Positions 1-47,272 of a stretch of DNA of 47,272 bases are shown piece by piece. The position numbers were made by a program, and so were the translations under genes. The notes under the pieces were generated by a model that was given only the letters and a program-made list of their open reading frames with translations, was not told the origin of the DNA and made no database searches. Source of the DNA: Eubacteriales bacterium. GTDB lineage: Bacteria; Bacillota; Clostridia; Oscillospirales; Oscillospiraceae. Position 1 is the stretch's first letter; the number at the start of each line of letters is the position of its first letter. The DNA lies in NCBI GenBank assembly GCA_030539285.1, contig JAUNSH010000019.1, positions 1-47,272 of the forward strand, written 5' to 3'.

Positions 1-137
1 TCAACGACTTCAAGCCGCTTATCAACGGTATCCAGCCGCTCCTCGATTTTATCGAGACGATTTTCCATGGATTCAAAGCGCTCATCTATCTGATCGAATC
101 GATGGCTGAGTGCCTGAAGCAGTTCCTCGTTTGTCAT
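1..137 (-). CDS. Partial coiled-coil protein, N-terminal 45 residues
   Basis: The reverse strand starts with ATG at 137, preceded by a strong AAGGAGGG ribosome site, and reads MTNEELLQALSHRFDQIDER and onward in repeating heptad-like units rich in Arg, Leu, Asp, Ile and Glu (RFESMENRLDKIEERLDTV), until the window ends. This is a long amphipathic helix that probably forms a coiled coil. Small proteins of this type occur in Bacillota as hypothetical proteins near mobile elements or as DUF-type coiled coils. I cannot assign a function. The C-terminus lies outside the window. Confidence 0.7.
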   Translation of the reverse strand, partial: MTNEELLQALSHRFDQIDERFESMENRLDKIEERLDTVDKRLEVV

Positions 138-235
138 TACGCTCCCTCCTTCGTCCCGCCGCAGTGACTCTATCATAGCACAGGGACTGCCATTTTTCAA
201 TCACCAGTTTTCTGCTTTTTCTGGTTCTTTCCCCC

Positions 236-1768
236 TTACATCAGCGGTGCAAACAGCCGCAGGATGTACTGCCAGGTCCGCAGCATCGCGCCCCGTCCGG
301 CCCGATACTGTTCCGTAACCTCTCTGCACTGGGGGAAAGTGTTCTCAAAATCCGCGGCGATGTCCTGCACCGCGTCACAGCCGTAGAGCACCACATTGTT
401 CTCAAAATGGTGGTACAGGCTCCGGTAGTCCAGATTGGAGGTGCCCACCGTAGCGATACGCCCGTCGCAGATGCACTGCTTGGCGTGGCAGAAGCCGGGG
501 GTGTATTCGTAGATCCGCACGCCATGAGCCACAAGTCCCGCGTAGTAGGAGCGGGTCACGGCGTATATCAGCTTCTTGTCCGGGATGCCGGGGGTAATGA
601 TCCGCACATCCACGCCCCGCTTGGCGGCCAGACACAGGGCACGGTGCATTTCATCGGTGATGATGAGATAGGGGGTCATGAAGTACAGCGTTTTGTTAGA
701 CTGAGAGGTCAGATTCAGATAGACCTCCTCAGCGGCCCGCTCCTGTCCCAGTGGATCGTCCGCGAAGGGCTGGACAAAGCCAGAAGCAGGCACGGAGTGG
801 ACGATATCCAGATATTTACGGTAATCCTCCCGCTGGCTTTGCTGGACACCCCACAGCTCCAGAAAGGCGGCGGTGAGACTGCGCACGGCCTCACCCTCCA
901 GCCGCAGGCCCGTGTCTTTCCACTGGCCGTAGGGGTGCTTGCGGTCAAAGTATTCCTCCGCCAGATTGTAGCCCCCGGTGAAGCCCACCTTGCCGTCGAT
1001 GACGGTGATCTTGCGATGATCCCGGTGGTTCAGGAAGATGTTCAGCAGGGGAAGGGCGGGGTTAAAGGGACGGCAGGCGATGCCCTCTTCGTTCAGCCGC
1101 CGGGCAAAAAACATATTCACTTTGCCTACAGAGCCGATGTCGTCGTACAGGAACCGGACTTCCACGCCCTGGGCCTGTTTGCGGGTGAGAATGTCCTCGA
1201 TCTCCCGGAAGCAGGAGCTGTCCTCCACGATGAAATACTCCATGAAGATGAATTTTTCCGCTTTTTCCAGATCGGCTTTCATAGCCTCAAAGGCGTATTT
1301 TGCCTCGGCGAAGAAGCGGACGTCGGTGTTTTCGTACACAGGCCAGCGGACGCAGTTCCACAGGTACCGGGCCTGGTTGGCGGCGGGCAGATCGATTTCC
1401 TCCATTTTTCGCACGGTGGCATCGGCTCCGGCGGGAATTTCGTCCTTCATGTCCGCGCGGACGGAGCGCAGGCGCTTGCCCACACCGGGATCCCCCAGAA
1501 TTTCCACCAGCAGATACATGCTCAGGCCCATCACCGGCAGCACTAGGATCAGCATGATCCAGGGCATTTTCATGGCTGTGTTGGTGTACTTGCTGTTCAG
1601 CCGCAGCACCACCAGCAGACTCAGAATGGTGGTCATCAGGGACAGGGCAGTGGAGTAGGCGTTGAGCTTGATGGTCAGCGTCAGCAGCCAGGCGATCTGC
1701 AAAAGAAAGGAAACCGCAACAAATACGATGCGTAAAATGCTGTTTCCGCTTGGCTTTCGTTCTTTCAT
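236..1768 (-). CDS. cls: Cardiolipin synthase (phospholipase D superfamily)
   Basis: This 510-residue membrane enzyme should condense two phosphatidylglycerol molecules to cardiolipin and glycerol. The N-terminus has three hydrophobic segments in about the first 90 residues (ILRIVFVAVSFLLQIAWLL; LSLMTTILSLLVVL; WIMLILVLPVMGLSMYLLV), matching the PLDNc region. Two HxK(x4)D catalytic motifs follow: HRDHRKITVIDG near residue 248 and HAKQCICDG near residue 428, each followed by the usual Gly- and Ser/Asn-containing segment (GTSNLDYRS after the second). Length is typical. I chose ATG 1768 (MKERKPSG) because AAGGAGCG lies 8-9 bases upstream; a longer reading would begin inside the upstream palindrome. 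It follows the sugar transferase gene on the same strand. Confidence 0.93.
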   Translation of the reverse strand: MKERKPSGNSILRIVFVAVSFLLQIAWLLTLTIKLNAYSTALSLMTTILSLLVVLRLNSKYTNTAMKMPWIMLILVLPVMGLSMYLLVEILGDPGVGKRLRSVRADMKDEIPAGADATVRKMEEIDLPAANQARYLWNCVRWPVYENTDVRFFAEAKYAFEAMKADLEKAEKFIFMEYFIVEDSSCFREIEDILTRKQAQGVEVRFLYDDIGSVGKVNMFFARRLNEEGIACRPFNPALPLLNIFLNHRDHRKITVIDGKVGFTGGYNLAEEYFDRKHPYGQWKDTGLRLEGEAVRSLTAAFLELWGVQQSQREDYRKYLDIVHSVPASGFVQPFADDPLGQERAAEEVYLNLTSQSNKTLYFMTPYLIITDEMHRALCLAAKRGVDVRIITPGIPDKKLIYAVTRSYYAGLVAHGVRIYEYTPGFCHAKQCICDGRIATVGTSNLDYRSLYHHFENNVVLYGCDAVQDIAADFENTFPQCREVTEQYRAGRGAMLRTWQYILRLFAPLM

Positions 1769-1790
1769 ACCGACACGCTCCTTAATAAGG

Positions 1791-1816
1791 CAGGGCGGGG
1801 GCAAGCCCCCGCCCTA
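1791..1816. repeat. Short GGGCGGGGG/CCCCCGCCC palindrome
   Basis: A perfect hairpin, CAGGGCGGGGG then CAAG then CCCCCGCCCTA, sits between the sugar transferase stop and the cardiolipin synthase start. Its ends (GGGCGGG...CCGCCCTAC) match the larger palindromic elements at 32451, 33640, 37671, 39212 and 44431, so it looks like a minimal member of the same dispersed family. Confidence 0.6.
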
Positions 1817-1862
1817 CAGGTCCTGCGAAACAGATTCGCTTCCGAAACCGAATGTTTTCAGG

Positions 1863-3260
1863 TCAATTGTCCTCATCCAGCTCTTTCAGCAGCTCGTCCG
1901 CCAGCTTCTGGTTTTCCGCGGCCTTGTCCACACCCTCGGTGCTCTCCTTGTTGAACAGGATCCGGATGGTCAGGATCATCAGCTTGACATCCAGCAGCAG
2001 GGAGTAGTTTTCAATATACATGAGATCCAGCCGCAGCTTGTCATAGGCGCTGGTGTTGTATTTGCCGTAGATCTGGGCGTAGCCCGTCAGGCCCGCCCGG
2101 ACCTTCAGCCGGTAGGCAAATTCCGGGATATCCTTACAGTATTCGTCGGCAATGATCTTCCGCTCGGGCCGGGGGCCGACGATGCTCATGTCTCCCTTGA
2201 GGATATTGATGAGCTGAGGCAGCTCGTCAACACGGAAGGGACGGATGATCCGGCCCACCCGGGTGATCCGGGGGTCGTTGTCCGTTGCCAGCACAGCGCC
2301 GGCGTATTTTTCCGCGTCTACGACCATGCTGCGGAACTTGAGAATGTCGAATTCCCGGCCGTTCCGGGTCATCCGCTTCTGCCGGAAGAACACGGGGCCG
2401 CCGTCCTCCAGCTTGATGGCCGCCGCAATGAGCAGCATCAGCGGGGACAGCAGCAGCAGCGCCACGGCGCTGATCACAATGTCCATGGCCCGCTTGGCTA
2501 CCCGTTCTGCCGGGGTCAGGCCGGTGCCCTTTACCAGCAGCAGGGGGGTGTCGAACAGGGTGATGTTCCGGGCGCCCCGGAGCATGATGTCGGTCAGCTT
2601 GGGGGAGACGTAGGTGCGCACCCGGTAGCGGTAGCAGAATTTCAGAATATCGTTTCTCAGCTGAGCGGGCACATCGTTCAGAACCACCGCGTCATACTTG
2701 GGTATTTCCTGTATGATCTTGTCGAAACCCTCGTCGGAGGAGATCAGGCCGCTGATGTTGTACTTGTCTTTTCGGGCATCCATTTTGATTTTCAGCTCCA
2801 CGCCCCGGCGGTGTCCATAGATCAGGAGCATATCGTGGGGGGCGTACAGCCGGTGGTACAGGCTGGTGTAGAGCAGGATCAGCACAATGGCGGTGACAAT
2901 ATCCGCGGCGGTCAGTGCCAGCATGGGGGAAAGCGGCAGCACGCCGTTGGCGATCAGGCACAGCTGCAGGTAGGTGATGGCGTTGACCAGACAGATGGAG
3001 ATGATCTGCCCCATGATGAGGTCGCCCCGGTGAAGCTGACCGAACATGGTGCACTCGGAGTTCAGGAACAGGGCGTACAGGAGGACGGCGTACACGCCCA
3101 TCAGCACATATTTTCCCTTATAGGCAAAATAGGCCAGATCGTAGCCCTTCATCCATACAATATAGTACGCCAGCGTGAGGATCATGATTTCCAGCAGGGT
3201 TTCCGCCACCCGGACGAAGCCCTTCATATCCTCATAAGCGCCGCGGCTCAGCTTTTTCAT
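1863..3260 (-). CDS. Polyprenyl-phosphate sugar-1-phosphate transferase (exopolysaccharide)
   Basis: A membrane glycosyl-1-phosphate transferase of the WcaJ/WbaP type. It probably starts exopolysaccharide or capsule repeat units by moving a sugar phosphate from a nucleotide sugar to undecaprenyl phosphate. The N-terminal half has four hydrophobic helices and a CoA-binding-like nucleotide domain (GHRRGVELKIKMDARKDKYN). The C-terminal half is a classical bacterial sugar transferase domain: a re-entrant hydrophobic helix (KRAMDIVISAVALLLLSPL), the FRQKRMTRNGREFDILKFRS segment, VDELPQLINILKGDMS, IVGPRPE and RAGLTGYAQIYGK. I preferred ATG 3260 (MKKLSRGAYED) because the only upstream AAGG abuts the ATG at 3275. 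No other polysaccharide genes are adjacent, so the glycan is unknown. Confidence 0.9.
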   Translation of the reverse strand: MKKLSRGAYEDMKGFVRVAETLLEIMILTLAYYIVWMKGYDLAYFAYKGKYVLMGVYAVLLYALFLNSECTMFGQLHRGDLIMGQIISICLVNAITYLQLCLIANGVLPLSPMLALTAADIVTAIVLILLYTSLYHRLYAPHDMLLIYGHRRGVELKIKMDARKDKYNISGLISSDEGFDKIIQEIPKYDAVVLNDVPAQLRNDILKFCYRYRVRTYVSPKLTDIMLRGARNITLFDTPLLLVKGTGLTPAERVAKRAMDIVISAVALLLLSPLMLLIAAAIKLEDGGPVFFRQKRMTRNGREFDILKFRSMVVDAEKYAGAVLATDNDPRITRVGRIIRPFRVDELPQLINILKGDMSIVGPRPERKIIADEYCKDIPEFAYRLKVRAGLTGYAQIYGKYNTSAYDKLRLDLMYIENYSLLLDVKLMILTIRILFNKESTEGVDKAAENQKLADELLKELDEDN

Positions 3261-3317
3261 TCTATATCTGCACATCCTTTTTCTGAAATGAACGCGGGAA
3301 ACTGTTCTTATGTCGGA

Positions 3318-3346
3318 ATTTTACCATATATAAGGGAAAAATGCAA
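3318..3346 (-). promoter_or_regulatory. Promoter of the sugar transferase gene
   Basis: On the minus strand TTGCAT (3341-3346) and TAAAAT (3318-3323) are separated by exactly 17 bases, about 60 bases upstream of the start codon. Confidence 0.6.
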
Positions 3347-3460
3347 GGGGGCCGCAGGGCGGCCTGCCAATGCGTGCATGGGTGGTCTGTATTCGATACA
3401 CCATTGGGTAATGCTCGGTATCGCAGCGGCAGAGAGTGGAGTGGGGCGCTGGAAGCGAGA

Positions 3461-3595
3461 AGTTTGGAGTTGGAAAATGCATGTCATCCTGAGCGAGCGA
3501 AAAGAGCCTGAGGATCTTCCTACATCGGTACCGCGGGGGCGGCTGCGCCTACGCCCACGAATCCAAATTCGCTCCTCACTTCTCACTCCAAACTT
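3461..3595. repeat. Palindromic intergenic element
   Basis: The stretch between the histidinol phosphatase and sugar transferase genes (about 3350-3594) holds no credible gene. It is bounded by an exact inverted repeat, AGTTTGGAGT (3461-3470) and ACTCCAAACT (3585-3594). Inside, TGTCATCCTGAGCGAGCG followed by GAGGATCTT resembles one half of the TGTCATTCC palindrome found at 40701-40820. This looks like a degenerate dispersed repeat. Confidence 0.5.
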
Positions 3596-4380
3596 CACAC
3601 TCTATGGAAAATCGGTTTTCGTCCCTCAAACGTGCACACATATCCGAAAATGTCCCCGAGCAGCTCACAGGCCTCCCTGGAATACTGCCCAACCCGGGCG
3701 CACTGGTGGGCATCGGAGCCTACCGTGACGATCTCGCCGCCCAGCTCCTTGAACCGGCAGAAGTAATCTTCGGTGGGGAGGTATCCGCCGCAGCGGTCCA
3801 GGCCGCTGGTGTTCAGCTCCAAACCCTTGCCCTTTTCCGCCAGGGTGCGCAGAATTTCGTCGATCAGCTCCCGGTGCTCGTCAAAGGGGACAGGCCGGGG
3901 GGCAGGGTTGGCCATGGTTTTGCCGATGTAGGTCAGGTGGGCCAGCACGTCGTAGTCCGTGTGCACCCGCACACAGGCCAGCGTCTCCTCAAGGCACCGC
4001 CGCTCCGCCTGAAACACGGTCTTTCCCTCCCAGAAGGGGGGCATATACACGTCCAGCCCGTCCACGAAGTGGATGGAGCCGAGTACAAAGTCAAAGTCCC
4101 GGCGCCGGATGTCCTTGCGGAACTGGTCAAGGTTGTCCCGGGTCATGCCGAACTCCATGCCCCGCCGAATTTTCAGCCCCGGCACCTCCAGCGCGTCGTA
4201 TTCCGCGTTATATTCGTCTGTGTCAAAGGCCATGTTGCCCATGGTGCCGAAAGGGTCATAATCGATATGATCCGTAAAGCAGATCTCCGTTAAGCCCGCG
4301 TCCGCGGCGGCCCGGGCCATGGAAAGGCCGGTGTCGTGTCCGTCAAAGGACACTCGGGAATGCATGTGAAAGTCGTACAT
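3595..4380 (-). CDS. PHP-domain histidinol-phosphatase family protein
   Basis: This 261-residue PHP-fold phosphoesterase resembles HisJ/HisK histidinol phosphatases, which remove phosphate from L-histidinol phosphate in histidine synthesis. Metal-binding motifs occur in the expected order: HMHS near the N-terminus, FTDHIDYD near residue 36, the metal-bridging Glu in RRGMEFG, GSIHFVDG, DVLAHLTYIGK, ELNTSG and a terminal GSDAH. The start at 4380 has GGGAGAG seven bases upstream, and only 3 bases separate it from the mutY stop, so the two genes are probably co-transcribed. No other his genes are nearby. The substrate could be another phosphomonoester, since PHP proteins are broad. Confidence 0.85.
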   Translation of the reverse strand: MYDFHMHSRVSFDGHDTGLSMARAAADAGLTEICFTDHIDYDPFGTMGNMAFDTDEYNAEYDALEVPGLKIRRGMEFGMTRDNLDQFRKDIRRRDFDFVLGSIHFVDGLDVYMPPFWEGKTVFQAERRCLEETLACVRVHTDYDVLAHLTYIGKTMANPAPRPVPFDEHRELIDEILRTLAEKGKGLELNTSGLDRCGGYLPTEDYFCRFKELGGEIVTVGSDAHQCARVGQYSREACELLGDIFGYVCTFEGRKPIFHRV

Positions 4381-4383
4381 TTT

Positions 4384-5421
4384 CTATCTCTCCCAAAATT
4401 GGCGGAACGCTGTGGGCAGCGCCGCCTGTGTATTGATTTCCTCTTCCGTAAACCATTGAAAATCGCCGCCGGTTTCGGCGACTTCCAGATAGATCCCCTT
4501 CATGTTCCACTGGATATGGGTAAAAATGTGGATTTTTTCCACTTCCCGCAGGATTTCTCTGGGGTGCAGCCCCATGGCGGCCGCCGCGTCCAGCGCGGCT
4601 TGGGTGTCCAGTTTCCCAGCCACATTGGGAAACTGCCAGAGTCCCGCCAGAAGTCCTTTTTCCGGCCTTTTTTCCAGAGCGAACCGTCCGTCACAGCTGA
4701 GAATGAACACAGTCCTGTCCTCCTGCCGCCGCTGCTTTTTGGGGGATTTCACCGGCAGCGCTTCCGCTGTGCCCCGCCGAAAACCAAGGCAGAGACGCTG
4801 GCAGGGACAGTGTTCGCAGTCCGGTGCCCGGTTGGGGCCGCAGACCGTGGCCCCCAGCTCCATCAGGGCCTGGGTAAATTCCCCGGCTTCTCTGGGGTAG
4901 ACCCCGGCAAGCAGAGCACTGACCCGGCGCTTTGTCTCCGGCAGGTCGATGGGGGAGGGGTCGTCCCTCAGCCGGGACATCACCCGCAGCACGTTGCCGT
5001 CCACGGCGGGAGTAGGCTGGTCAAAGGCGATGGAGCAGATGGCCCCGGCGGTGTACTCACCGATGCCCGGCAGGGCCAGCACCTCGTCATGGCTTTCCGG
5101 GAACACGCCGCCATGGCGTTCCAGAATGACCTGAGCCGCCTTTTTCAGGTTCCGTACCCGGCTGTAGTAACCCAGCCCCTCCCAGAGCTTGTGCAGCAGC
5201 TCATCGTCGCATTGAGCCAGCGATTGGATATCCGGCAGCGCCGCCAGAAACCGGGTGTAGTAGCCCTTCACCGCCTCCACCCGGGTCTGCTGGAGCATGA
5301 TCTCCGACAGCCAGACATGGTAAGGCTGCCGGTCCGCCCGCCAGGGCAGCTCCCGGCGGTTTTTCCGATACCAGGGCAGCAGAAGCCCGGGCAGCCCGGT
5401 CAGATCCTGGGTTGCCTCCAC
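4384..5421 (-). CDS. mutY: A/G-specific adenine DNA glycosylase MutY
   Basis: A 345-residue base-excision repair enzyme that removes adenine mispaired with 8-oxoguanine. The N-terminal HhH-GPD core shows the catalytic Glu in LSEIMLQQT, the helix-hairpin-helix LPGIGEYTAGAI and the catalytic Asp in PAVDGNVLRV. A [4Fe-4S] loop follows as C-x7-C-x2-C-x5-C (CGPNRAPDCEHCPCQRLC); the first spacing is one longer than in E. coli. The C-terminal 110 residues form the Nudix-like 8-oxoG recognition domain. Start is GTG 5421 with AAGGAGG eight bases upstream. It leads a short operon with the PHP phosphatase. Confidence 0.95.
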   Translation of the reverse strand: MEATQDLTGLPGLLLPWYRKNRRELPWRADRQPYHVWLSEIMLQQTRVEAVKGYYTRFLAALPDIQSLAQCDDELLHKLWEGLGYYSRVRNLKKAAQVILERHGGVFPESHDEVLALPGIGEYTAGAICSIAFDQPTPAVDGNVLRVMSRLRDDPSPIDLPETKRRVSALLAGVYPREAGEFTQALMELGATVCGPNRAPDCEHCPCQRLCLGFRRGTAEALPVKSPKKQRRQEDRTVFILSCDGRFALEKRPEKGLLAGLWQFPNVAGKLDTQAALDAAAAMGLHPREILREVEKIHIFTHIQWNMKGIYLEVAETGGDFQWFTEEEINTQAALPTAFRQFWER

Positions 5422-5448
5422 GCGATCGCCTCCTTCACTTTTTCCGCT

Positions 5449-5478
5449 ATTCTACAATATCCGTGCTGACCCTGTCAA
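5449..5478 (-). promoter_or_regulatory. Promoter of the mutY operon
   Basis: On the minus strand a consensus TTGACA (5473-5478) and TAGAAT (5449-5454) are 18 bases apart, just upstream of the GTG start. Confidence 0.65.
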
Positions 5479-5526
5479 CCGGTGAAGGACGGCAGAAAAA
5501 TATTTGGGTATTTTTGAAAAAAACAC

Positions 5527-5555
5527 TTGCATTTTTAGAAAGGCTGTGCTATTAT
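5527..5555 (+). promoter_or_regulatory. Promoter of tRNA-Arg
   Basis: TTGCAT (5527-5532), 17 bases, then TATTAT (5550-5555), ending 19 bases before the tRNA 5' end. Confidence 0.7.
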
Positions 5556-5574
5556 ATTGCAGTCGCCCGGACAT

Positions 5575-5651
5575 GCGCCGGTAGCTCAGTTGGATAGAGT
5601 GACTGACTACGAATCAGTAGGTCGGGGGTTCGAGTCCCTTCCGGCGTACCA
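5575..5651 (+). tRNA. tRNA-Arg (anticodon ACG)
   Basis: A complete cloverleaf of 77 bases with encoded CCA. The acceptor is GCGCCGG paired with CCGGCGT (a G-U at the first pair). The D arm starts GCTCAGTTGG. The anticodon stem ACTGA/TCAGT encloses CTACGAA, giving anticodon ACG. The T arm GGGGG-TTCGAGT-CCCTT has two G-U pairs. Its 3' end is duplicated at 28286-28299, which suggests use as an integration target that remains functional after insertion. Confidence 0.96.
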
Positions 5652-5653
5652 AA
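5640..5653 (+). other. Putative attL core in the tRNA-Arg 3' end
   Basis: TCCGGCGTACCAAA, covering the last acceptor bases, CCA and two extra bases, is repeated exactly and in the same orientation at 28286-28299 within the serine recombinase 3' end. The flanking sequences differ on each side. This is what an attL/attR pair from insertion into the tRNA would leave. Confidence 0.6.
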
Positions 5654-5657
5654 GCAG

Positions 5658-5705
5658 AATAATCCGAACCTTATCTCCGTGGGAGAAGGGTTCGGATTAT
5701 TTTTG
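5658..5705 (+). terminator. Terminator of tRNA-Arg
   Basis: AATAATCCGAACC (5658-5670) pairs with GGTTCGGATTATT (5689-5701), followed by a T run. A related stem-loop, sharing ATCCGAACCT, occurs at 28591-28629 beyond the putative attR. Confidence 0.8.
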
Positions 5706-5848
5706 TTCTTTGGAGAACAACATGGATAAGAAAGCTATCTCTTGTAAGTTCAATATCGAACAGCCTGTGTCGAGGTTAATTATTAGCTGCTTTTACGCCC
5801 CCCGAAACGCGTGAGTGTAACCCGCCCACAGATGCTTCACACATACGC

Positions 5849-5875
5849 AAAAGGTGCCGCCAAGCTGGCGGCACC
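5849..5875 (-). terminator. Terminator of the small minus-strand gene
   Basis: GGTGCCGCC and GGCGGCACC form a strong stem (5853-5875), followed on the minus strand by TTTT, just past the stop of the 62-residue gene. Confidence 0.7.
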
Positions 5876-5887
5876 CTGTGCGGTTAC

Positions 5888-6076
5888 TTACTTGCTTTTC
5901 CCTGCCTTTCCCTCCGTCTGTTCCGCTTCGCGCTGAGCCAGCCACTCCCGGAACTCCCGCTGGCCTTCTTCGCTTTCGTAGTAGGCGAGGATGTCGGGGA
6001 GGATGCACCGGGCAATGTGCTCGATTTCGTGCTGCGGAATACCGGAATGCTCCATGAGCTTCTTTTTGCGGCCCAA
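5888..6076 (-). CDS. Small conserved protein, 62 residues
   Basis: A TTG-initiated reading frame with GGAGGG 10 bases upstream encodes a highly charged protein containing HSGIPQHEIEHIARCILPDI and AYYESEEGQREFREWLAQ. It has no signal peptide or membrane segment and looks like a small helical cytoplasmic protein. I recall similar short proteins in Clostridia, often around mobile elements, but have no named family for it. Another overlapping frame (5884-6195) is possible, but it lacks a comparable ribosome site. A terminator follows directly, and its position just inside the putative left island end suggests an accessory gene. Confidence 0.6.
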   Translation of the reverse strand: MGRKKKLMEHSGIPQHEIEHIARCILPDILAYYESEEGQREFREWLAQREAEQTEGKAGKSK

Positions 6077-6175
6077 GCTGGTTGTTCCCTCCGGTTCGAT
6101 ATGAAATTATTAAGGTTCAGTTGTGGACGGGCGGACGATCTATGTTGATGGCATGGCTCCCTTCTTAAGAAACGG

Positions 6176-6226
6176 AAAATGCAGGCGCTTGTCAAGCCAT
6201 GGGCTTGATGGGCGTCTGCATTTTTT
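6176..6226. terminator. Long hairpin with T run
   Basis: AAAATGCAG-GCGC-TCAAGCC and GGCTTGA-GGCGT-CTGCATTTTTT form a long imperfect stem ending in a T run on the plus strand. It lies upstream of the 62-residue minus-strand gene. It could be a terminator, or a relic of an element. Confidence 0.45.
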
Positions 6227-6704
6227 CCTGTATTATATCACATTGGAAGTGGGTGTCAATAGCTTGGAGAGTGATTGCAATGTAGAAAAAGCTGCGTAAA
6301 AGTGCTTGTGCCACAATAGGTTTTCCTTGCGTTTTTCTTGCAGTAAGGGAATCGTATTAGCCACTGGAAAATCCGGTTTCTATTCTTCTACACCGAAATT
6401 GAGGGCGGACAGAATTCGCAGTCAGGTGTCGACATTTTGAGTTAAAAAACCATTGTCCTGCAATCACTTTTTGCCACAATATTATTGGGACAAGAATATT
6501 GAATTCCCCCTTCGGAAAGCGCCTGTCTGATGTCGACAGGTGAGTTTTCTCCGCATTTAGAACCCGATTTTCGGCTTCCGAATATACCTATACCACCCCT
6601 CCCAAAATAGGGGTAAAAAGTCGTTGTGCCGCAACGACTTTTTGGGGTCTAAATGCGAGAGTAAGGGCGTCAGAAAATAGATGGCAAACCACTTGTTTAC
6701 GATG
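6227..6704. other. Gene-free AT-richer stretch with nested inverted repeats
   Basis: I see no credible gene here. The section 6548-6660 is an imperfect palindrome with ends TCTCCGCATTTAGAACCC and GGGGTCTAAATGCGAGA. Nested within it is a perfect hairpin, AAAAAGTCGTTG / CAACGACTTTTT (6615-6643). A TGTCGAC motif occurs twice upstream (around 6427 and 6532). The composition differs from the GC-rich neighbours and suits mobile-element debris. Confidence 0.5.
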
Positions 6705-7439
6705 TTATGCCTTCACATCTCGCTTTGTCAGCAGAACAATGGCAATCAGAAGAAACACGGTCAGAAAAACAGCGCAGCTCAGGAAGAATCCCCAGATTCC
6801 ACCAGCCATCACATCCTCGGTGCGGTTGGAGTTCATACCCATAATCATCAGGGAGTAGGGCTAGTACAGTCCGTAATCTTTGCCGACAGCCAGCAGACCT
6901 GCCACGCTTCCTTCCAGCGCAATCAGCACTGGCAGGGCAAAATTGCGGATGACCATGGACAGCAGGAGCTGCAACGCAATGATGGCAAGTCCTCCAATAA
7001 CGCCCCGGAGTAGCCAGAGAACAATCTCCGGCGGCGGGAAGCCTGCTAAGCCTGCCCCAAATTTTCCACCCATGACAAACAGCACCAGCAGCCACGCTTG
7101 CGTCAGCACTGTCATGTTCGTTACCACGCAGAATTTGGCAAAGTACAGGCAGAAGGGGCGAACCGGGGCGGTCATAATGAGATTCCAGTTGTGCCCCCGG
7201 TGCTCCAGCCGCCACAGGTAGGCGGCATAGACACCGATCAGCGGGGCGAAAAAGAAAATAGCGTAAAACAGGGTGTATTGCGTCCAAAGGTCATACCAGC
7301 CGTGGGTGAGAATGCCCAGATTCATGTTGAAATTGAAGGTGCCGTACACCGCCGAAATGGCGGGAACGGCCAGAAAAAGCAGCCAAATGGGGCTGCGGCG
7401 GAGTTTGCGGTTCTCCGCGCGAATACAGCGAAGCAGCAT
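6705..7439 (-). pseudogene. ABC-2 permease, bacteriocin-immunity type, interrupted by amber codon
   Basis: This is the second permease of an ABC exporter. Translation from ATG 7439 (MLLRCIRAENRKL, AAGGAGG seven bases upstream) gives a six-helix-type membrane protein but stops at TAG 6861-6863, after residue 192. The same frame continues beyond the TAG for 51 more sense codons (PYSLMIMGMNSNRTEDV..., then a final hydrophobic helix ending LLTKRDVKA) to TAA at 6705, where such permeases normally end. One point mutation therefore removes the last membrane segment. TAG is used as an ordinary stop by mutY, so general recoding is unlikely. The family resembles LanE/LanG-type lantibiotic immunity and BcrB-like permeases. 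Confidence 0.8.
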
Positions 7440-7441
7440 GG

Positions 7442-8188
7442 TCATACCTCCTTGTGTTTCAGCACTTGCCACGCCAGGACTACGAACAGCGCACCGAAAG
7501 CGGCGGTGAGAATCAGCAGCCAGACGGGATAGGGCGTGGGATAATAGCGGACAATCCGGGTTTCCCTGTTCCAGTCCATGCGGATGGTGCTCAAGGGAAT
7601 GTAGTAGCCCCAGGGCATAAAGTAGCTGACCAGGCTCGGCATGAAGGCGGCAAACAGCCCTGAAAGGCTTCCCACCATGCCTGCTGCCAGGGTAGGCACC
7701 TGATTGTCAAAGCGGATGCTGAGCGACAGCCAGAGGAAAAACAGCATGGTATTCACGGCAAAGGTGCTGATTGCCAACCACCAGAATTGCCTCCAGTCAA
7801 GCGGTTCTGTAAACCCCAAATGCTTTCCCAGCGCCGGAATGCCCGCACTTTCGATGATGCTGATCAGCAGAATTTGCAGCAGGGCAATCGCTGTTTTTCC
7901 CAAAAACAGCTCCCCACGGCTTTGCAGGGTCAGCAGCATTCGGCAGCTATTTCCCTTACTTTCCAAATCCCACAGGCGGCTGGCAAGCACCGCCGTGCCA
8001 AGGGGCATAACCACCGTATTCATCACCGGCACGGCGTAAAACAGCCCGGAATAGCCCTGTTCCAGCCGCCCCTCCCCGGTGCCGCCGGTCTGGGTGGCCC
8101 ACAGCAGGACGAACAGGGAAATGCTCACCGCCACGAATAGGTTGTGTCTTCGCCTGGCCTTTTTCAGTTCAGCATAGAGGGTTCTCAT
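7442..8188 (-). CDS. ABC-2 type permease, bacteriocin/drug exporter
   Basis: A 248-residue integral membrane protein with about six hydrophobic segments (FVAVSISLFVLLWATQ; AVPVMNTVVMPLGTAVL; AIALLQILLISIIESAG; WWLAISTFAVNTMLFFLWL; LSGLFAAFMPSLVSYF; WLLILTAAFGALFVVLAWQVL). Permeases of this kind pair with a BcrA/LanF-like ATPase to expel peptide antibiotics or lantibiotics. Its start overlaps the ATPase stop by four bases (ATGA at 8185-8188) and its own stop overlaps the next reading frame, so the three genes are translationally coupled. The transported molecule is unknown; no lantibiotic synthesis or sensor-kinase genes are nearby. Confidence 0.85.
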   Translation of the reverse strand: MRTLYAELKKARRRHNLFVAVSISLFVLLWATQTGGTGEGRLEQGYSGLFYAVPVMNTVVMPLGTAVLASRLWDLESKGNSCRMLLTLQSRGELFLGKTAIALLQILLISIIESAGIPALGKHLGFTEPLDWRQFWWLAISTFAVNTMLFFLWLSLSIRFDNQVPTLAAGMVGSLSGLFAAFMPSLVSYFMPWGYYIPLSTIRMDWNRETRIVRYYPTPYPVWLLILTAAFGALFVVLAWQVLKHKEV

Positions 8189-9087
8189 TTGGATTCCTCC
8201 CCCGTCAGGCTCAGGAAGATTTCTTCCAGCGATTTCGTATGACGGTTCAGCTCCACCACCCCGGCCTCAACAGACAATCGCCGCACCAACTCTGCCAGCA
8301 AATCCTCCCGCATAGCGGGAAGGTGGAAGACACCCGGTTCCCGGTCGGGCTTGGCAAGATTTCCAAGGATGGGCAGCGCCTTCTCCGGGCACAGCACGCG
8401 AAGGGAAATGTCCCCCTGACTGTGCTGCCGCAGGGCGGCGAGTTTCCCTTGAAACAGAAGCTGCCCGTGGTTGAGGATGCCCACCCAGTCCACCATCTGC
8501 TCCATCTCGCTGAGCAGGTGGCTGGAAATCAGCACCGTTGCGCCGCATCGATTGGGCATATCCCGGATGAGACTTCGCATCTGCTGGATGCCGGAGGGGT
8601 CAAGGCCGTTGGTAGGCTCGTCCAGAATTAGCAGCTTGGGATTTCCCAGCAGGGCCTGAGCGATGCCCAGCCGTTGGCGCATACCCAGAGAATATTGCTT
8701 CACCTGCCGCTTGCGGCTGTCTTTTAGCTCCACAATTTCCAGCACCCGGTCAATATCCTTCTTCGGCACGTTTTTCAGCTCCGCCGCGATTTGCAGGTTT
8801 TCCTCCCCAGTCAGGTGCCCGTAGCAGGAGGGCGATTCAATGAGGGAGCCGGTCTGCCGCAGAAGCTCCAGCCGGCTCCGTTCGTTCATCTGCTTTCCCA
8901 GAAGATGAATCTCACCGCCGCTGGGCTTCACCAGTCCCAGCAGCATTTTCATGGTGGTGGATTTTCCAGCACCATTGGGGCCGATAAAGCCATAGACACT
9001 GCCCTCCGGCACGGACAGGGATACCTGACTCACAACCGTACTTGTGCCGTACCGCTTGGTTAAATTTGTGGTTTCGACAATTTGCAT
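8185..9087 (-). CDS. ABC transporter ATP-binding protein, bacteriocin/drug exporter
   Basis: A 300-residue nucleotide-binding subunit that powers the two permeases. Motifs: Walker A GPNGAGKST, Q-loop region TGSLIESPSCYGHLT (the IESPS sequence is typical of LanF/BcrA-type ATPases), signature YSLGMRQRLGIAQ, Walker B LLILDEPTNGLD and the switch histidine in LISSHLLSEM. The C-terminal 80 residues form the extra domain common in this subfamily, ending RHTKSLEEIFLSLTG. Start ATG 9087 has AAAGGAGC eight bases upstream. It is the first gene of a three-gene operon and is preceded by a perfect palindrome likely to be an operator. Confidence 0.92.
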   Translation of the reverse strand: MQIVETTNLTKRYGTSTVVSQVSLSVPEGSVYGFIGPNGAGKSTTMKMLLGLVKPSGGEIHLLGKQMNERSRLELLRQTGSLIESPSCYGHLTGEENLQIAAELKNVPKKDIDRVLEIVELKDSRKRQVKQYSLGMRQRLGIAQALLGNPKLLILDEPTNGLDPSGIQQMRSLIRDMPNRCGATVLISSHLLSEMEQMVDWVGILNHGQLLFQGKLAALRQHSQGDISLRVLCPEKALPILGNLAKPDREPGVFHLPAMREDLLAELVRRLSVEAGVVELNRHTKSLEEIFLSLTGEESK

Positions 9088-9135
9088 AGGTTTGCTCCTT
9101 TCCTTGTGCTGGAAACAGCATATATCCGTAACCTT

Positions 9136-9150
9136 ATGACAGCCTGTCAT
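9136..9150. promoter_or_regulatory. Perfect palindromic operator before the ABC operon
   Basis: ATGACAG-C-CTGTCAT, a 15-base perfect palindrome, lies 49 bases upstream of the ATPase start. On the minus strand its ATGACA could serve as a -35 box with GATATA 18 bases downstream, so a bound repressor would block the promoter. No matching regulator gene is adjacent. Confidence 0.5.
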
Positions 9151-9233
9151 CTCCCTTAAATTTGCCTTAATTTACCGGGTGAAATCTGGAAAAAGCATCT
9201 TCTGCCCGGTATAATGGGCGCAAAGGAAGGTGA

Positions 9234-9355
9234 AGCTATCTGGATTCCACGGCGGAGATCGCAAAACGATTCGGTTTTTCCGAAAACAAGGTTAGTTCCA
9301 TGCTGCACAGAACCCGTGGCAAGCTGGAAAAGTATTTGATACAGGAGGGCATCTG
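9234..9355 (+). pseudogene. ECF sigma factor relic (C-terminal fragment)
   Basis: Only the last 40 codons of an RNA polymerase ECF-type sigma factor remain: SYLDSTAEIAKRFGFSENKV, then SSMLHRTRGKLEKYLIQEGI and a stop. This is the region-4 helix-turn-helix and aligns with the C-terminus of the intact sigma factor at 28748-29302 (VDTIAEIAARYGISESAV). A TGA at 9231 and unrelated sequence precede it, so regions 2 and 3 are lost. Its stop overlaps the next ATG (9356) in the same way as in the intact pair, which confirms it was once a sigma/anti-sigma operon. Confidence 0.75.
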
Positions 9356-10888
9356 ATGAAGAGTGCAATGCAATTATTGGAAGCGGTTGGGCAGATTCAG
9401 GACGATTATATTACGCTCACCTCAAATCCGAATTTCTCAATTTATCATATGCTTCAAATCCAAGAATATCAATATGTTCTTGGAAAGACGTATTCCGGCA
9501 GATACAAGAGCTCAATTTGTTATTGCAATTATGTGTGAAATTCTGGAAGAAAATGCCTGAGAAAGTGCGCACAATTCTCAGTGAGCAGTACAAAATATCA
9601 GGCCTGCGCGGATTTCTTCGCCTTCGAAGAAGAATATACGCAGAATATGGAAGCAATGATGAATAATGGCACGCTTCCTGATGGCTTTTTTGAGGATAAC
9701 ACTTACGGAAAGGCTATGGACGCAAAGACTGCAGAGCTGGCACAAAAGTATGGCCTAAAGCTTGAAGGTGAGACACTAGACTTCCGTACCACCAAAAATA
9801 TGTGTGATGCGCTTGGAATTGAACGGTTTGTCAAGGAGTCTGAGGAGATTCACGCCAGAGTCTCCGGCGGAAGCTGCTATGATGCCGGCAACTTCTACTT
9901 GTATTTCGACTTTGATTTCCCGGAAGAACGGAACTATGAGGTGTTGAGCACATATGGATATCTCCGCTGGAACCGGGCAGACTGCTTCAGTAAGGATTAT
10001 GTTGCTTTGGTGGTTACGGGTGACTGGATCGAGCGGAACTATACGACCGCTTCGGGCAGTGAAGTGCTGATCCTTCAATCTCCCACGCAGGAGAACGGAT
10101 ATATCCTGTGCGACAGAGGAGATGCCTTGATGAGCCTGAGCTTGAGTGTGAATATCGAGATTCTCAGTGAGGATAAAGGTGTTGTTACAGCAGAATATCA
10201 ACATATGACTGACAGACAGATTGAGTTGGTAGCGGATGCCATTGATTTTGCTGTTCAGCCCAGAATCCCCACTCAGGCAGATGTGGAAAACCAGGCAGCT
10301 ATTTCTCAGTCTGCAACCCAGAATGGCTGGATAATCCGTCTAAAGTCTGCGGAGACGGACGGCTATGTGGCCAGAGTAACTGTGGGTGTTGCAGCCCCGG
10401 AGGGCACGGTGATTCCAACGGAAGGCAACATTATTTTTGCCAACAATGGAGCGGAGTTGATTCCTGCGGAAGGTGAACTCGATGGAGGCGGAGGAACCAT
10501 AGAACGCCTTGAGGATGGTGACGGTCTGGATAATACCTTTGATCTGCTTTTGGTGCGCGATTGTACAAGGAAGGATGGCGCAGCACCCTATGCGGATGGG
10601 ACTGTCTGGAATCTTCAACTGGTAGATATTACCTACTCCTGGTGGGATGCTGCAAATACCCGCCTTGTTGATGACATTCTAGTGGAGGGTGAATGGCTTA
10701 TCCCCATCAGATTCGATGAATCCAACGGCAATTACCGTGAGATCGAATTGTTGGATCACCCGATTACAGCCAAATACTGTGCAGGCTACAGGATGGACGG
10801 AAATGATATCCATAATTGCAACATTGATCTGGACCAGTCAGATTATGTTCTCCTGACTGATGACACGAAACTGCTGGTTCCTGTTTGA
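9356..10888 (+). pseudogene. Decayed anti-sigma factor-like gene
   Basis: The start (MKSAMQLLEAVGQIQDDYI) resembles the cytoplasmic N-terminus of the intact anti-sigma-like protein at 29299, but the frame is soon lost (stop near 9536). The expected transmembrane helix is missing. Homology resumes in another frame at about 9581 (TKYQACADFFAFEEEY) and runs without interruption to TGA 10888. Across it there are many matches to the intact copy, such as LDFRTTKNMCDALGIERFV, NYTTASGSEVLIL and DYVLLTDDTKLLVPV. The 435-codon remainder begins only at a GTG without a good ribosome site, so it is probably not made as a membrane sensor. A short foreign-looking insert (ending RAQFVIAIMCEILEENA) occupies the gap. 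Confidence 0.7.
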
Positions 10889-10904
10889 TTTACAACCTTA
10901 ATGC

Positions 10905-10941
10905 AAAAACAGCGAGCCTGTGGTTTTCCGCAGGCTCACTG
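10905..10941 (-). terminator. Terminator of the kinase/hydrolase transcript
   Basis: CAGTGAGCCTGCGG, AAAA, CCACAGGCTCGCTG and then TTTTT on the minus strand, just past the kinase stop. It also faces the end of the anti-sigma relic. Confidence 0.8.
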
Positions 10942-10962
10942 TGATTTGTAGGGAAACAGGGG

Positions 10963-11853
10963 TCAGAACCGGGTATGGAGCATTTCCTCCCGGGTGGGGA
11001 TGGAGGGGGAAGCGCCCTTTCGGCTGACGGAGATGGCGGCGGCAGCGGTGGCCTCCTCCAGCGCCTGTGCCACAGGCTCCCCGGCGGCTATCCCTGCCAG
11101 GAAGAAGCCAGTGAAGGTATCTCCGGCGGCGGTAGTGTCCACGGCTTTTACCTTTTTGGCGGCAACAGCCAGTCGTTCCCTGCTGTCCTGATAGACACAG
11201 CCACGGGAGCCGAGGGTCAGCACCACGCGGCTATCTGGATACTTCTGCAGGATCCGCTCGGGGTATTCCTCCTCCGGCACCTCCTCACCGCAGAGGTCCC
11301 TAGCTTCCACCTCGTTCAGCAGGAACCAGCTGACGCGGGACAGGGGCATTTTCAGCAGTTCAGGGGTCATGGGGGAGGGGTTGAAGGCGATGACCATTCC
11401 CTTCTTCCCGGCGGCTTCCATCAGATAATCCAGCTGGCTGATCTCATTTTGCAGCACAAGCATATCGCCGGGAGAGAACCGAGCCAGCGTCTCGTCGATC
11501 TGTGCCCGGGTGATCTCCTGGTTGGCACCGCCAAAGAGCAGAATGCAGTTCTGCCCCTCGGTATTGACCTGAATGATGGCGTGGCCGGTGGGGCAGGGGA
11601 GACGGCGCACCAGCGTGCAGTCCACGCCGCTGGCTTCCAGCGCGTCCACCAGCATCCCGCCGTCCGCCTGACCCACAGCGCCGGCGTGGTACACCTCCGC
11701 ACCGGCCCGGGCCAGGGCGATGGACTGGTTCAGCCCCTTGCCGCCGCAGAAGGTATTCAGTTCCTCGGCGGCCATGGTTTCACCGGGACGGATAAAATGA
11801 GGCACCTGATAGACCCGGTCCAGATTCAGAGAACCAAAGCAGAGAATTTTCAT
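10963..11853 (-). CDS. PfkB-family sugar kinase, ribokinase-like
   Basis: A 296-residue cytosolic kinase that should phosphorylate a sugar, probably ribose or a related pentose, with ATP. The N-terminal PfkB signature is present (FCGGKGLNQSIALARAGA) and the C-terminal signature holds the catalytic base (DTTAAGDTFTGFFLAG, Asp of AAGD). Length fits ribokinase (about 300). ATG 11853 is supported by AAAGGAGCG upstream; a longer reading runs into the preceding gene. It lies 13 bases after the ADP-ribosylglycohydrolase stop and shares its LacI-controlled promoter. This context suggests it phosphorylates the sugar released by that hydrolase. The exact sugar cannot be read from sequence. Confidence 0.88.
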   Translation of the reverse strand: MKILCFGSLNLDRVYQVPHFIRPGETMAAEELNTFCGGKGLNQSIALARAGAEVYHAGAVGQADGGMLVDALEASGVDCTLVRRLPCPTGHAIIQVNTEGQNCILLFGGANQEITRAQIDETLARFSPGDMLVLQNEISQLDYLMEAAGKKGMVIAFNPSPMTPELLKMPLSRVSWFLLNEVEARDLCGEEVPEEEYPERILQKYPDSRVVLTLGSRGCVYQDSRERLAVAAKKVKAVDTTAAGDTFTGFFLAGIAAGEPVAQALEEATAAAAISVSRKGASPSIPTREEMLHTRF

Positions 11854-11866
11854 ATCCGACGCTCCT

Positions 11867-13969
11867 TTACAGATCCTGATAGGTGAAGTTGCCGAAAGCC
11901 GTACGGCCGGTCTCACGGGCGCCGCAGCCGAACATACCGTGGTCAAAGCTGCTGTCCTCAGCTTCCAGAACCGTCTGACCGTCGATCGTCAGCGTGATAT
12001 GGCTGCCGTCGCAGCGCACTTCCATATCATAGGCGGTGTCCAGCGCCCAGTCAAAGCTGCATTCCGCCAGCGTGGTGAAGCCAAAGTCATTTTTGAGGAT
12101 AACGGCTTTTCCCTTTTTGTCGAATCCCGCGGCGTAGCCCCGCTGGGCACCCTGCGCCCGGGCCACCAGCAGGTGGGACCCTCCGTTTTCGGGGGTCACG
12201 GAGGTGCGGAAGCGGTAATTTTTTCCGTAATAGCTGCCGGTATAGGCGAAGGCCTGCCCCATACGCATCAGCTTCAGCTTTCCGTCCTCCAGACTCCAGG
12301 CACCGTGGTCGGTGGAGAAGGGGGTGATGGAGGCAAAATTCTTTTTCTGCTTGCGAAGGTCAATGGTGTAGGCACTCTTTCCGGTAATGGAGAACTGGTC
12401 CAGATAGACCATGCCCAGGGTTTTCATGGAAGCGGGGGAGTAGGATTCCAGCACGATGCCCACTTCATCCACCTGATCGCCGTGGGTATCGGGAATGGTG
12501 AATGTCACATCGATCCACTGCCCCTGCACCAGTTTGACATATCCCTGCAAACGCTCCTTCTTGTCGCTGCACGTGCGCACATAAGGTGCTGCGCCCGGGG
12601 TCTCGTTTCCATTCCACTGATCCAGATACAGCTTCATGGAGACGGTCTGGCCGGGATAGGCCGTAGGAGTGAACACGGGGCTGTAGCGCTCGTCGGAGAA
12701 ATCCTCCCTGGTGTAGAAAGGCTTGTAGTAGACCTTGCAGTTTTCCCCTCTGGACATCCGGTCCACCAGGATCTCCAGCGAGCCGGTACCGGCATAGGCG
12801 TGCTTCGTGCTGTGCCGCGCCCGACAGCGGAAGGGATCTGACAGGCGGATATTGTGGGTGCTGCCCGGCAGTTCAAAATCAAAATAGACCTCACCGGGGC
12901 GATAGGCCTGCCTGAGGGCGGCAGGCGCTTCCTCTCCGGCGATACGGTAGCCCAGCAGGGCCGTCTCCCGGCAGAAGGAGGGAATATCCAAAATGTTCAG
13001 GTATCCGGAGATGCCGGAGCAGACGATGCCGTCGTTGATGGGGTCCAGATACCTGCGGGGAATCCCATCGATGCCGCAGGCTACACCCAGGATGGTGCCC
13101 ACGTTGCCGGCGTTGCAGTCAGTGTCCCAGCCTGCCATGGTAGCGATCTCGATGGTGCGGTCAAAGCGGCCGCCGCCGTAGAGCATCGCCATCACGCATA
13201 CGCCGGCGTTGGGGATGATGTGGCATACGCCGGGATATTTGTCGTAGCCCCAGTCGCGGAAGAGCATTTCCATGCAGTCCCGCCAGTCCTCCGGATGGGC
13301 GGCGTGGAAAGCCCGCACCGCTTCCACCACGCTACGGTAGGTGCATATGGCGGGGATCTGCGCAAGGCCCGCGTCCAGAATGGCGTCGATGTCGCGGGTT
13401 TCAAAGGCCTTGGCAATGGCCGCGCACAGGAACCGGGCGCCGTAAACACCGTTTCCGTCATGGGAAACGCTGGCGGCGGCCTCACCGTAGTCGGCAGCTC
13501 TGTGCGGTTCGCAGGGGTTCACCAGTCCCCAGGTGTCGATGAAAATCTGACCGCCGATCTGCTCGGCAATGGTCTTACCGTTCTGCTGGATGGAGCCGGA
13601 CTGGGGCGCGGGAATGCCGTTTTTCAGATTCAAATAAGCGGTATGCTCGGTGCTGATGCCGTAGCCGCCCCACCAGAACATACCCACGCCTTCCCGGGCG
13701 TAATTGAGCCAGGCCCGGGCCACGTCCTGCGGCTGAAGCGGACGATCCACAGCGTCATCGATCAGCGCGCGCAGGAAGAACACAGGGCCGTTGGCATCAT
13801 CGTCAGCGGCAAAATTTTTGAATTCCTTCACATAACCGGTAATGTCACCGTAAGTGTCCCGAATACGCTGGTAGGTCCAGATGGTGGGTTCCACCGGAGC
13901 GCCCAGCCGGATACCGGCGTTCATGCCCAGAAAGCCGGCGTAAACTTTTTCCAGATATTGATTGACCAT
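11867..13969 (-). CDS. ADP-ribosylglycohydrolase-fold enzyme with C-terminal beta-rich extension
   Basis: This 700-residue protein begins with an ARH/DraG-type all-helical domain (about residues 1-350). It shows GFLGMNAGIRLGAPVEPT at the N-terminus, an acidic DDDANG segment and a second metal-binding motif GWDTDCNAGNVGT, the positions that bind the two Mg ions cleaving N- or O-ribosyl bonds. The remaining 350 residues look like two beta-sandwich modules (for example DFELPGSTHNIRLSDPFR and the concanavalin-like FDWALDTAYDMEVRCDGSH segment), suggesting carbohydrate binding. No signal peptide, so it should be cytoplasmic. It is more than twice the length of a plain ARH. Promoter and LacI operator lie directly upstream and the PfkB kinase follows. 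True ADP-ribose specificity is not certain; members act on other ribosides. Confidence 0.85.
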   Translation of the reverse strand: MVNQYLEKVYAGFLGMNAGIRLGAPVEPTIWTYQRIRDTYGDITGYVKEFKNFAADDDANGPVFFLRALIDDAVDRPLQPQDVARAWLNYAREGVGMFWWGGYGISTEHTAYLNLKNGIPAPQSGSIQQNGKTIAEQIGGQIFIDTWGLVNPCEPHRAADYGEAAASVSHDGNGVYGARFLCAAIAKAFETRDIDAILDAGLAQIPAICTYRSVVEAVRAFHAAHPEDWRDCMEMLFRDWGYDKYPGVCHIIPNAGVCVMAMLYGGGRFDRTIEIATMAGWDTDCNAGNVGTILGVACGIDGIPRRYLDPINDGIVCSGISGYLNILDIPSFCRETALLGYRIAGEEAPAALRQAYRPGEVYFDFELPGSTHNIRLSDPFRCRARHSTKHAYAGTGSLEILVDRMSRGENCKVYYKPFYTREDFSDERYSPVFTPTAYPGQTVSMKLYLDQWNGNETPGAAPYVRTCSDKKERLQGYVKLVQGQWIDVTFTIPDTHGDQVDEVGIVLESYSPASMKTLGMVYLDQFSITGKSAYTIDLRKQKKNFASITPFSTDHGAWSLEDGKLKLMRMGQAFAYTGSYYGKNYRFRTSVTPENGGSHLLVARAQGAQRGYAAGFDKKGKAVILKNDFGFTTLAECSFDWALDTAYDMEVRCDGSHITLTIDGQTVLEAEDSSFDHGMFGCGARETGRTAFGNFTYQDL

Positions 13970-14009
13970 ACTGTGGTATCCCCTTTATATTGTTTTTTTA
14001 GCGTGAAAG

Positions 14010-14023
14010 AGTAACCGGTTACT
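14010..14023. promoter_or_regulatory. LacI-type operator O1
   Basis: AGTAACCGGTTACT is a perfect 14-base palindrome with the central CG typical of LacI-family sites. It starts 2 bases downstream of the -10 box of the minus-strand promoter. It matches 13 of 14 bases of the site at 15426-15439. Confidence 0.8.
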
Positions 14024-14025
14024 TA

Positions 14026-14054
14026 ATTATAGACGAAGTTTTTTGAGAATGCAA
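14026..14054 (-). promoter_or_regulatory. Promoter of the hydrolase/kinase operon
   Basis: On the minus strand TTGCAT (14049-14054), 17 bases, and TATAAT (14026-14031). The operator follows at once. Confidence 0.75.
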
Positions 14055-14204
14055 GAGGAATTTTCTTTTTTTGAAAAAACTGTTGCGCAGGCAGAATAAG
14101 CGTGCTAATATAATGAAAAGGCCGGAAATGCGCCGCATGACCGGAGGAATACAGACTTTGCACCCGATATTTCAAGCTGGGACAGCGGATAGGATGGATG
14201 CGCA

Positions 14205-15224
14205 TTGGAAAATAATCGGAAATACAGCATAGCGGAAATCGCGGAAATCTGCAACGTATCGAAAGCAACCGTTTCGCGGGTGATCAACGACAATCCCCGG
14301 GGGGTGGGGGAGGAGACCCGCCGCAGAGTTCTGGAGACCATCCGGGAATTGAACTACCGACCCAACGCGCTGGCGCGCAGTGTGGCTACCGCCCGCTCCG
14401 GCATGGTGGGGCTGATCGTGCCGGACGTTTCCAATTTTTTCTACCCCAAAGTGATCCGCGGTGTTATGGATTATATGGATACCAAGGGCTACTCTGTGAT
14501 CGTAGGGAACTCCGATTACAATCCGGAGCAGGAAGCAAAGCAGCTGCTGAATCTGATCGATAAACGGGTGGACGGCATCATTCTCTGTTCCGGCGCGTCC
14601 AATAAAAAGTTTCTGACGGAGTTCCGGAAATATCATGTGCCGATTGGACTGATGGGGCGTTCTTTCGATATGGCCCTGAGTGACGTGAGTATTTCCGGCG
14701 ACAATGTGAAGGGTGCTTTTAAGTCGGCGGATTATCTCATTCGTGCGGGATACCGGCGGATTGCCTTTGTAGAGGGAAATTTCGCCACTTCCGGTGGGAC
14801 TCAGCGGCTGGAGGGCTACCGTCAGGCCATGGCGGCAGCCGGGATCCAGGTGGATCCGAAGCTTCTGATGGAAGGGGATTATACCATTGCGTATGGCCGG
14901 GAAGCAGCAAAGGAGATCCTGCGGAAGAAGGAACGGGTCGAGGCAATCATGACCGGCAGCGATCTGGTGGCCATTGGGGTCGTGGCCCAGCTCCAGGCAT
15001 CCGGTCTGCGGATCCCGGAGGACATCGAGGTGATCGGCTACGATAATATCGAGCTGGCAAGCGTGTTCCAGCCGCCCTTGTCGACCATTTCCAAGCCGCA
15101 CTATGATATGGCGCAGCACATTGCTAAGCAGTTGATCTGCGTCATCGAAGGAGCGCGTGTCCAGCTTCCTCACATGACAGTGGAACCGGAACTGGTACTG
15201 CGGGAGACCACGAGAAAAAGATAG
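14205..15224 (+). CDS. LacI-family transcriptional regulator
   Basis: A 339-residue repressor. The N-terminal helix-turn-helix reads SIAEIAEICNVSKATVSRVI and is followed by the hinge helix NYRPNALARSVAT, which inserts in the minor groove of the operator. The rest is a periplasmic-binding-protein-like effector domain (MVGLIVPDVSNFFYPKVIRG, VDGIILC, RRIAFVEG, IEVIGYDN) for a small sugar-like inducer. Start is TTG 14205 with an AGGATGG-like site upstream. It is transcribed divergently from the hydrolase/kinase operon and lies just before the ABC operon. Both carry the same palindrome, so it very likely represses both arms. A terminator follows it. Confidence 0.93.
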   Translation: MENNRKYSIAEIAEICNVSKATVSRVINDNPRGVGEETRRRVLETIRELNYRPNALARSVATARSGMVGLIVPDVSNFFYPKVIRGVMDYMDTKGYSVIVGNSDYNPEQEAKQLLNLIDKRVDGIILCSGASNKKFLTEFRKYHVPIGLMGRSFDMALSDVSISGDNVKGAFKSADYLIRAGYRRIAFVEGNFATSGGTQRLEGYRQAMAAAGIQVDPKLLMEGDYTIAYGREAAKEILRKKERVEAIMTGSDLVAIGVVAQLQASGLRIPEDIEVIGYDNIELASVFQPPLSTISKPHYDMAQHIAKQLICVIEGARVQLPHMTVEPELVLRETTRKR

Positions 15225-15233
15225 ATACGACGG

Positions 15234-15270
15234 AAAACCTGGGGGCTGTGATGGCAGACCCCGGGTTTTG
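15234..15270 (+). terminator. Terminator of the lacI-type gene
   Basis: AAAACCTGGGG and CCCCGGGTTTT pair across a 13-base loop, followed by TGTGTCTTTT. Confidence 0.65.
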
Positions 15271-15382
15271 TGTCTTTTCGGATAGGATTTTGAGATACCG
15301 ATTACGCAGAATAGGCGGAATTATTGGGAGACACATGGCGAAGTACATAAAAAATTGATGCAATTACTGTGGAAATAGCCAA

Positions 15383-15411
15383 TTGAAATCCCCAAAAAGC
15401 TGTATTATAAT
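15383..15411 (+). promoter_or_regulatory. Promoter of the ABC importer operon
   Basis: TTGAAA (15383-15388), 17 bases, consensus TATAAT (15406-15411). The LacI operator begins 15 bases further on, around or just after the predicted start of transcription. Confidence 0.8.
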
Positions 15412-15425
15412 GACACCAGAAAAAG

Positions 15426-15439
15426 AGAAACCGGTTACT
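15426..15439. promoter_or_regulatory. LacI-type operator O2
   Basis: AGAAACCGGTTACT differs from the perfect operator at 14010-14023 by one base. Its position downstream of the -10 box would block initiation or elongation. Confidence 0.75.
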
Positions 15440-15462
15440 TTCGAGAAAAGGAGCGTATGCAA

Positions 15463-16392
15463 ATGAAGCGTGAAAGCCCCAAACCGTCCCGCCTGCGGCG
15501 CGACCTCAATCGGATGTGGTCAGACAGACTGCTGTATCTGATGATCCTGCCCGCGCTGATTTATTTCTGCATTTTCAGAGTGTGGCCCATGATCAATATG
15601 CGCCTTGCGTTTTACGATTACAAGGCAAAAGGGCCCTGGGTGTTCGCGGGACTCAAGTACTTCAAAATGCTTTTCAAGTCCAGTGCCTTCGCCCAGATTC
15701 TGCGCAACACGCTGATTATCAGCTTCATGAAGTACGTTCTGCTGTTCCCAGCGTTTGTGATCTTCGCACTGCTGCTCAATGAACTTCGCTCCAACGCTTT
15801 CCGGAAATACGTGCAGGTGGTCTCTTACCTGCCCCACTTCCTGTCCTGGGTCGTCATTGCCGGTATCTGGATGTCTTTCCTGGCACCCAATGCCCAGGGG
15901 GCGCTGAACCAGATTCGCGGCGTGTTCGGCCTGGATCCTGTGGATCTGCTGACGGATAAAGGAGCTATCCGCTGGATCCTGTTCCTGAGTGAGGGCTGGC
16001 GCAGCCTTGGATGGGATTCCATCATCTTCTTCACCGCCATTATCGGCATCAACCCGGATCTGTATGAGGCGGCGGCGCTGGATGGCGCGAACCGCTGGAA
16101 TATCATCGTCCACATCATTCTCCCGGCGTTGCTGGTGCCCATGACCACGGTGTTCATCCTGAACCTGGGCTTCTTCATGTCTGCCGGCTTCGATCAGGTT
16201 TACAACTTCTCCAATTCCGCGGTACTCAGTGTGGTGGATATTCTGGATACTTATGTAAATCGCGTCGGTATTGAGAACGCCCAGTACTCCCTTGGCACGG
16301 CCGTGTCCCTTATCAAGGGCGTAGTGGGTGTGATCCTGGTGCTGCTGACCCATGTCACTTCCAAGAAACTTACCGGAGAAGGAGTGTGGTAA
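15463..16392 (+). CDS. Sugar ABC transporter permease, CUT1/LplB type
   Basis: The first membrane subunit of a carbohydrate importer: 309 residues, six predicted helices beginning LYLMILPALIYFCIFRVWP, and the ATPase-docking EAA loop EAAALDGANRWNIIVHIILP. LplB-type permeases usually serve oligosaccharide or uronate uptake. ATG 15463 is preferred because the AAGGAG ends 9 bases upstream; the ATG at 15457 would leave only 3 bases. The stop is separated from the next gene by 2 bases. No ATPase gene is present in the cluster, so a shared MsmK-like ATPase elsewhere must power it. Expression should follow the LacI regulator. Confidence 0.92.
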   Translation: MKRESPKPSRLRRDLNRMWSDRLLYLMILPALIYFCIFRVWPMINMRLAFYDYKAKGPWVFAGLKYFKMLFKSSAFAQILRNTLIISFMKYVLLFPAFVIFALLLNELRSNAFRKYVQVVSYLPHFLSWVVIAGIWMSFLAPNAQGALNQIRGVFGLDPVDLLTDKGAIRWILFLSEGWRSLGWDSIIFFTAIIGINPDLYEAAALDGANRWNIIVHIILPALLVPMTTVFILNLGFFMSAGFDQVYNFSNSAVLSVVDILDTYVNRVGIENAQYSLGTAVSLIKGVVGVILVLLTHVTSKKLTGEGVW

Positions 16393-16394
16393 CC

Positions 16395-17282
16395 ATGAAG
16401 AAAAAGAAACGCTTCAGTCTGTTCCAGATCGTTCTGATGGTTATGCTTTTCCTGCTGACGCTGACTATGATTGTCCCGCTTCTGCATATTTTGGCCAGAT
16501 CGCTTTCTGACCCGCTGCAGTCCGGTTCCATGGGCGGTTTGGAGATCCTGCCCAGAGGCTTTTCGCTGATCAATTATCAGGTGCTGTTCAGCAACAAGAA
16601 CGTGGTTCCTGCCATCTTCAACTCCATTTTCATCACGGTGGTGGGAACGCTGATCAACATCGGCCTGACCATTATGGCGGCCTACGTGCTGACAAGACCC
16701 GGACTGGTGGGCAAACGGGTGCTGATGGTGTTCTTTATCATTATGATGCTGTTTGATCCGGGCATCGTGCCGGAATACATCGTGATCCGGAAGCTGGGGC
16801 TTATGGGAAGCCAGTGGTCGGTGATCCTGTGCCAGGCCGTGAATGTCTACTATCTGATTATCATGATGCGGTATTTTGAGGCTGTGCCACTGTCCCTGTA
16901 TGATGCCGCGAGAATTGACGGCGCGGGACATATGTGCATCCTGTTCAAAATCGTTACCCCGCTGGCAAAGGCCGGCATCGCCACGCTGACCATGTTCTAT
17001 GGTGTGCTGCGCTGGAACGAGTACTATCGTGCCGGCATTTACATCTCTTCCATTTCCAAGGTGCCGCTGCAGGTCATTCTGCGTAAGTTCGTTGTGGACG
17101 GCGATGTGACCACGCTGGTGGGCACCCAGAACCTGATGGACTACAACGCTCTTGCCCAGCTGGACTATACGGCGCTCCAGTATGCGACGATCATTGTAGC
17201 AATCGTGCCTATTCTGCTGGTTTATCCTCTGGTGCTGAAGTTCTACACCAAGAATGTGATGGCCGGCGGCGTCAAAGAATAA
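16395..17282 (+). CDS. Sugar ABC transporter permease, CUT1/YtcP type
   Basis: The second membrane subunit, 295 residues, with six helices starting FQIVLMVMLFLLTLTMIVPLL and the EAA-like loop SLYDAARIDGAGHMCILFKI. The C-terminal YTKNVMAGGVKE is characteristic of the YtcP/LplC group that partners LplB. ATG 16395 is chosen over GTG 16386, since GGAGAAGGAG lies about 10 bases upstream of it. It forms the channel together with the upstream gene, and the binding lipoprotein follows 63 bases later. Together the three genes form a typical CUT1 importer without its ATPase. Confidence 0.92.
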   Translation: MKKKKRFSLFQIVLMVMLFLLTLTMIVPLLHILARSLSDPLQSGSMGGLEILPRGFSLINYQVLFSNKNVVPAIFNSIFITVVGTLINIGLTIMAAYVLTRPGLVGKRVLMVFFIIMMLFDPGIVPEYIVIRKLGLMGSQWSVILCQAVNVYYLIIMMRYFEAVPLSLYDAARIDGAGHMCILFKIVTPLAKAGIATLTMFYGVLRWNEYYRAGIYISSISKVPLQVILRKFVVDGDVTTLVGTQNLMDYNALAQLDYTALQYATIIVAIVPILLVYPLVLKFYTKNVMAGGVKE

Positions 17283-17345
17283 GTGATCCCCCGAAGGAAG
17301 GTCCTTCGGTAGCAATCAACACTAAAACAACAGGAGGAAGAAAAC

Positions 17346-18875
17346 ATGAAGAAACTGATTTCCATGGCGTTGGTTTTGGCAATGGTGCTGTGTATGTTCA
17401 CAGGGTGCCAAAGCTCTGAACCCACCGCAGCTACCTCGGCTGCCGCACCCGCTGCTTCCGCGGAACCTGCCGCTCCCGCAGCGGAAGGCTCTTCCGAGTG
17501 GCCGGCCATCGGCTCCCCGGACGCACCCGTGACCGTTAAGGTCGTTGTCAAGGACGTGTTCCCCAGCGAGGAAGATGTTCAGGATCTGGTTGTCGCCGTT
17601 CAGGAGAAAATGGCGGCCCACGGTCAGTACATCAATCTGGAGTTCTGCGAGCCTCCTGCCAGCGGCTATGCCTCCGCAATGCCTCTGGCGGTGATGAACG
17701 GAGAAGTGGACGCGGACCTGATCTACTTCCAGGGCGGCGACCAGGCTGTGTCTGCCCAGGGCCTGCTGGAAGATCTGACCCCCTACATTGCGTCCTCTAC
17801 CTATGTCAAGTCCCTGATGGAGGACACCAACGTTGAGAAGCTGAAGAATTATCCCTATCTGCTGTGGCTGGCACCTCCCCGCACCCCCACTCCCGGTGTC
17901 CGCACCGATCTGGCGGAGCAGACGGAAAGCTATGCCGCTCTGCTGGCGGATCCCACTGTGGATAACTACTACGCGTTTATGAAGGAGCTGAAGGACAAGG
18001 GCCTGTGCACCTATGCTCTGACGGCTGACGGCGGCCTGAACCGTCTGGACAGCATTTTCAACCACGCTTTCGGCGTGACCGGCACCTGTGTTGAGGAAAA
18101 TGGTCAGTGGATCTTCGCCAAGGCCAGCCAGGCGGAGAAGGCCAAGCTGGAGTTCTACGCCAAGCTGTATGCGGAGGGCCTGCTAGATCCCGACTTCCTG
18201 ACCAATACCTGGGACGTAATGGAGCAGCGCTGGTATGACGGCACCGCGGCCATCGTTGCCGGTACTGCCGGTGCTACTGTGCAGATCTATGACACCAAGA
18301 TGACCTCCGTCTACGGAGACAGCGCCACCCTGACGATCCTGCCTCCTGCCAAGGGCGTTTCTCAGGCGTACACCTCCGTCGATGTTACCAAGGAGTCCCG
18401 GGGCTTCGCAATCAACTCGGACTCCGAGAATAAGGATGCCGCCTGGGCGGTTCTGGAGTTCATGGCCAGCCCCGAGGGCCGCATCCTGGATAAGGTCGGC
18501 GTGGAAGGCAAGCAGTACACCGTTGAGGGCGATAAGATCGTCTTTACCGATAAGTTCCCCGGCTGGTGGGCACGCTTCTGGGACACCACCTACAACTTTG
18601 CCCCCCAGGATCCGTCTCTTGCTGAGCCAGTCCTGACACCTGCAGCTTCCGAATCTCTGGAAATGATGTACCAGTACAGCGCTATGGATCACAGCATTCT
18701 GATCCCCGACGAAATAGCACCTCAATGGGATGCTATGACAAACCTGTATAACGAGTACGCAGCCGATATCATCCGCGGCGTGAAGAGCATCGACAGCTTC
18801 GACCAGTTCGTGGAAGAGTGGAATAACGCCGGCGGAAACGACTTCGCGCCGCTGCTGCAGGAAGCTTTCGGCTGA
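17346..18875 (+). CDS. Extracellular sugar-binding lipoprotein of ABC importer
   Basis: A 509-residue solute-binding lipoprotein. The signal peptide MKKLISMALVLAMVLCMF ends in a lipobox FTGC, with Cys near residue 21 for lipid attachment. An Ala/Pro/Ser-rich linker follows, then a large two-lobed binding domain of the LipO/YtcQ type that partners LplB/YtcP permeases. Features include KDAAWAVLEFMASPEGRI and a conserved C-terminal segment, QWDAMTNLYNEYAADIIRG. AGGAGGA sits before the ATG. It is the determinant of substrate specificity for the pathway; ligands in this family are usually complex or charged sugars. It ends 33 bases before the second ADP-ribosylglycohydrolase. Confidence 0.93.
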   Translation: MKKLISMALVLAMVLCMFTGCQSSEPTAATSAAAPAASAEPAAPAAEGSSEWPAIGSPDAPVTVKVVVKDVFPSEEDVQDLVVAVQEKMAAHGQYINLEFCEPPASGYASAMPLAVMNGEVDADLIYFQGGDQAVSAQGLLEDLTPYIASSTYVKSLMEDTNVEKLKNYPYLLWLAPPRTPTPGVRTDLAEQTESYAALLADPTVDNYYAFMKELKDKGLCTYALTADGGLNRLDSIFNHAFGVTGTCVEENGQWIFAKASQAEKAKLEFYAKLYAEGLLDPDFLTNTWDVMEQRWYDGTAAIVAGTAGATVQIYDTKMTSVYGDSATLTILPPAKGVSQAYTSVDVTKESRGFAINSDSENKDAAWAVLEFMASPEGRILDKVGVEGKQYTVEGDKIVFTDKFPGWWARFWDTTYNFAPQDPSLAEPVLTPAASESLEMMYQYSAMDHSILIPDEIAPQWDAMTNLYNEYAADIIRGVKSIDSFDQFVEEWNNAGGNDFAPLLQEAFG

Positions 18876-18908
18876 TTCAGGACAAATCACTGTAGATGAG
18901 GTAAGAAA

Positions 18909-19898
18909 ATGCTTACAAGACAAGAATTCATTGCGGACAGGGAGAGGGTCTTTGATAAGGTGTATGGCGCACTGTCCGGTCTCGCCATCGGCGACTCCTT
19001 CGGCGATGCCTCCCGGAAGCCGGAAAACCGGGCTGCTTATCAGGTGACTACCGACTTCAACAAGGGTGCTTCCTGGAGCACGGACGATACCGAGTTCGCG
19101 CTGCTGACGGCCAAGACCCTGATCCGCTGCCGCGGAAAGCTGACCACCGAGGAATGCGTTAAATCCTGGATGGAGGACGTGTGTGTTCAGGATGAGTACA
19201 AGCGGGGCGGCGCCAGTGAGATCGAGGCGGCGAACAACCTCAGGAAAGGACTGCTGCCGCCTCTGACCGGTAAGTTCAATGTGTTCCACATGAGTGACGG
19301 CTCCTCCATGCGCATCGGTCCGGTAGGCATTATCTGTGCGGGTGATCCTCAGCGCGCCATGGAACTGGCCCGCATTGAATCTGAGGTCAGCCATTACCGT
19401 GATGGCGTGTGGGGCGCACAGGCAGTTGCCGCTGCCGTCTCCGTAGCCATGGTGGACGGAACCATGGACGAGATCATGGATGCCGCCATGGCGGCGATCC
19501 CCGAGAATTCCTGGCTGTACCATAATATGGTGGGTGCCTTTGAAATCCTGGAGAAGCGGGGAAGCCTGCTGGAAGCGTGGATGGAGATCCATGATTTCCT
19601 GTGGACTACCCAGTGGGCCACCACGGCAGAAGCCATTCCATCCGCATTCGTGTGCCTGAAGGCCGTGCATGACGATTTCCGGAAGGGCGTGACCCTGGCG
19701 GGAAATTTCGGAAGAGACGCGGATACCATCGGCGCCGTGGCCGGCGTGATTCTGGGCGCAAAATACGGCGCTTCTCAGATGCCCGCTGCCTGGATTGAAA
19801 AGACCCGCTTCCCCAGCGGTACCTGCCTGAACTTTACCAAGGGTATCGACATCAAAGACTACGCGGAGAAGATGACAGACATCATTATGGAAGGATGA
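18909..19898 (+). CDS. ADP-ribosylglycohydrolase-family protein
   Basis: A 329-residue ARH/DraG-fold enzyme expected to hydrolyse a ribosyl (or related glycosyl) bond with two Mg ions. Both metal motifs are intact: SGLAIGDSFGD with WSTDDTEFALL near residues 55-65, and GRDADTIGAVAGVILGA near residue 270. Length is normal for the family. It is transcribed with the importer, so it probably acts on the imported compound or a product of it. It is clearly different from the 700-residue homologue in the left arm. The two may act in sequence or on different anomers; that is inference. Confidence 0.9.
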   Translation: MLTRQEFIADRERVFDKVYGALSGLAIGDSFGDASRKPENRAAYQVTTDFNKGASWSTDDTEFALLTAKTLIRCRGKLTTEECVKSWMEDVCVQDEYKRGGASEIEAANNLRKGLLPPLTGKFNVFHMSDGSSMRIGPVGIICAGDPQRAMELARIESEVSHYRDGVWGAQAVAAAVSVAMVDGTMDEIMDAAMAAIPENSWLYHNMVGAFEILEKRGSLLEAWMEIHDFLWTTQWATTAEAIPSAFVCLKAVHDDFRKGVTLAGNFGRDADTIGAVAGVILGAKYGASQMPAAWIEKTRFPSGTCLNFTKGIDIKDYAEKMTDIIMEG

Positions 19899-19942
19899 GT
19901 CCTGTAGAATACCGCGGGCAATGATTATGTAACGAAACCGGG

Positions 19943-19978
19943 AAAACGGGCCGTTGTGTTTGCAGCGGCCCGTTTTTT
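19943..19978 (+). terminator. Intra-cluster terminator before citD
   Basis: AAAACGGGCCG and CGGCCCGTTTTTT form a strong hairpin with a T run between the hydrolase and citD, only 21 bases before the citD start. I see no separate promoter in the gap, so it may act as a partial terminator that lowers expression of the lyase genes. Confidence 0.75.
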
Positions 19979-19999
19979 CATCAGGGGAAGGTGAGCAGA

Positions 20000-20296
20000 A
20001 TGATATTAAAGAAAAGCGCCATGGCCGGGACGCTGGAATCCAGCGACGTGATGATCACGGTGACCCCCAACGACGGCGGCGGTATCGAGATCGACCTGCG
20101 CAGTGATGTGGCGGCGCAGTTCGGCAATGCCATCCGGGAGACGGTCCGGGCAGTGCTGGAGGAGATGGAGGTCACAGATGCGGCGGTGACTGTATTGGAT
20201 CATGGCGCGCTGGACTGTGCCATCCGGGCCAGGACCCGCTGCGCCGTCTGCCGGGGGGCAGAGGCGAAATATGATTGGAGCAGGGAGGACGGCTGA
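20000..20296 (+). CDS. citD: Citrate lyase acyl carrier protein (gamma subunit) CitD
   Basis: A 98-residue carrier subunit of a citrate-lyase-type complex. It carries the phosphoribosyl-dephospho-CoA arm on the Ser of the AGTLESSDVMI motif, which matches E. coli CitD (AGTLESGDVMI). The QFGNAIRETV and DHGALDCAIRAR motifs are also conserved. ATG 20000 is favoured because it aligns with the usual N-terminus and GGGGAAGG lies upstream; GTG 19991 is an alternative. One base separates it from citE. The enzymes that make and attach the arm (CitG, CitX) and the ligase that acylates it (CitC) are absent from the window. Confidence 0.9.
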   Translation: MILKKSAMAGTLESSDVMITVTPNDGGGIEIDLRSDVAAQFGNAIRETVRAVLEEMEVTDAAVTVLDHGALDCAIRARTRCAVCRGAEAKYDWSREDG

Positions 20297-20297
20297 T

Positions 20298-21179
20298 ATG
20301 GAAAGAACGGGATTAAAGCGGACCTCACTGTATGTGGGCGGTTCCAGCCCCGGAAAAATGCTGGAAGCGCGGTTTTACCACGAGGACTGCGTAGTATATG
20401 ATCTGGAGGATTCCGTCGCGGCGGATGCCAAGGATGCCGCCAGATTTCTGGTGTATGAGGCTGTGCGGTATCACCGCCCGCCGGAAAAATATGTGCTGAT
20501 CCGAGTGAACGGCATTTATTCCCCGGAACTGCCGGAGGATCTGGAAATGGCGGTCCGCGCCCGCCCGGACGCGCTGCGCATCCCCAAGGTGGAGCACGCG
20601 GAGGAGGTGCGCAGGATCGATGCTGAGATCACACGGATCGAGAAAGCGGCAGGGATCCCGGTGGGCCGGACGGAGCTGTGGTGCAATATCGAATCCGCCG
20701 TCGGAGCCGTGAACGCCCGGGAAATCGCGGCAGCCAGTCCCCGCGTGGCGGCGCTGGCTCTGGGAGCTGAGGACTATACCGCCAGCATGGGCGCGACCCG
20801 GAGCAAGTCCGGCTTTGAGATATTCTACGCCCGGATGCAGGTGCTGGAAGCCTGCCGGCTGGCGGGTATTTCCGCCCAGGACGCTGTGTTCAGCGACTTC
20901 CGGGACCGGGAGGGCCTGGCCGAGGATCTGAAAATGACAAAGGGGTTGGGCTTTGACGGAAAGACTGTGATCCATCCCTCTCAGATCGATCCGGTGAACG
21001 CGGCGTTTACCCCGTCCGCGAAGGAGATCCGCAATGCCCAGCGGATCGTGGAGGCGCTGGAAGCAGGCGCGAAAAACCACACGGGCGTCGTGGTAGTAGA
21101 CGGCAGCATGGTGGATAAGCCAGTGGAGATCCGGGCACGCACCGTGCTGGCGCAGGCGAAAGCCGCCGGGCTTCTGTAA
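20298..21179 (+). CDS. citE: Citrate lyase beta subunit family CitE (HpcH/HpaI aldolase)
   Basis: A 293-residue TIM-barrel lyase that cleaves an acyl-carrier-bound hydroxy-dicarboxylate, by analogy citryl-ACP to acetyl-ACP and oxaloacetate. Key positions are visible: YDLEDSVAADAKDAAR, the Arg in VLIRVNG, the Glu in WCNIESAVGAVNAREI and the acidic pair in LGAEDYTASMG, followed by GKTVIHPSQIDPVN. Start ATG 20298 lies after GGGAGG. Length equals authentic CitE. Since the neighbours are sugar-related rather than citrate transport genes, the real substrate may be a citrate-like acid released from a glycoside, which is an inference. Confidence 0.9.
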   Translation: MERTGLKRTSLYVGGSSPGKMLEARFYHEDCVVYDLEDSVAADAKDAARFLVYEAVRYHRPPEKYVLIRVNGIYSPELPEDLEMAVRARPDALRIPKVEHAEEVRRIDAEITRIEKAAGIPVGRTELWCNIESAVGAVNAREIAAASPRVAALALGAEDYTASMGATRSKSGFEIFYARMQVLEACRLAGISAQDAVFSDFRDREGLAEDLKMTKGLGFDGKTVIHPSQIDPVNAAFTPSAKEIRNAQRIVEALEAGAKNHTGVVVVDGSMVDKPVEIRARTVLAQAKAAGLL

Positions 21180-21189
21180 AGGAGGAAAC

Positions 21190-22755
21190 ATGAGCATGAT
21201 CAACGCAGTGGGCAGGGAACTGCCTGACGCAGTGGGGAGCTATGTGGTTCGGCCCTATCAGGGTCTGGGCGCGGAGCAGGCGTACACCGGAACGGCGGTC
21301 ACTCGCCGCACCGTGCAGCGGGCAAAGGACCGGGAGCCGAAACTCCTCCCGGATCTGGTGTCCGCCATCCGGGCTGCCGGGCTGCGGGACGGGATGACCA
21401 TTTCTTTCCATCACAGCTTCCGGGAGGGAGATTATACCGTGGGTCTTGTGCTCACCGCCATCCGGAGCATGGGTATCCGCAATCTCCGTTTCGCGCCCAG
21501 CGCCGTGGTGAATATTTCCAACTGTGACCTGTTGGAGTTCGTCAGGGACGGGACCATTACCGCCGTGGAAGCCAGCGGCATCCGGGGTGTTCTGGGTGAC
21601 GGACTGATCAACGGCGAGGTAAGGCTGGAACAACCGGTGATTCTGCGGCCCCACGGCGCCAGACCCCGGGCCATTGAGACGGGAGAACTGACCATCGATG
21701 TGGCGTTCATCGCGGCATCCGCGGCGGATGCTTACGGCAACTGCACCGGGCAGACCGGCGCCAATCCCTGCGGCAGCTTGGGATATTCCTTCGTGGATGC
21801 CCAGAATGCGGGAAAGGTGATTGTCATTACGGACACGCTGGTGGAATACCCATGCGTGCCGGTGAGCATCAGCCAGCAGTATGTGGACTATGTGGTAAAG
21901 ATGCCGCAGATCGGCAATCCCGAAAAAATCGGCGCCGGCGCGGCTAGATTGACGAAGAACCCCCGGGACCTTATGATCGCGGAGATGACGGCGGATGTGA
22001 TCTGCGCGTCGAGCCTGTTCCGGCAGGGCTTTTCCTTCCAGACCGGGGTGGGCGCTATCAGCATTGCCTGCACCAAATTCCTGGCGGAGCGGATGAAGCA
22101 GGCAGGGATCACAGCCGGGTTCGCTTTGGGCGGCATTACCTCCGCCATCATCGATATGTACGATGCCGGGCAGGTGCGGGCGGTGGCCTGCAGCCAGTCC
22201 TTCGACGCGGTGGCAGCAAAAGCGATTCTGGACCGGCCTGGCGTCTATGAGATCGACAATTCCGACTACGCCAATCCCTTCCGTCGGGGCAGCTATCTGA
22301 GCCACCTGAATTTCGGCGTGCTTAGCGCACTGGAAGTGGATACGGACTTTAATGTGAACATCCTCACCGGCTCTTCCGGCCAGATGATGGGAGGACTGGG
22401 AGGCGGACCGGATGTGGCGGAGGGCGCAGATGTATCCATTGTGGTCCTTCCCATCGTCCGGGGACGGACGCCGTCCATCGTAAAGCGGGTATTCACCTGC
22501 TGCACCCCCGGCGAATCCGTGGCCTGTGTGATCACCCAGGCGGGAATTGCCTTGAATCCCCGGCACCGCAGCTACGCTATACTCGCACAGGATCTGGAAG
22601 CGGCGGGGATCCGGACGGTCTCCATCGGGTCGCTTCAGGAGCTGGCGCAGTCCATCACCGGTGAACCAGAACCGATCCGGACGACGGACGAAGTCGTGGC
22701 GGTGGTGGAAGCTCGGGACGGGACGGTTATGGATGTGATACGCCGTATCCGCTGA
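21190..22755 (+). CDS. citF: Citrate lyase alpha subunit (CoA/ACP transferase) CitF
   Basis: A 521-residue acyl-carrier transferase subunit that swaps the acetyl group on CitD for citrate (or a related acid), forming the citryl-ACP used by CitE. It aligns along the full CitF length: RPYQGLGAEQAYTG near residue 18, TISFHHSFREGDY, the GGITSAIIDMYDAGQV segment, DFNVNILTGSSGQMMGGLGG and TCCTPGESVACVITQAGIA. AAAGGAGG precedes the ATG. The start is 10 bases after citE. With CitD and CitE it gives all three structural subunits of the lyase, so the complex should assemble if accessory enzymes exist elsewhere. Confidence 0.93.
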   Translation: MSMINAVGRELPDAVGSYVVRPYQGLGAEQAYTGTAVTRRTVQRAKDREPKLLPDLVSAIRAAGLRDGMTISFHHSFREGDYTVGLVLTAIRSMGIRNLRFAPSAVVNISNCDLLEFVRDGTITAVEASGIRGVLGDGLINGEVRLEQPVILRPHGARPRAIETGELTIDVAFIAASAADAYGNCTGQTGANPCGSLGYSFVDAQNAGKVIVITDTLVEYPCVPVSISQQYVDYVVKMPQIGNPEKIGAGAARLTKNPRDLMIAEMTADVICASSLFRQGFSFQTGVGAISIACTKFLAERMKQAGITAGFALGGITSAIIDMYDAGQVRAVACSQSFDAVAAKAILDRPGVYEIDNSDYANPFRRGSYLSHLNFGVLSALEVDTDFNVNILTGSSGQMMGGLGGGPDVAEGADVSIVVLPIVRGRTPSIVKRVFTCCTPGESVACVITQAGIALNPRHRSYAILAQDLEAAGIRTVSIGSLQELAQSITGEPEPIRTTDEVVAVVEARDGTVMDVIRRIR

Positions 22756-22782
22756 GAGAAGCATCACAGGGGAGGAGATATT

Positions 22783-23478
22783 GTGTTATCCAATGAATGG
22801 ATTTTCCTTCCGGAGCAGACCATACTGTACGAGGTCAGGCACCGGATCATGGAGGGAGACTGTCAGGTGGAGCACGGACCGACGGCGGTTCACTTGTCTG
22901 CCTTTTACATCCAGCGCTACCCGGTCACCAACGGTCAGTATCTGGAATTTGTCCGGAATACGGGCTATGTATCCCGGGACGGAACCAACTTTCTGGCCCA
23001 GCTCTCCGGCAGACTGACCGCGGAACTGGAGGATCTGCCGGTCACCTATGTATCGCCAGCGGATGCGGCGGCCTACGCGGCCTATGTCGGCGGGAAACTG
23101 CCCACCGAAGCCCAGTGGCAGTACGCGGCAGAGGGAAGCCCCCGCCGCCAATGGCCCTGGGGCGATACCTATTGCAGCAGTCTGGTCAACGACAGCCCGG
23201 AGGGGCTGACCCCCGTTGACTGTTTTCCCGGCGGTGCCAGTCCCTTCGGTGTGATGGATCTGTGCGGCAATGCCTGGGAGTGGACACGGGACATCATTGA
23301 CGATGGGGCTCACCGATTCAATCTGCTGCGGGGCGGAAGCTATTACCGCGGCGAGCATTTCTGGCACTTCACCGGAGGCCCGCATCCGATCCACAGCCAC
23401 GAGAAATTTCCACTGTTTGCGGGAAATTTCAACCGGGCGGCAACAATTTCCTTCCGCTGCGTAAAGGAGGCGAAATAA
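22783..23478 (+). CDS. SUMF1/FGE-fold protein lacking catalytic cysteines
   Basis: A 231-residue protein with the formylglycine-generating-enzyme (C-type-lectin-like) fold: AFYIQRYPVTNGQYLEFVRN, GGKLPTEAQWQYAAEGS, WPWGDTY, GVMDLCGNAWEWTRDI and LLRGGSYY occur in the usual order, ending FRCVKEAK. True FGE has a catalytic Cys pair in the C-terminal RCxxR-type segment; here that segment reads NFNRAATISFRCV, with only one late Cys, so sulfatase maturation is unlikely. No sulfatase gene is present. GTG 22783 follows GGGGAGGAG. It is 27 bases after citF and overlaps the operon logic of the next gene. It may bind carbohydrate or act as another oxygenase-like SUMF1 variant. Confidence 0.85.
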   Translation: MLSNEWIFLPEQTILYEVRHRIMEGDCQVEHGPTAVHLSAFYIQRYPVTNGQYLEFVRNTGYVSRDGTNFLAQLSGRLTAELEDLPVTYVSPADAAAYAAYVGGKLPTEAQWQYAAEGSPRRQWPWGDTYCSSLVNDSPEGLTPVDCFPGGASPFGVMDLCGNAWEWTRDIIDDGAHRFNLLRGGSYYRGEHFWHFTGGPHPIHSHEKFPLFAGNFNRAATISFRCVKEAK

Positions 23479-23479
23479 A

Positions 23480-25214
23480 ATGGCGCAAATTGCGTGTGGG
23501 GAACTGCGGATCATTGCTGACACGGGCTGCGTGACGGCACAGCTGGGCACGATGCCGCTTCTGCGGGAGCCTGCCCCTCTATACCTTCTTTATGATGAGG
23601 GGGGGGCAGACCTTTTCTTCCGCAGACTTTCCGCAGGAAGCGGCACAGGCGGACCTGCCCCAGGGAACGCTGCTGACCCTTTGCTCCCATCCGTCCATCT
23701 ACGATGTCCGGGTGGATCTTCGCACGGTGCAGGGAGAGATCGCGGTTTCCTATACGATCAGTGCCCGCTGGCCCGAGGGAATCCCCGGTAACACCTGGAT
23801 CTCCTTCCCCTGGCTTTCCGCACTGGCCTTGCCGGAAGCGGAAGAACGCTTTCCTTCCGCACCGACGTCCAAACGCTGCGGGGACAGCAGCATGCAGCTG
23901 AAGGGCTTCTGCTTCCCGCCTTATTGCCTTGAACGCAGGGACGGCACCGGCCTTGGAGTCTATTTTCCGGTAGCGGCAGCCAATCTGACCTGGGACGTGT
24001 GCAAAAACGCGGAGCTGGGCAGGATCACCAACCGGAAAATGCTGGAAAATCACCGTCTGAAGCTTCGGCTGGCGCAGACACCTGCCATGGTCGCGGACCT
24101 GCGCCTTTGGCCACTGACCCGGGGCTGGCAGGAATGTTTCACACGGTTTCGTGGAGAAGTGCGGCGGGATGTGGACTTTTCGCAATACCGGCGTCAGGAC
24201 CTTGCGTGGATCCGTGACTGCGCCCTGGTTCATTTTACCTATGCTTTCGGTAAGGAATTTATGGATGCTTCCTCCGGCAGGCCGGATCTTCAGCGGCTGC
24301 TGGAGCAGGGCGCTGAATTCGGCGGCTACGATGCTCTGATTCTGTGGCATGAGTACCCCCGTTTGGGCGTAGACGGCCGCACCCAATGGGACTTGTTTGA
24401 GGACTATCCCGGGGGCCTGCCCTATCTCCGGGAGCTGATCGCCCAAGCCCAGGCCAAAGGCGTCAGAGTGGTGATCCCCTTTAAGCCATGGGACCGTTCC
24501 CCGGAAGAAAACGACAGACAGACGACCCACCGGATCGCCGATCTGATGCGGCAGCTGGATGCTGACGGCATTTTCTTTGATACCATGAATACTGTTCCGG
24601 CACCCTTCCGAAGAGCCATCGACGAGCGGCGGCCGGGGGTGGTGTTCATGGTGGAATCGGAACCCTGCGAGCAGCGGGCGATCGAATCCATCACCTGCTC
24701 CTGGAACCAGTACCATACGGAGCCGTCCATGCCTGAGGCGAACTTGCTTCGGTTCCTGTTCCCGGAACAGACACGGTTCGGCATAGCCCGATGGCATACG
24801 GGCAAGCTAAAGGATATGGCCATCGAACGGGCCGTGTTCAACGGAGAGGGCATAGTGATCTGGCAGGATGTGTTTGGCTGCTGGATGCCCTATTCCGAGT
24901 CCCAGAGGAGGAAAATCCTGCAGTGGAAAAAACTGCTTGGAGAATATCGGGCGGTGTTGCAAACTCCGGATGCCATACCGCTGATCCGGACAGAACAGGA
25001 ATATCTCTATGCCAATTTGTTCCGGCAGGGGGACCGGGCAATCGTGACGCTCTATAACGACGCACAGACCCCCGCGGAGGGACCACTGATTTGCGCGCAG
25101 GGCTATCGCACCGTGCAGTCTCTGCGCGGCGCGGAGGGGCTCTCTGTCTCAAACGGAGTCGTCTGTGGAAAGCTGTCCCCCGGCATTGCGGCCGTCCTGC
25201 TGCTGAGCATCTGA
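23480..25214 (+). pseudogene. TIM-barrel glycosidase-like protein, frameshifted at a G8 tract
   Basis: Translation from ATG 23480 (AAAGGAGG upstream) gives MAQIACGELRIIADTGCVTA... up to YLLYDEGG, then shifts at eight consecutive G (23599-23606). With seven G the frame would read on as EGGQTFSSADFPQEAAQADL and continue to TGA 25214, about 577 residues in all. The downstream part has a beta-rich N-terminal domain, then a (beta/alpha)8-like barrel with YDALILWHEYPRLGVDG, KGVRVVIPFKPWDRS, DGIFFDTMN and VVFMVESEP, which place acidic residues at strand ends as in retaining glycosidases. It resembles uncharacterised DUF6259-like or alpha-galactosidase-related proteins; I cannot name the family firmly. 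No signal peptide is visible. The shift could be mutation, phase variation or a sequencing error. Confidence 0.7.
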
Positions 25215-25546
25215 AATCAAAGCGGATCAGAAAACATTGTTTTTTAAAACTGTCATTCCTTCGTCAAATACAGCGAAAATGTCCGGCTTTTGCAAAAAGC
25301 CGGACGCCGCAAGCAATGCATGTGTGGCCACAAACCTTGCCGCGACAAAAGTCGCAAGCAATGCTTATGGCGCGCCATATGCGAAAAACGCTCACTTCCG
25401 CCCCGGCGGATTTGAGCGTTTTCTGCTTGTTGGGAAGCATCCCAAACCCTTTGAATCACAAGTTCCTTGTGAGCAGCGCACCTAACCGGCGCTTGTGTTT
25501 CGTGTGCAACCCTCTACGAAAACAATAATGTTATGTTAATTTGAGA
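25215..25546. other. Gene-free stretch with tandem hairpins
   Basis: No credible gene. Successive stem-loops include GTCCGGCTTTT/AAAAGCCGGAC (25279-25303), GCGAC-AAAA-GTCGC (about 25341-25354), AAAACGCTCA/TGAGCGTTTT (about 25384-25422) and CACAAG/CTTGTG (about 25459-25474). AAGCAATGC occurs twice (about 25312 and 25357) between hairpins. It separates the catabolic cluster from the recombinase cassette. Confidence 0.5.
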
Positions 25547-25575
25547 TTGACTTAATATGCGATACAGGGTATAAT
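25547..25575 (+). promoter_or_regulatory. Promoter of the XRE/KilA-N/recombinase cassette
   Basis: TTGACT (25547-25552), 17 bases, consensus TATAAT (25570-25575), 30 bases before the XRE start. Confidence 0.8.
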
Positions 25576-25604
25576 GATCACACAAAGATCAGGAGGTGAC
25601 AGCT

Positions 25605-25961
25605 ATGAATACCATCGGTGTACGGCTGCGGGAACTGCGTCAAAGTGCAAAGCTGTCCCAGGCAAAAATTGCGGCTATTGTGGGTTCCAGGCAGTCGGCG
25701 GTTGCTCGCTTTGAAAGTGGCGAGGCTCATGTCCCGGCGGATGTGATGATCCGGTACGCCGATTATTTCGATGTTTCACTGGATTACATTTTTGGTCGCA
25801 CAGACAAACCTCAGGGAAAGCTGTATGAGGGGAAAATGAAAATCGAGAAGGTCTATCCCGAGATGGACAAGTTCATCGAGATGTGCTTTGACCCCGGCTC
25901 TCCCATCAACGAACGGCTGAAAGAAACCCTTCGGGAAATGCTGAAGGAGGGGCAGGAATGA
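25605..25961 (+). CDS. XRE-family transcriptional regulator
   Basis: A 118-residue Cro/CI-type repressor. The helix-turn-helix covers residues 6-60 (LRELRQSAKLSQAKIAAIVG, SRQSAVARFESGEAHVPAD, YFDVSLDYIFGR). The C-terminal tail (MDKFIEMCFDPGSPINERLK) is probably a dimerisation or sensing helix. ATG 25605 lies 6 bases after AGGAGGTG; an upstream GTG at 25596 overlaps that site. It heads an operon with the KilA-N and recombinase genes, overlapping the former by four bases. It probably controls the cassette through the adjacent strong promoter. Confidence 0.9.
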   Translation: MNTIGVRLRELRQSAKLSQAKIAAIVGSRQSAVARFESGEAHVPADVMIRYADYFDVSLDYIFGRTDKPQGKLYEGKMKIEKVYPEMDKFIEMCFDPGSPINERLKETLREMLKEGQE

Positions 25962-26819
25962 GCAGACATACCACTACGATTACCGTTCAGGATGTTCCTG
26001 TCACAGTCATGCAAGTCGACCAAAGTGACTACATCAGCCTGACAGATATGGCAAAAGCCCGAACGGATTCTACCCGTGCGGCGGATGTGATCAAAAACTG
26101 GCTGCGCACCCGCTCCACTCTGGAATTTCTTGGCACATGGGAGGTCATGTATAACCCAGATTTCAAAGTGGTCGAATTCGACCACTTTAAGAACGAGGCG
26201 GGATTGCACACCTTTACCCTCAGCGCAAAAGAATGGATTGAAAAAACCAATGCCATCGGAATGTATGTGCAGGCGGGGCGCTACGGCGGAACCTACGCCC
26301 ACAAGGATATTGCCTTTGAGTTTGGCTCTGCCATCAGCCCGATTTTCCAGCTGTACCTGCTGAAAGAATATCAGCGGCTGAAAGATGACGAGAACGACAG
26401 ACTGAAGCTGGAATGGAACGCAAAACGGTTTCTCTCCAAAAACAATTACATCATCCACACCGACGCGGTCAAAAACTATGTGCTGCCCCAGAGTAATTAC
26501 ACCAAAAGCAACGAATGGCTTGCCTATTGCGGATGAAGCGGATCTGTTGAATGTTGCCCTGTTCGGTTGCACGGCGAAGGCGTGGCGGGAGGCAAACCCG
26601 GAGCTGGCAAAGAAAAGCAATATCCGGGACTATGCTTCTATTTCGGAACTGACGGTGTTGTCCAATTTGGAAACCCACAACGCAGAATTGATTCGTATGG
26701 GTATAGACAAGGTGGCGCGATTTGAACACTTAAGAAGAATCGCGCAGTACCAAATGCAGGTGCTTATGGAGGCCGAGCGGATTAGGGAATTGCCGGAAGG
26801 CGGTGATACATCCAAATGA
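25958..26819 (+). pseudogene. KilA-N domain protein, single-base frameshift
   Basis: Residues 1-190 from ATG 25958 include a KilA-N DNA-binding domain (DYISLTDMAKARTDSTRAAD, IKNWLRTRSTLEFLGTWE, EWIEKTNAIGMYVQAGRYGG). The frame ends at TGA 26534 after NEWLAYCG. One base fewer in TT at 26527-26528 would continue as NEWLAYADEADLLNVALFGC, and the rest runs to 26819 (AWREANPELAKKSNIRDYA, RFEHLRRIAQYQMQVL). I therefore read one gene of about 286 codons with a +1 insertion. Both ends keep ATGA overlaps with XRE and the recombinase, as expected for one coupled operon. KilA-N proteins are common in phage and mobile elements, with unclear roles in regulation. Confidence 0.8.
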
Positions 26820-28381
26820 AAGCTGTGATCTATGCACGCTACTCCTCCGACAACCAGCGGGAGGAATCCATCGAAGGTCAGATTCGGGAGTGTACCGCCT
26901 TCGCGGAAAAGAACGGCATGACCGTTTTGCGGCACTACATTGACCGTGCCTACTCTGCCAAGACGGACAACCGCCCGGAGTTCCAGCGCATGATCCAGGA
27001 CAGCAGGGAAAAGCTGTTTGACATTGTTCTGGTGTGGAAGCTGGATCGCTTTGCCCGGAATCGCTATGACAGCGCGCAGTATAAAAACATCCTGAAGAAA
27101 AACGGTGTTCGTGTGGTGTCTGCAAACGAAACGATTTCCGATTCCTCGGAGGGCATTCTGATGGAATCCATTCTGGAGGGCTTTGCGGAATACTTCTCCG
27201 CCGACCTTGCGGAAAAAGTCAGCCGTGGCATGACAGAGAATGCTTTGAAGTGCAAATTCAACGGCGGCAATCCCACCGTTGGGTATCTGATCGACAGCGA
27301 ACAGCATTTCCAGATCGACCCGGTCAAGGCACCCTTCGTTCTGAATGCGTTCAAGATGTACGATGAAGGCTCTACCATGTCTCAGATTCGGGATTATCTG
27401 AATGAACATAACGTTTGCAATAACCGTGGCGGCAAGCACACCATCAACAGCGTTGCCAAGATGCTGAAAAACCGCCGGTACATTGGCGAGTACAGCTACC
27501 GGGATGTGGTGATTCCCAACGGCATTCCTGCCATCGTCCCGGAGGATTTGTTTGAGCGGGTGCAGGAGAAAATTGAGAAGAACAAGAAGGCTCCTGCCCG
27601 ACACAAGGCCGAGGATGACTACCTGCTGACCACCAAGCTGTTTTGCGGTCACTGTGGCGCTTATATGTGCGGCGAAAGCGGCAGAGGACGGAACGGGACC
27701 GTCCACCGCTACTACAAGTGCGTGTCCGTGAAAAAGAAGCGGACGGACTGCAAAAAGAAAGCGGTCAAAAAGGACTGGATTGAAAATCTGGTCATCAGCC
27801 AGACGATGAAGTTAGTCAATGACGAGGAAACCGTCAAGGCGATTGCTGCCATGCTGCTGGATATGCAGGAACGGGAAAACACGAATCTGCCCCTTCTGAC
27901 AGAGCAGCTCCGGGAAGCCCAGCGCGGTATCGACAATCTTCTGAACGCCATCCAGCAGGGCATTTTCACAAAGTCTACCGAGAGTCGTCTGGAAGAACTG
28001 GAAGCGGCGAAAGAGGAGCTGGAAGTCAAAATTGCCAATGAAAAGCTCGCCAAGCCTAAACTGACGGAAGAACAAATCCTGTTCTATCTGCACAAGTTCC
28101 GGGTGCTGGATATGAGCAAGCAGTCCCATCGGCAGCGGCTGATTGATACCTTCATCAATCGGATTTACCTCTACGACGACAAACTGGTCATCACCTTCAA
28201 TCACAAGGATGGTGCCCAAACCATCACGCTAGGTGACATAGAAACCGCTCTTGCTGAAAAGGAAAATGGTTCGGATTTGGTTAGCTCCGGCGTACCAAAA
28301 ATGGGAAACACCAAAAGGTGTTTCCCATTTTTGATTCTTCGGGCGGGACTCGAAAGGGCGGCCCAGCCGCAGGCTGGGTAA
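26816..28381 (+). CDS. Large serine recombinase (integrase)
   Basis: A 521-codon serine site-specific recombinase, the likely integrase/excisionase of the island. The catalytic domain starts AVIYARYSSDNQREESIEGQ, with the nucleophilic Ser in RYSSDNQ near residue 10, and shows KLDRFARNRYDS. A recombinase domain follows (GYLIDSEQHFQIDPVKAPFV), then a zinc-ribbon with CGHCGAYMC and later YYKC/CKKK, and a coiled-coil rich C-terminus. The frame passes through TCCGGCGTACCAAA (28286-28299, reading SGVPK), then a terminator hairpin, and ends in an unnatural tail (GLERAAQPQAG). The last 30 or so residues therefore come from the insertion site rather than the enzyme. Confidence 0.93.
   Translation: MKAVIYARYSSDNQREESIEGQIRECTAFAEKNGMTVLRHYIDRAYSAKTDNRPEFQRMIQDSREKLFDIVLVWKLDRFARNRYDSAQYKNILKKNGVRVVSANETISDSSEGILMESILEGFAEYFSADLAEKVSRGMTENALKCKFNGGNPTVGYLIDSEQHFQIDPVKAPFVLNAFKMYDEGSTMSQIRDYLNEHNVCNNRGGKHTINSVAKMLKNRRYIGEYSYRDVVIPNGIPAIVPEDLFERVQEKIEKNKKAPARHKAEDDYLLTTKLFCGHCGAYMCGESGRGRNGTVHRYYKCVSVKKKRTDCKKKAVKKDWIENLVISQTMKLVNDEETVKAIAAMLLDMQERENTNLPLLTEQLREAQRGIDNLLNAIQQGIFTKSTESRLEELEAAKEELEVKIANEKLAKPKLTEEQILFYLHKFRVLDMSKQSHRQRLIDTFINRIYLYDDKLVITFNHKDGAQTITLGDIETALAEKENGSDLVSSGVPKMGNTKRCFPFLILRAGLERAAQPQAG
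28286..28299 (+). other. Putative attR core
   Basis: TCCGGCGTACCAAA, an exact copy of the tRNA-Arg 3' end at 5640-5653, same orientation. It lies in the last codons of the recombinase, where an integrase-adjacent attachment site is expected. The sequence to its right would be the original flank of the tRNA. Confidence 0.6.
28297..28332 (+). terminator. Terminator next to attR
   Basis: AAAAATGGGAAACACC, AAAA loop, GGTGTTTCCCATTTTT. A perfect stem with a T run starting inside the attR core. It may be the original terminator of the tRNA-Arg before insertion. Confidence 0.75.
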
Positions 28382-28404
28382 AAACAGTCCGGTGGACTGT
28401 TTTT
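28380..28404. terminator. Hairpin after the recombinase
   Basis: AAAAACAGTCC, GGT, GGACTGTTTTT: a perfect bidirectional stem-loop overlapping the recombinase stop. Confidence 0.65.
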
Positions 28405-28535
28405 AGCCCGTGGGAGAGTCCACCCAATTTCAGACGCATCCCATAGGGATGTGGATGGAATTGGGATTTGTCCGATTTCAAAAAACGCTGGTACACCGTG
28501 ATTTTTCGAAAAGTCCTATAGGAATACTCGCACCC

Positions 28536-28571
28536 AAAATGGGAAACACCTCATGGTGTTTCCCGTTTTTT
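28536..28571 (+). terminator. Second copy of the GGGAAACACC terminator
   Basis: AAAATGGGAAACACC, TCAT, GGTGTTTCCCGTTTTTT. Nearly identical to 28297-28332 and likewise preceded by an ACCCAAA tRNA-tail-like stretch. Confidence 0.7.
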
Positions 28572-28590
28572 GTTTTGGTGGCACCAAAGC

Positions 28591-28629
28591 ATCCGAACCT
28601 GATCTCGGTGGAGATTGGCTCGGATTTTT
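28591..28629 (+). terminator. Third tRNA-tail-associated terminator
   Basis: ATCCGA..GATCTC, GGTG, GAGATT..TCGGAT then TTTTT, preceded by GGCACCAAAGC. It resembles the terminator behind the tRNA-Arg at 5658-5705 (shared ATCCGAACCT and ATCTC). Confidence 0.55.
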
Positions 28630-28747
28630 CACAGGCTGGTGTAAACCTTTTCTTTTTTTGAAAAAATGGTATGATTGGGTGTGAGGTTTTGGGTGCAAAA
28701 TCGATCTATTAGGGTGAGGAACAAAAACACAAGTGAGGTGACCCAAA

Positions 28748-29302
28748 ATGGACGACAGTAAAATCATAGACCTGTTCTTTGCCAGAGACGAGGACGCCAT
28801 CCGGCACACCGACGATACCTACGGCCGGCGTCTTTACCATCTGGCGGACAACATCGTGCAGAACGGTCAGGATGCGGAAGAAAGCGTCAGCGATACCTAC
28901 ATGAAGGCGTGGGACACGATCCCTCCCCAGCGCCCGGAGCATTTCTTCGCGTACATTGCGAAAATCTGCCGTAATTTCGCACTGAAAAAGGTGGATTGGA
29001 AGAACGCCCGGAAACGGAAAGCGGAGGTCGTGGCTTTGACGCAGGAGATGGAAAGCTGCATCCCGGATACATACCGGGAGACGGAGGCGGACGCACGGGA
29101 GCTGGGCCGGATTCTGGACGCATTTCTGCGGACGCTGACGCCGGAAAACCAGATGGTGTTTCTGCGGCGGTACTGGTATGTGGATACCATCGCGGAAATT
29201 GCCGCCCGGTACGGAATCAGCGAAAGCGCCGTGCAGATGCGGCTGAACCGGACGAAAAGCAAACTGGCGGCATACCTTGCAAAGGAGGGCATCCGGGTAT
29301 GA
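28748..29302 (+). CDS. ECF-type RNA polymerase sigma factor
   Basis: A 184-residue alternative sigma factor that should direct RNA polymerase to stress or envelope genes. Region 2 is seen in RLYHLADNIVQNGQDAEESV and DTYMKAWDTIPP; region 4 helix-turn-helix in LTPENQMVFLRRYW followed by IAEIAARYGISESAVQMRLN. GAGGTG lies seven bases before the ATG. Its stop overlaps the start of the next gene (ATGA), the usual coupling of an ECF sigma with its anti-sigma. A truncated paralogue lies at 9234-9355. Confidence 0.9.
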   Translation: MDDSKIIDLFFARDEDAIRHTDDTYGRRLYHLADNIVQNGQDAEESVSDTYMKAWDTIPPQRPEHFFAYIAKICRNFALKKVDWKNARKRKAEVVALTQEMESCIPDTYRETEADARELGRILDAFLRTLTPENQMVFLRRYWYVDTIAEIAARYGISESAVQMRLNRTKSKLAAYLAKEGIRV

Positions 29303-31083
29303 AGGGGAAGGACATTTTGATGGGCCTGCAATATGTGGGCAATGATTTGATCGAACTGGCGGAGTATGGACAGTTCCCCGCAGATACCGAAAAGAAAGAG
29401 AAGCCCCGTCACAAAATTCACAGGCCTTTCCTGCTGGCGGCGCTGATCGCCCTGCTGCTGATGCTGGTGGGCTGTGCGGTGGTGTATGTTCTGAAAATGG
29501 AGAATGTGAAAATCGGAGAAGGAATCCATGAACGGGAATATTCCCGGATAGACGGTGTTTATGTAGAGGACTACCACACCATTCCCACCAATACGCTGAC
29601 GCTGGCTGGCGTAAAAGGGACCGCCCCCTATCAGGCCTGCGCTGAGTTCTATAGCTACCAGAGAGCGCATCGGACGGAATGCCTGAATCTGGACATGGAA
29701 GGACAGCTTCCGGAAGGTTTCTGGGGAGATGGTTTCCCGAAGGACTTGGATACCAAAGCACTGGAACTGGCTGAACGATATGGACTAAAGCCGGAAGGAG
29801 CGGTTCTGAATTTCCGCACCACGCGGAATCTGTGTGATGCTCTGGGCATTGAGCGGTTTGTCCGTGATCGTGAGGATATCAGCGTCGATATATCAGGTGG
29901 TGTGTGCTATGAATCCGGTAACTTCTGCCCAAATGTCGATTTCCGTTTCCCGGAGAATGGGGGAAACGAAGTTACCGGCACCACCGGGATCCTACAGTGG
30001 AACCGTGCCGACAGTTTCAGCCGGGACTATGTAACGATTGAAGACAGCGGCGATTGGTCAGAGTGGAACTATACAACCGCTTCGGGAAGTCCTGTTTTGA
30101 TCTTGTATTCTCCCAGCCAAGAGGCATCTTACATCTTCTGTGATCGCGGAGAAGCCCTGTTATCTCTGGAAATCATTGGTAATCCCGAAATACTCAGTGA
30201 AGACGGCGGCGTTGTATCCTCGGAGCTTCGGCATATGACCAGGCAGCAGCTGGAAATGGCTGCGGATACCATTGATTTTGCCATCCAGCCTAAAATTCCC
30301 ACCCAGGCCGATGTGGATGCACAGGCAGAAATCCCCCAGGAAGCAACCCAGAACGGCTATACTCTGCGGCTGAAATCTGTGGAAACCGATGGCTACGTGG
30401 TTCGGATTTTGATTGGTGTCACGGCCCCCGAGGGTACCGTGATCCCGATGGAAGGAAATCTGATTTTTGCCAATTACGGAGAAGAACTAACGCCTGCCAA
30501 TGGTTCTGCCGCAGGAGGGGGCGGCACTACCGAGACCATCGACGATGGCGATGGCAGGGACGATACCGTTGACCTTCTGTTGGTACGCTATTGTACTATG
30601 GCAGATGGCAGTGCGCCCTTTGCCATGGGAACCACATGGAATCTGTATATCGTGGATATTGTCTATTCTGATTGGGATAGCGATACCAACCGTATCATAA
30701 AAGATACCCTTGCCGAGGGAGAATGGCAGTTCTCCATTCCCTTTGATGGAGAAAATGGTGACTATCGGGAAATAGAGCTGTTATCCAGTCCCATCAACCT
30801 GAAGGCCCGAACTGGCTGGCGCGAAGATGGATCGGAAGTATTGGAATCCTTCCCGGTAACCTCAGTGAAGCTTCGCAGCCAAAGCATTGTACTGACAGGC
30901 GATGTAGGCGAAAAAACTTATGCAGATTTCTTCCACCTTCAGGGTGCGGGCTCTTACGCGGTAATGAAGGATGGCAGCCGTGTGGCAATCCTGAATCAGG
31001 ATTTCGAGGAGCCAATCAATTTGGACCAGGTAGACTATGTTCTTCTTGCTGATGGCACAAAGCTGCCGGTTCCCGAAGGATAA
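29299..31083 (+). CDS. Membrane anti-sigma-like protein with large extracellular domain
   Basis: A 594-residue single-pass membrane protein. A short cytoplasmic N-terminus (MKGKDILMGLQYVGNDLIEL) resembles the sigma-binding region of ECF anti-sigma factors. A helix near residues 42-65 (FLLAALIALLLMLVGCAVVYV) crosses the membrane and about 530 residues lie outside, with no family I can name. The true start is ATG 29299, overlapping the sigma stop; the frame is open further upstream but only as a shadow of the sigma gene. A partial paralogue at 9356-10888 shares long blocks such as LDFRTT, NYTTASGS, IPTQADV and APEGTVIP. Probable role: hold the sigma factor until the outer domain senses a signal. 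Confidence 0.8.
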   Translation: MKGKDILMGLQYVGNDLIELAEYGQFPADTEKKEKPRHKIHRPFLLAALIALLLMLVGCAVVYVLKMENVKIGEGIHEREYSRIDGVYVEDYHTIPTNTLTLAGVKGTAPYQACAEFYSYQRAHRTECLNLDMEGQLPEGFWGDGFPKDLDTKALELAERYGLKPEGAVLNFRTTRNLCDALGIERFVRDREDISVDISGGVCYESGNFCPNVDFRFPENGGNEVTGTTGILQWNRADSFSRDYVTIEDSGDWSEWNYTTASGSPVLILYSPSQEASYIFCDRGEALLSLEIIGNPEILSEDGGVVSSELRHMTRQQLEMAADTIDFAIQPKIPTQADVDAQAEIPQEATQNGYTLRLKSVETDGYVVRILIGVTAPEGTVIPMEGNLIFANYGEELTPANGSAAGGGGTTETIDDGDGRDDTVDLLLVRYCTMADGSAPFAMGTTWNLYIVDIVYSDWDSDTNRIIKDTLAEGEWQFSIPFDGENGDYREIELLSSPINLKARTGWREDGSEVLESFPVTSVKLRSQSIVLTGDVGEKTYADFFHLQGAGSYAVMKDGSRVAILNQDFEEPINLDQVDYVLLADGTKLPVPEG

Positions 31084-31102
31084 GATCCATTGTCCATATA
31101 CG

Positions 31103-31137
31103 AAAATGGGGCCGCGGCGAACCGCAGCCCCATTTGT
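31103..31137. terminator. Bidirectional terminator
   Basis: AAATGGGGC-GCGG, CGAA, CCGC-AGCCCCATTT between the convergent anti-sigma and exporter genes, with A/T runs on both sides. Confidence 0.75.
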
Positions 31138-32370
31138 TTACGCAAACAGCTTTTTGAGTTTCCAGTCGGAATAAAGGCGGAACACGGTGGAACCAAGAAG
31201 AATGCCCACCGCCATGATGCCCGCGATGGCGGCGGTGTACATGCCCTGATGGGCAAACTGCTCCATCTGGCCCAAAACCGCGTAATTCATGGTGTAGTAC
31301 ACGCCCGCGCCGGGAATTAAGGGGAAAATGGATACCACCAGGTAGGAAATTGCCGGATATTTGCGCACCCGGGCCATGATCTCGGAGTACAGGGAGGAGA
31401 ACAGCGCCGCCCAGAAATAGCACACGATGTCCCCGCAGCCGAGATTCCCCGCGACGCGGTAGACCAGCCACGACAGCCCGCCGCCCAGCATACACAGCAG
31501 AACACCGGGGCCGTGGATGTTAAAGAGGATCGAAAATCCAATACAGCCTATAGTCGCGAACAGGCACTGCACGCCGATGGAGTAGGGGATCGCGACCTGT
31601 GACACCGGCATCCCCCACAGTAGGCTACTCAGGTTCCAGGCTCCCGCCGTGCCAAGGGCGATGGCAGCGGCGACTAAGAATACCTGCACCACCCGGTTTA
31701 ACCCTGAATTGGTGTCGCCGTAAATGATGTCCCGCATGGCGTTGGTAAACAGCAGCCCCGGCACCAGGATCATTAAAGCGCCAATAATGGCGGTGTCGGC
31801 CCGGCGGCAGATGCCTGCGGCTCCCAGTCCGTAGGCAAGCCACGCCATGAAGAAGGCGGCGGCGATGGTGGTAAAGAAGTGGCTGACCCGCCGGGAGCTG
31901 AGCAGATTCGTGACCAGACCCACCAGCAATCCGCAGACCCCGGCGCACAGGGCGTCCAGCGCGCTGCCGCCAAAGAACAGGCAGTAGCCGACGGCTCCCA
32001 GAAAATTTCCCAGAGCGAGGAAGGCCGGGGAATAGGTCCGGCGGTTTGCCAGCGTGTCAGCCAGCTGCTGCTGGGCATCCTGGGGGGCGGGGGTGTTTCG
32101 GCAGAAGGAGCGGCTCAAGGCGCTTAAACGTTCCACGCTGTCCAGGTCGTTTCCGTGGGTGCCGATGCGGCGCATCCGGGTGATGGGCAGGCCCTTTTTG
32201 GTCAGCACTGTGACAATGAGGTAGTTGGGAATGGCAAAGACCTCGGCGTTCAGCCCGTAGGCGCAGAGCACCCGGCTGACGCTTTCCTCCACACGGAAGG
32301 TCTCCGCGCCGCTCATAGCCAGCTCATAGCCAAGGTCGCTGGCAAGGTCAATGAGAGTAATATCGTCCAT
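31138..32370 (-). CDS. Threonine/serine exporter family protein (ThrE-like)
   Basis: A 410-residue membrane protein joining the two ThrE halves that are separate genes in many Bacillota. The N-terminal soluble part begins DLASDLGYELAMSGAETFRV and contains VFAIPNYLIVTVL, typical of PF06738. Five helices follow (SPAFLALGNFLGAVGYCLFF; GLLVGLVTNLL; AAAFFMAWLAYGLG; and so on), with LVPGLLFTNAMRDIIYGDT. A C-terminal block of four to five helices includes PLIPGAGVYYTMNYAVLG, typical of PF12821. ATG 32370 has GAGGG upstream; a longer frame runs into a repeat. It probably exports small amino acids or, as in related proteins, dicarboxylates. Confidence 0.88.
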   Translation of the reverse strand: MDDITLIDLASDLGYELAMSGAETFRVEESVSRVLCAYGLNAEVFAIPNYLIVTVLTKKGLPITRMRRIGTHGNDLDSVERLSALSRSFCRNTPAPQDAQQQLADTLANRRTYSPAFLALGNFLGAVGYCLFFGGSALDALCAGVCGLLVGLVTNLLSSRRVSHFFTTIAAAFFMAWLAYGLGAAGICRRADTAIIGALMILVPGLLFTNAMRDIIYGDTNSGLNRVVQVFLVAAAIALGTAGAWNLSSLLWGMPVSQVAIPYSIGVQCLFATIGCIGFSILFNIHGPGVLLCMLGGGLSWLVYRVAGNLGCGDIVCYFWAALFSSLYSEIMARVRKYPAISYLVVSIFPLIPGAGVYYTMNYAVLGQMEQFAHQGMYTAAIAGIMAVGILLGSTVFRLYSDWKLKKLFA

Positions 32371-32450
32371 GGGATCCCTCGTAAATGTAGATTTCGGGAA
32401 TAAGTATAGCATATTGCGCAGAAATAGCAAGCGGAAGGTCGTAATTCTTT

Positions 32451-32540
32451 GTAGGGGCGGGTCAGTGACCCGCCCGTCCGCGATAGCGGCTGTGTTCCAA
32501 AGCGGCTGACGCCGAAGGGTGGGGCAATGCCCCACCCTAC
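32451..32540. repeat. GTAGGGGCGGG palindromic element, copy 1
   Basis: A 90-base element starting GTAGGGGCGGGTCAGTGACC and ending GGGGCAATGCCCCACCCTAC; each end is itself a hairpin. The core CCCGCCCGTCCGCGA-AGCGGCTG...ACGCCGA is shared with 37671-37744. It sits upstream of the ThrE-like gene. Confidence 0.7.
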
Positions 32541-32721
32541 AGGAAACGCTGAATAAATCGTTTGCGGCTGGTCGGCGGATCTTTTGCCCCATCTGTGCAG
32601 TTCTGAAAGTGGGAAATACATACAGTATTCCTCCACTTTCAGAACTTTCGGCTAAGCCAAAATCTTCTGCCGCCAGCTCTTGCCGATTTAATCAGCGCTT
32701 CCTACAGTGGTTACACGACAT

Positions 32722-32756
32722 AAAAACCGCCGCCGACAGAAAGTCAGCGGCAGGTT
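32722..32756 (-). terminator. Terminator of the degV gene
   Basis: On the minus strand AACCTGCCGCTGAC, TTTCT, GTCGGCGGCGGTT and then TTT, immediately after the DegV stop. Confidence 0.75.
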
Positions 32757-32759
32757 TGC

Positions 32760-33614
32760 TTATCTGCGATAGAGAATGCCGATCATATCGGGGCCGGTAT
32801 TGATGCCGATGATGCAGCCCACGTTGTACTCCGCCATGGGAGGCTGGTCAAAGTCGGCGCAGGCCTTTTTCAGGGCTTCAAAGGCGGCCAGGTTGCTGCC
32901 GTAGACCAGACTGTAGCTGGTGCCGGGGCGGCGCTCCTTCTTGCAGATATCCACCAGAGCCGCAATGGCCTTGGCTTCGCCCCGGACCTTGGACAGGATC
33001 TTGGCTTCGCCGTCCTCGAAGGTGATCAGGGGCTTTAAGCCAATGGCGTCGCCCACGAAAGCGGCGGCAGGGGAGATGCGGCCGGACTTCTTGACGCATT
33101 TCAGGGTCAGGGGCACGAACATGGGCCGGGCGTGCTCCACCCAGTCGGCGAGGTGGGCCTTGATCTCTTCCACAGAAGCGCCGTTTTTCGCCATCTGCGC
33201 TGCTTCCACCACCGCCATGCCGTAGGCCATGGAGTAGGTGCGGGAGTCGATGATGTGGATGTTCAGCTTGACGTCCGGGTGCTCCTCGAAGAACATGTCC
33301 CGGCTCATGACGGCGGCCTGATAGGTGCCGGAGCCTTTGGAGTTGATGGACACATGAATGAGGTCGGTGTAGCCCTCCTCTGCGACCTGCTGGTACAGGC
33401 TCAGGTACTCCGTGGCCCGGACCTGGGAGGACACGGGCAGCACGGAGGCTTCGTCCAGAATTTTATAGAACTCGGCGGGGGTGATGTCCACGCCGTCCCG
33501 GTACTCCTTCCCCTCGTGGAGGATGGTCAGGGGCAGGACGCTGATGTTCAGCTCCTCCCGGAAGGAGACGGGAATATCAGAGGTGGAATCCGTAGAAATC
33601 TTGATCTTGCTCAT
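32760..33614 (-). CDS. DegV family fatty-acid-binding protein
   Basis: A 284-residue DegV/FakB-type protein, which binds a fatty acid for phosphorylation by a FakA-type kinase and entry to phospholipid synthesis. N-terminal KISTDSTSDIPVSFREEL carries the STSD ligand site, followed by VLPLTILHEGKEYRDGVDIT, PVSSQVRATEYLSLY (the SQ segment contacting the carboxylate) and INSKGSGTYQAAV. The C-terminal half shows GRISPAAAFVGDAIGLKPLI and the end GPDMIGILYRR, both typical. ATG 33614 has AAAGGAAAG upstream. It is separated from hxlR by a palindromic element that may end or weaken transcription from there. Confidence 0.92.
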   Translation of the reverse strand: MSKIKISTDSTSDIPVSFREELNISVLPLTILHEGKEYRDGVDITPAEFYKILDEASVLPVSSQVRATEYLSLYQQVAEEGYTDLIHVSINSKGSGTYQAAVMSRDMFFEEHPDVKLNIHIIDSRTYSMAYGMAVVEAAQMAKNGASVEEIKAHLADWVEHARPMFVPLTLKCVKKSGRISPAAAFVGDAIGLKPLITFEDGEAKILSKVRGEAKAIAALVDICKKERRPGTSYSLVYGSNLAAFEALKKACADFDQPPMAEYNVGCIIGINTGPDMIGILYRR

Positions 33615-33639
33615 GGTTTCTTTCCTTTCCAAACAGTTT

Positions 33640-33714
33640 GTAGGGCGGGGGCTTGCTCCCGCCGCTTTCCATTGCTTCTGCTTCGCAGATGGCGGGGGCA
33701 AGCTCCCGCCCTAC
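33640..33714. repeat. GTAGGGCGGGGG palindromic element
   Basis: Starts GTAGGGCGGGGGCTTGCTCC and ends GGGGGCAAGCTCCCGCCCTAC, an inverted terminal repeat of about 20 bases around a short core, 75 bases in total. It shares its ends with the elements at 1791, 32451, 37671, 39212 and 44431. Confidence 0.7.
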
Positions 33715-33725
33715 AATGGGGCGTA

Positions 33726-34088
33726 TTAACGTGTAATCGGCTCGGTGCCCATCATGAAGCAGTTGGGCTCCTGATCGTGCTTTTGCAGATAGTCCGTGCC
33801 CCAGTCCCGGATGGCTACCAGCACGGGCATCAGGCTCTTTCCGGTCTCGGTGAGGGAATACTCGACCTTCGGCGGGATGACGGGGTAGACCTCCCGGTGC
33901 ACCAGCTGGTCGCTCTCCAGCTCCCGCAGCTGCTGGGTCAGCATTTTTGGGGTGGCGCTGCTGATGAATCTTCGCAGCTCGGAAAACCGCAGCTTCCCCG
34001 CGGACAGATGCCACAGGATCAGGGCCTTGTACTTGCCGCCGATCAGTTCCAGCGTGGTCGACACGGGACAGGTTTCTGTTACTTCCAT
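33726..34088 (-). CDS. HxlR-family winged-helix regulator
   Basis: A 120-residue MarR-like winged-helix regulator. CPVSTTLELIGGKYKALILW is the family hallmark; the Cys near residue 7 is the redox or electrophile sensor in relatives such as YodB and HypR. FSELRRFISSATPKMLTQQL is the recognition helix, then the wing PPKVEYSLTETG. AGGAGG precedes ATG 34088. It is divergent from the copper ATPase gene, with an inverted repeat directly upstream of its own start, so it probably regulates itself and perhaps its neighbours. Confidence 0.92.
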   Translation of the reverse strand: MEVTETCPVSTTLELIGGKYKALILWHLSAGKLRFSELRRFISSATPKMLTQQLRELESDQLVHREVYPVIPPKVEYSLTETGKSLMPVLVAIRDWGTDYLQKHDQEPNCFMMGTEPITR

Positions 34089-34117
34089 GCTCTGCCTCCT
34101 ATAGTATCTTTTTGGGT

Positions 34118-34142
34118 AGTATCGCACAAAATAGTGCGTACT
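34118..34142. promoter_or_regulatory. Candidate HxlR operator
   Basis: AGTATCGCAC, AAAATA, GTGCGTACT: near-perfect inverted repeat 30 bases upstream of the hxlR-type start. The AGTA...TACT ends resemble sites of YodB-like regulators. Confidence 0.5.
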
Positions 34143-34243
34143 TGCGATTTCTGAAATGCATGGTAAGATAGTACCATACGGAGCGGGAAGAATTGTTAAT
34201 AAATTGTGAACAGTAGAGAACAGCCCTTACGAAAAGTATCTAC

Positions 34244-34272
34244 TTGATTTTCCTGCCGTTCTGGGCGATAAT
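34244..34272 (+). promoter_or_regulatory. Promoter of the copper ATPase operon
   Basis: TTGATT (34244-34249), 17 bases, GATAAT (34267-34272), followed by AAGGAGGAA and the ATG at 34293. Confidence 0.65.
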
Positions 34273-34292
34273 AGAAATAAGGAGGAATCCGC

Positions 34293-36752
34293 ATGAAGCT
34301 AACATTTACAGTGACGGGCATGACCTGCGCGGCCTGCTCGGCACGGGTGGAGAAGGTGAGCCGGGCGGTGCCGGGAGTCACACAAGCGGACGTGAATCTG
34401 CTGGCGGGCACCATGCAGGCGGAGCTGGACTCCATGGACACGGCGAAGGCCGTCATGGCGGCGGTGGAAAACGCCGGATACCATGCGTCCCTGCCCGGAG
34501 AAACCAAGGAAAAACCAAAAAACGACGGATTAAAGGAAATGAAGACCCGCATCATCGGTTCGGCGGTGAGTCTTGTTGTGCTCATGTACTTTACCATGGG
34601 CCACATGATCGGCCTGCCGGTGCCCCACTGGTATCATGGCATCGAAAACGCATTGGTGGCGGCGCTGCTGCAATTTTTCCTGACCCTCATTCCCGTGTAC
34701 CTCAACCGGGTGTACTACAGCCGGGGCCTGAAAGCCTTGTGGCACCGCAGCCCCAACATGGATTCCCTGATCGCGGTGGGATCCCTGGCGGCGCTGATCT
34801 ATGGTATCGCCGCCCTGTTCCGCATGGCCTATGGCATGGGCCACGGGGACTGGGAACTGGTGAAGCAGTACAGCGAAAATCTCTATTTTGAGTCCGCCGC
34901 CATGATTTTGACCCTGATCACCCTGGGCAAATTCCTGGAAGCCCGGGCCAAGGGCCGCACCGGGGACGCTATCCGGGCGTTGATGGACTTAAGCCCAAAG
35001 ACTGCCACGGTCAGAAGGGAAGCGGGGGAACAGATTGTCCCCGTGGAGCAGGTGCGTCCCGGCGATACGGTCATTGTCAAGGCCGGCGGGGCCATTCCCG
35101 TGGACGGCGTGGTGACTTCCGGCCGGGGCAGCGCCGATCAGAGCGCCCTCACCGGCGAGAGCGTCCCGGTGGAGAAACAGCCCGGGGATACCGTCTCCGC
35201 CGCCACCATTCTCTCCGAGGGCTATCTGGAATTCCGGGCGGAAAAGGTGGGGCAGGATACGACCCTTGCCCAGATCATCCGCATGGTGGAGGAGGCCGGC
35301 GGCTCCAAGGCCCCCATTGCCCGGCTGGCGGACAAGATCGCCGGCGTGTTCGTCCCGGTGGTCATGGCCATTGCGGCGGTGACATTCCTTGTGTGGATGC
35401 TTGCGGGGCAGGGGCTGGAATTCAGCCTCAACTGCGCCGTGTCCGTGCTGGTGATCTCCTGCCCCTGCGCCTTGGGTCTGGCCACCCCGGTTGCCATCAT
35501 GGTTGGCACCGGCCGGGGGGCGCAGCTGGGTGTCCTCTTCAAGAATGCACAGGCTCTTGAAAATCTCCACCACGTGGACACGGTGGTGCTGGACAAGACC
35601 GGAACCCTGACCACCGGCAAGCCCGAGGTGACGGACATTCTCCCCGGTTCCGTCAGCGAAGGGGAGCTGCTGAAAATCGCGGCGGCTCTGGAAACGCCCT
35701 CCGAGCATCCCTTTGCCAAGGCGATTCTCAAGAAAAACGGCGGTTCTCCCGTGAAAAATGTGGAAAATTTCCGGACTTTGCCCGGTCAGGGCGTGTCCGG
35801 CTCCATCGGCGGCACCGTCTATTACGGCGGCAACGCCCAGCTGATGAAGCAGCTTGGGGTCACTGTCCCCGATTATCCGGCCCTTGCGGGGCAGGGGAAG
35901 ACCCCATTGTATTTTGCGGACGAAAAAGGTCAATATTTGGGAGCCATCGCCGCGGCGGACGTTCTGAAAGAGGATTCCGTTGCCGCAGTGGAAGCCATGC
36001 AGAAAGCGGGCCTGAACGTGGTCATGCTCACTGGCGACAACGCCGCCACCGCCAAAGCCGTCGCCGCCAAGGCTGGCATTTCTCAGGTGATCTCCGACGT
36101 ACTGCCCACGGATAAGGCAGGAGCCGTGCAGAACCTCCGTTCTCAGGGCCATCGTGTCCTCATGGTGGGCGACGGTATCAACGATGCCCCCGCGCTGGTC
36201 ACGGCGGACGTGGGCATGGCCATCGGTGCGGGTACGGATATCGCCATGGAGTCGGCGGACATTGTGCTCATGCGGAACTCCCTCGCGGCGGTCAGCGACG
36301 CCATCGCCCTGAGCCGGGCCACCATCCGCAATATCCGGCAGAATCTGTTCTGGGCGTTTTTCTATAATACCCTGGGCATCCCCATCGCGGCGGGTGTCCT
36401 GTACCTGCCCTTTGGGCTGACGCTGTCTCCCATGCTGGGAGCCGCCGCCATGAGCATGAGCAGCGTGTTCGTGGTGACCAACGCTCTGCGTCTGCGTTAT
36501 TTCAAGAAAAATGAGCCGGAAGCCCCGGCACCCATTATCAAGGAGGAAGTTAAAATGGAAACGATTATCACTGTCAACGGTATGATGTGCACCCACTGCA
36601 AGGCCCGTGTGGAGAAGGTCTGCAAGGAAGTCCCCGGCGTGGAGGACGCGGTGGTAGACCTGGCGGCAAAGACCGTCACCGTTACGGGAAACGCCGACAT
36701 TGCCGCCGTGAAGAAGGCTATCACCGACGCGGATTACGAAGTGGTGGACTGA
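34293..36752 (+). CDS. copA: Copper-exporting P1B-type ATPase with N- and C-terminal metal-binding domains
   Basis: An 819-residue P-type ATPase that pumps Cu(I) out of the cell. Order of domains: HMA domain with GMTCAACSARVEKV (residues 1-70); membrane helices; actuator with ALTGESVPVEKQ; the CPC metal site in LVISCPCALGLATPV; phosphorylation DKTGTLTTGKP; SEHPFAKAIL; hinge VMVGDGINDAPALV in the form LMVGDGINDAPAL; last helices. Unusually a second HMA domain follows at the C-terminus (NGMMCTHCKARVEKVC, residues about 755-819). An AAGGAGG and in-frame ATG at 36555 would let that domain be made separately. The alpha/beta hydrolase starts one base after the stop. Confidence 0.95.
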   Translation: MKLTFTVTGMTCAACSARVEKVSRAVPGVTQADVNLLAGTMQAELDSMDTAKAVMAAVENAGYHASLPGETKEKPKNDGLKEMKTRIIGSAVSLVVLMYFTMGHMIGLPVPHWYHGIENALVAALLQFFLTLIPVYLNRVYYSRGLKALWHRSPNMDSLIAVGSLAALIYGIAALFRMAYGMGHGDWELVKQYSENLYFESAAMILTLITLGKFLEARAKGRTGDAIRALMDLSPKTATVRREAGEQIVPVEQVRPGDTVIVKAGGAIPVDGVVTSGRGSADQSALTGESVPVEKQPGDTVSAATILSEGYLEFRAEKVGQDTTLAQIIRMVEEAGGSKAPIARLADKIAGVFVPVVMAIAAVTFLVWMLAGQGLEFSLNCAVSVLVISCPCALGLATPVAIMVGTGRGAQLGVLFKNAQALENLHHVDTVVLDKTGTLTTGKPEVTDILPGSVSEGELLKIAAALETPSEHPFAKAILKKNGGSPVKNVENFRTLPGQGVSGSIGGTVYYGGNAQLMKQLGVTVPDYPALAGQGKTPLYFADEKGQYLGAIAAADVLKEDSVAAVEAMQKAGLNVVMLTGDNAATAKAVAAKAGISQVISDVLPTDKAGAVQNLRSQGHRVLMVGDGINDAPALVTADVGMAIGAGTDIAMESADIVLMRNSLAAVSDAIALSRATIRNIRQNLFWAFFYNTLGIPIAAGVLYLPFGLTLSPMLGAAAMSMSSVFVVTNALRLRYFKKNEPEAPAPIIKEEVKMETIITVNGMMCTHCKARVEKVCKEVPGVEDAVVDLAAKTVTVTGNADIAAVKKAITDADYEVVD
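36555..36752 (+). CDS. CopZ-like copper chaperone from internal start within copA
   Basis: ATG 36555 lies in the copA frame, exactly 7 bases after a perfect AAGGAGG (36541-36547). Translation from it gives a free 65-residue HMA protein, METIITVNGMMCTHCKARVE... to EVVD, the size and sequence type of CopZ, which hands Cu(I) to CopA. Either a copZ gene has fused to the end of copA while keeping its ribosome site, or both products are made. I infer the second; sequence alone cannot show it. Confidence 0.6.
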   Translation: METIITVNGMMCTHCKARVEKVCKEVPGVEDAVVDLAAKTVTVTGNADIAAVKKAITDADYEVVD

Positions 36753-36753
36753 C

Positions 36754-37674
36754 ATGCAGGAAGATTTCTGGTATGTTTCCAAGGGCGCGGGGAAGATCCA
36801 CGGCTGCCGCTGGACACCCGAGGGCGAAACAAAAGCCGTGGTGCAGATCGTCCACGGCATTGCGGAATATATCGAACGCTACGATGATTTTGCCAATTTT
36901 CTGAACCAACAGGGCATCATGGTGGTGGCGGAAGACCACATGGGACACGGCCAGTCGGTAAACGGCGGGGGCATCCGGGGCTACTTCCACGGGGGCTGGT
37001 TTACCGCCGTGGAGGACACCATGACCCTCCTGCGGGGCACCCGGGCAGCTTATCCGGACATTCCCTACATTCTCTTCGGTCACTCCATGGGCTCCTTCAT
37101 GGCCCGGACCATCCTGTGCAAGTACCCGGACAGCGGTATCTCCGCTGCCGTTATCTGCGGCACCGGCTGGCAGCCTGCCGCCCTGCTGCCCCCGGTCATT
37201 AAGGTCATCGATCAGGTCTGCAAGAAAAATGGGGAAGAAAAGCCCAGCGAATTTTTGCAGAAGCTGGTATTCGGCAGCTACAACAAGCGGGTGGAGCACC
37301 CCAGGACGGAATACGACTGGTTGACCCGGGACAGTAAGCAGGTGGACGCCTACATCGCCCATCCCATGTGCGGCTTCACCGCCTCCGCAGGGCTATTGCG
37401 GGAGCTGATGAAGGGCATCTCCTATATTGAAAGGCCCGAGAGCCTTGCCGCCATGAATAAAGACGTTCCCGTCTTCTTTATTGCCGGCGGCGATGACCCC
37501 GTGGGCAGCTACGGCAAGGGTGTCCGCAAGGCCGCCCAGGCTTTCCAGAAGGCGGGCATGAAGAACGTAAGCACCCGCATTTACCCCCTGTGCCGCCACG
37601 AAATTCTCAACGAAATCAATAAGGAAGAGATCTACGGGGACGTTTCAAACTGGATTCGGGAGCAGGTACTGTAG
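36754..37674 (+). CDS. Alpha/beta hydrolase, monoacylglycerol lipase/lysophospholipase type
   Basis: A 306-residue serine hydrolase (Hydrolase_4 family), likely cleaving an acyl ester such as monoacylglycerol or lysophospholipid. VVQIVHGIAEYIERYDDFA carries the oxyanion-hole HG; AEDHMGHGQS is the family motif; the nucleophile Ser is in FGHSMGSFMA near residue 112; the catalytic Asp is in IAGGDDPVGSYG and the His in CRHEILNE. No signal peptide. The start lies one base after the copA stop with no strong ribosome site, so translation is probably coupled. A functional link to copper is not evident. Confidence 0.9.
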   Translation: MQEDFWYVSKGAGKIHGCRWTPEGETKAVVQIVHGIAEYIERYDDFANFLNQQGIMVVAEDHMGHGQSVNGGGIRGYFHGGWFTAVEDTMTLLRGTRAAYPDIPYILFGHSMGSFMARTILCKYPDSGISAAVICGTGWQPAALLPPVIKVIDQVCKKNGEEKPSEFLQKLVFGSYNKRVEHPRTEYDWLTRDSKQVDAYIAHPMCGFTASAGLLRELMKGISYIERPESLAAMNKDVPVFFIAGGDDPVGSYGKGVRKAAQAFQKAGMKNVSTRIYPLCRHEILNEINKEEIYGDVSNWIREQVL

Positions 37675-37744
37675 GGGCGGGGCATCGACCCGCCCGTCCG
37701 CGAAGCGGCTGACGCCGACGGGAGGGTCAGTGACCCTCCCCTAC
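37671..37744. repeat. GTAGGGGCGGG palindromic element, copy 2
   Basis: A 74-base element starting GTAGGGGCGGGGCATCGACC and ending GGGTCAGTGACCCTCCCCTAC, sharing its core with 32451-32540. It lies between two convergent genes and overlaps the hydrolase stop codon, so it may also act as a terminator. Confidence 0.7.
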
Positions 37745-37753
37745 GGTGTATTA

Positions 37754-39127
37754 TTATCTTGCTTCCGGTTCCAATCCGATCTGCTCGATGCGTTTACGGA
37801 GCCAGTTCCCTCTTAAATAGGTAATGGCGAACACAGTGGCGCAGAGCATCCAGCTGATGGGGTAGGCGGCGGCCAGCAGCTCCACCCGGTGGAACCGGCT
37901 GACCACGGTGAAGATCCAGATCACCCGGAAAACGCACACGCAGGTGCAGGTGATGCAGGTGGGCACCACCGAGTAGCCCGTGCCCCGCATGGCCCCGCCG
38001 AGGATCTCCACGGGCATGAACACCGCGTTGAAGGGGACGATGATGGCCATGATGTAGGCTCCCGCCTGAATGACTGCCGGGTCGGTGGTGTAGATGCCGA
38101 GAATGAGGGTTCGGAAGGTCATGACCAGAGCGCTTAAGCACCCCACCAGCGCCACGCTCATGCCCAGACACACCCGGACGCTCTGGCGGATGCGCCCGTA
38201 CTTCTGAGCACCGAAGTTCTGGCCTACGAAGGTAGTGATGGATACGCCGAAGGCGCCGGAGATCTGCCAGGTCAGGGCGTCGGTCTTTCCGTAGGCCGTC
38301 CAGGCTGCGATGGTCACGTCGCCGAAGGAATTGATGCCGGACTGAATGAGCACGTTGGCAAGGTCAAAGGTGACGAATTGCAGCCCGGCGGGCACGCCTA
38401 CGTACAGGATCCGCTTGAGCAAATACCCTTCCAGACGGAGCTTTTTCGGCTCCAGGCGGAGGTCCTTGGGGAGCCGCAGCAGCACCAGCACCACCAGCAC
38501 CGCGCTGATGGACTGAGAAGTCACCGTGGCGATGGCGGCCCCGGCTACGCCCATGTTCAGGGCAACCACGCACAATAGGTCCATAAAAATGTTGACAATG
38601 CAGGCAATGGCCAGGAAGATCAGGGGCCGCCGGGAGTCTCCCATGGCCCGCAAAATGCCCGATCCCATGTTGTACACCATGGAGGCCAGCGCTCCGGTGA
38701 AGTACAGCCGGATATAGACTTTCGCATCATGAAGGCAGGTGTCCGGGGTGCCCATTTTTACCAAAATCTGTGGTGCGGCGAACACCCCCAGACCGGTGAT
38801 GATCAGCCCCAGGATCAGGGACAGGGCCATGCCGGTGTGCAGGGAATCCTGTGTCCGCCGGTGGTCACCGGCCCCGTAGAACTGGGACAGCAGCACCGTA
38901 GCGCCGGAGCTGAGGCCGATGAAGAATCCGTTGAGCAGACTCACCAGCGCCCCGGTGGAACCGACAGCGGCAAGGGCTTGCGTGCCCACGAACCGGCCCA
39001 CGATGACGGTGTCCACGGTATTGTAGAGCTGCTGAAAAAAGGTCCCCAGAAGAATGGGGAAGAAAAATCGCAAAAGCTGCTTCCAGATCACCCCCTCGGT
39101 GATCTGGTTGGTGGTTTGAGACGGCAC
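37754..39127 (-). CDS. MATE family multidrug efflux transporter
   Basis: A 457-residue MATE-type secondary transporter, exporting drugs or metabolites in exchange for sodium ions or protons. Twelve hydrophobic helices in two similar halves are visible; the first reads LLRFFFPILLGTFFQQLYNT and contains the VDTVIVGRFVG motif. SGILRAMGDSRRPLIFL and later GGAMRGTGYSVVPT are the paired arms typical of the DinF/NorM-like group. Start is GTG 39127 with AAAGGAGG nine bases upstream. Transcribed toward the palindromic element at 37671. Confidence 0.93.
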   Translation of the reverse strand: MPSQTTNQITEGVIWKQLLRFFFPILLGTFFQQLYNTVDTVIVGRFVGTQALAAVGSTGALVSLLNGFFIGLSSGATVLLSQFYGAGDHRRTQDSLHTGMALSLILGLIITGLGVFAAPQILVKMGTPDTCLHDAKVYIRLYFTGALASMVYNMGSGILRAMGDSRRPLIFLAIACIVNIFMDLLCVVALNMGVAGAAIATVTSQSISAVLVVLVLLRLPKDLRLEPKKLRLEGYLLKRILYVGVPAGLQFVTFDLANVLIQSGINSFGDVTIAAWTAYGKTDALTWQISGAFGVSITTFVGQNFGAQKYGRIRQSVRVCLGMSVALVGCLSALVMTFRTLILGIYTTDPAVIQAGAYIMAIIVPFNAVFMPVEILGGAMRGTGYSVVPTCITCTCVCVFRVIWIFTVVSRFHRVELLAAAYPISWMLCATVFAITYLRGNWLRKRIEQIGLEPEAR

Positions 39128-39211
39128 GTTTTCGCGCCTCCTTTCGCATTCGTTGGTATTCTAGCACGGAAGAACAGCGCTGTCCAGACGTTTTTTCAAG
39201 TTGACAGCAAA

Positions 39212-39362
39212 GTAGGGCGGGGTCATGACACCGCCGACCACGTTGAACATTGGCAACGCTTCCGTTCAACGTAAGGACGCATGGAGGTCAACTTACCAAT
39301 GCCACTCACCGAAAGCTGCATATAATCGAAACCGGATCGGCGGGGTCATGACCCCGCCCTAC
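39212..39362. repeat. 151-bp MITE-like element, copy 1
   Basis: Bounded by GTAGGGCGGGGTCATGACAC and its inverse GGGGTCATGACCCCGCCCTAC, terminal inverted repeats of about 27 bases. Inside lies a second inverted repeat (CACGTTGAAC/GTTCAACGTAAGG) and GGAGGTCAACTTACCAAT. It is the same length as the element at 44431-44581. No coding capacity. Together with its flanks it fills the gap between the MATE gene and the 44-residue gene. Confidence 0.8.
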
Positions 39363-39450
39363 GAAGCTTTTCATTTCAAACTCCTTAAAAGTCCGTTTTA
39401 TTGGACTTTATTCACACTATACTATAGCCAGAAACCAAAAGGAAAGGTTG

Positions 39451-39585
39451 ATGGCTATGTATCAGATGCGCAACGTTCACGGACACATTCAGGTGTACGA
39501 TTATAAGGGCAATTTCCTGTTCTCCGCGGACAGCGAACGGGAGGCCAGAGAGGAACTGGAAGACTATGCGGAATCTGCGGCTTGA
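39451..39585 (+). CDS. Small protein, 44 residues, overlapping truA
   Basis: ATG 39451 follows AAAGGAAAGG and reads MAMYQMRNVHGHIQVYDYKG, NFLFSADSEREAREELEDYA, ESAA. The first half looks like two short beta strands (HIQVYDYKGNFLFSA), the second a charged helix. Its stop lies 20 bases inside truA in a different frame, giving tight translational coupling. I recall similar short proteins in Clostridia but know no function. It cannot be explained as a shadow of another gene. Confidence 0.75.
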   Translation: MAMYQMRNVHGHIQVYDYKGNFLFSADSEREAREELEDYAESAA

Positions 39586-40300
39586 GATCTGCTATGACGG
39601 CACCCGCTACCGGGGCTGGCAGCGGCTTCCCGGCAGGGAGGACACCATTCAGGGTAAATTGGAGACGGCCCTGAGCCGAATTCTGGGGGAACCCATCGAG
39701 GTCTCCGGCAGCGGGCGCACCGACGCGGGCGTTCACGCAAAAGGGCAGGTAGCCAATTTTCACTCCGAAAGCACCATGCCCAGCGAGGAAATTTTGGCGA
39801 ATCTGCGGCGGTATCTGCCGGAGGACATCGGCATATATTCCTGTAAGGATGTCTCGCCCCGGTTCCATGCCCGGCTGAACGCCCGGGAAAAGACCTACTG
39901 CTACCGTATCTGGAACAGCGAGGCCCCCTGCGTATTTGCGCGGCGGTTTGTGGCGGTGATGCCGGAAACACTGGACATGGAAGCCATGAAACAGGCGGCG
40001 GCGCTGCTGCTGGGAAAGCACGATTTTTCCGCCTTCTGCGGCAACGCCAAAATGAAAAAATCTACGGTGCGGGAGCTGTACGCCATCGACATCGCCCGGC
40101 AGGGGGAGGAAATTCAGATCCGCTATACCGGAAACGGCTTCCTATATAATATGGTACGAATTTTGACGGGTACCCTGATCGAAGTGGGCAGGGGGGAACG
40201 AAGCCCCGAATCTATCCCGGCCCTGTTTGGCGCCAAACGGGAGCAGGCGGGATTCCTTGCCCCGGCCCAGGGGCTGTGCCTTGAGGAGGTAGTGTATTGA
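39566..40300 (+). CDS. truA: tRNA pseudouridine(38-40) synthase TruA
   Basis: A 244-residue pseudouridine synthase that modifies the anticodon stem-loop of tRNAs. The N-terminus LRLEICYDGTRYRGWQRLPG is typical, and the catalytic Asp lies in GSGRTDAGVHAKGQVANF near residue 51. The C-terminal part shows GNGFLYNMVRILTGTLIEVG and the closing APAQGLCLEEVVY. It overlaps the preceding 44-residue gene by 20 bases and the following one by four, so all three are co-transcribed. Confidence 0.95.
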   Translation: MRNLRLEICYDGTRYRGWQRLPGREDTIQGKLETALSRILGEPIEVSGSGRTDAGVHAKGQVANFHSESTMPSEEILANLRRYLPEDIGIYSCKDVSPRFHARLNAREKTYCYRIWNSEAPCVFARRFVAVMPETLDMEAMKQAAALLLGKHDFSAFCGNAKMKKSTVRELYAIDIARQGEEIQIRYTGNGFLYNMVRILTGTLIEVGRGERSPESIPALFGAKREQAGFLAPAQGLCLEEVVY

Positions 40301-40638
40301 ATATTCAGATTTTTGGAAAAAGTAAGTGCTTTGATACGAAAAAAGCGGAGCGGTACTTCAAAGAACGCAGGATCTCCTTTCAGTCCATCGATCTTAAAAA
40401 GTACGGCATGTCCGGCCGGGAATTTGACAGCGTTCTCCGGGCGGTGGGGGGCATCGACAATCTCATCGACTGGGACAGCAAGTCCCCGGAGGTGACCCTG
40501 ATGAAGTACATGGAGGACAAAACCGCCAAGGAGGACAAGATCTTCGACGATCCCACCCTCATGAAGACCCCGGTGGTGCGCAACGGCAAACAGGCCACTG
40601 TGGGGTATTGCCCGGAGATTTGGGCGACGTGGGTGTAA
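40297..40638 (+). CDS. ArsC/Spx family protein
   Basis: A 113-residue thioredoxin-like protein of the ArsC/Spx/YffB family, with IQIFGKSKCFDTKKAERYFK at the N-terminus. Only one Cys (residue 11) is present at the active site, where Spx has CxxC; FDDPTLMKTPVVRNGKQATV and the ending VGYCPEIWATW are family-like. Start is TTG 40297, overlapping the truA stop, with GAGGAGG seven bases upstream. It could be an arsenate reductase-like or a glutathione/thiol-dependent protein; no ars operon genes are near, so the function is open. Confidence 0.88.
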   Translation: MNIQIFGKSKCFDTKKAERYFKERRISFQSIDLKKYGMSGREFDSVLRAVGGIDNLIDWDSKSPEVTLMKYMEDKTAKEDKIFDDPTLMKTPVVRNGKQATVGYCPEIWATWV

Positions 40639-40700
40639 TGTAATTGTCAACTGTCAATGTGAATCAAGGTTTGAAAACGTAAATATATAGAAAAAACGTA

Positions 40701-40820
40701 TGTCATTCCGACTGGAGCGCAGCGGAATGGAGGAATCTTTCCCGTTCGTTTTTCCTTTAACGTTCCCACAAACGGTAACGCGGAAGATTCCTCCACTCGC
40801 TTCGCTCGGTCGGAATGACA
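40701..40820. repeat. TGTCATTCC palindromic element
   Basis: TGTCATTCCGAC (40701-40712) pairs with GTCGGAATGACA (40809-40820), and GGAGGAATCTT (about 40729) pairs with AAGATTCCTCC (about 40784). The block downstream, to about 40870, is repeated in reverse orientation at the window end (47213-47272). It lies in the untranslated gap after the ArsC-like gene. Confidence 0.75.
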
Positions 40821-40924
40821 AATGGGGTACGTTCCCGCATTTCCGAGCATTTCAACTCTTGATTCGCACTGTCAATTGCCAATTCATCTATTTGCCAGCG
40901 TTATTTTGAAAAATCATCCTTCAC

Positions 40925-40959
40925 AAAAGCAGCCTCCCAACTTAGGGGGCTGCTTTTTT
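40925..40959 (+). terminator. Terminator of the truA operon
   Basis: AAAAGCAGCCTCCC, AACTTA, GGGGGCTGCTTTTTT. Confidence 0.8.
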
Positions 40960-41020
40960 GTCGAAAGTGAAAAATTTTTGTTGCAGAATTTGTAAAGTAG
41001 TGATAAAGTAGGAGAATACC

Positions 41021-42391
41021 ATGACGGAACTGGTTTTTTACATACAGGATGTCATTTTGGGCCTGCCTGCCGCCGCCCTGATCCTGGGCGTGGGGCTGTT
41101 TCTCAGTATTCGGCTGGGGTTTCCGCAGCTGGGGCTGTTCCCACGGGCTATAAGGCTGTTTTTCCGGCGGATGTTCGGCGGGAAGCAGGAGGGAGGCGTG
41201 TCCTCCTTTCAGGCCTTTTGCACCGCGCTGGCGGCTACCGTCGGCACCGGGAATCTGGTGGGCGTGGCTGGGGCCATCTGCCTTGGCGGGCCGGGGGCTG
41301 TTTTCTGGATGTGGGTCTGTGCCTTTTTCGGCATGGCCACCAAGTACGCCGAGGCTGCGCTGGCGGTGCGCTACCGGGTGAAAACCCCCGATGGCTACGC
41401 CGGCGGCCCCATGTATACCATGACCCGTGGACTGGGGCTTAGGTTTTGTCCGCTGGCGAAGGCCTACTGCGTCTTCGGCATCCTTGCCGCCTTCGGCGTG
41501 GGCAATGCCGCCCAGGTGAGCGCCGTGGTCACCGGGGTCAACGCGGCAGTCGTCCGCCTGGGCGGGGAGCCGAGCCGGACCGCCGATCTGCTGATGGGCC
41601 TGACTCTAGCGGTGCTGGCGGGATTCCTTCTGTTCGGCGGGGCAAAGCGCGTGGGCGCTGCGGCGGAAACGCTGGTCCCCATTGCTGCCGCCGGGTATAT
41701 TTTGTTGTGCATCGGGGTGCTGCTGGCCTTCCGCCGGCGGATCCCGGGTGCGTTTTGTCAGATTTTCACGGGTGCGTTTTGTCCCCGGGCCGTCACCGGC
41801 GGGATGCTTGGCTCTGCCTTTCACGCCCTGTGCGTGGGCTGCCGCCGGGGGGTATTTACCAATGAGGCGGGCATGGGCACCGCGTCCATCGCCCACGCCT
41901 GCGCCGAGGCTGAGCCTGCGGAGCAGGGCCTCATGGGCGTGGTTGAAGTATTTTTGGACACCATCGTCATCTGCACCCTGACGGCACTGGTGATTCTCGT
42001 TTCCGGGGTGACCATTCCCTACGGCACGGATGTGGGCGGGGAGCTGACCACCGCGGCCTTTTCCCAGGTCTACGGGGCGGGGGCTTCCCTGTTTCTGGCG
42101 GCGGCGCTGATTTTATTCGCCGTTGCCACCATTCTGGGCTGGGGCCTGTATGGGGCGAGATGCTCCCAATTTTTATTCGGCGGCTGGAAAGGCTTTGCCG
42201 CCGCTCAGACTGCCGTGGTGGTGCTGGGCGCGGTGCTGGACACCGAAACGGTCTGGCAGCTGAGTGAGATCGCCAACGGCCTGATGGCCATTCCCAATCT
42301 GATTTGCCTTGCGGCCCTGTCTTCTGAGCTGAGCCGCATTACGAAAGAATATAAAAAATCCGGCGCATCTGGCAGCCGCCGGAGGAGGTAA
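41021..42391 (+). CDS. Alanine/glycine:cation symporter (AGCS family)
   Basis: A 456-residue secondary transporter that takes up alanine or glycine with sodium ions. Ten or more hydrophobic helices are present. Family motifs: FQAFCTALAATVGTGNLVGV near residue 67, GGPGAVFWMWVCAFFGMATK with YAEAALAVRYR, GGPMYTM, GRRGVFTNEAG in the form CRRGVFTNEAGMGTASIAHA, and LDTIVICTLTALVIL. Length is normal. AGGAGA lies before the ATG. The aminotransferase gene begins five bases after the stop, so uptake and transamination of alanine are probably linked. Confidence 0.94.
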   Translation: MTELVFYIQDVILGLPAAALILGVGLFLSIRLGFPQLGLFPRAIRLFFRRMFGGKQEGGVSSFQAFCTALAATVGTGNLVGVAGAICLGGPGAVFWMWVCAFFGMATKYAEAALAVRYRVKTPDGYAGGPMYTMTRGLGLRFCPLAKAYCVFGILAAFGVGNAAQVSAVVTGVNAAVVRLGGEPSRTADLLMGLTLAVLAGFLLFGGAKRVGAAAETLVPIAAAGYILLCIGVLLAFRRRIPGAFCQIFTGAFCPRAVTGGMLGSAFHALCVGCRRGVFTNEAGMGTASIAHACAEAEPAEQGLMGVVEVFLDTIVICTLTALVILVSGVTIPYGTDVGGELTTAAFSQVYGAGASLFLAAALILFAVATILGWGLYGARCSQFLFGGWKGFAAAQTAVVVLGAVLDTETVWQLSEIANGLMAIPNLICLAALSSELSRITKEYKKSGASGSRRRR

Positions 42392-42396
42392 AGACT

Positions 42397-43623
42397 ATGC
42401 AGATTTCCATTAACGCCAACCGCTGTGAGCCGTCCCCCATGCGGAAATTCCATCCCCTGGCAATACAGGCGAAAAAGGACGGCAAAAAGATCTACCATCT
42501 GAACATCGGCCAGCCCGACCTGCCCACTCCCAAGGCCTTCTATGAGGCGGTCCACGACTTTGCCGACCAGACCCTGGCCTATGAAGCCTCCCCCGGACGG
42601 CCCGTGCTCATTGAAGCTATCAAAAAATACTACGGCACCTTGGGCGTCCCTCTGGAGGACAACGACATCCTGGTGACCACCGGCGGCAGCGAAGCCCTGC
42701 TGTTTACCTGCCTGTCCATTCTGGACCCCTACACCGAGGTCATCATTCCCGAACCCTACTATCCCAACTACACCACCTTCGTCCACGCCGCCGGCGGTGT
42801 TATCCGCGCCCTGCCCACCAACCCCTGGGAGGGCTACCGCTACGCTGACCGGGAGCGCATTGAGAGCCTGATCACGCCCAACACCCGGGCCATCCTGATC
42901 ACCAACCCCGGCAACCCCACCGGCGTGGTGCTGGACGAGAGTGAAATGCGGATGATTGCGGACATCGCCAAGAAGCACAATCTGTTCCTCATCTGCGACG
43001 AGGTGTACCGGGAGTTCTGCTACGACGACAAGTTCGGCGTGCCCACCATGGCCCGGTTCCGGGACATTGACGAAAACCTGGTCATCGTGGACTCCGTGTC
43101 CAAGCGGTTCTCCGCCTGCGGCGCCCGGGTGGGCTGCGTGGTCACCCGCAACAAGCAGCTTCAGGCGGCGCTGCTAAAGTTCTGCCAGTCCCGTCTGGCG
43201 GTGGCAACGGTGGATCAGGTGGGCGCGGCGGCGCTGTACAGTGTGGATTCCGACTTTTTCCGCAGCTGCAAGGCCGAATACCGCAAACGCCGGGACACCG
43301 TCATCCGCAAGCTGCGCCAGATCCCCGGCGTGGTGGTGGAGGAGCCAATGGGCGCTTTCTACCTGATGGCGAGCCTGCCGGTAGACAACGCGGACAAGTT
43401 CCAGCGGTGGCTGCTGGAGGAATTCAGCGACAACGGCGACACGGTGATGTTTGCTCCCGGTGCGCCCTTCTACGAGACCCCCGGCAAGGGCATCAACGAG
43501 GTGCGGATCGCCTATGTCCTCAAGCAGGAGGATCTGGAGCGGGCCATGGACGTGCTGGCCAAGGGCATCGCCGCGTATCAGAAGACCGTCATGGAGGTCA
43601 AGCCCGTGCCGGTGGAAGAGTGA
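42397..43623 (+). CDS. Class I/II PLP-dependent aminotransferase (AspB-like)
   Basis: A 408-residue pyridoxal-phosphate aminotransferase of fold type I. LNIGQPDLPTPKAFYEA begins the conserved N-terminal arm. VTTGGSEALLF binds the cofactor phosphate; NPGNPTG and CDEVYREFCYD hold the Asn and Asp that contact the ring. The Schiff-base Lys is in SVSKRFSACGARVG near residue 240, and the substrate carboxylate Arg in INEVRIAYVLKQEDL. The context with an alanine/glycine symporter favours alanine or aspartate as donor. GGAGGAGG precedes the ATG. Confidence 0.93.
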   Translation: MQISINANRCEPSPMRKFHPLAIQAKKDGKKIYHLNIGQPDLPTPKAFYEAVHDFADQTLAYEASPGRPVLIEAIKKYYGTLGVPLEDNDILVTTGGSEALLFTCLSILDPYTEVIIPEPYYPNYTTFVHAAGGVIRALPTNPWEGYRYADRERIESLITPNTRAILITNPGNPTGVVLDESEMRMIADIAKKHNLFLICDEVYREFCYDDKFGVPTMARFRDIDENLVIVDSVSKRFSACGARVGCVVTRNKQLQAALLKFCQSRLAVATVDQVGAAALYSVDSDFFRSCKAEYRKRRDTVIRKLRQIPGVVVEEPMGAFYLMASLPVDNADKFQRWLLEEFSDNGDTVMFAPGAPFYETPGKGINEVRIAYVLKQEDLERAMDVLAKGIAAYQKTVMEVKPVPVEE

Positions 43624-43630
43624 GAACTCA

Positions 43631-43744
43631 GTTAAAAGTTGAAAAATGAAAGTGGAAAGTTATGGTATCCCCTTCGGGGATGATTCAAAATTGTCCCGCA
43701 GGGACTCCTTCACTTTCAATTTTCCACTTTCCACTTTCAACTTA
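43631..43744. repeat. Inverted-repeat intergenic element
   Basis: TTAAAAGTTGAAAAATGAAA with GTGGAAAGT at the left pairs with ACTTTCCACTTTCAACTTAA at the right; shorter hairpins (ATCCCCTTCGGGGAT, GTCCCGCAGGGAC) lie inside. No gene. It resembles a small mobile or structural repeat. Confidence 0.65.
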
Positions 43745-43777
43745 AAAGCGGAACGCGTCTGCGTTCCGCTTTTTTTC
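43744..43777 (+). terminator. Terminator of the symporter/aminotransferase operon
   Basis: AAAAGCGGAACGC, GTCT, GCGTTCCGCTTTTTTT. Confidence 0.85.
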
Positions 43778-43832
43778 GTCCCGGCCCTTTCGCTATACTT
43801 AGGAAGCATCTATACGAAAGGGGAGAGGCCAA

Positions 43833-44399
43833 TTGAAACGGGGGAGCATGGCACTGCTGGTGGGGGTATTGGCGCTGGGGCTGAGCCTGCCTGTGGGAGC
43901 GTCAGAGATGCGGGGCACGGTGGAGGTCAGGCTGGACGCCGGGGAGCTGCCTGTGACCAACGGCGCGGTGACCATGTATCTGGTGGGGGTTCCCACCGAG
44001 GGCGGCTACCGATTGCTTGACAGCTACGGCGGCGGGATCGTCCGCGGTGAGGATGCCTGCTCCGGGAATCTGGCCTACTGGCTGGGGGAACTGGCCGGCA
44101 GCGGGAAGGAGCTATTGCTGGATGTGGACGGAAGGGTGGTGTTTTCCGGTATCGAGGAGGGGCTGTACCTGCTGGTGCAGACCCAGCGGATGGACGGGTT
44201 CTACCCCTTCCGGTCCTTTCTCGTGGAGGTGCCTGCGCAGGGGCAGTGGACGCGGTGCTATGAGCCGGTGATCATGCCCATCACCGATGAGCCGCCCCTC
44301 ACCGGGGACCTGGGGATCTATCTGGCGGTGCTGGGCATGGCCCTGTCCGGCGGGGGGCTGGTGTGCTGCGGGATCTGGAACCGGAAAAAGAAGGGATAA
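43833..44399 (+). CDS. Secreted surface protein with sortase-like C-terminal signal
   Basis: A 188-residue exported protein. A signal peptide (SMALLVGVLALGLSLPVGAS) comes first, then a beta-rich domain with SGIEEGLYLLVQTQRMDGFY and PFRSFLVEVPAQ, which recalls the SpaA/prealbumin-like fold of pilins. The C-terminus has the order of a cell-wall sorting signal: PPLTGD, a hydrophobic helix (LGIYLAVLGMALSGGGLVCC) and a basic tail NRKKKG. PPLTG departs from LPxTG; several Clostridia use PxTG variants. Start is TTG 43833 after GGGGAGAGG. No sortase gene is in the window. Function beyond surface attachment is unknown. Confidence 0.75.
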   Translation: MKRGSMALLVGVLALGLSLPVGASEMRGTVEVRLDAGELPVTNGAVTMYLVGVPTEGGYRLLDSYGGGIVRGEDACSGNLAYWLGELAGSGKELLLDVDGRVVFSGIEEGLYLLVQTQRMDGFYPFRSFLVEVPAQGQWTRCYEPVIMPITDEPPLTGDLGIYLAVLGMALSGGGLVCCGIWNRKKKG

Positions 44400-44430
44400 A
44401 TCAAAAACGTTAATTGGAATTTATCAATGC

Positions 44431-44581
44431 GTAGGGCTTATGTCATGACCCCGCCGACCACGTTGGATGTTTGTGGCACTTACGTCCAACGAAAAACGTG
44501 TGGAGGTCTACTTTCCAATACCATTCACCGAAAGTTGCATAGAATCGAAACTGGATCGGCGGGGTCATGACCCCGCCCTAC
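44431..44581. repeat. 151-bp MITE-like element, copy 2
   Basis: Same length and structure as 39212-39362: begins GTAGGGCTTATGTCATGACC, ends GGGGTCATGACCCCGCCCTAC, with shared interior blocks CCGCCGACCACGTTG, TGGAGGTC and ATTCACCGAAAG. The left end carries several substitutions. It lies between the surface protein and the first LCP gene. Confidence 0.8.
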
Positions 44582-44639
44582 AGTCCAGTAAATTCCAATT
44601 TTCCACTATGGATACACCCTTAAATAAACCTTAACATAC

Positions 44640-44668
44640 TTGAACGATCCCGCCGCGCGTGGTACAAT
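44640..44668 (+). promoter_or_regulatory. Promoter of the first LCP gene
   Basis: TTGAAC (44640-44645), 17 bases, TACAAT (44663-44668). Confidence 0.75.
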
Positions 44669-44698
44669 GGTCTCTATAAAAGAAGCAGGAGGCCGAAT

Positions 44699-45835
44699 AT
44701 GGGGTATCACGGACGTTTTGAACAACAAAAACAGCCCGAAAACAGAAAAAAGGGCGGAAAAGGCCGGAAAATCCTTCTGATCGCGCTGGCGGTGCTGCTG
44801 GCATTGGTCCTGATCGGCGCGGGCGCGGTGTACTGGTTTATCCAGAACAAATTCAGCAAAATGAATATCATCACCCTGCCGGAGGATACCTACGTCTACA
44901 CGGAAGCCACGGATGAATACACCCGTCCGCCGGAGACGGTGCAGACGGAGGAAACGGTGGAGGTGACGACCGAGGAGACCACGCGGCCGCCCATGAGCGC
45001 CGATGACATCATCAACATTCTGGTGGTGGGACAGGCCTCCCGGGCCGGTGAGGAAGGGCGGATGGCCGACAGCACCATGCTGGTGTCCATCAACACCTAT
45101 ACCGAGGAGGTGACGGTGTTCTCCATCCTCCGGGATTCTCTGGTCAATCTTCCGGCCTACAAAAACCTGAAAGGCGGCAAGGCCAAGTTCACCATGTGCT
45201 ACGCCCTGGGCTATCAGCAGAACGGCACCGTGGGGGCCATGGAGATGACCAACATCTGTCTGAAAGACAACTTCGGCATCGAGGTGGATTACAACATCGA
45301 GGTCAGCTTTGACGGCTTTATCCGGATGATCGACTACCTGAACGGCGTGGAGCTGGAGCTGACGGAAGCCGAAGCGGACTACCTCAACAAGGACACCCTG
45401 TACGTCCAGCGGACCATCGAGCCGGGGGTGCAGGTGCTGCAGGGCATGGAGGCCCTGTCCTATGCCCGGATGCGCAAGGCGGCAGGCGACGGGGAATCCG
45501 ATATCAAGCGGACGGAGCGCCAGCGCAAGCTGGTGGCTTCCTTGCTTGAAAAGTTCCGCTATATGAGCTTAAGCGAGCTGAACGGCTGGATCGACGAGCT
45601 GCTGCCCATGGTGACCACCACCATGACGCCCTCCGATGTGACCCGACTGGCGGCGAAGATCCTTCCTATGGTCAGCAGGCTGACCATGACGGGAGAGACG
45701 GTCCCTGTGGGAAAGACCGGCTGGGGCGAAATGGTGGATATCTACGGCGACGGCACCATGCAGAGCGTTATGCTCTTCGTGTCGGATCAGCAGAAACGAC
45801 TGATCCGGGCCATTACGGAAGCCGAGGTAAATTGA
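44699..45835 (+). CDS. LytR-CpsA-Psr family cell-wall polymer ligase
   Basis: A 378-residue membrane-anchored LCP protein, which attaches teichoic acids or other glycopolymers to peptidoglycan from a lipid-linked donor. A cytoplasmic N-terminus (YHGRFEQQKQPENRKKG) is followed by a helix (ILLIALAVLLALVLIGAGAV), a Glu/Thr-rich extracellular linker and the LCP domain. Conserved residues appear in DDIINILVVGQ, VFSILRDSLVNLP, the Asn/Gly-rich centre DYLNGVELEL and the Arg motif YARMRKAAGDGESDIKRTER with QRKL. It is the first of two tandem paralogues, each with its own promoter. Confidence 0.93.
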   Translation: MGYHGRFEQQKQPENRKKGGKGRKILLIALAVLLALVLIGAGAVYWFIQNKFSKMNIITLPEDTYVYTEATDEYTRPPETVQTEETVEVTTEETTRPPMSADDIINILVVGQASRAGEEGRMADSTMLVSINTYTEEVTVFSILRDSLVNLPAYKNLKGGKAKFTMCYALGYQQNGTVGAMEMTNICLKDNFGIEVDYNIEVSFDGFIRMIDYLNGVELELTEAEADYLNKDTLYVQRTIEPGVQVLQGMEALSYARMRKAAGDGESDIKRTERQRKLVASLLEKFRYMSLSELNGWIDELLPMVTTTMTPSDVTRLAAKILPMVSRLTMTGETVPVGKTGWGEMVDIYGDGTMQSVMLFVSDQQKRLIRAITEAEVN

Positions 45836-45876
45836 GCAATTCTCCGAAAAGAACGAATAATCGGGTGAAAAAAGTC

Positions 45877-45905
45877 TTGTAATCTGAAAACGTCCGTGGT
45901 ACAAT
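45877..45905 (+). promoter_or_regulatory. Promoter of the second LCP gene
   Basis: TTGTAA (45877-45882), 17 bases, TACAAT (45900-45905). The last spacer bases and -10 region (CGTGGTACAAT) match those of the first LCP promoter, suggesting they were duplicated together. Confidence 0.75.
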
Positions 45906-45958
45906 AGCCGCTGAACGACGAAGTAAGACAGATAGTTTGGTCCATCAGGAGGTTATAC

Positions 45959-47122
45959 ATGAGCTATCATGGACGTTTTGAACAGCAGAAGCAGCCAAAA
46001 CAGCCGAAGGACCCGGAAAACAAGACGGGAAAGAGCGGCAAGGGGCTGAAAATTTTTCTGATCGTGCTGGCGGTGGTGCTGGTGCTGATCCTGATCGCCT
46101 GCGCGGCGGTGTACTTTTTCATCCAGAATAAGTTCAATAAGATGAATATTGTCACCCTGCCGGAGGACACCTACGTGTATACGGAGGCCACGGATGAATA
46201 TACCCGTCCGCCGGAGACCGAGGAAACCCAGGTCGAAGAAACTACGGAAGCCGTGGTGGAGACTACCGCCAGGGCTTCGACTGCCGATGATATCATCAAC
46301 ATTCTGGTGGTGGGTCAGGCGGCCCGGGCCGGCGAGGAATACAACATGGCCGATACCACCATGCTGATCTCCCTGAACACCTACACCAAGGAGGTCACGG
46401 TCTTCTCCATCCTCCGGGACTCCTACGTAAAGCTGCCCGACTATAAGGGCCACACCTGCGGCCGGGCCAAGTTCACCGTATGCTACAATCTGGGCTACCA
46501 GTGGGGCGGTGGCACCGCCGGTGCCATGGAGATGACCAATATCTGCCTGCGGGACAACTTCGGCATTGAAGTGGACTACAACATTGAGGTCAGCTTCGAC
46601 GGCTTTATCCGCATGATCGACTACCTCAACGGCGTGGAGCTGGAGCTGACGCAGGCCGAGGCGGATTACCTCAACAAGGACACCCTGTATGTCCAGCGTA
46701 CCATCGAACCCGGCGTGCAGGTGCTGCAGGGCATGGAGGCCCTGTCCTACGCCCGGATGCGCAAAGCCGAGGGCGATTCCGAAAGCGATATCAAACGGAC
46801 GGAGCGTCAGCGCAAGCTGGTGGCTTCCCTGCTTGAGAAGTTCCGCTACATGTCTCTGAGCGAGCTGAACGGCTGGGTGGACGAGCTGCTGCCCATGGTG
46901 ACCACCACCATGACGGCTTCCGACGTGACCAAGCTGGCGGCGAAGATCCTGCCCATGGTCATCGACCTGCAAATGACGGGCGAGACCATCCCCATTTCCG
47001 GCACCGGCTGGGGCGAAATGGTGGATATCTACGACGACGGCAATATCCACAGCGTCATCAAGTTTGAGACCGCCCAGCAGAAGAAGCTGATCCGGGCCAT
47101 CACTGAGGCTGAGGTCAGCTGA
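45959..47122 (+). CDS. LytR-CpsA-Psr family cell-wall polymer ligase, tandem paralogue
   Basis: A 387-residue paralogue of the preceding gene with the same layout: cytoplasmic tail (SYHGRFEQQKQPKQPKDPEN), one membrane helix (IFLIVLAVVLVLILIACAAV), acidic linker and LCP domain. Long stretches are identical, for example NFGIEVDYNIEVSFDGFIRM and MEALSYARMRKA. Differences concentrate in the cytoplasmic tail, the linker and the last 50 residues. All catalytic arginines and aspartates are kept, so both copies should be active, perhaps on different polymers or at different times. AGGAGG precedes the ATG, and a terminator follows. Confidence 0.93.
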   Translation: MSYHGRFEQQKQPKQPKDPENKTGKSGKGLKIFLIVLAVVLVLILIACAAVYFFIQNKFNKMNIVTLPEDTYVYTEATDEYTRPPETEETQVEETTEAVVETTARASTADDIINILVVGQAARAGEEYNMADTTMLISLNTYTKEVTVFSILRDSYVKLPDYKGHTCGRAKFTVCYNLGYQWGGGTAGAMEMTNICLRDNFGIEVDYNIEVSFDGFIRMIDYLNGVELELTQAEADYLNKDTLYVQRTIEPGVQVLQGMEALSYARMRKAEGDSESDIKRTERQRKLVASLLEKFRYMSLSELNGWVDELLPMVTTTMTASDVTKLAAKILPMVIDLQMTGETIPISGTGWGEMVDIYDDGNIHSVIKFETAQQKKLIRAITEAEVS

Positions 47123-47137
47123 GAAGCGTAAAATATG

Positions 47138-47188
47138 AAAACCCCTGTCGGAAAAGGAAGGGAGCTTCCTTGACCGGCAGGGGTTTTG
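47138..47188 (+). terminator. Terminator after the second LCP gene
   Basis: AAAACCCCTGTCGG and CCGGCAGGGGTTTT enclose an inner GGAAGGGAGCTTCC hairpin, ending in a T run. Confidence 0.8.
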
Positions 47189-47212
47189 TACAGTTCCAAA
47201 GCCTTCCCCAAA

Positions 47213-47272
47213 GATGCGAATCAAGAGTTGAAATATTCGGAAAATGAGGGAAACGCACCCCATTTGTCATTC
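47213..47272 (-). repeat. Truncated copy of the 40.8-kb palindromic repeat
   Basis: Reverse-complemented, this reads GAATGACAAATGGGG..., then CATTTTCCGAATATTTCAAC and TCTTGATTC, closely matching 40813-40870. It is cut by the window end. Confidence 0.7.

Follow-up and report, generated by a model that had tools for sequence, protein, structure and literature searches.

A gene cluster from a gut Eubacteriales bacterium that joins a LacI-family regulator, ARH-fold hydrolases, and a sugar importer to a predicted citrate lyase-type complex

Introduction

In Salmonella STM4065-4067 and Escherichia coli yegTUV, as in the cluster described here, genes for a sugar kinase and for a protein of the ADP-ribosylglycohydrolase family (ARH) share one operon. 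We take STM4065 to be a transporter and STM4066 to be a PfkB-type kinase. STM4066 has been reported as aminoimidazole riboside kinase (PMC3161100), and yegT, yegU, and yegV as a putative nucleoside symporter, ADP-ribosylglycohydrolase, and sugar kinase, respectively (PMC10819704). Compared by operon composition, the consulted sections of these papers name no acid lyase, whereas our cluster has CitDEF; they give YegT as an MFS nucleoside symporter, whereas our cluster has an ABC importer; and they describe one ARH, against the two to four of cluster-type loci. Citrate lyase operons (CitCDEFXG) resemble the cluster in carrying CitD, CitE, and CitF in that order, but here CitC and CitXG lie elsewhere in the genome, the Cit genes sit together with a sugar importer and hydrolases in a cluster under a LacI-family regulator, and CitE scores under the curated cut-off. 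Methylaspartate clusters with a putative citramalate lyase (e.g., in C. ljungdahlii) have either CitDEF or the pair AtuA-DUF4387 at the acid-splitting place, as do loci of the present kind; unlike here, their acid derives from glutamate, and the methylaspartate loci L046 and L160 gave no match to an ARH, kinase, or sugar importer of this kind. Finally, the acid-arm protein of three of our loci (L107, L110, and L120) belongs to the Pfam family of AtuA from the acyclic terpene pathway. The sections consulted describe that AtuA as an acetate-releasing lyase acting on a 3-hydroxy-3-substituted glutaryl-CoA, and give it a terpene acyl-CoA substrate and a length of 615 aa (PMC4847356); the proteins here have about 455 aa and are accompanied by a separate DUF4387 protein.

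The prosthetic group of citrate lyase is treated in sections of PMC3161100 and PMC4149025. In the consulted sections of open-licence papers naming ADP-ribosylglycohydrolase and citrate lyase, neither gene is linked to the other. Searches for ARH with PfkB and a transporter, or for ARH with a gut cluster, gave nothing to the point among the open-licence matches listed, and no open-licence paper was found that joins two of the terms DUF1446 (AtuA), DUF4387, and AtuA.

Results and Discussion

Gene content and layout

The window, that is, the whole stretch of 47,272 nucleotides analyzed, comes from contig JAUNSH010000019.1 (GCA_030539285.1) of a gut Eubacteriales bacterium, and the cluster occupies its positions 10963-25214. 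Profile searches and ORF translations of the window recovered, in place, every gene that the first-pass annotation had named, and bring the count from its "about eleven" to twelve (Table 1).

Table 1. Positions of the genes and regulatory features of the cluster in the window
Feature	Position	Strand	Basis
PfkB/ribokinase-like sugar kinase	10963..11853	-	PF00294 E 1.7e-51; GSLNLD, GGKGLNQ, LQNE, DTTAAGD motifs
ARH1, 700 aa, ARH-fold hydrolase	11867..13969	-	PF03747 E 1.5e-53, residues 12-306
Operator 1, 5' of ARH1-PfkB	14010..14024		exact AGWAACCGGTTACTT match
LacI-family regulator	14205..15224	+	PF00356 and PF13377
Terminator-like hairpin 3' of LacI	15234..15269	+	predicted fold of 15219-15460
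Promoter-like site TTGAAA-17-TATAAT	15383..15411	+	11/12 positions; consensus match only
Operator 2, just 3' of promoter-like site	15426..15440		exact AGWAACCGGTTACTT match
ABC permease 1 (CUT1-like)	15457..16392	+	PF00528 E 2.6e-9
ABC permease 2	16386..17282	+	PF00528 20.1 bits, below Pfam cut-off
Solute-binding lipoprotein	17346..18875	+	PF01547 E 2.7e-15
ARH2, 329 aa, ARH-fold hydrolase	18909..19898	+	PF03747 E 6.1e-49
Strong GC-rich hairpin and T-run, ARH2/citD gap	19943..19978	+	predicted fold
CitD acyl carrier	19991..20296	+	TIGR01608 112.3 bits, cut-off 63.5
CitE lyase subunit	about 20298..21179	+	PF03328 E 7e-57
CitF acyl-carrier transferase subunit	21190..22755	+	TIGR01584 563.8 bits, cut-off 501.45
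SUMF1-fold protein	22783..23478	+	PF03781 E 2.3e-35
Glycosidase-like barrel protein, 540 aa	23592..25214	+	no Pfam match at E 0.001; homologue in L035

Against the ribokinase model TIGR02152 the PfkB kinase scores 247.1 bits, below the cut-off of 299.65; its closest solved structures are ribokinases. Both hydrolases have the ARH/DraG fold as defined by PF03747. The metal motifs of this fold are TDDT and DxDT, which ARH2 carries within STDDTE and DADTIGA, and ARH1 has DTDCNAG in place of DADTIGA. Residues 546-697 of ARH1 match the levanase domain of 4azz, presumably a CBM66 (E 6e-7), and mark the C-terminal domain of this protein as a predicted relative of that domain. The importer consists of two permeases and a binding lipoprotein without an ATPase gene of its own, the layout of CUT1 systems, to which we presume that it belongs; MalK OB-domain matches on contigs C47 and C66 point to MalK-type ATPases elsewhere in the same genome. 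Orthologues of permease 2 hold the same place in relatives, and the lipoprotein weakly matches 5gub-type and AlgQ1 binding proteins (E 1e-5). None of the cluster genes in the window was identified as a citrate or dicarboxylate carrier in profile scans.

Within the lyase genes (hereafter the acid arm), CitD contains AGTLESSD, which we take to be the motif for serine attachment of the prosthetic group, and homologues of CitC and CitXG lie on contig C21 of the same genome. CitF passes its equivalog model, and CitE fails TIGR01588 with 296.6 bits (cut-off 443.4). We considered these curated cut-offs as a means of telling citrate from citramalate lyase and found them uninformative, since among 10 relatives CitF exceeds the TIGR01584 cut-off in all 10 and CitE falls below that of TIGR01588 in nine, including the common copy of the genus (L063) and the C. 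ljungdahlii copy (L046), with only L115 passing (445.1 bits). The CitDEF proteins of the window form a predicted citrate lyase-type complex, whose substrate would be citrate or citramalate.

Operators and hairpins

The two matched operators of the first-pass annotation are both exact copies of AGWAACCGGTTACTT, and they are the only exact copies in the genome assembly (98 contigs, 84% complete); exact sites apart from these genes, which that annotation had named as an outcome that would speak against it, were not found. At 2 mismatches the genome scan gave further sites (C32:50322-50337 and C4:1231), and the reversed pattern, used as a control, also gave 6 matches, so that only the exact sites carry weight. 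None of 100 shuffles of the window reached at least 5 operator matches at 3 mismatches. The same core lies 5' of ARH1 (or 5' of PfkB in L115) in six further loci, and operator 2 is conserved in close relatives. The core is characteristic of the close CitDEF-type loci; in a site scan it was absent as such from the AtuA-type loci, L040, and L136, where near-variants only were seen.

The hairpin between ARH2 and citD, which has the look of a terminator, recurs in all five loci with that junction (the window, L034, L035, L105, and L058); it was seen by folding and is missing from the output of the terminator scan. The cluster had been read as one operon; the hairpin, overlooked at that stage, splits ARH2 from citD at every such junction, and the reading has to be qualified accordingly. 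In L115 and L136, the gap 5' of the cit genes is short and, by eye, free of such a hairpin.

Co-occurrence of the sugar and acid arms

Ten other ARH2-bearing genomes were found with ARH1 and ARH2, not CitF, as queries, except that in G439 the ARH2-citD contig was recognized via CitF. Nine of the 10 have acid-lyase genes at the locus of ARH2, four of them CitDEF and five AtuA/DUF4387 (one contig stops after DUF4387). In a round-figure model the chance of at least 9/10 is <4e-14, even with three such genes per genome, and chance adjacency of the arms is ruled out by this count among genomes found via ARH genes. G419 has the sugar arm, yet neither kind of lyase in the stretch examined, including about 19 kb downstream. 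At ARH1 loci without an ARH2 orthologue, the acid arm is present in 1 of 12 genomes (Fisher p 3e-4), a survey from which G390 (an ARH1 match) was left out and in which L110, L112, L117, and L122 end at contig ends, so that in three of these four a missing acid arm counts for little. By locus comparison, then, it is ARH2 that tracks the acid arm.

The first-pass annotation had proposed co-occurrence of both arms in other genera as its test, and this is borne out: CitDEF is present at the locus in Pygmaiobacter (L033), Ca. Faecousia (L035), an Oscillibacter MAG (L040), L034 (from G439), G535, G805, and G1473. In L115 the operator lies directly 5' of PfkB-ARH1-ARH-CitDEF-CitC-CitXG, and L136 carries LacI, PfkB, the importer, four ARH genes, CitC, CitDEF, and CitXG on one strand. 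CitDEF of L033 forms a convergent unit of its own, which lacks an operator and is preceded by a LysR gene. Seen from the lyase, close CitF loci (64-75% identity) number 17, of which 12 are without trace of the sugar arm, some of them on short contigs, and one more has it as a remnant only; the CitF background of 35/149 takes in the window's own genome and lies entirely within its genus.

The CitF tree, which omits six of 46 sequences because they do not exceed 400 aa, speaks against the idea that CitDEF and the sugar arm were joined once in an ancestor: the linked CitFs do not form one clade (AU p 3.8e-5), and we reject that idea with one caveat.

The caveat is that the long branches of L115 and L136 come together in that tree. 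L040 nests beside the unlinked L041, independently of L115 and L136, a placement that could also reflect loss elsewhere and later regain.

Exchange of CitDEF for AtuA-DUF4387

In five genomes besides those with CitDEF, all of distant relatives and without a CitF match, AtuA/DUF4387 occupies the place of CitDEF at the locus, which lends the acid arm independent support. The L137 protein has no Pfam match; we call it AtuA-like because of its identity to other members (34-42% to most, 29-30% to the two of L171) and its adjoining DUF4387, and the L138 protein because it is 62% identical to that of L137. The DUF4387 of L120, which has no values in the identity comparison, is known from the locus comparisons. 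The best ARH2 tree implies four switches between the lyase kinds and its well-supported branches alone force 2-3, in a tree of 14 rows that leaves out seven of 21 ARH2-like paralogues and has two of 11 inner branches well supported. The lyase labels are as scattered on it as shuffled labels, which fits either frequent exchange or a poor tree.

AtuA-DUF4387 is also found in methylaspartate clusters, which require a citramalate lyase, and it adjoins methylaspartate ammonia-lyase in an E. coli genome. This context makes citramalate as good a candidate as citrate. According to the part of a 2015 study of such an E. coli strain that we consulted, what becomes of (S)-citramalate is not yet clear (PMC4682846).

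A possible mechanism and its alternatives

What might such a cluster do? We see about an even chance that it is a LacI-regulated module for the use of an imported conjugate in which a furanose-like sugar is bound to a hydroxy acid of the citrate type. This single substrate would enter through the lipoprotein and both permeases, probably with a shared ATPase encoded elsewhere; ARH2 would cleave the sugar-acid bond and free the acid, with ARH1 acting on the glycan side; the ribokinase-like PfkB would phosphorylate the released sugar, most likely ribose; and CitD/E/F would split the acid, which may be citramalate or citrate, into acetate and a 2-oxoacid, which would be pyruvate for citramalate and oxaloacetate for citrate. 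The acid step would fall to AtuA-DUF4387 in other lineages. Release of the acid by ARH2 would fit an acid arm that goes with ARH2 rather than with ARH1. In favor of this reading are the 9 of 10 ARH2-bearing genomes with an acid arm, the repeated joining and switching in the CitF and ARH2 trees, the layouts of L115 and L136, the acetate-lyase annotation of AtuA, and the CitC, CitXG, and MalK-type ATPase genes of the genome. Speaking against it are the hairpin at the ARH2-citD junctions, the separate CitDEF unit of L033, the lack of either lyase in the G419 stretch, the close CitF loci that have no sugar arm, the absence of the operator core as such from the AtuA-type loci, L040, and L136, and a CitE score under the curated cut-off. 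In addition, a search of the open-licence literature on conjugate chemistry yielded no known sugar-acid conjugate.

Acid and sugar might instead stem from separate molecules that occur together, for example in plant sap or lysed cells, and the module would then be a co-induced feeding set. It would suit this explanation that CitDEF of this clade is found elsewhere on its own or beside fumarase, aconitase-like, and PrpF-like genes, that a hairpin lies between the arms, and that these are separate units in L033; we nevertheless consider it rather unlikely, given the lack of a citrate or dicarboxylate carrier among the window's cluster genes and an acid arm that follows ARH2 instead of ARH1. The known grouping of kinase, ARH, and transporter, together with the nucleoside hydrolases that adjoin some ARH1 relatives, could also suggest a nucleoside or riboside salvage cassette of the STM4065-4067/yegTUV kind that came to lie beside an acid lyase by happenstance, an improbable reading now that chance adjacency is excluded and the arms are seen to have been joined repeatedly.

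Two further alternatives would turn the ARH proteins on the cluster's own enzymes. The prosthetic group of citrate lyase is 2'-(5''-phosphoribosyl)-3'-dephospho-CoA, whose alpha-ribosyl linkage resembles ARH substrates and whose chemistry suits ARH enzymes; with the attachment motif present in CitD, the hydrolases might recycle this group or switch off the lyase by acting on it. We set this idea aside as very unlikely because of the AtuA-type loci, in which ARH2 orthologues adjoin AtuA-DUF4387 in five genomes without a CitF match, and it would also leave the importer unexplained. That the ARH proteins reverse the ADP-ribosylation of a cluster enzyme, as DraG does for dinitrogenase reductase, would agree with the fold and metal motif of ARH2, but no ADP-ribosyltransferase family was found among the window cluster genes scanned, and each locus has two to four ARH genes alongside an importer; we regard this as the least probable explanation of all.

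Returning to the conjugate module, the cluster suggests that gut bacteria may feed on sugar-acid conjugates of a class for which our searches gave no name. The replacement of one lyase system by another, unrelated one at the same locus hints at what AtuA-DUF4387 does and leads to a predicted function for AtuA (DUF1446) and DUF4387. It is tempting to speculate, though tentatively, that CitDEF and AtuA-DUF4387 are interchangeable acetate-releasing lyases of tertiary 2-hydroxy acids, that AtuA-DUF4387 supplies the citramalate lyase missing from the methylaspartate pathway, that of E. coli included, and that ARH2 represents a new class of hydrolases freeing such acids from unrecognized sugar-acid conjugates used by gut Clostridia.

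The SUMF1-fold and barrel proteins

Formylglycine-generating enzymes have two catalytic cysteines near the C-terminus. Despite its PF03781 match, the SUMF1-fold protein has, by eye, no cysteine pair after RGGSYYRG, and we do not count it among these enzymes. For the barrel protein, the family search gave GH97 as the best Pfam match (E 0.08) and a best solved structure at E 0.065. An overlapping ORF from 23480 and a run of eight G at 23599-23606 prompted the idea of a frame break in its gene, which was dropped because the translation of that ORF is not similar to the L035 protein (best E 0.44). The barrel protein itself is 37% identical to this 592-aa homologue and shorter at the N-terminus, and in L138 the SUMF1-fold and barrel domains are fused in one protein.

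Layout and operators of the cluster

The first-pass annotation had proposed a LacI-controlled cluster for a sugar-acid conjugate, and gene calls together with profile searches confirm that the cluster is real, with the named genes among 12 arranged in two divergent sets. The window corresponds to contig C40 in a 2.78-Mb draft genome (84% complete), which also encodes CitC and CitXG on contig C21; since a second CitDEF set, with a different CitF type, lies in pieces on contigs C88 and C36, the CitDEF set of the window is an extra copy. Immediately past the cluster lie an HTH gene, a KilA-N gene and a large serine recombinase gene, and a repeat that is palindromic in itself; this stretch is perhaps a small mobile element.

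Gene sets of the cluster and located features in the window and in comparison loci (L-numbers)
Feature	Sequence	Position	Strand
Leftward set: ARH1, PfkB kinase	window		-
Rightward set, in order: LacI, two permeases, binding lipoprotein, ARH2, CitD, CitE, CitF, SUMF1-fold, barrel protein	window		+
ORF in other frame	window	23480-23791	
G8 run	window	23599-23606	
Putative mobile element	window	25596-28381	
42-nt imperfect repeat, two copies	window	28291, 28529	
CitDEF relatives with associated genes	L036	5688-12381	
ARH-family genes, four consecutive	L136	9488-13857	
One-base operator variant	L135	891	
ECs_0760 and ECs_0759	L174 (E. coli chromosome)	31934-33618	

The proposed linkage of the operators to these genes also holds, as the only exact sites in the draft genome are the two located 5' of ARH1 and 5' of permease 1, the latter directly 3' of a good promoter match. 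Only exact sites carry weight, because the backwards control gives about the same number at two mismatches. A close form of the sugar arm (ARHs, PfkB kinase, LacI and importer) is found in L033 (Pygmaiobacter), L034/L104, L035 (Ca. Faecousia) and genomes G535 (L105), G419 (L106) and G805 (L115); L034 and L104 both belong to G439, with 113 of 113 tested 40-mers of its CitF contig found in L034. The operator core AACCGGTT is present at all seven close loci having ARH1- or permease-side promoter sequence to inspect: 5' of both ARH1 and permease 1 in the window, L033, L035, L105 and L106, 5' of ARH1 in the shortened L104, and 5' of PfkB and of permease 1 in L115. Searches of L107, L119, L137, L040 and L136 did not reveal the core, and L110, L120, L135 and L138 have one-base variants only, that of L135 upstream of LacI.

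Association of the acid arm with ARH2

A CitF query returned 17 close CitF loci (64-75% identity), of which four have the sugar arm and a fifth, L058, retains no more than the final 39 ARH2 residues, in front of CitD. Since a count made from CitF is biased, the searches were repeated with ARH1 (400 family and 391 class genomes, overlapping sets) and ARH2 (394 order and 398 phylum genomes, likewise overlapping). An ARH2 orthologue (46-88% identity) accompanied by the sugar arm occurs in 10 genomes beyond the window's own. CitDEF is present at the ARH2 locus in four of these (G535, G439, G805 and G1473) and DUF4387 in five (G001, G669, G122, G1382 and G1507); AtuA adjoins DUF4387 in four of the five, the contig of G122 stopping at the DUF4387 gene, and the G669 cluster is split across two contigs with overlapping end sequences. 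Neither system lies within the locus stretch examined in G419, where two window-like CitF fragments are located at contig ends away from ARH2. The expected co-occurrence of both arms in other genomes is thus seen in nine of the 10, for which the chance model gives a negligible probability. In the background, a CitF match occurs in 35 of 149 relatives (own genome counted), all within its genus, and DUF4387 in 5 of 120 family genomes. Among genomes with ARH1 loci lacking an ARH2 orthologue, only one of 12 (G330) has the acid arm, and therefore the acid arm tracks ARH2 (Fisher p = 3e-4). The joining of the two arms is not accidental.

Exchange of two lyase systems

The most useful result is the exchange of CitDEF with AtuA-DUF4387. 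The ARH-linked CitFs do not form one clade (single-clade constraint rejected in a tree of 40 sequences, AU p = 3.8e-5): the linked CitF of L040, an Oscillibacter MAG, is sister to the unlinked CitF of L041, and those of L115 and L136, both long branches from loci that bring CitC and CitXG, fall outside the window's clade. The ARH2 tree (14 rows) requires a minimum of four Cit/Atu changes, and its well-supported branches alone force three changes of the Cit label and two of the Atu label; on this tree L040 (CitDEF) has L135 (DUF4387) as its sister, support 100/99. CitF and DUF4387 are complementary genome-wide in 10 of 11 ARH2 genomes, window's included (Fisher p = 0.015), the exception being G1473, which has both sets, its DUF4387 lying elsewhere than the ARH2 locus. 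The cluster shares its core with ARH, kinase and transporter cassettes, among which it is best placed, but differs by the added acid-lyase arm, a new part supplied by either of two unrelated systems.

In L136, an operon-like stretch of ARH-family genes (by tblastn similarity) stands beside a full citrate lyase set. In L036, L037, L042 and L049, close CitDEF relatives occur with various combinations of PrpF-like, aconitase/LeuC-like and amidohydrolase genes (PF04909, checked in L036), which may represent another route for a tricarboxylic acid.

Transcription of the acid arm

A strong hairpin with a T-run separates ARH2 from citD in the window, and hairpins occupy the same place in L034, L035, L105 and L058. 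The window, L105 and L058 have a common stem core; that of L035 resembles it and that of L034 differs. A full terminator would sever the acid arm from the sugar arm. Only about 20 bases lie between the window's hairpin and citD, so that an independent promoter is unlikely, and we read the hairpin as a putative partial terminator lowering acid-arm expression. By eye, L115 and L136 have a short junction before the cit genes without such a hairpin. The CitDEF genes of L033 run convergent to the sugar arm, lie downstream of a LysR gene and show no operator core. The hairpin and the L033 layout are evidence against a simple single operon.

Predicted cargo

The cluster is predicted to code for the use of an imported cargo. 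The PfkB kinase is nearest to ribokinases and has ribokinase-like motifs, yet scores under the curated ribokinase cut-off; the ARH1 C-terminal domain is related to a levanase domain; ARH1 relatives neighbor nucleoside hydrolase and rhamnose isomerase genes in L108 and nucleoside genes (named by eye) in L113; and the gene after PfkB in L033 belongs to the transaldolase family. The kinase, ARH1 and neighboring genes make a pentofuranose the likely sugar. An esterase-like gene in three AtuA-type loci (L107, L110 and L137) would fit an ester in the cargo. The best matches of the binding protein are weak, namely AlgQ1, which binds alginate, and a family-1 solute-binding protein of the 5gub type. 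L108, L109 and L112, where ARH1-family genes lie near a PF01156 nucleoside hydrolase, a PF06134 L-rhamnose isomerase-like gene and a Pot-like ABC importer (Pfam for L108, otherwise by eye), are another kind of ARH cluster that merits attention.

The SUMF1-fold and barrel proteins probably act together, because the pair recurs in L035, behind a GntR-like gene (by eye) and with a second PfkB kinase, and is fused into one protein adjoining AtuA-DUF4387 in L138. It is not essential, as tblastn found neither gene in L033, L034, L040, L105 or L115. Formylglycine-generating enzymes have a characteristic cysteine pair, which is absent from the window's SUMF1-fold protein. A frame break in the barrel gene was suspected from an ORF overlapping its start at the G8 run, the window's sole G or C homopolymer of 8 or longer, but is not supported, the ORF being without similarity to the homologue's N-terminus.

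AtuA-DUF4387 in methylaspartate clusters

Fumarase-type (mesaconase-like) genes adjoin AtuA-DUF4387 in L169 and L170, and in C. ljungdahlii (L046) the acid-splitting place of the methylaspartate cluster is held by fumarase-type genes with CitDEF-CitC. Passages of PMC4682846 name such clusters, C. ljungdahlii included, terming the genes putative citramalate lyase; they also point to an uncharacterised DUF1446 gene that follows the ammonia-lyase gene in Enterobacteriaceae, report that the E. coli strain tested gave no citramalate lyase activity, and describe what becomes of citramalate as still unclear. Given this context and the exchange at the ARH2 locus, the two lyase systems have at least two pathway slots in common. 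By profile search, E. coli ECs_0760 is PF07287 (AtuA family) and its neighbor ECs_0759 is DUF4387. The AtuAs of L107, L110 and L120 share 46-51% identity with ECs_0760 (37% for that of L137) and form a separate branch (support 99/99), so their substrate may differ from its own. ECs_0760 is annotated as a second 3-methylaspartate ammonia-lyase and ECs_0759 as an acyl-CoA synthetase; both annotations look wrong, and the former had been remarked on in a passage of PMC4682846.
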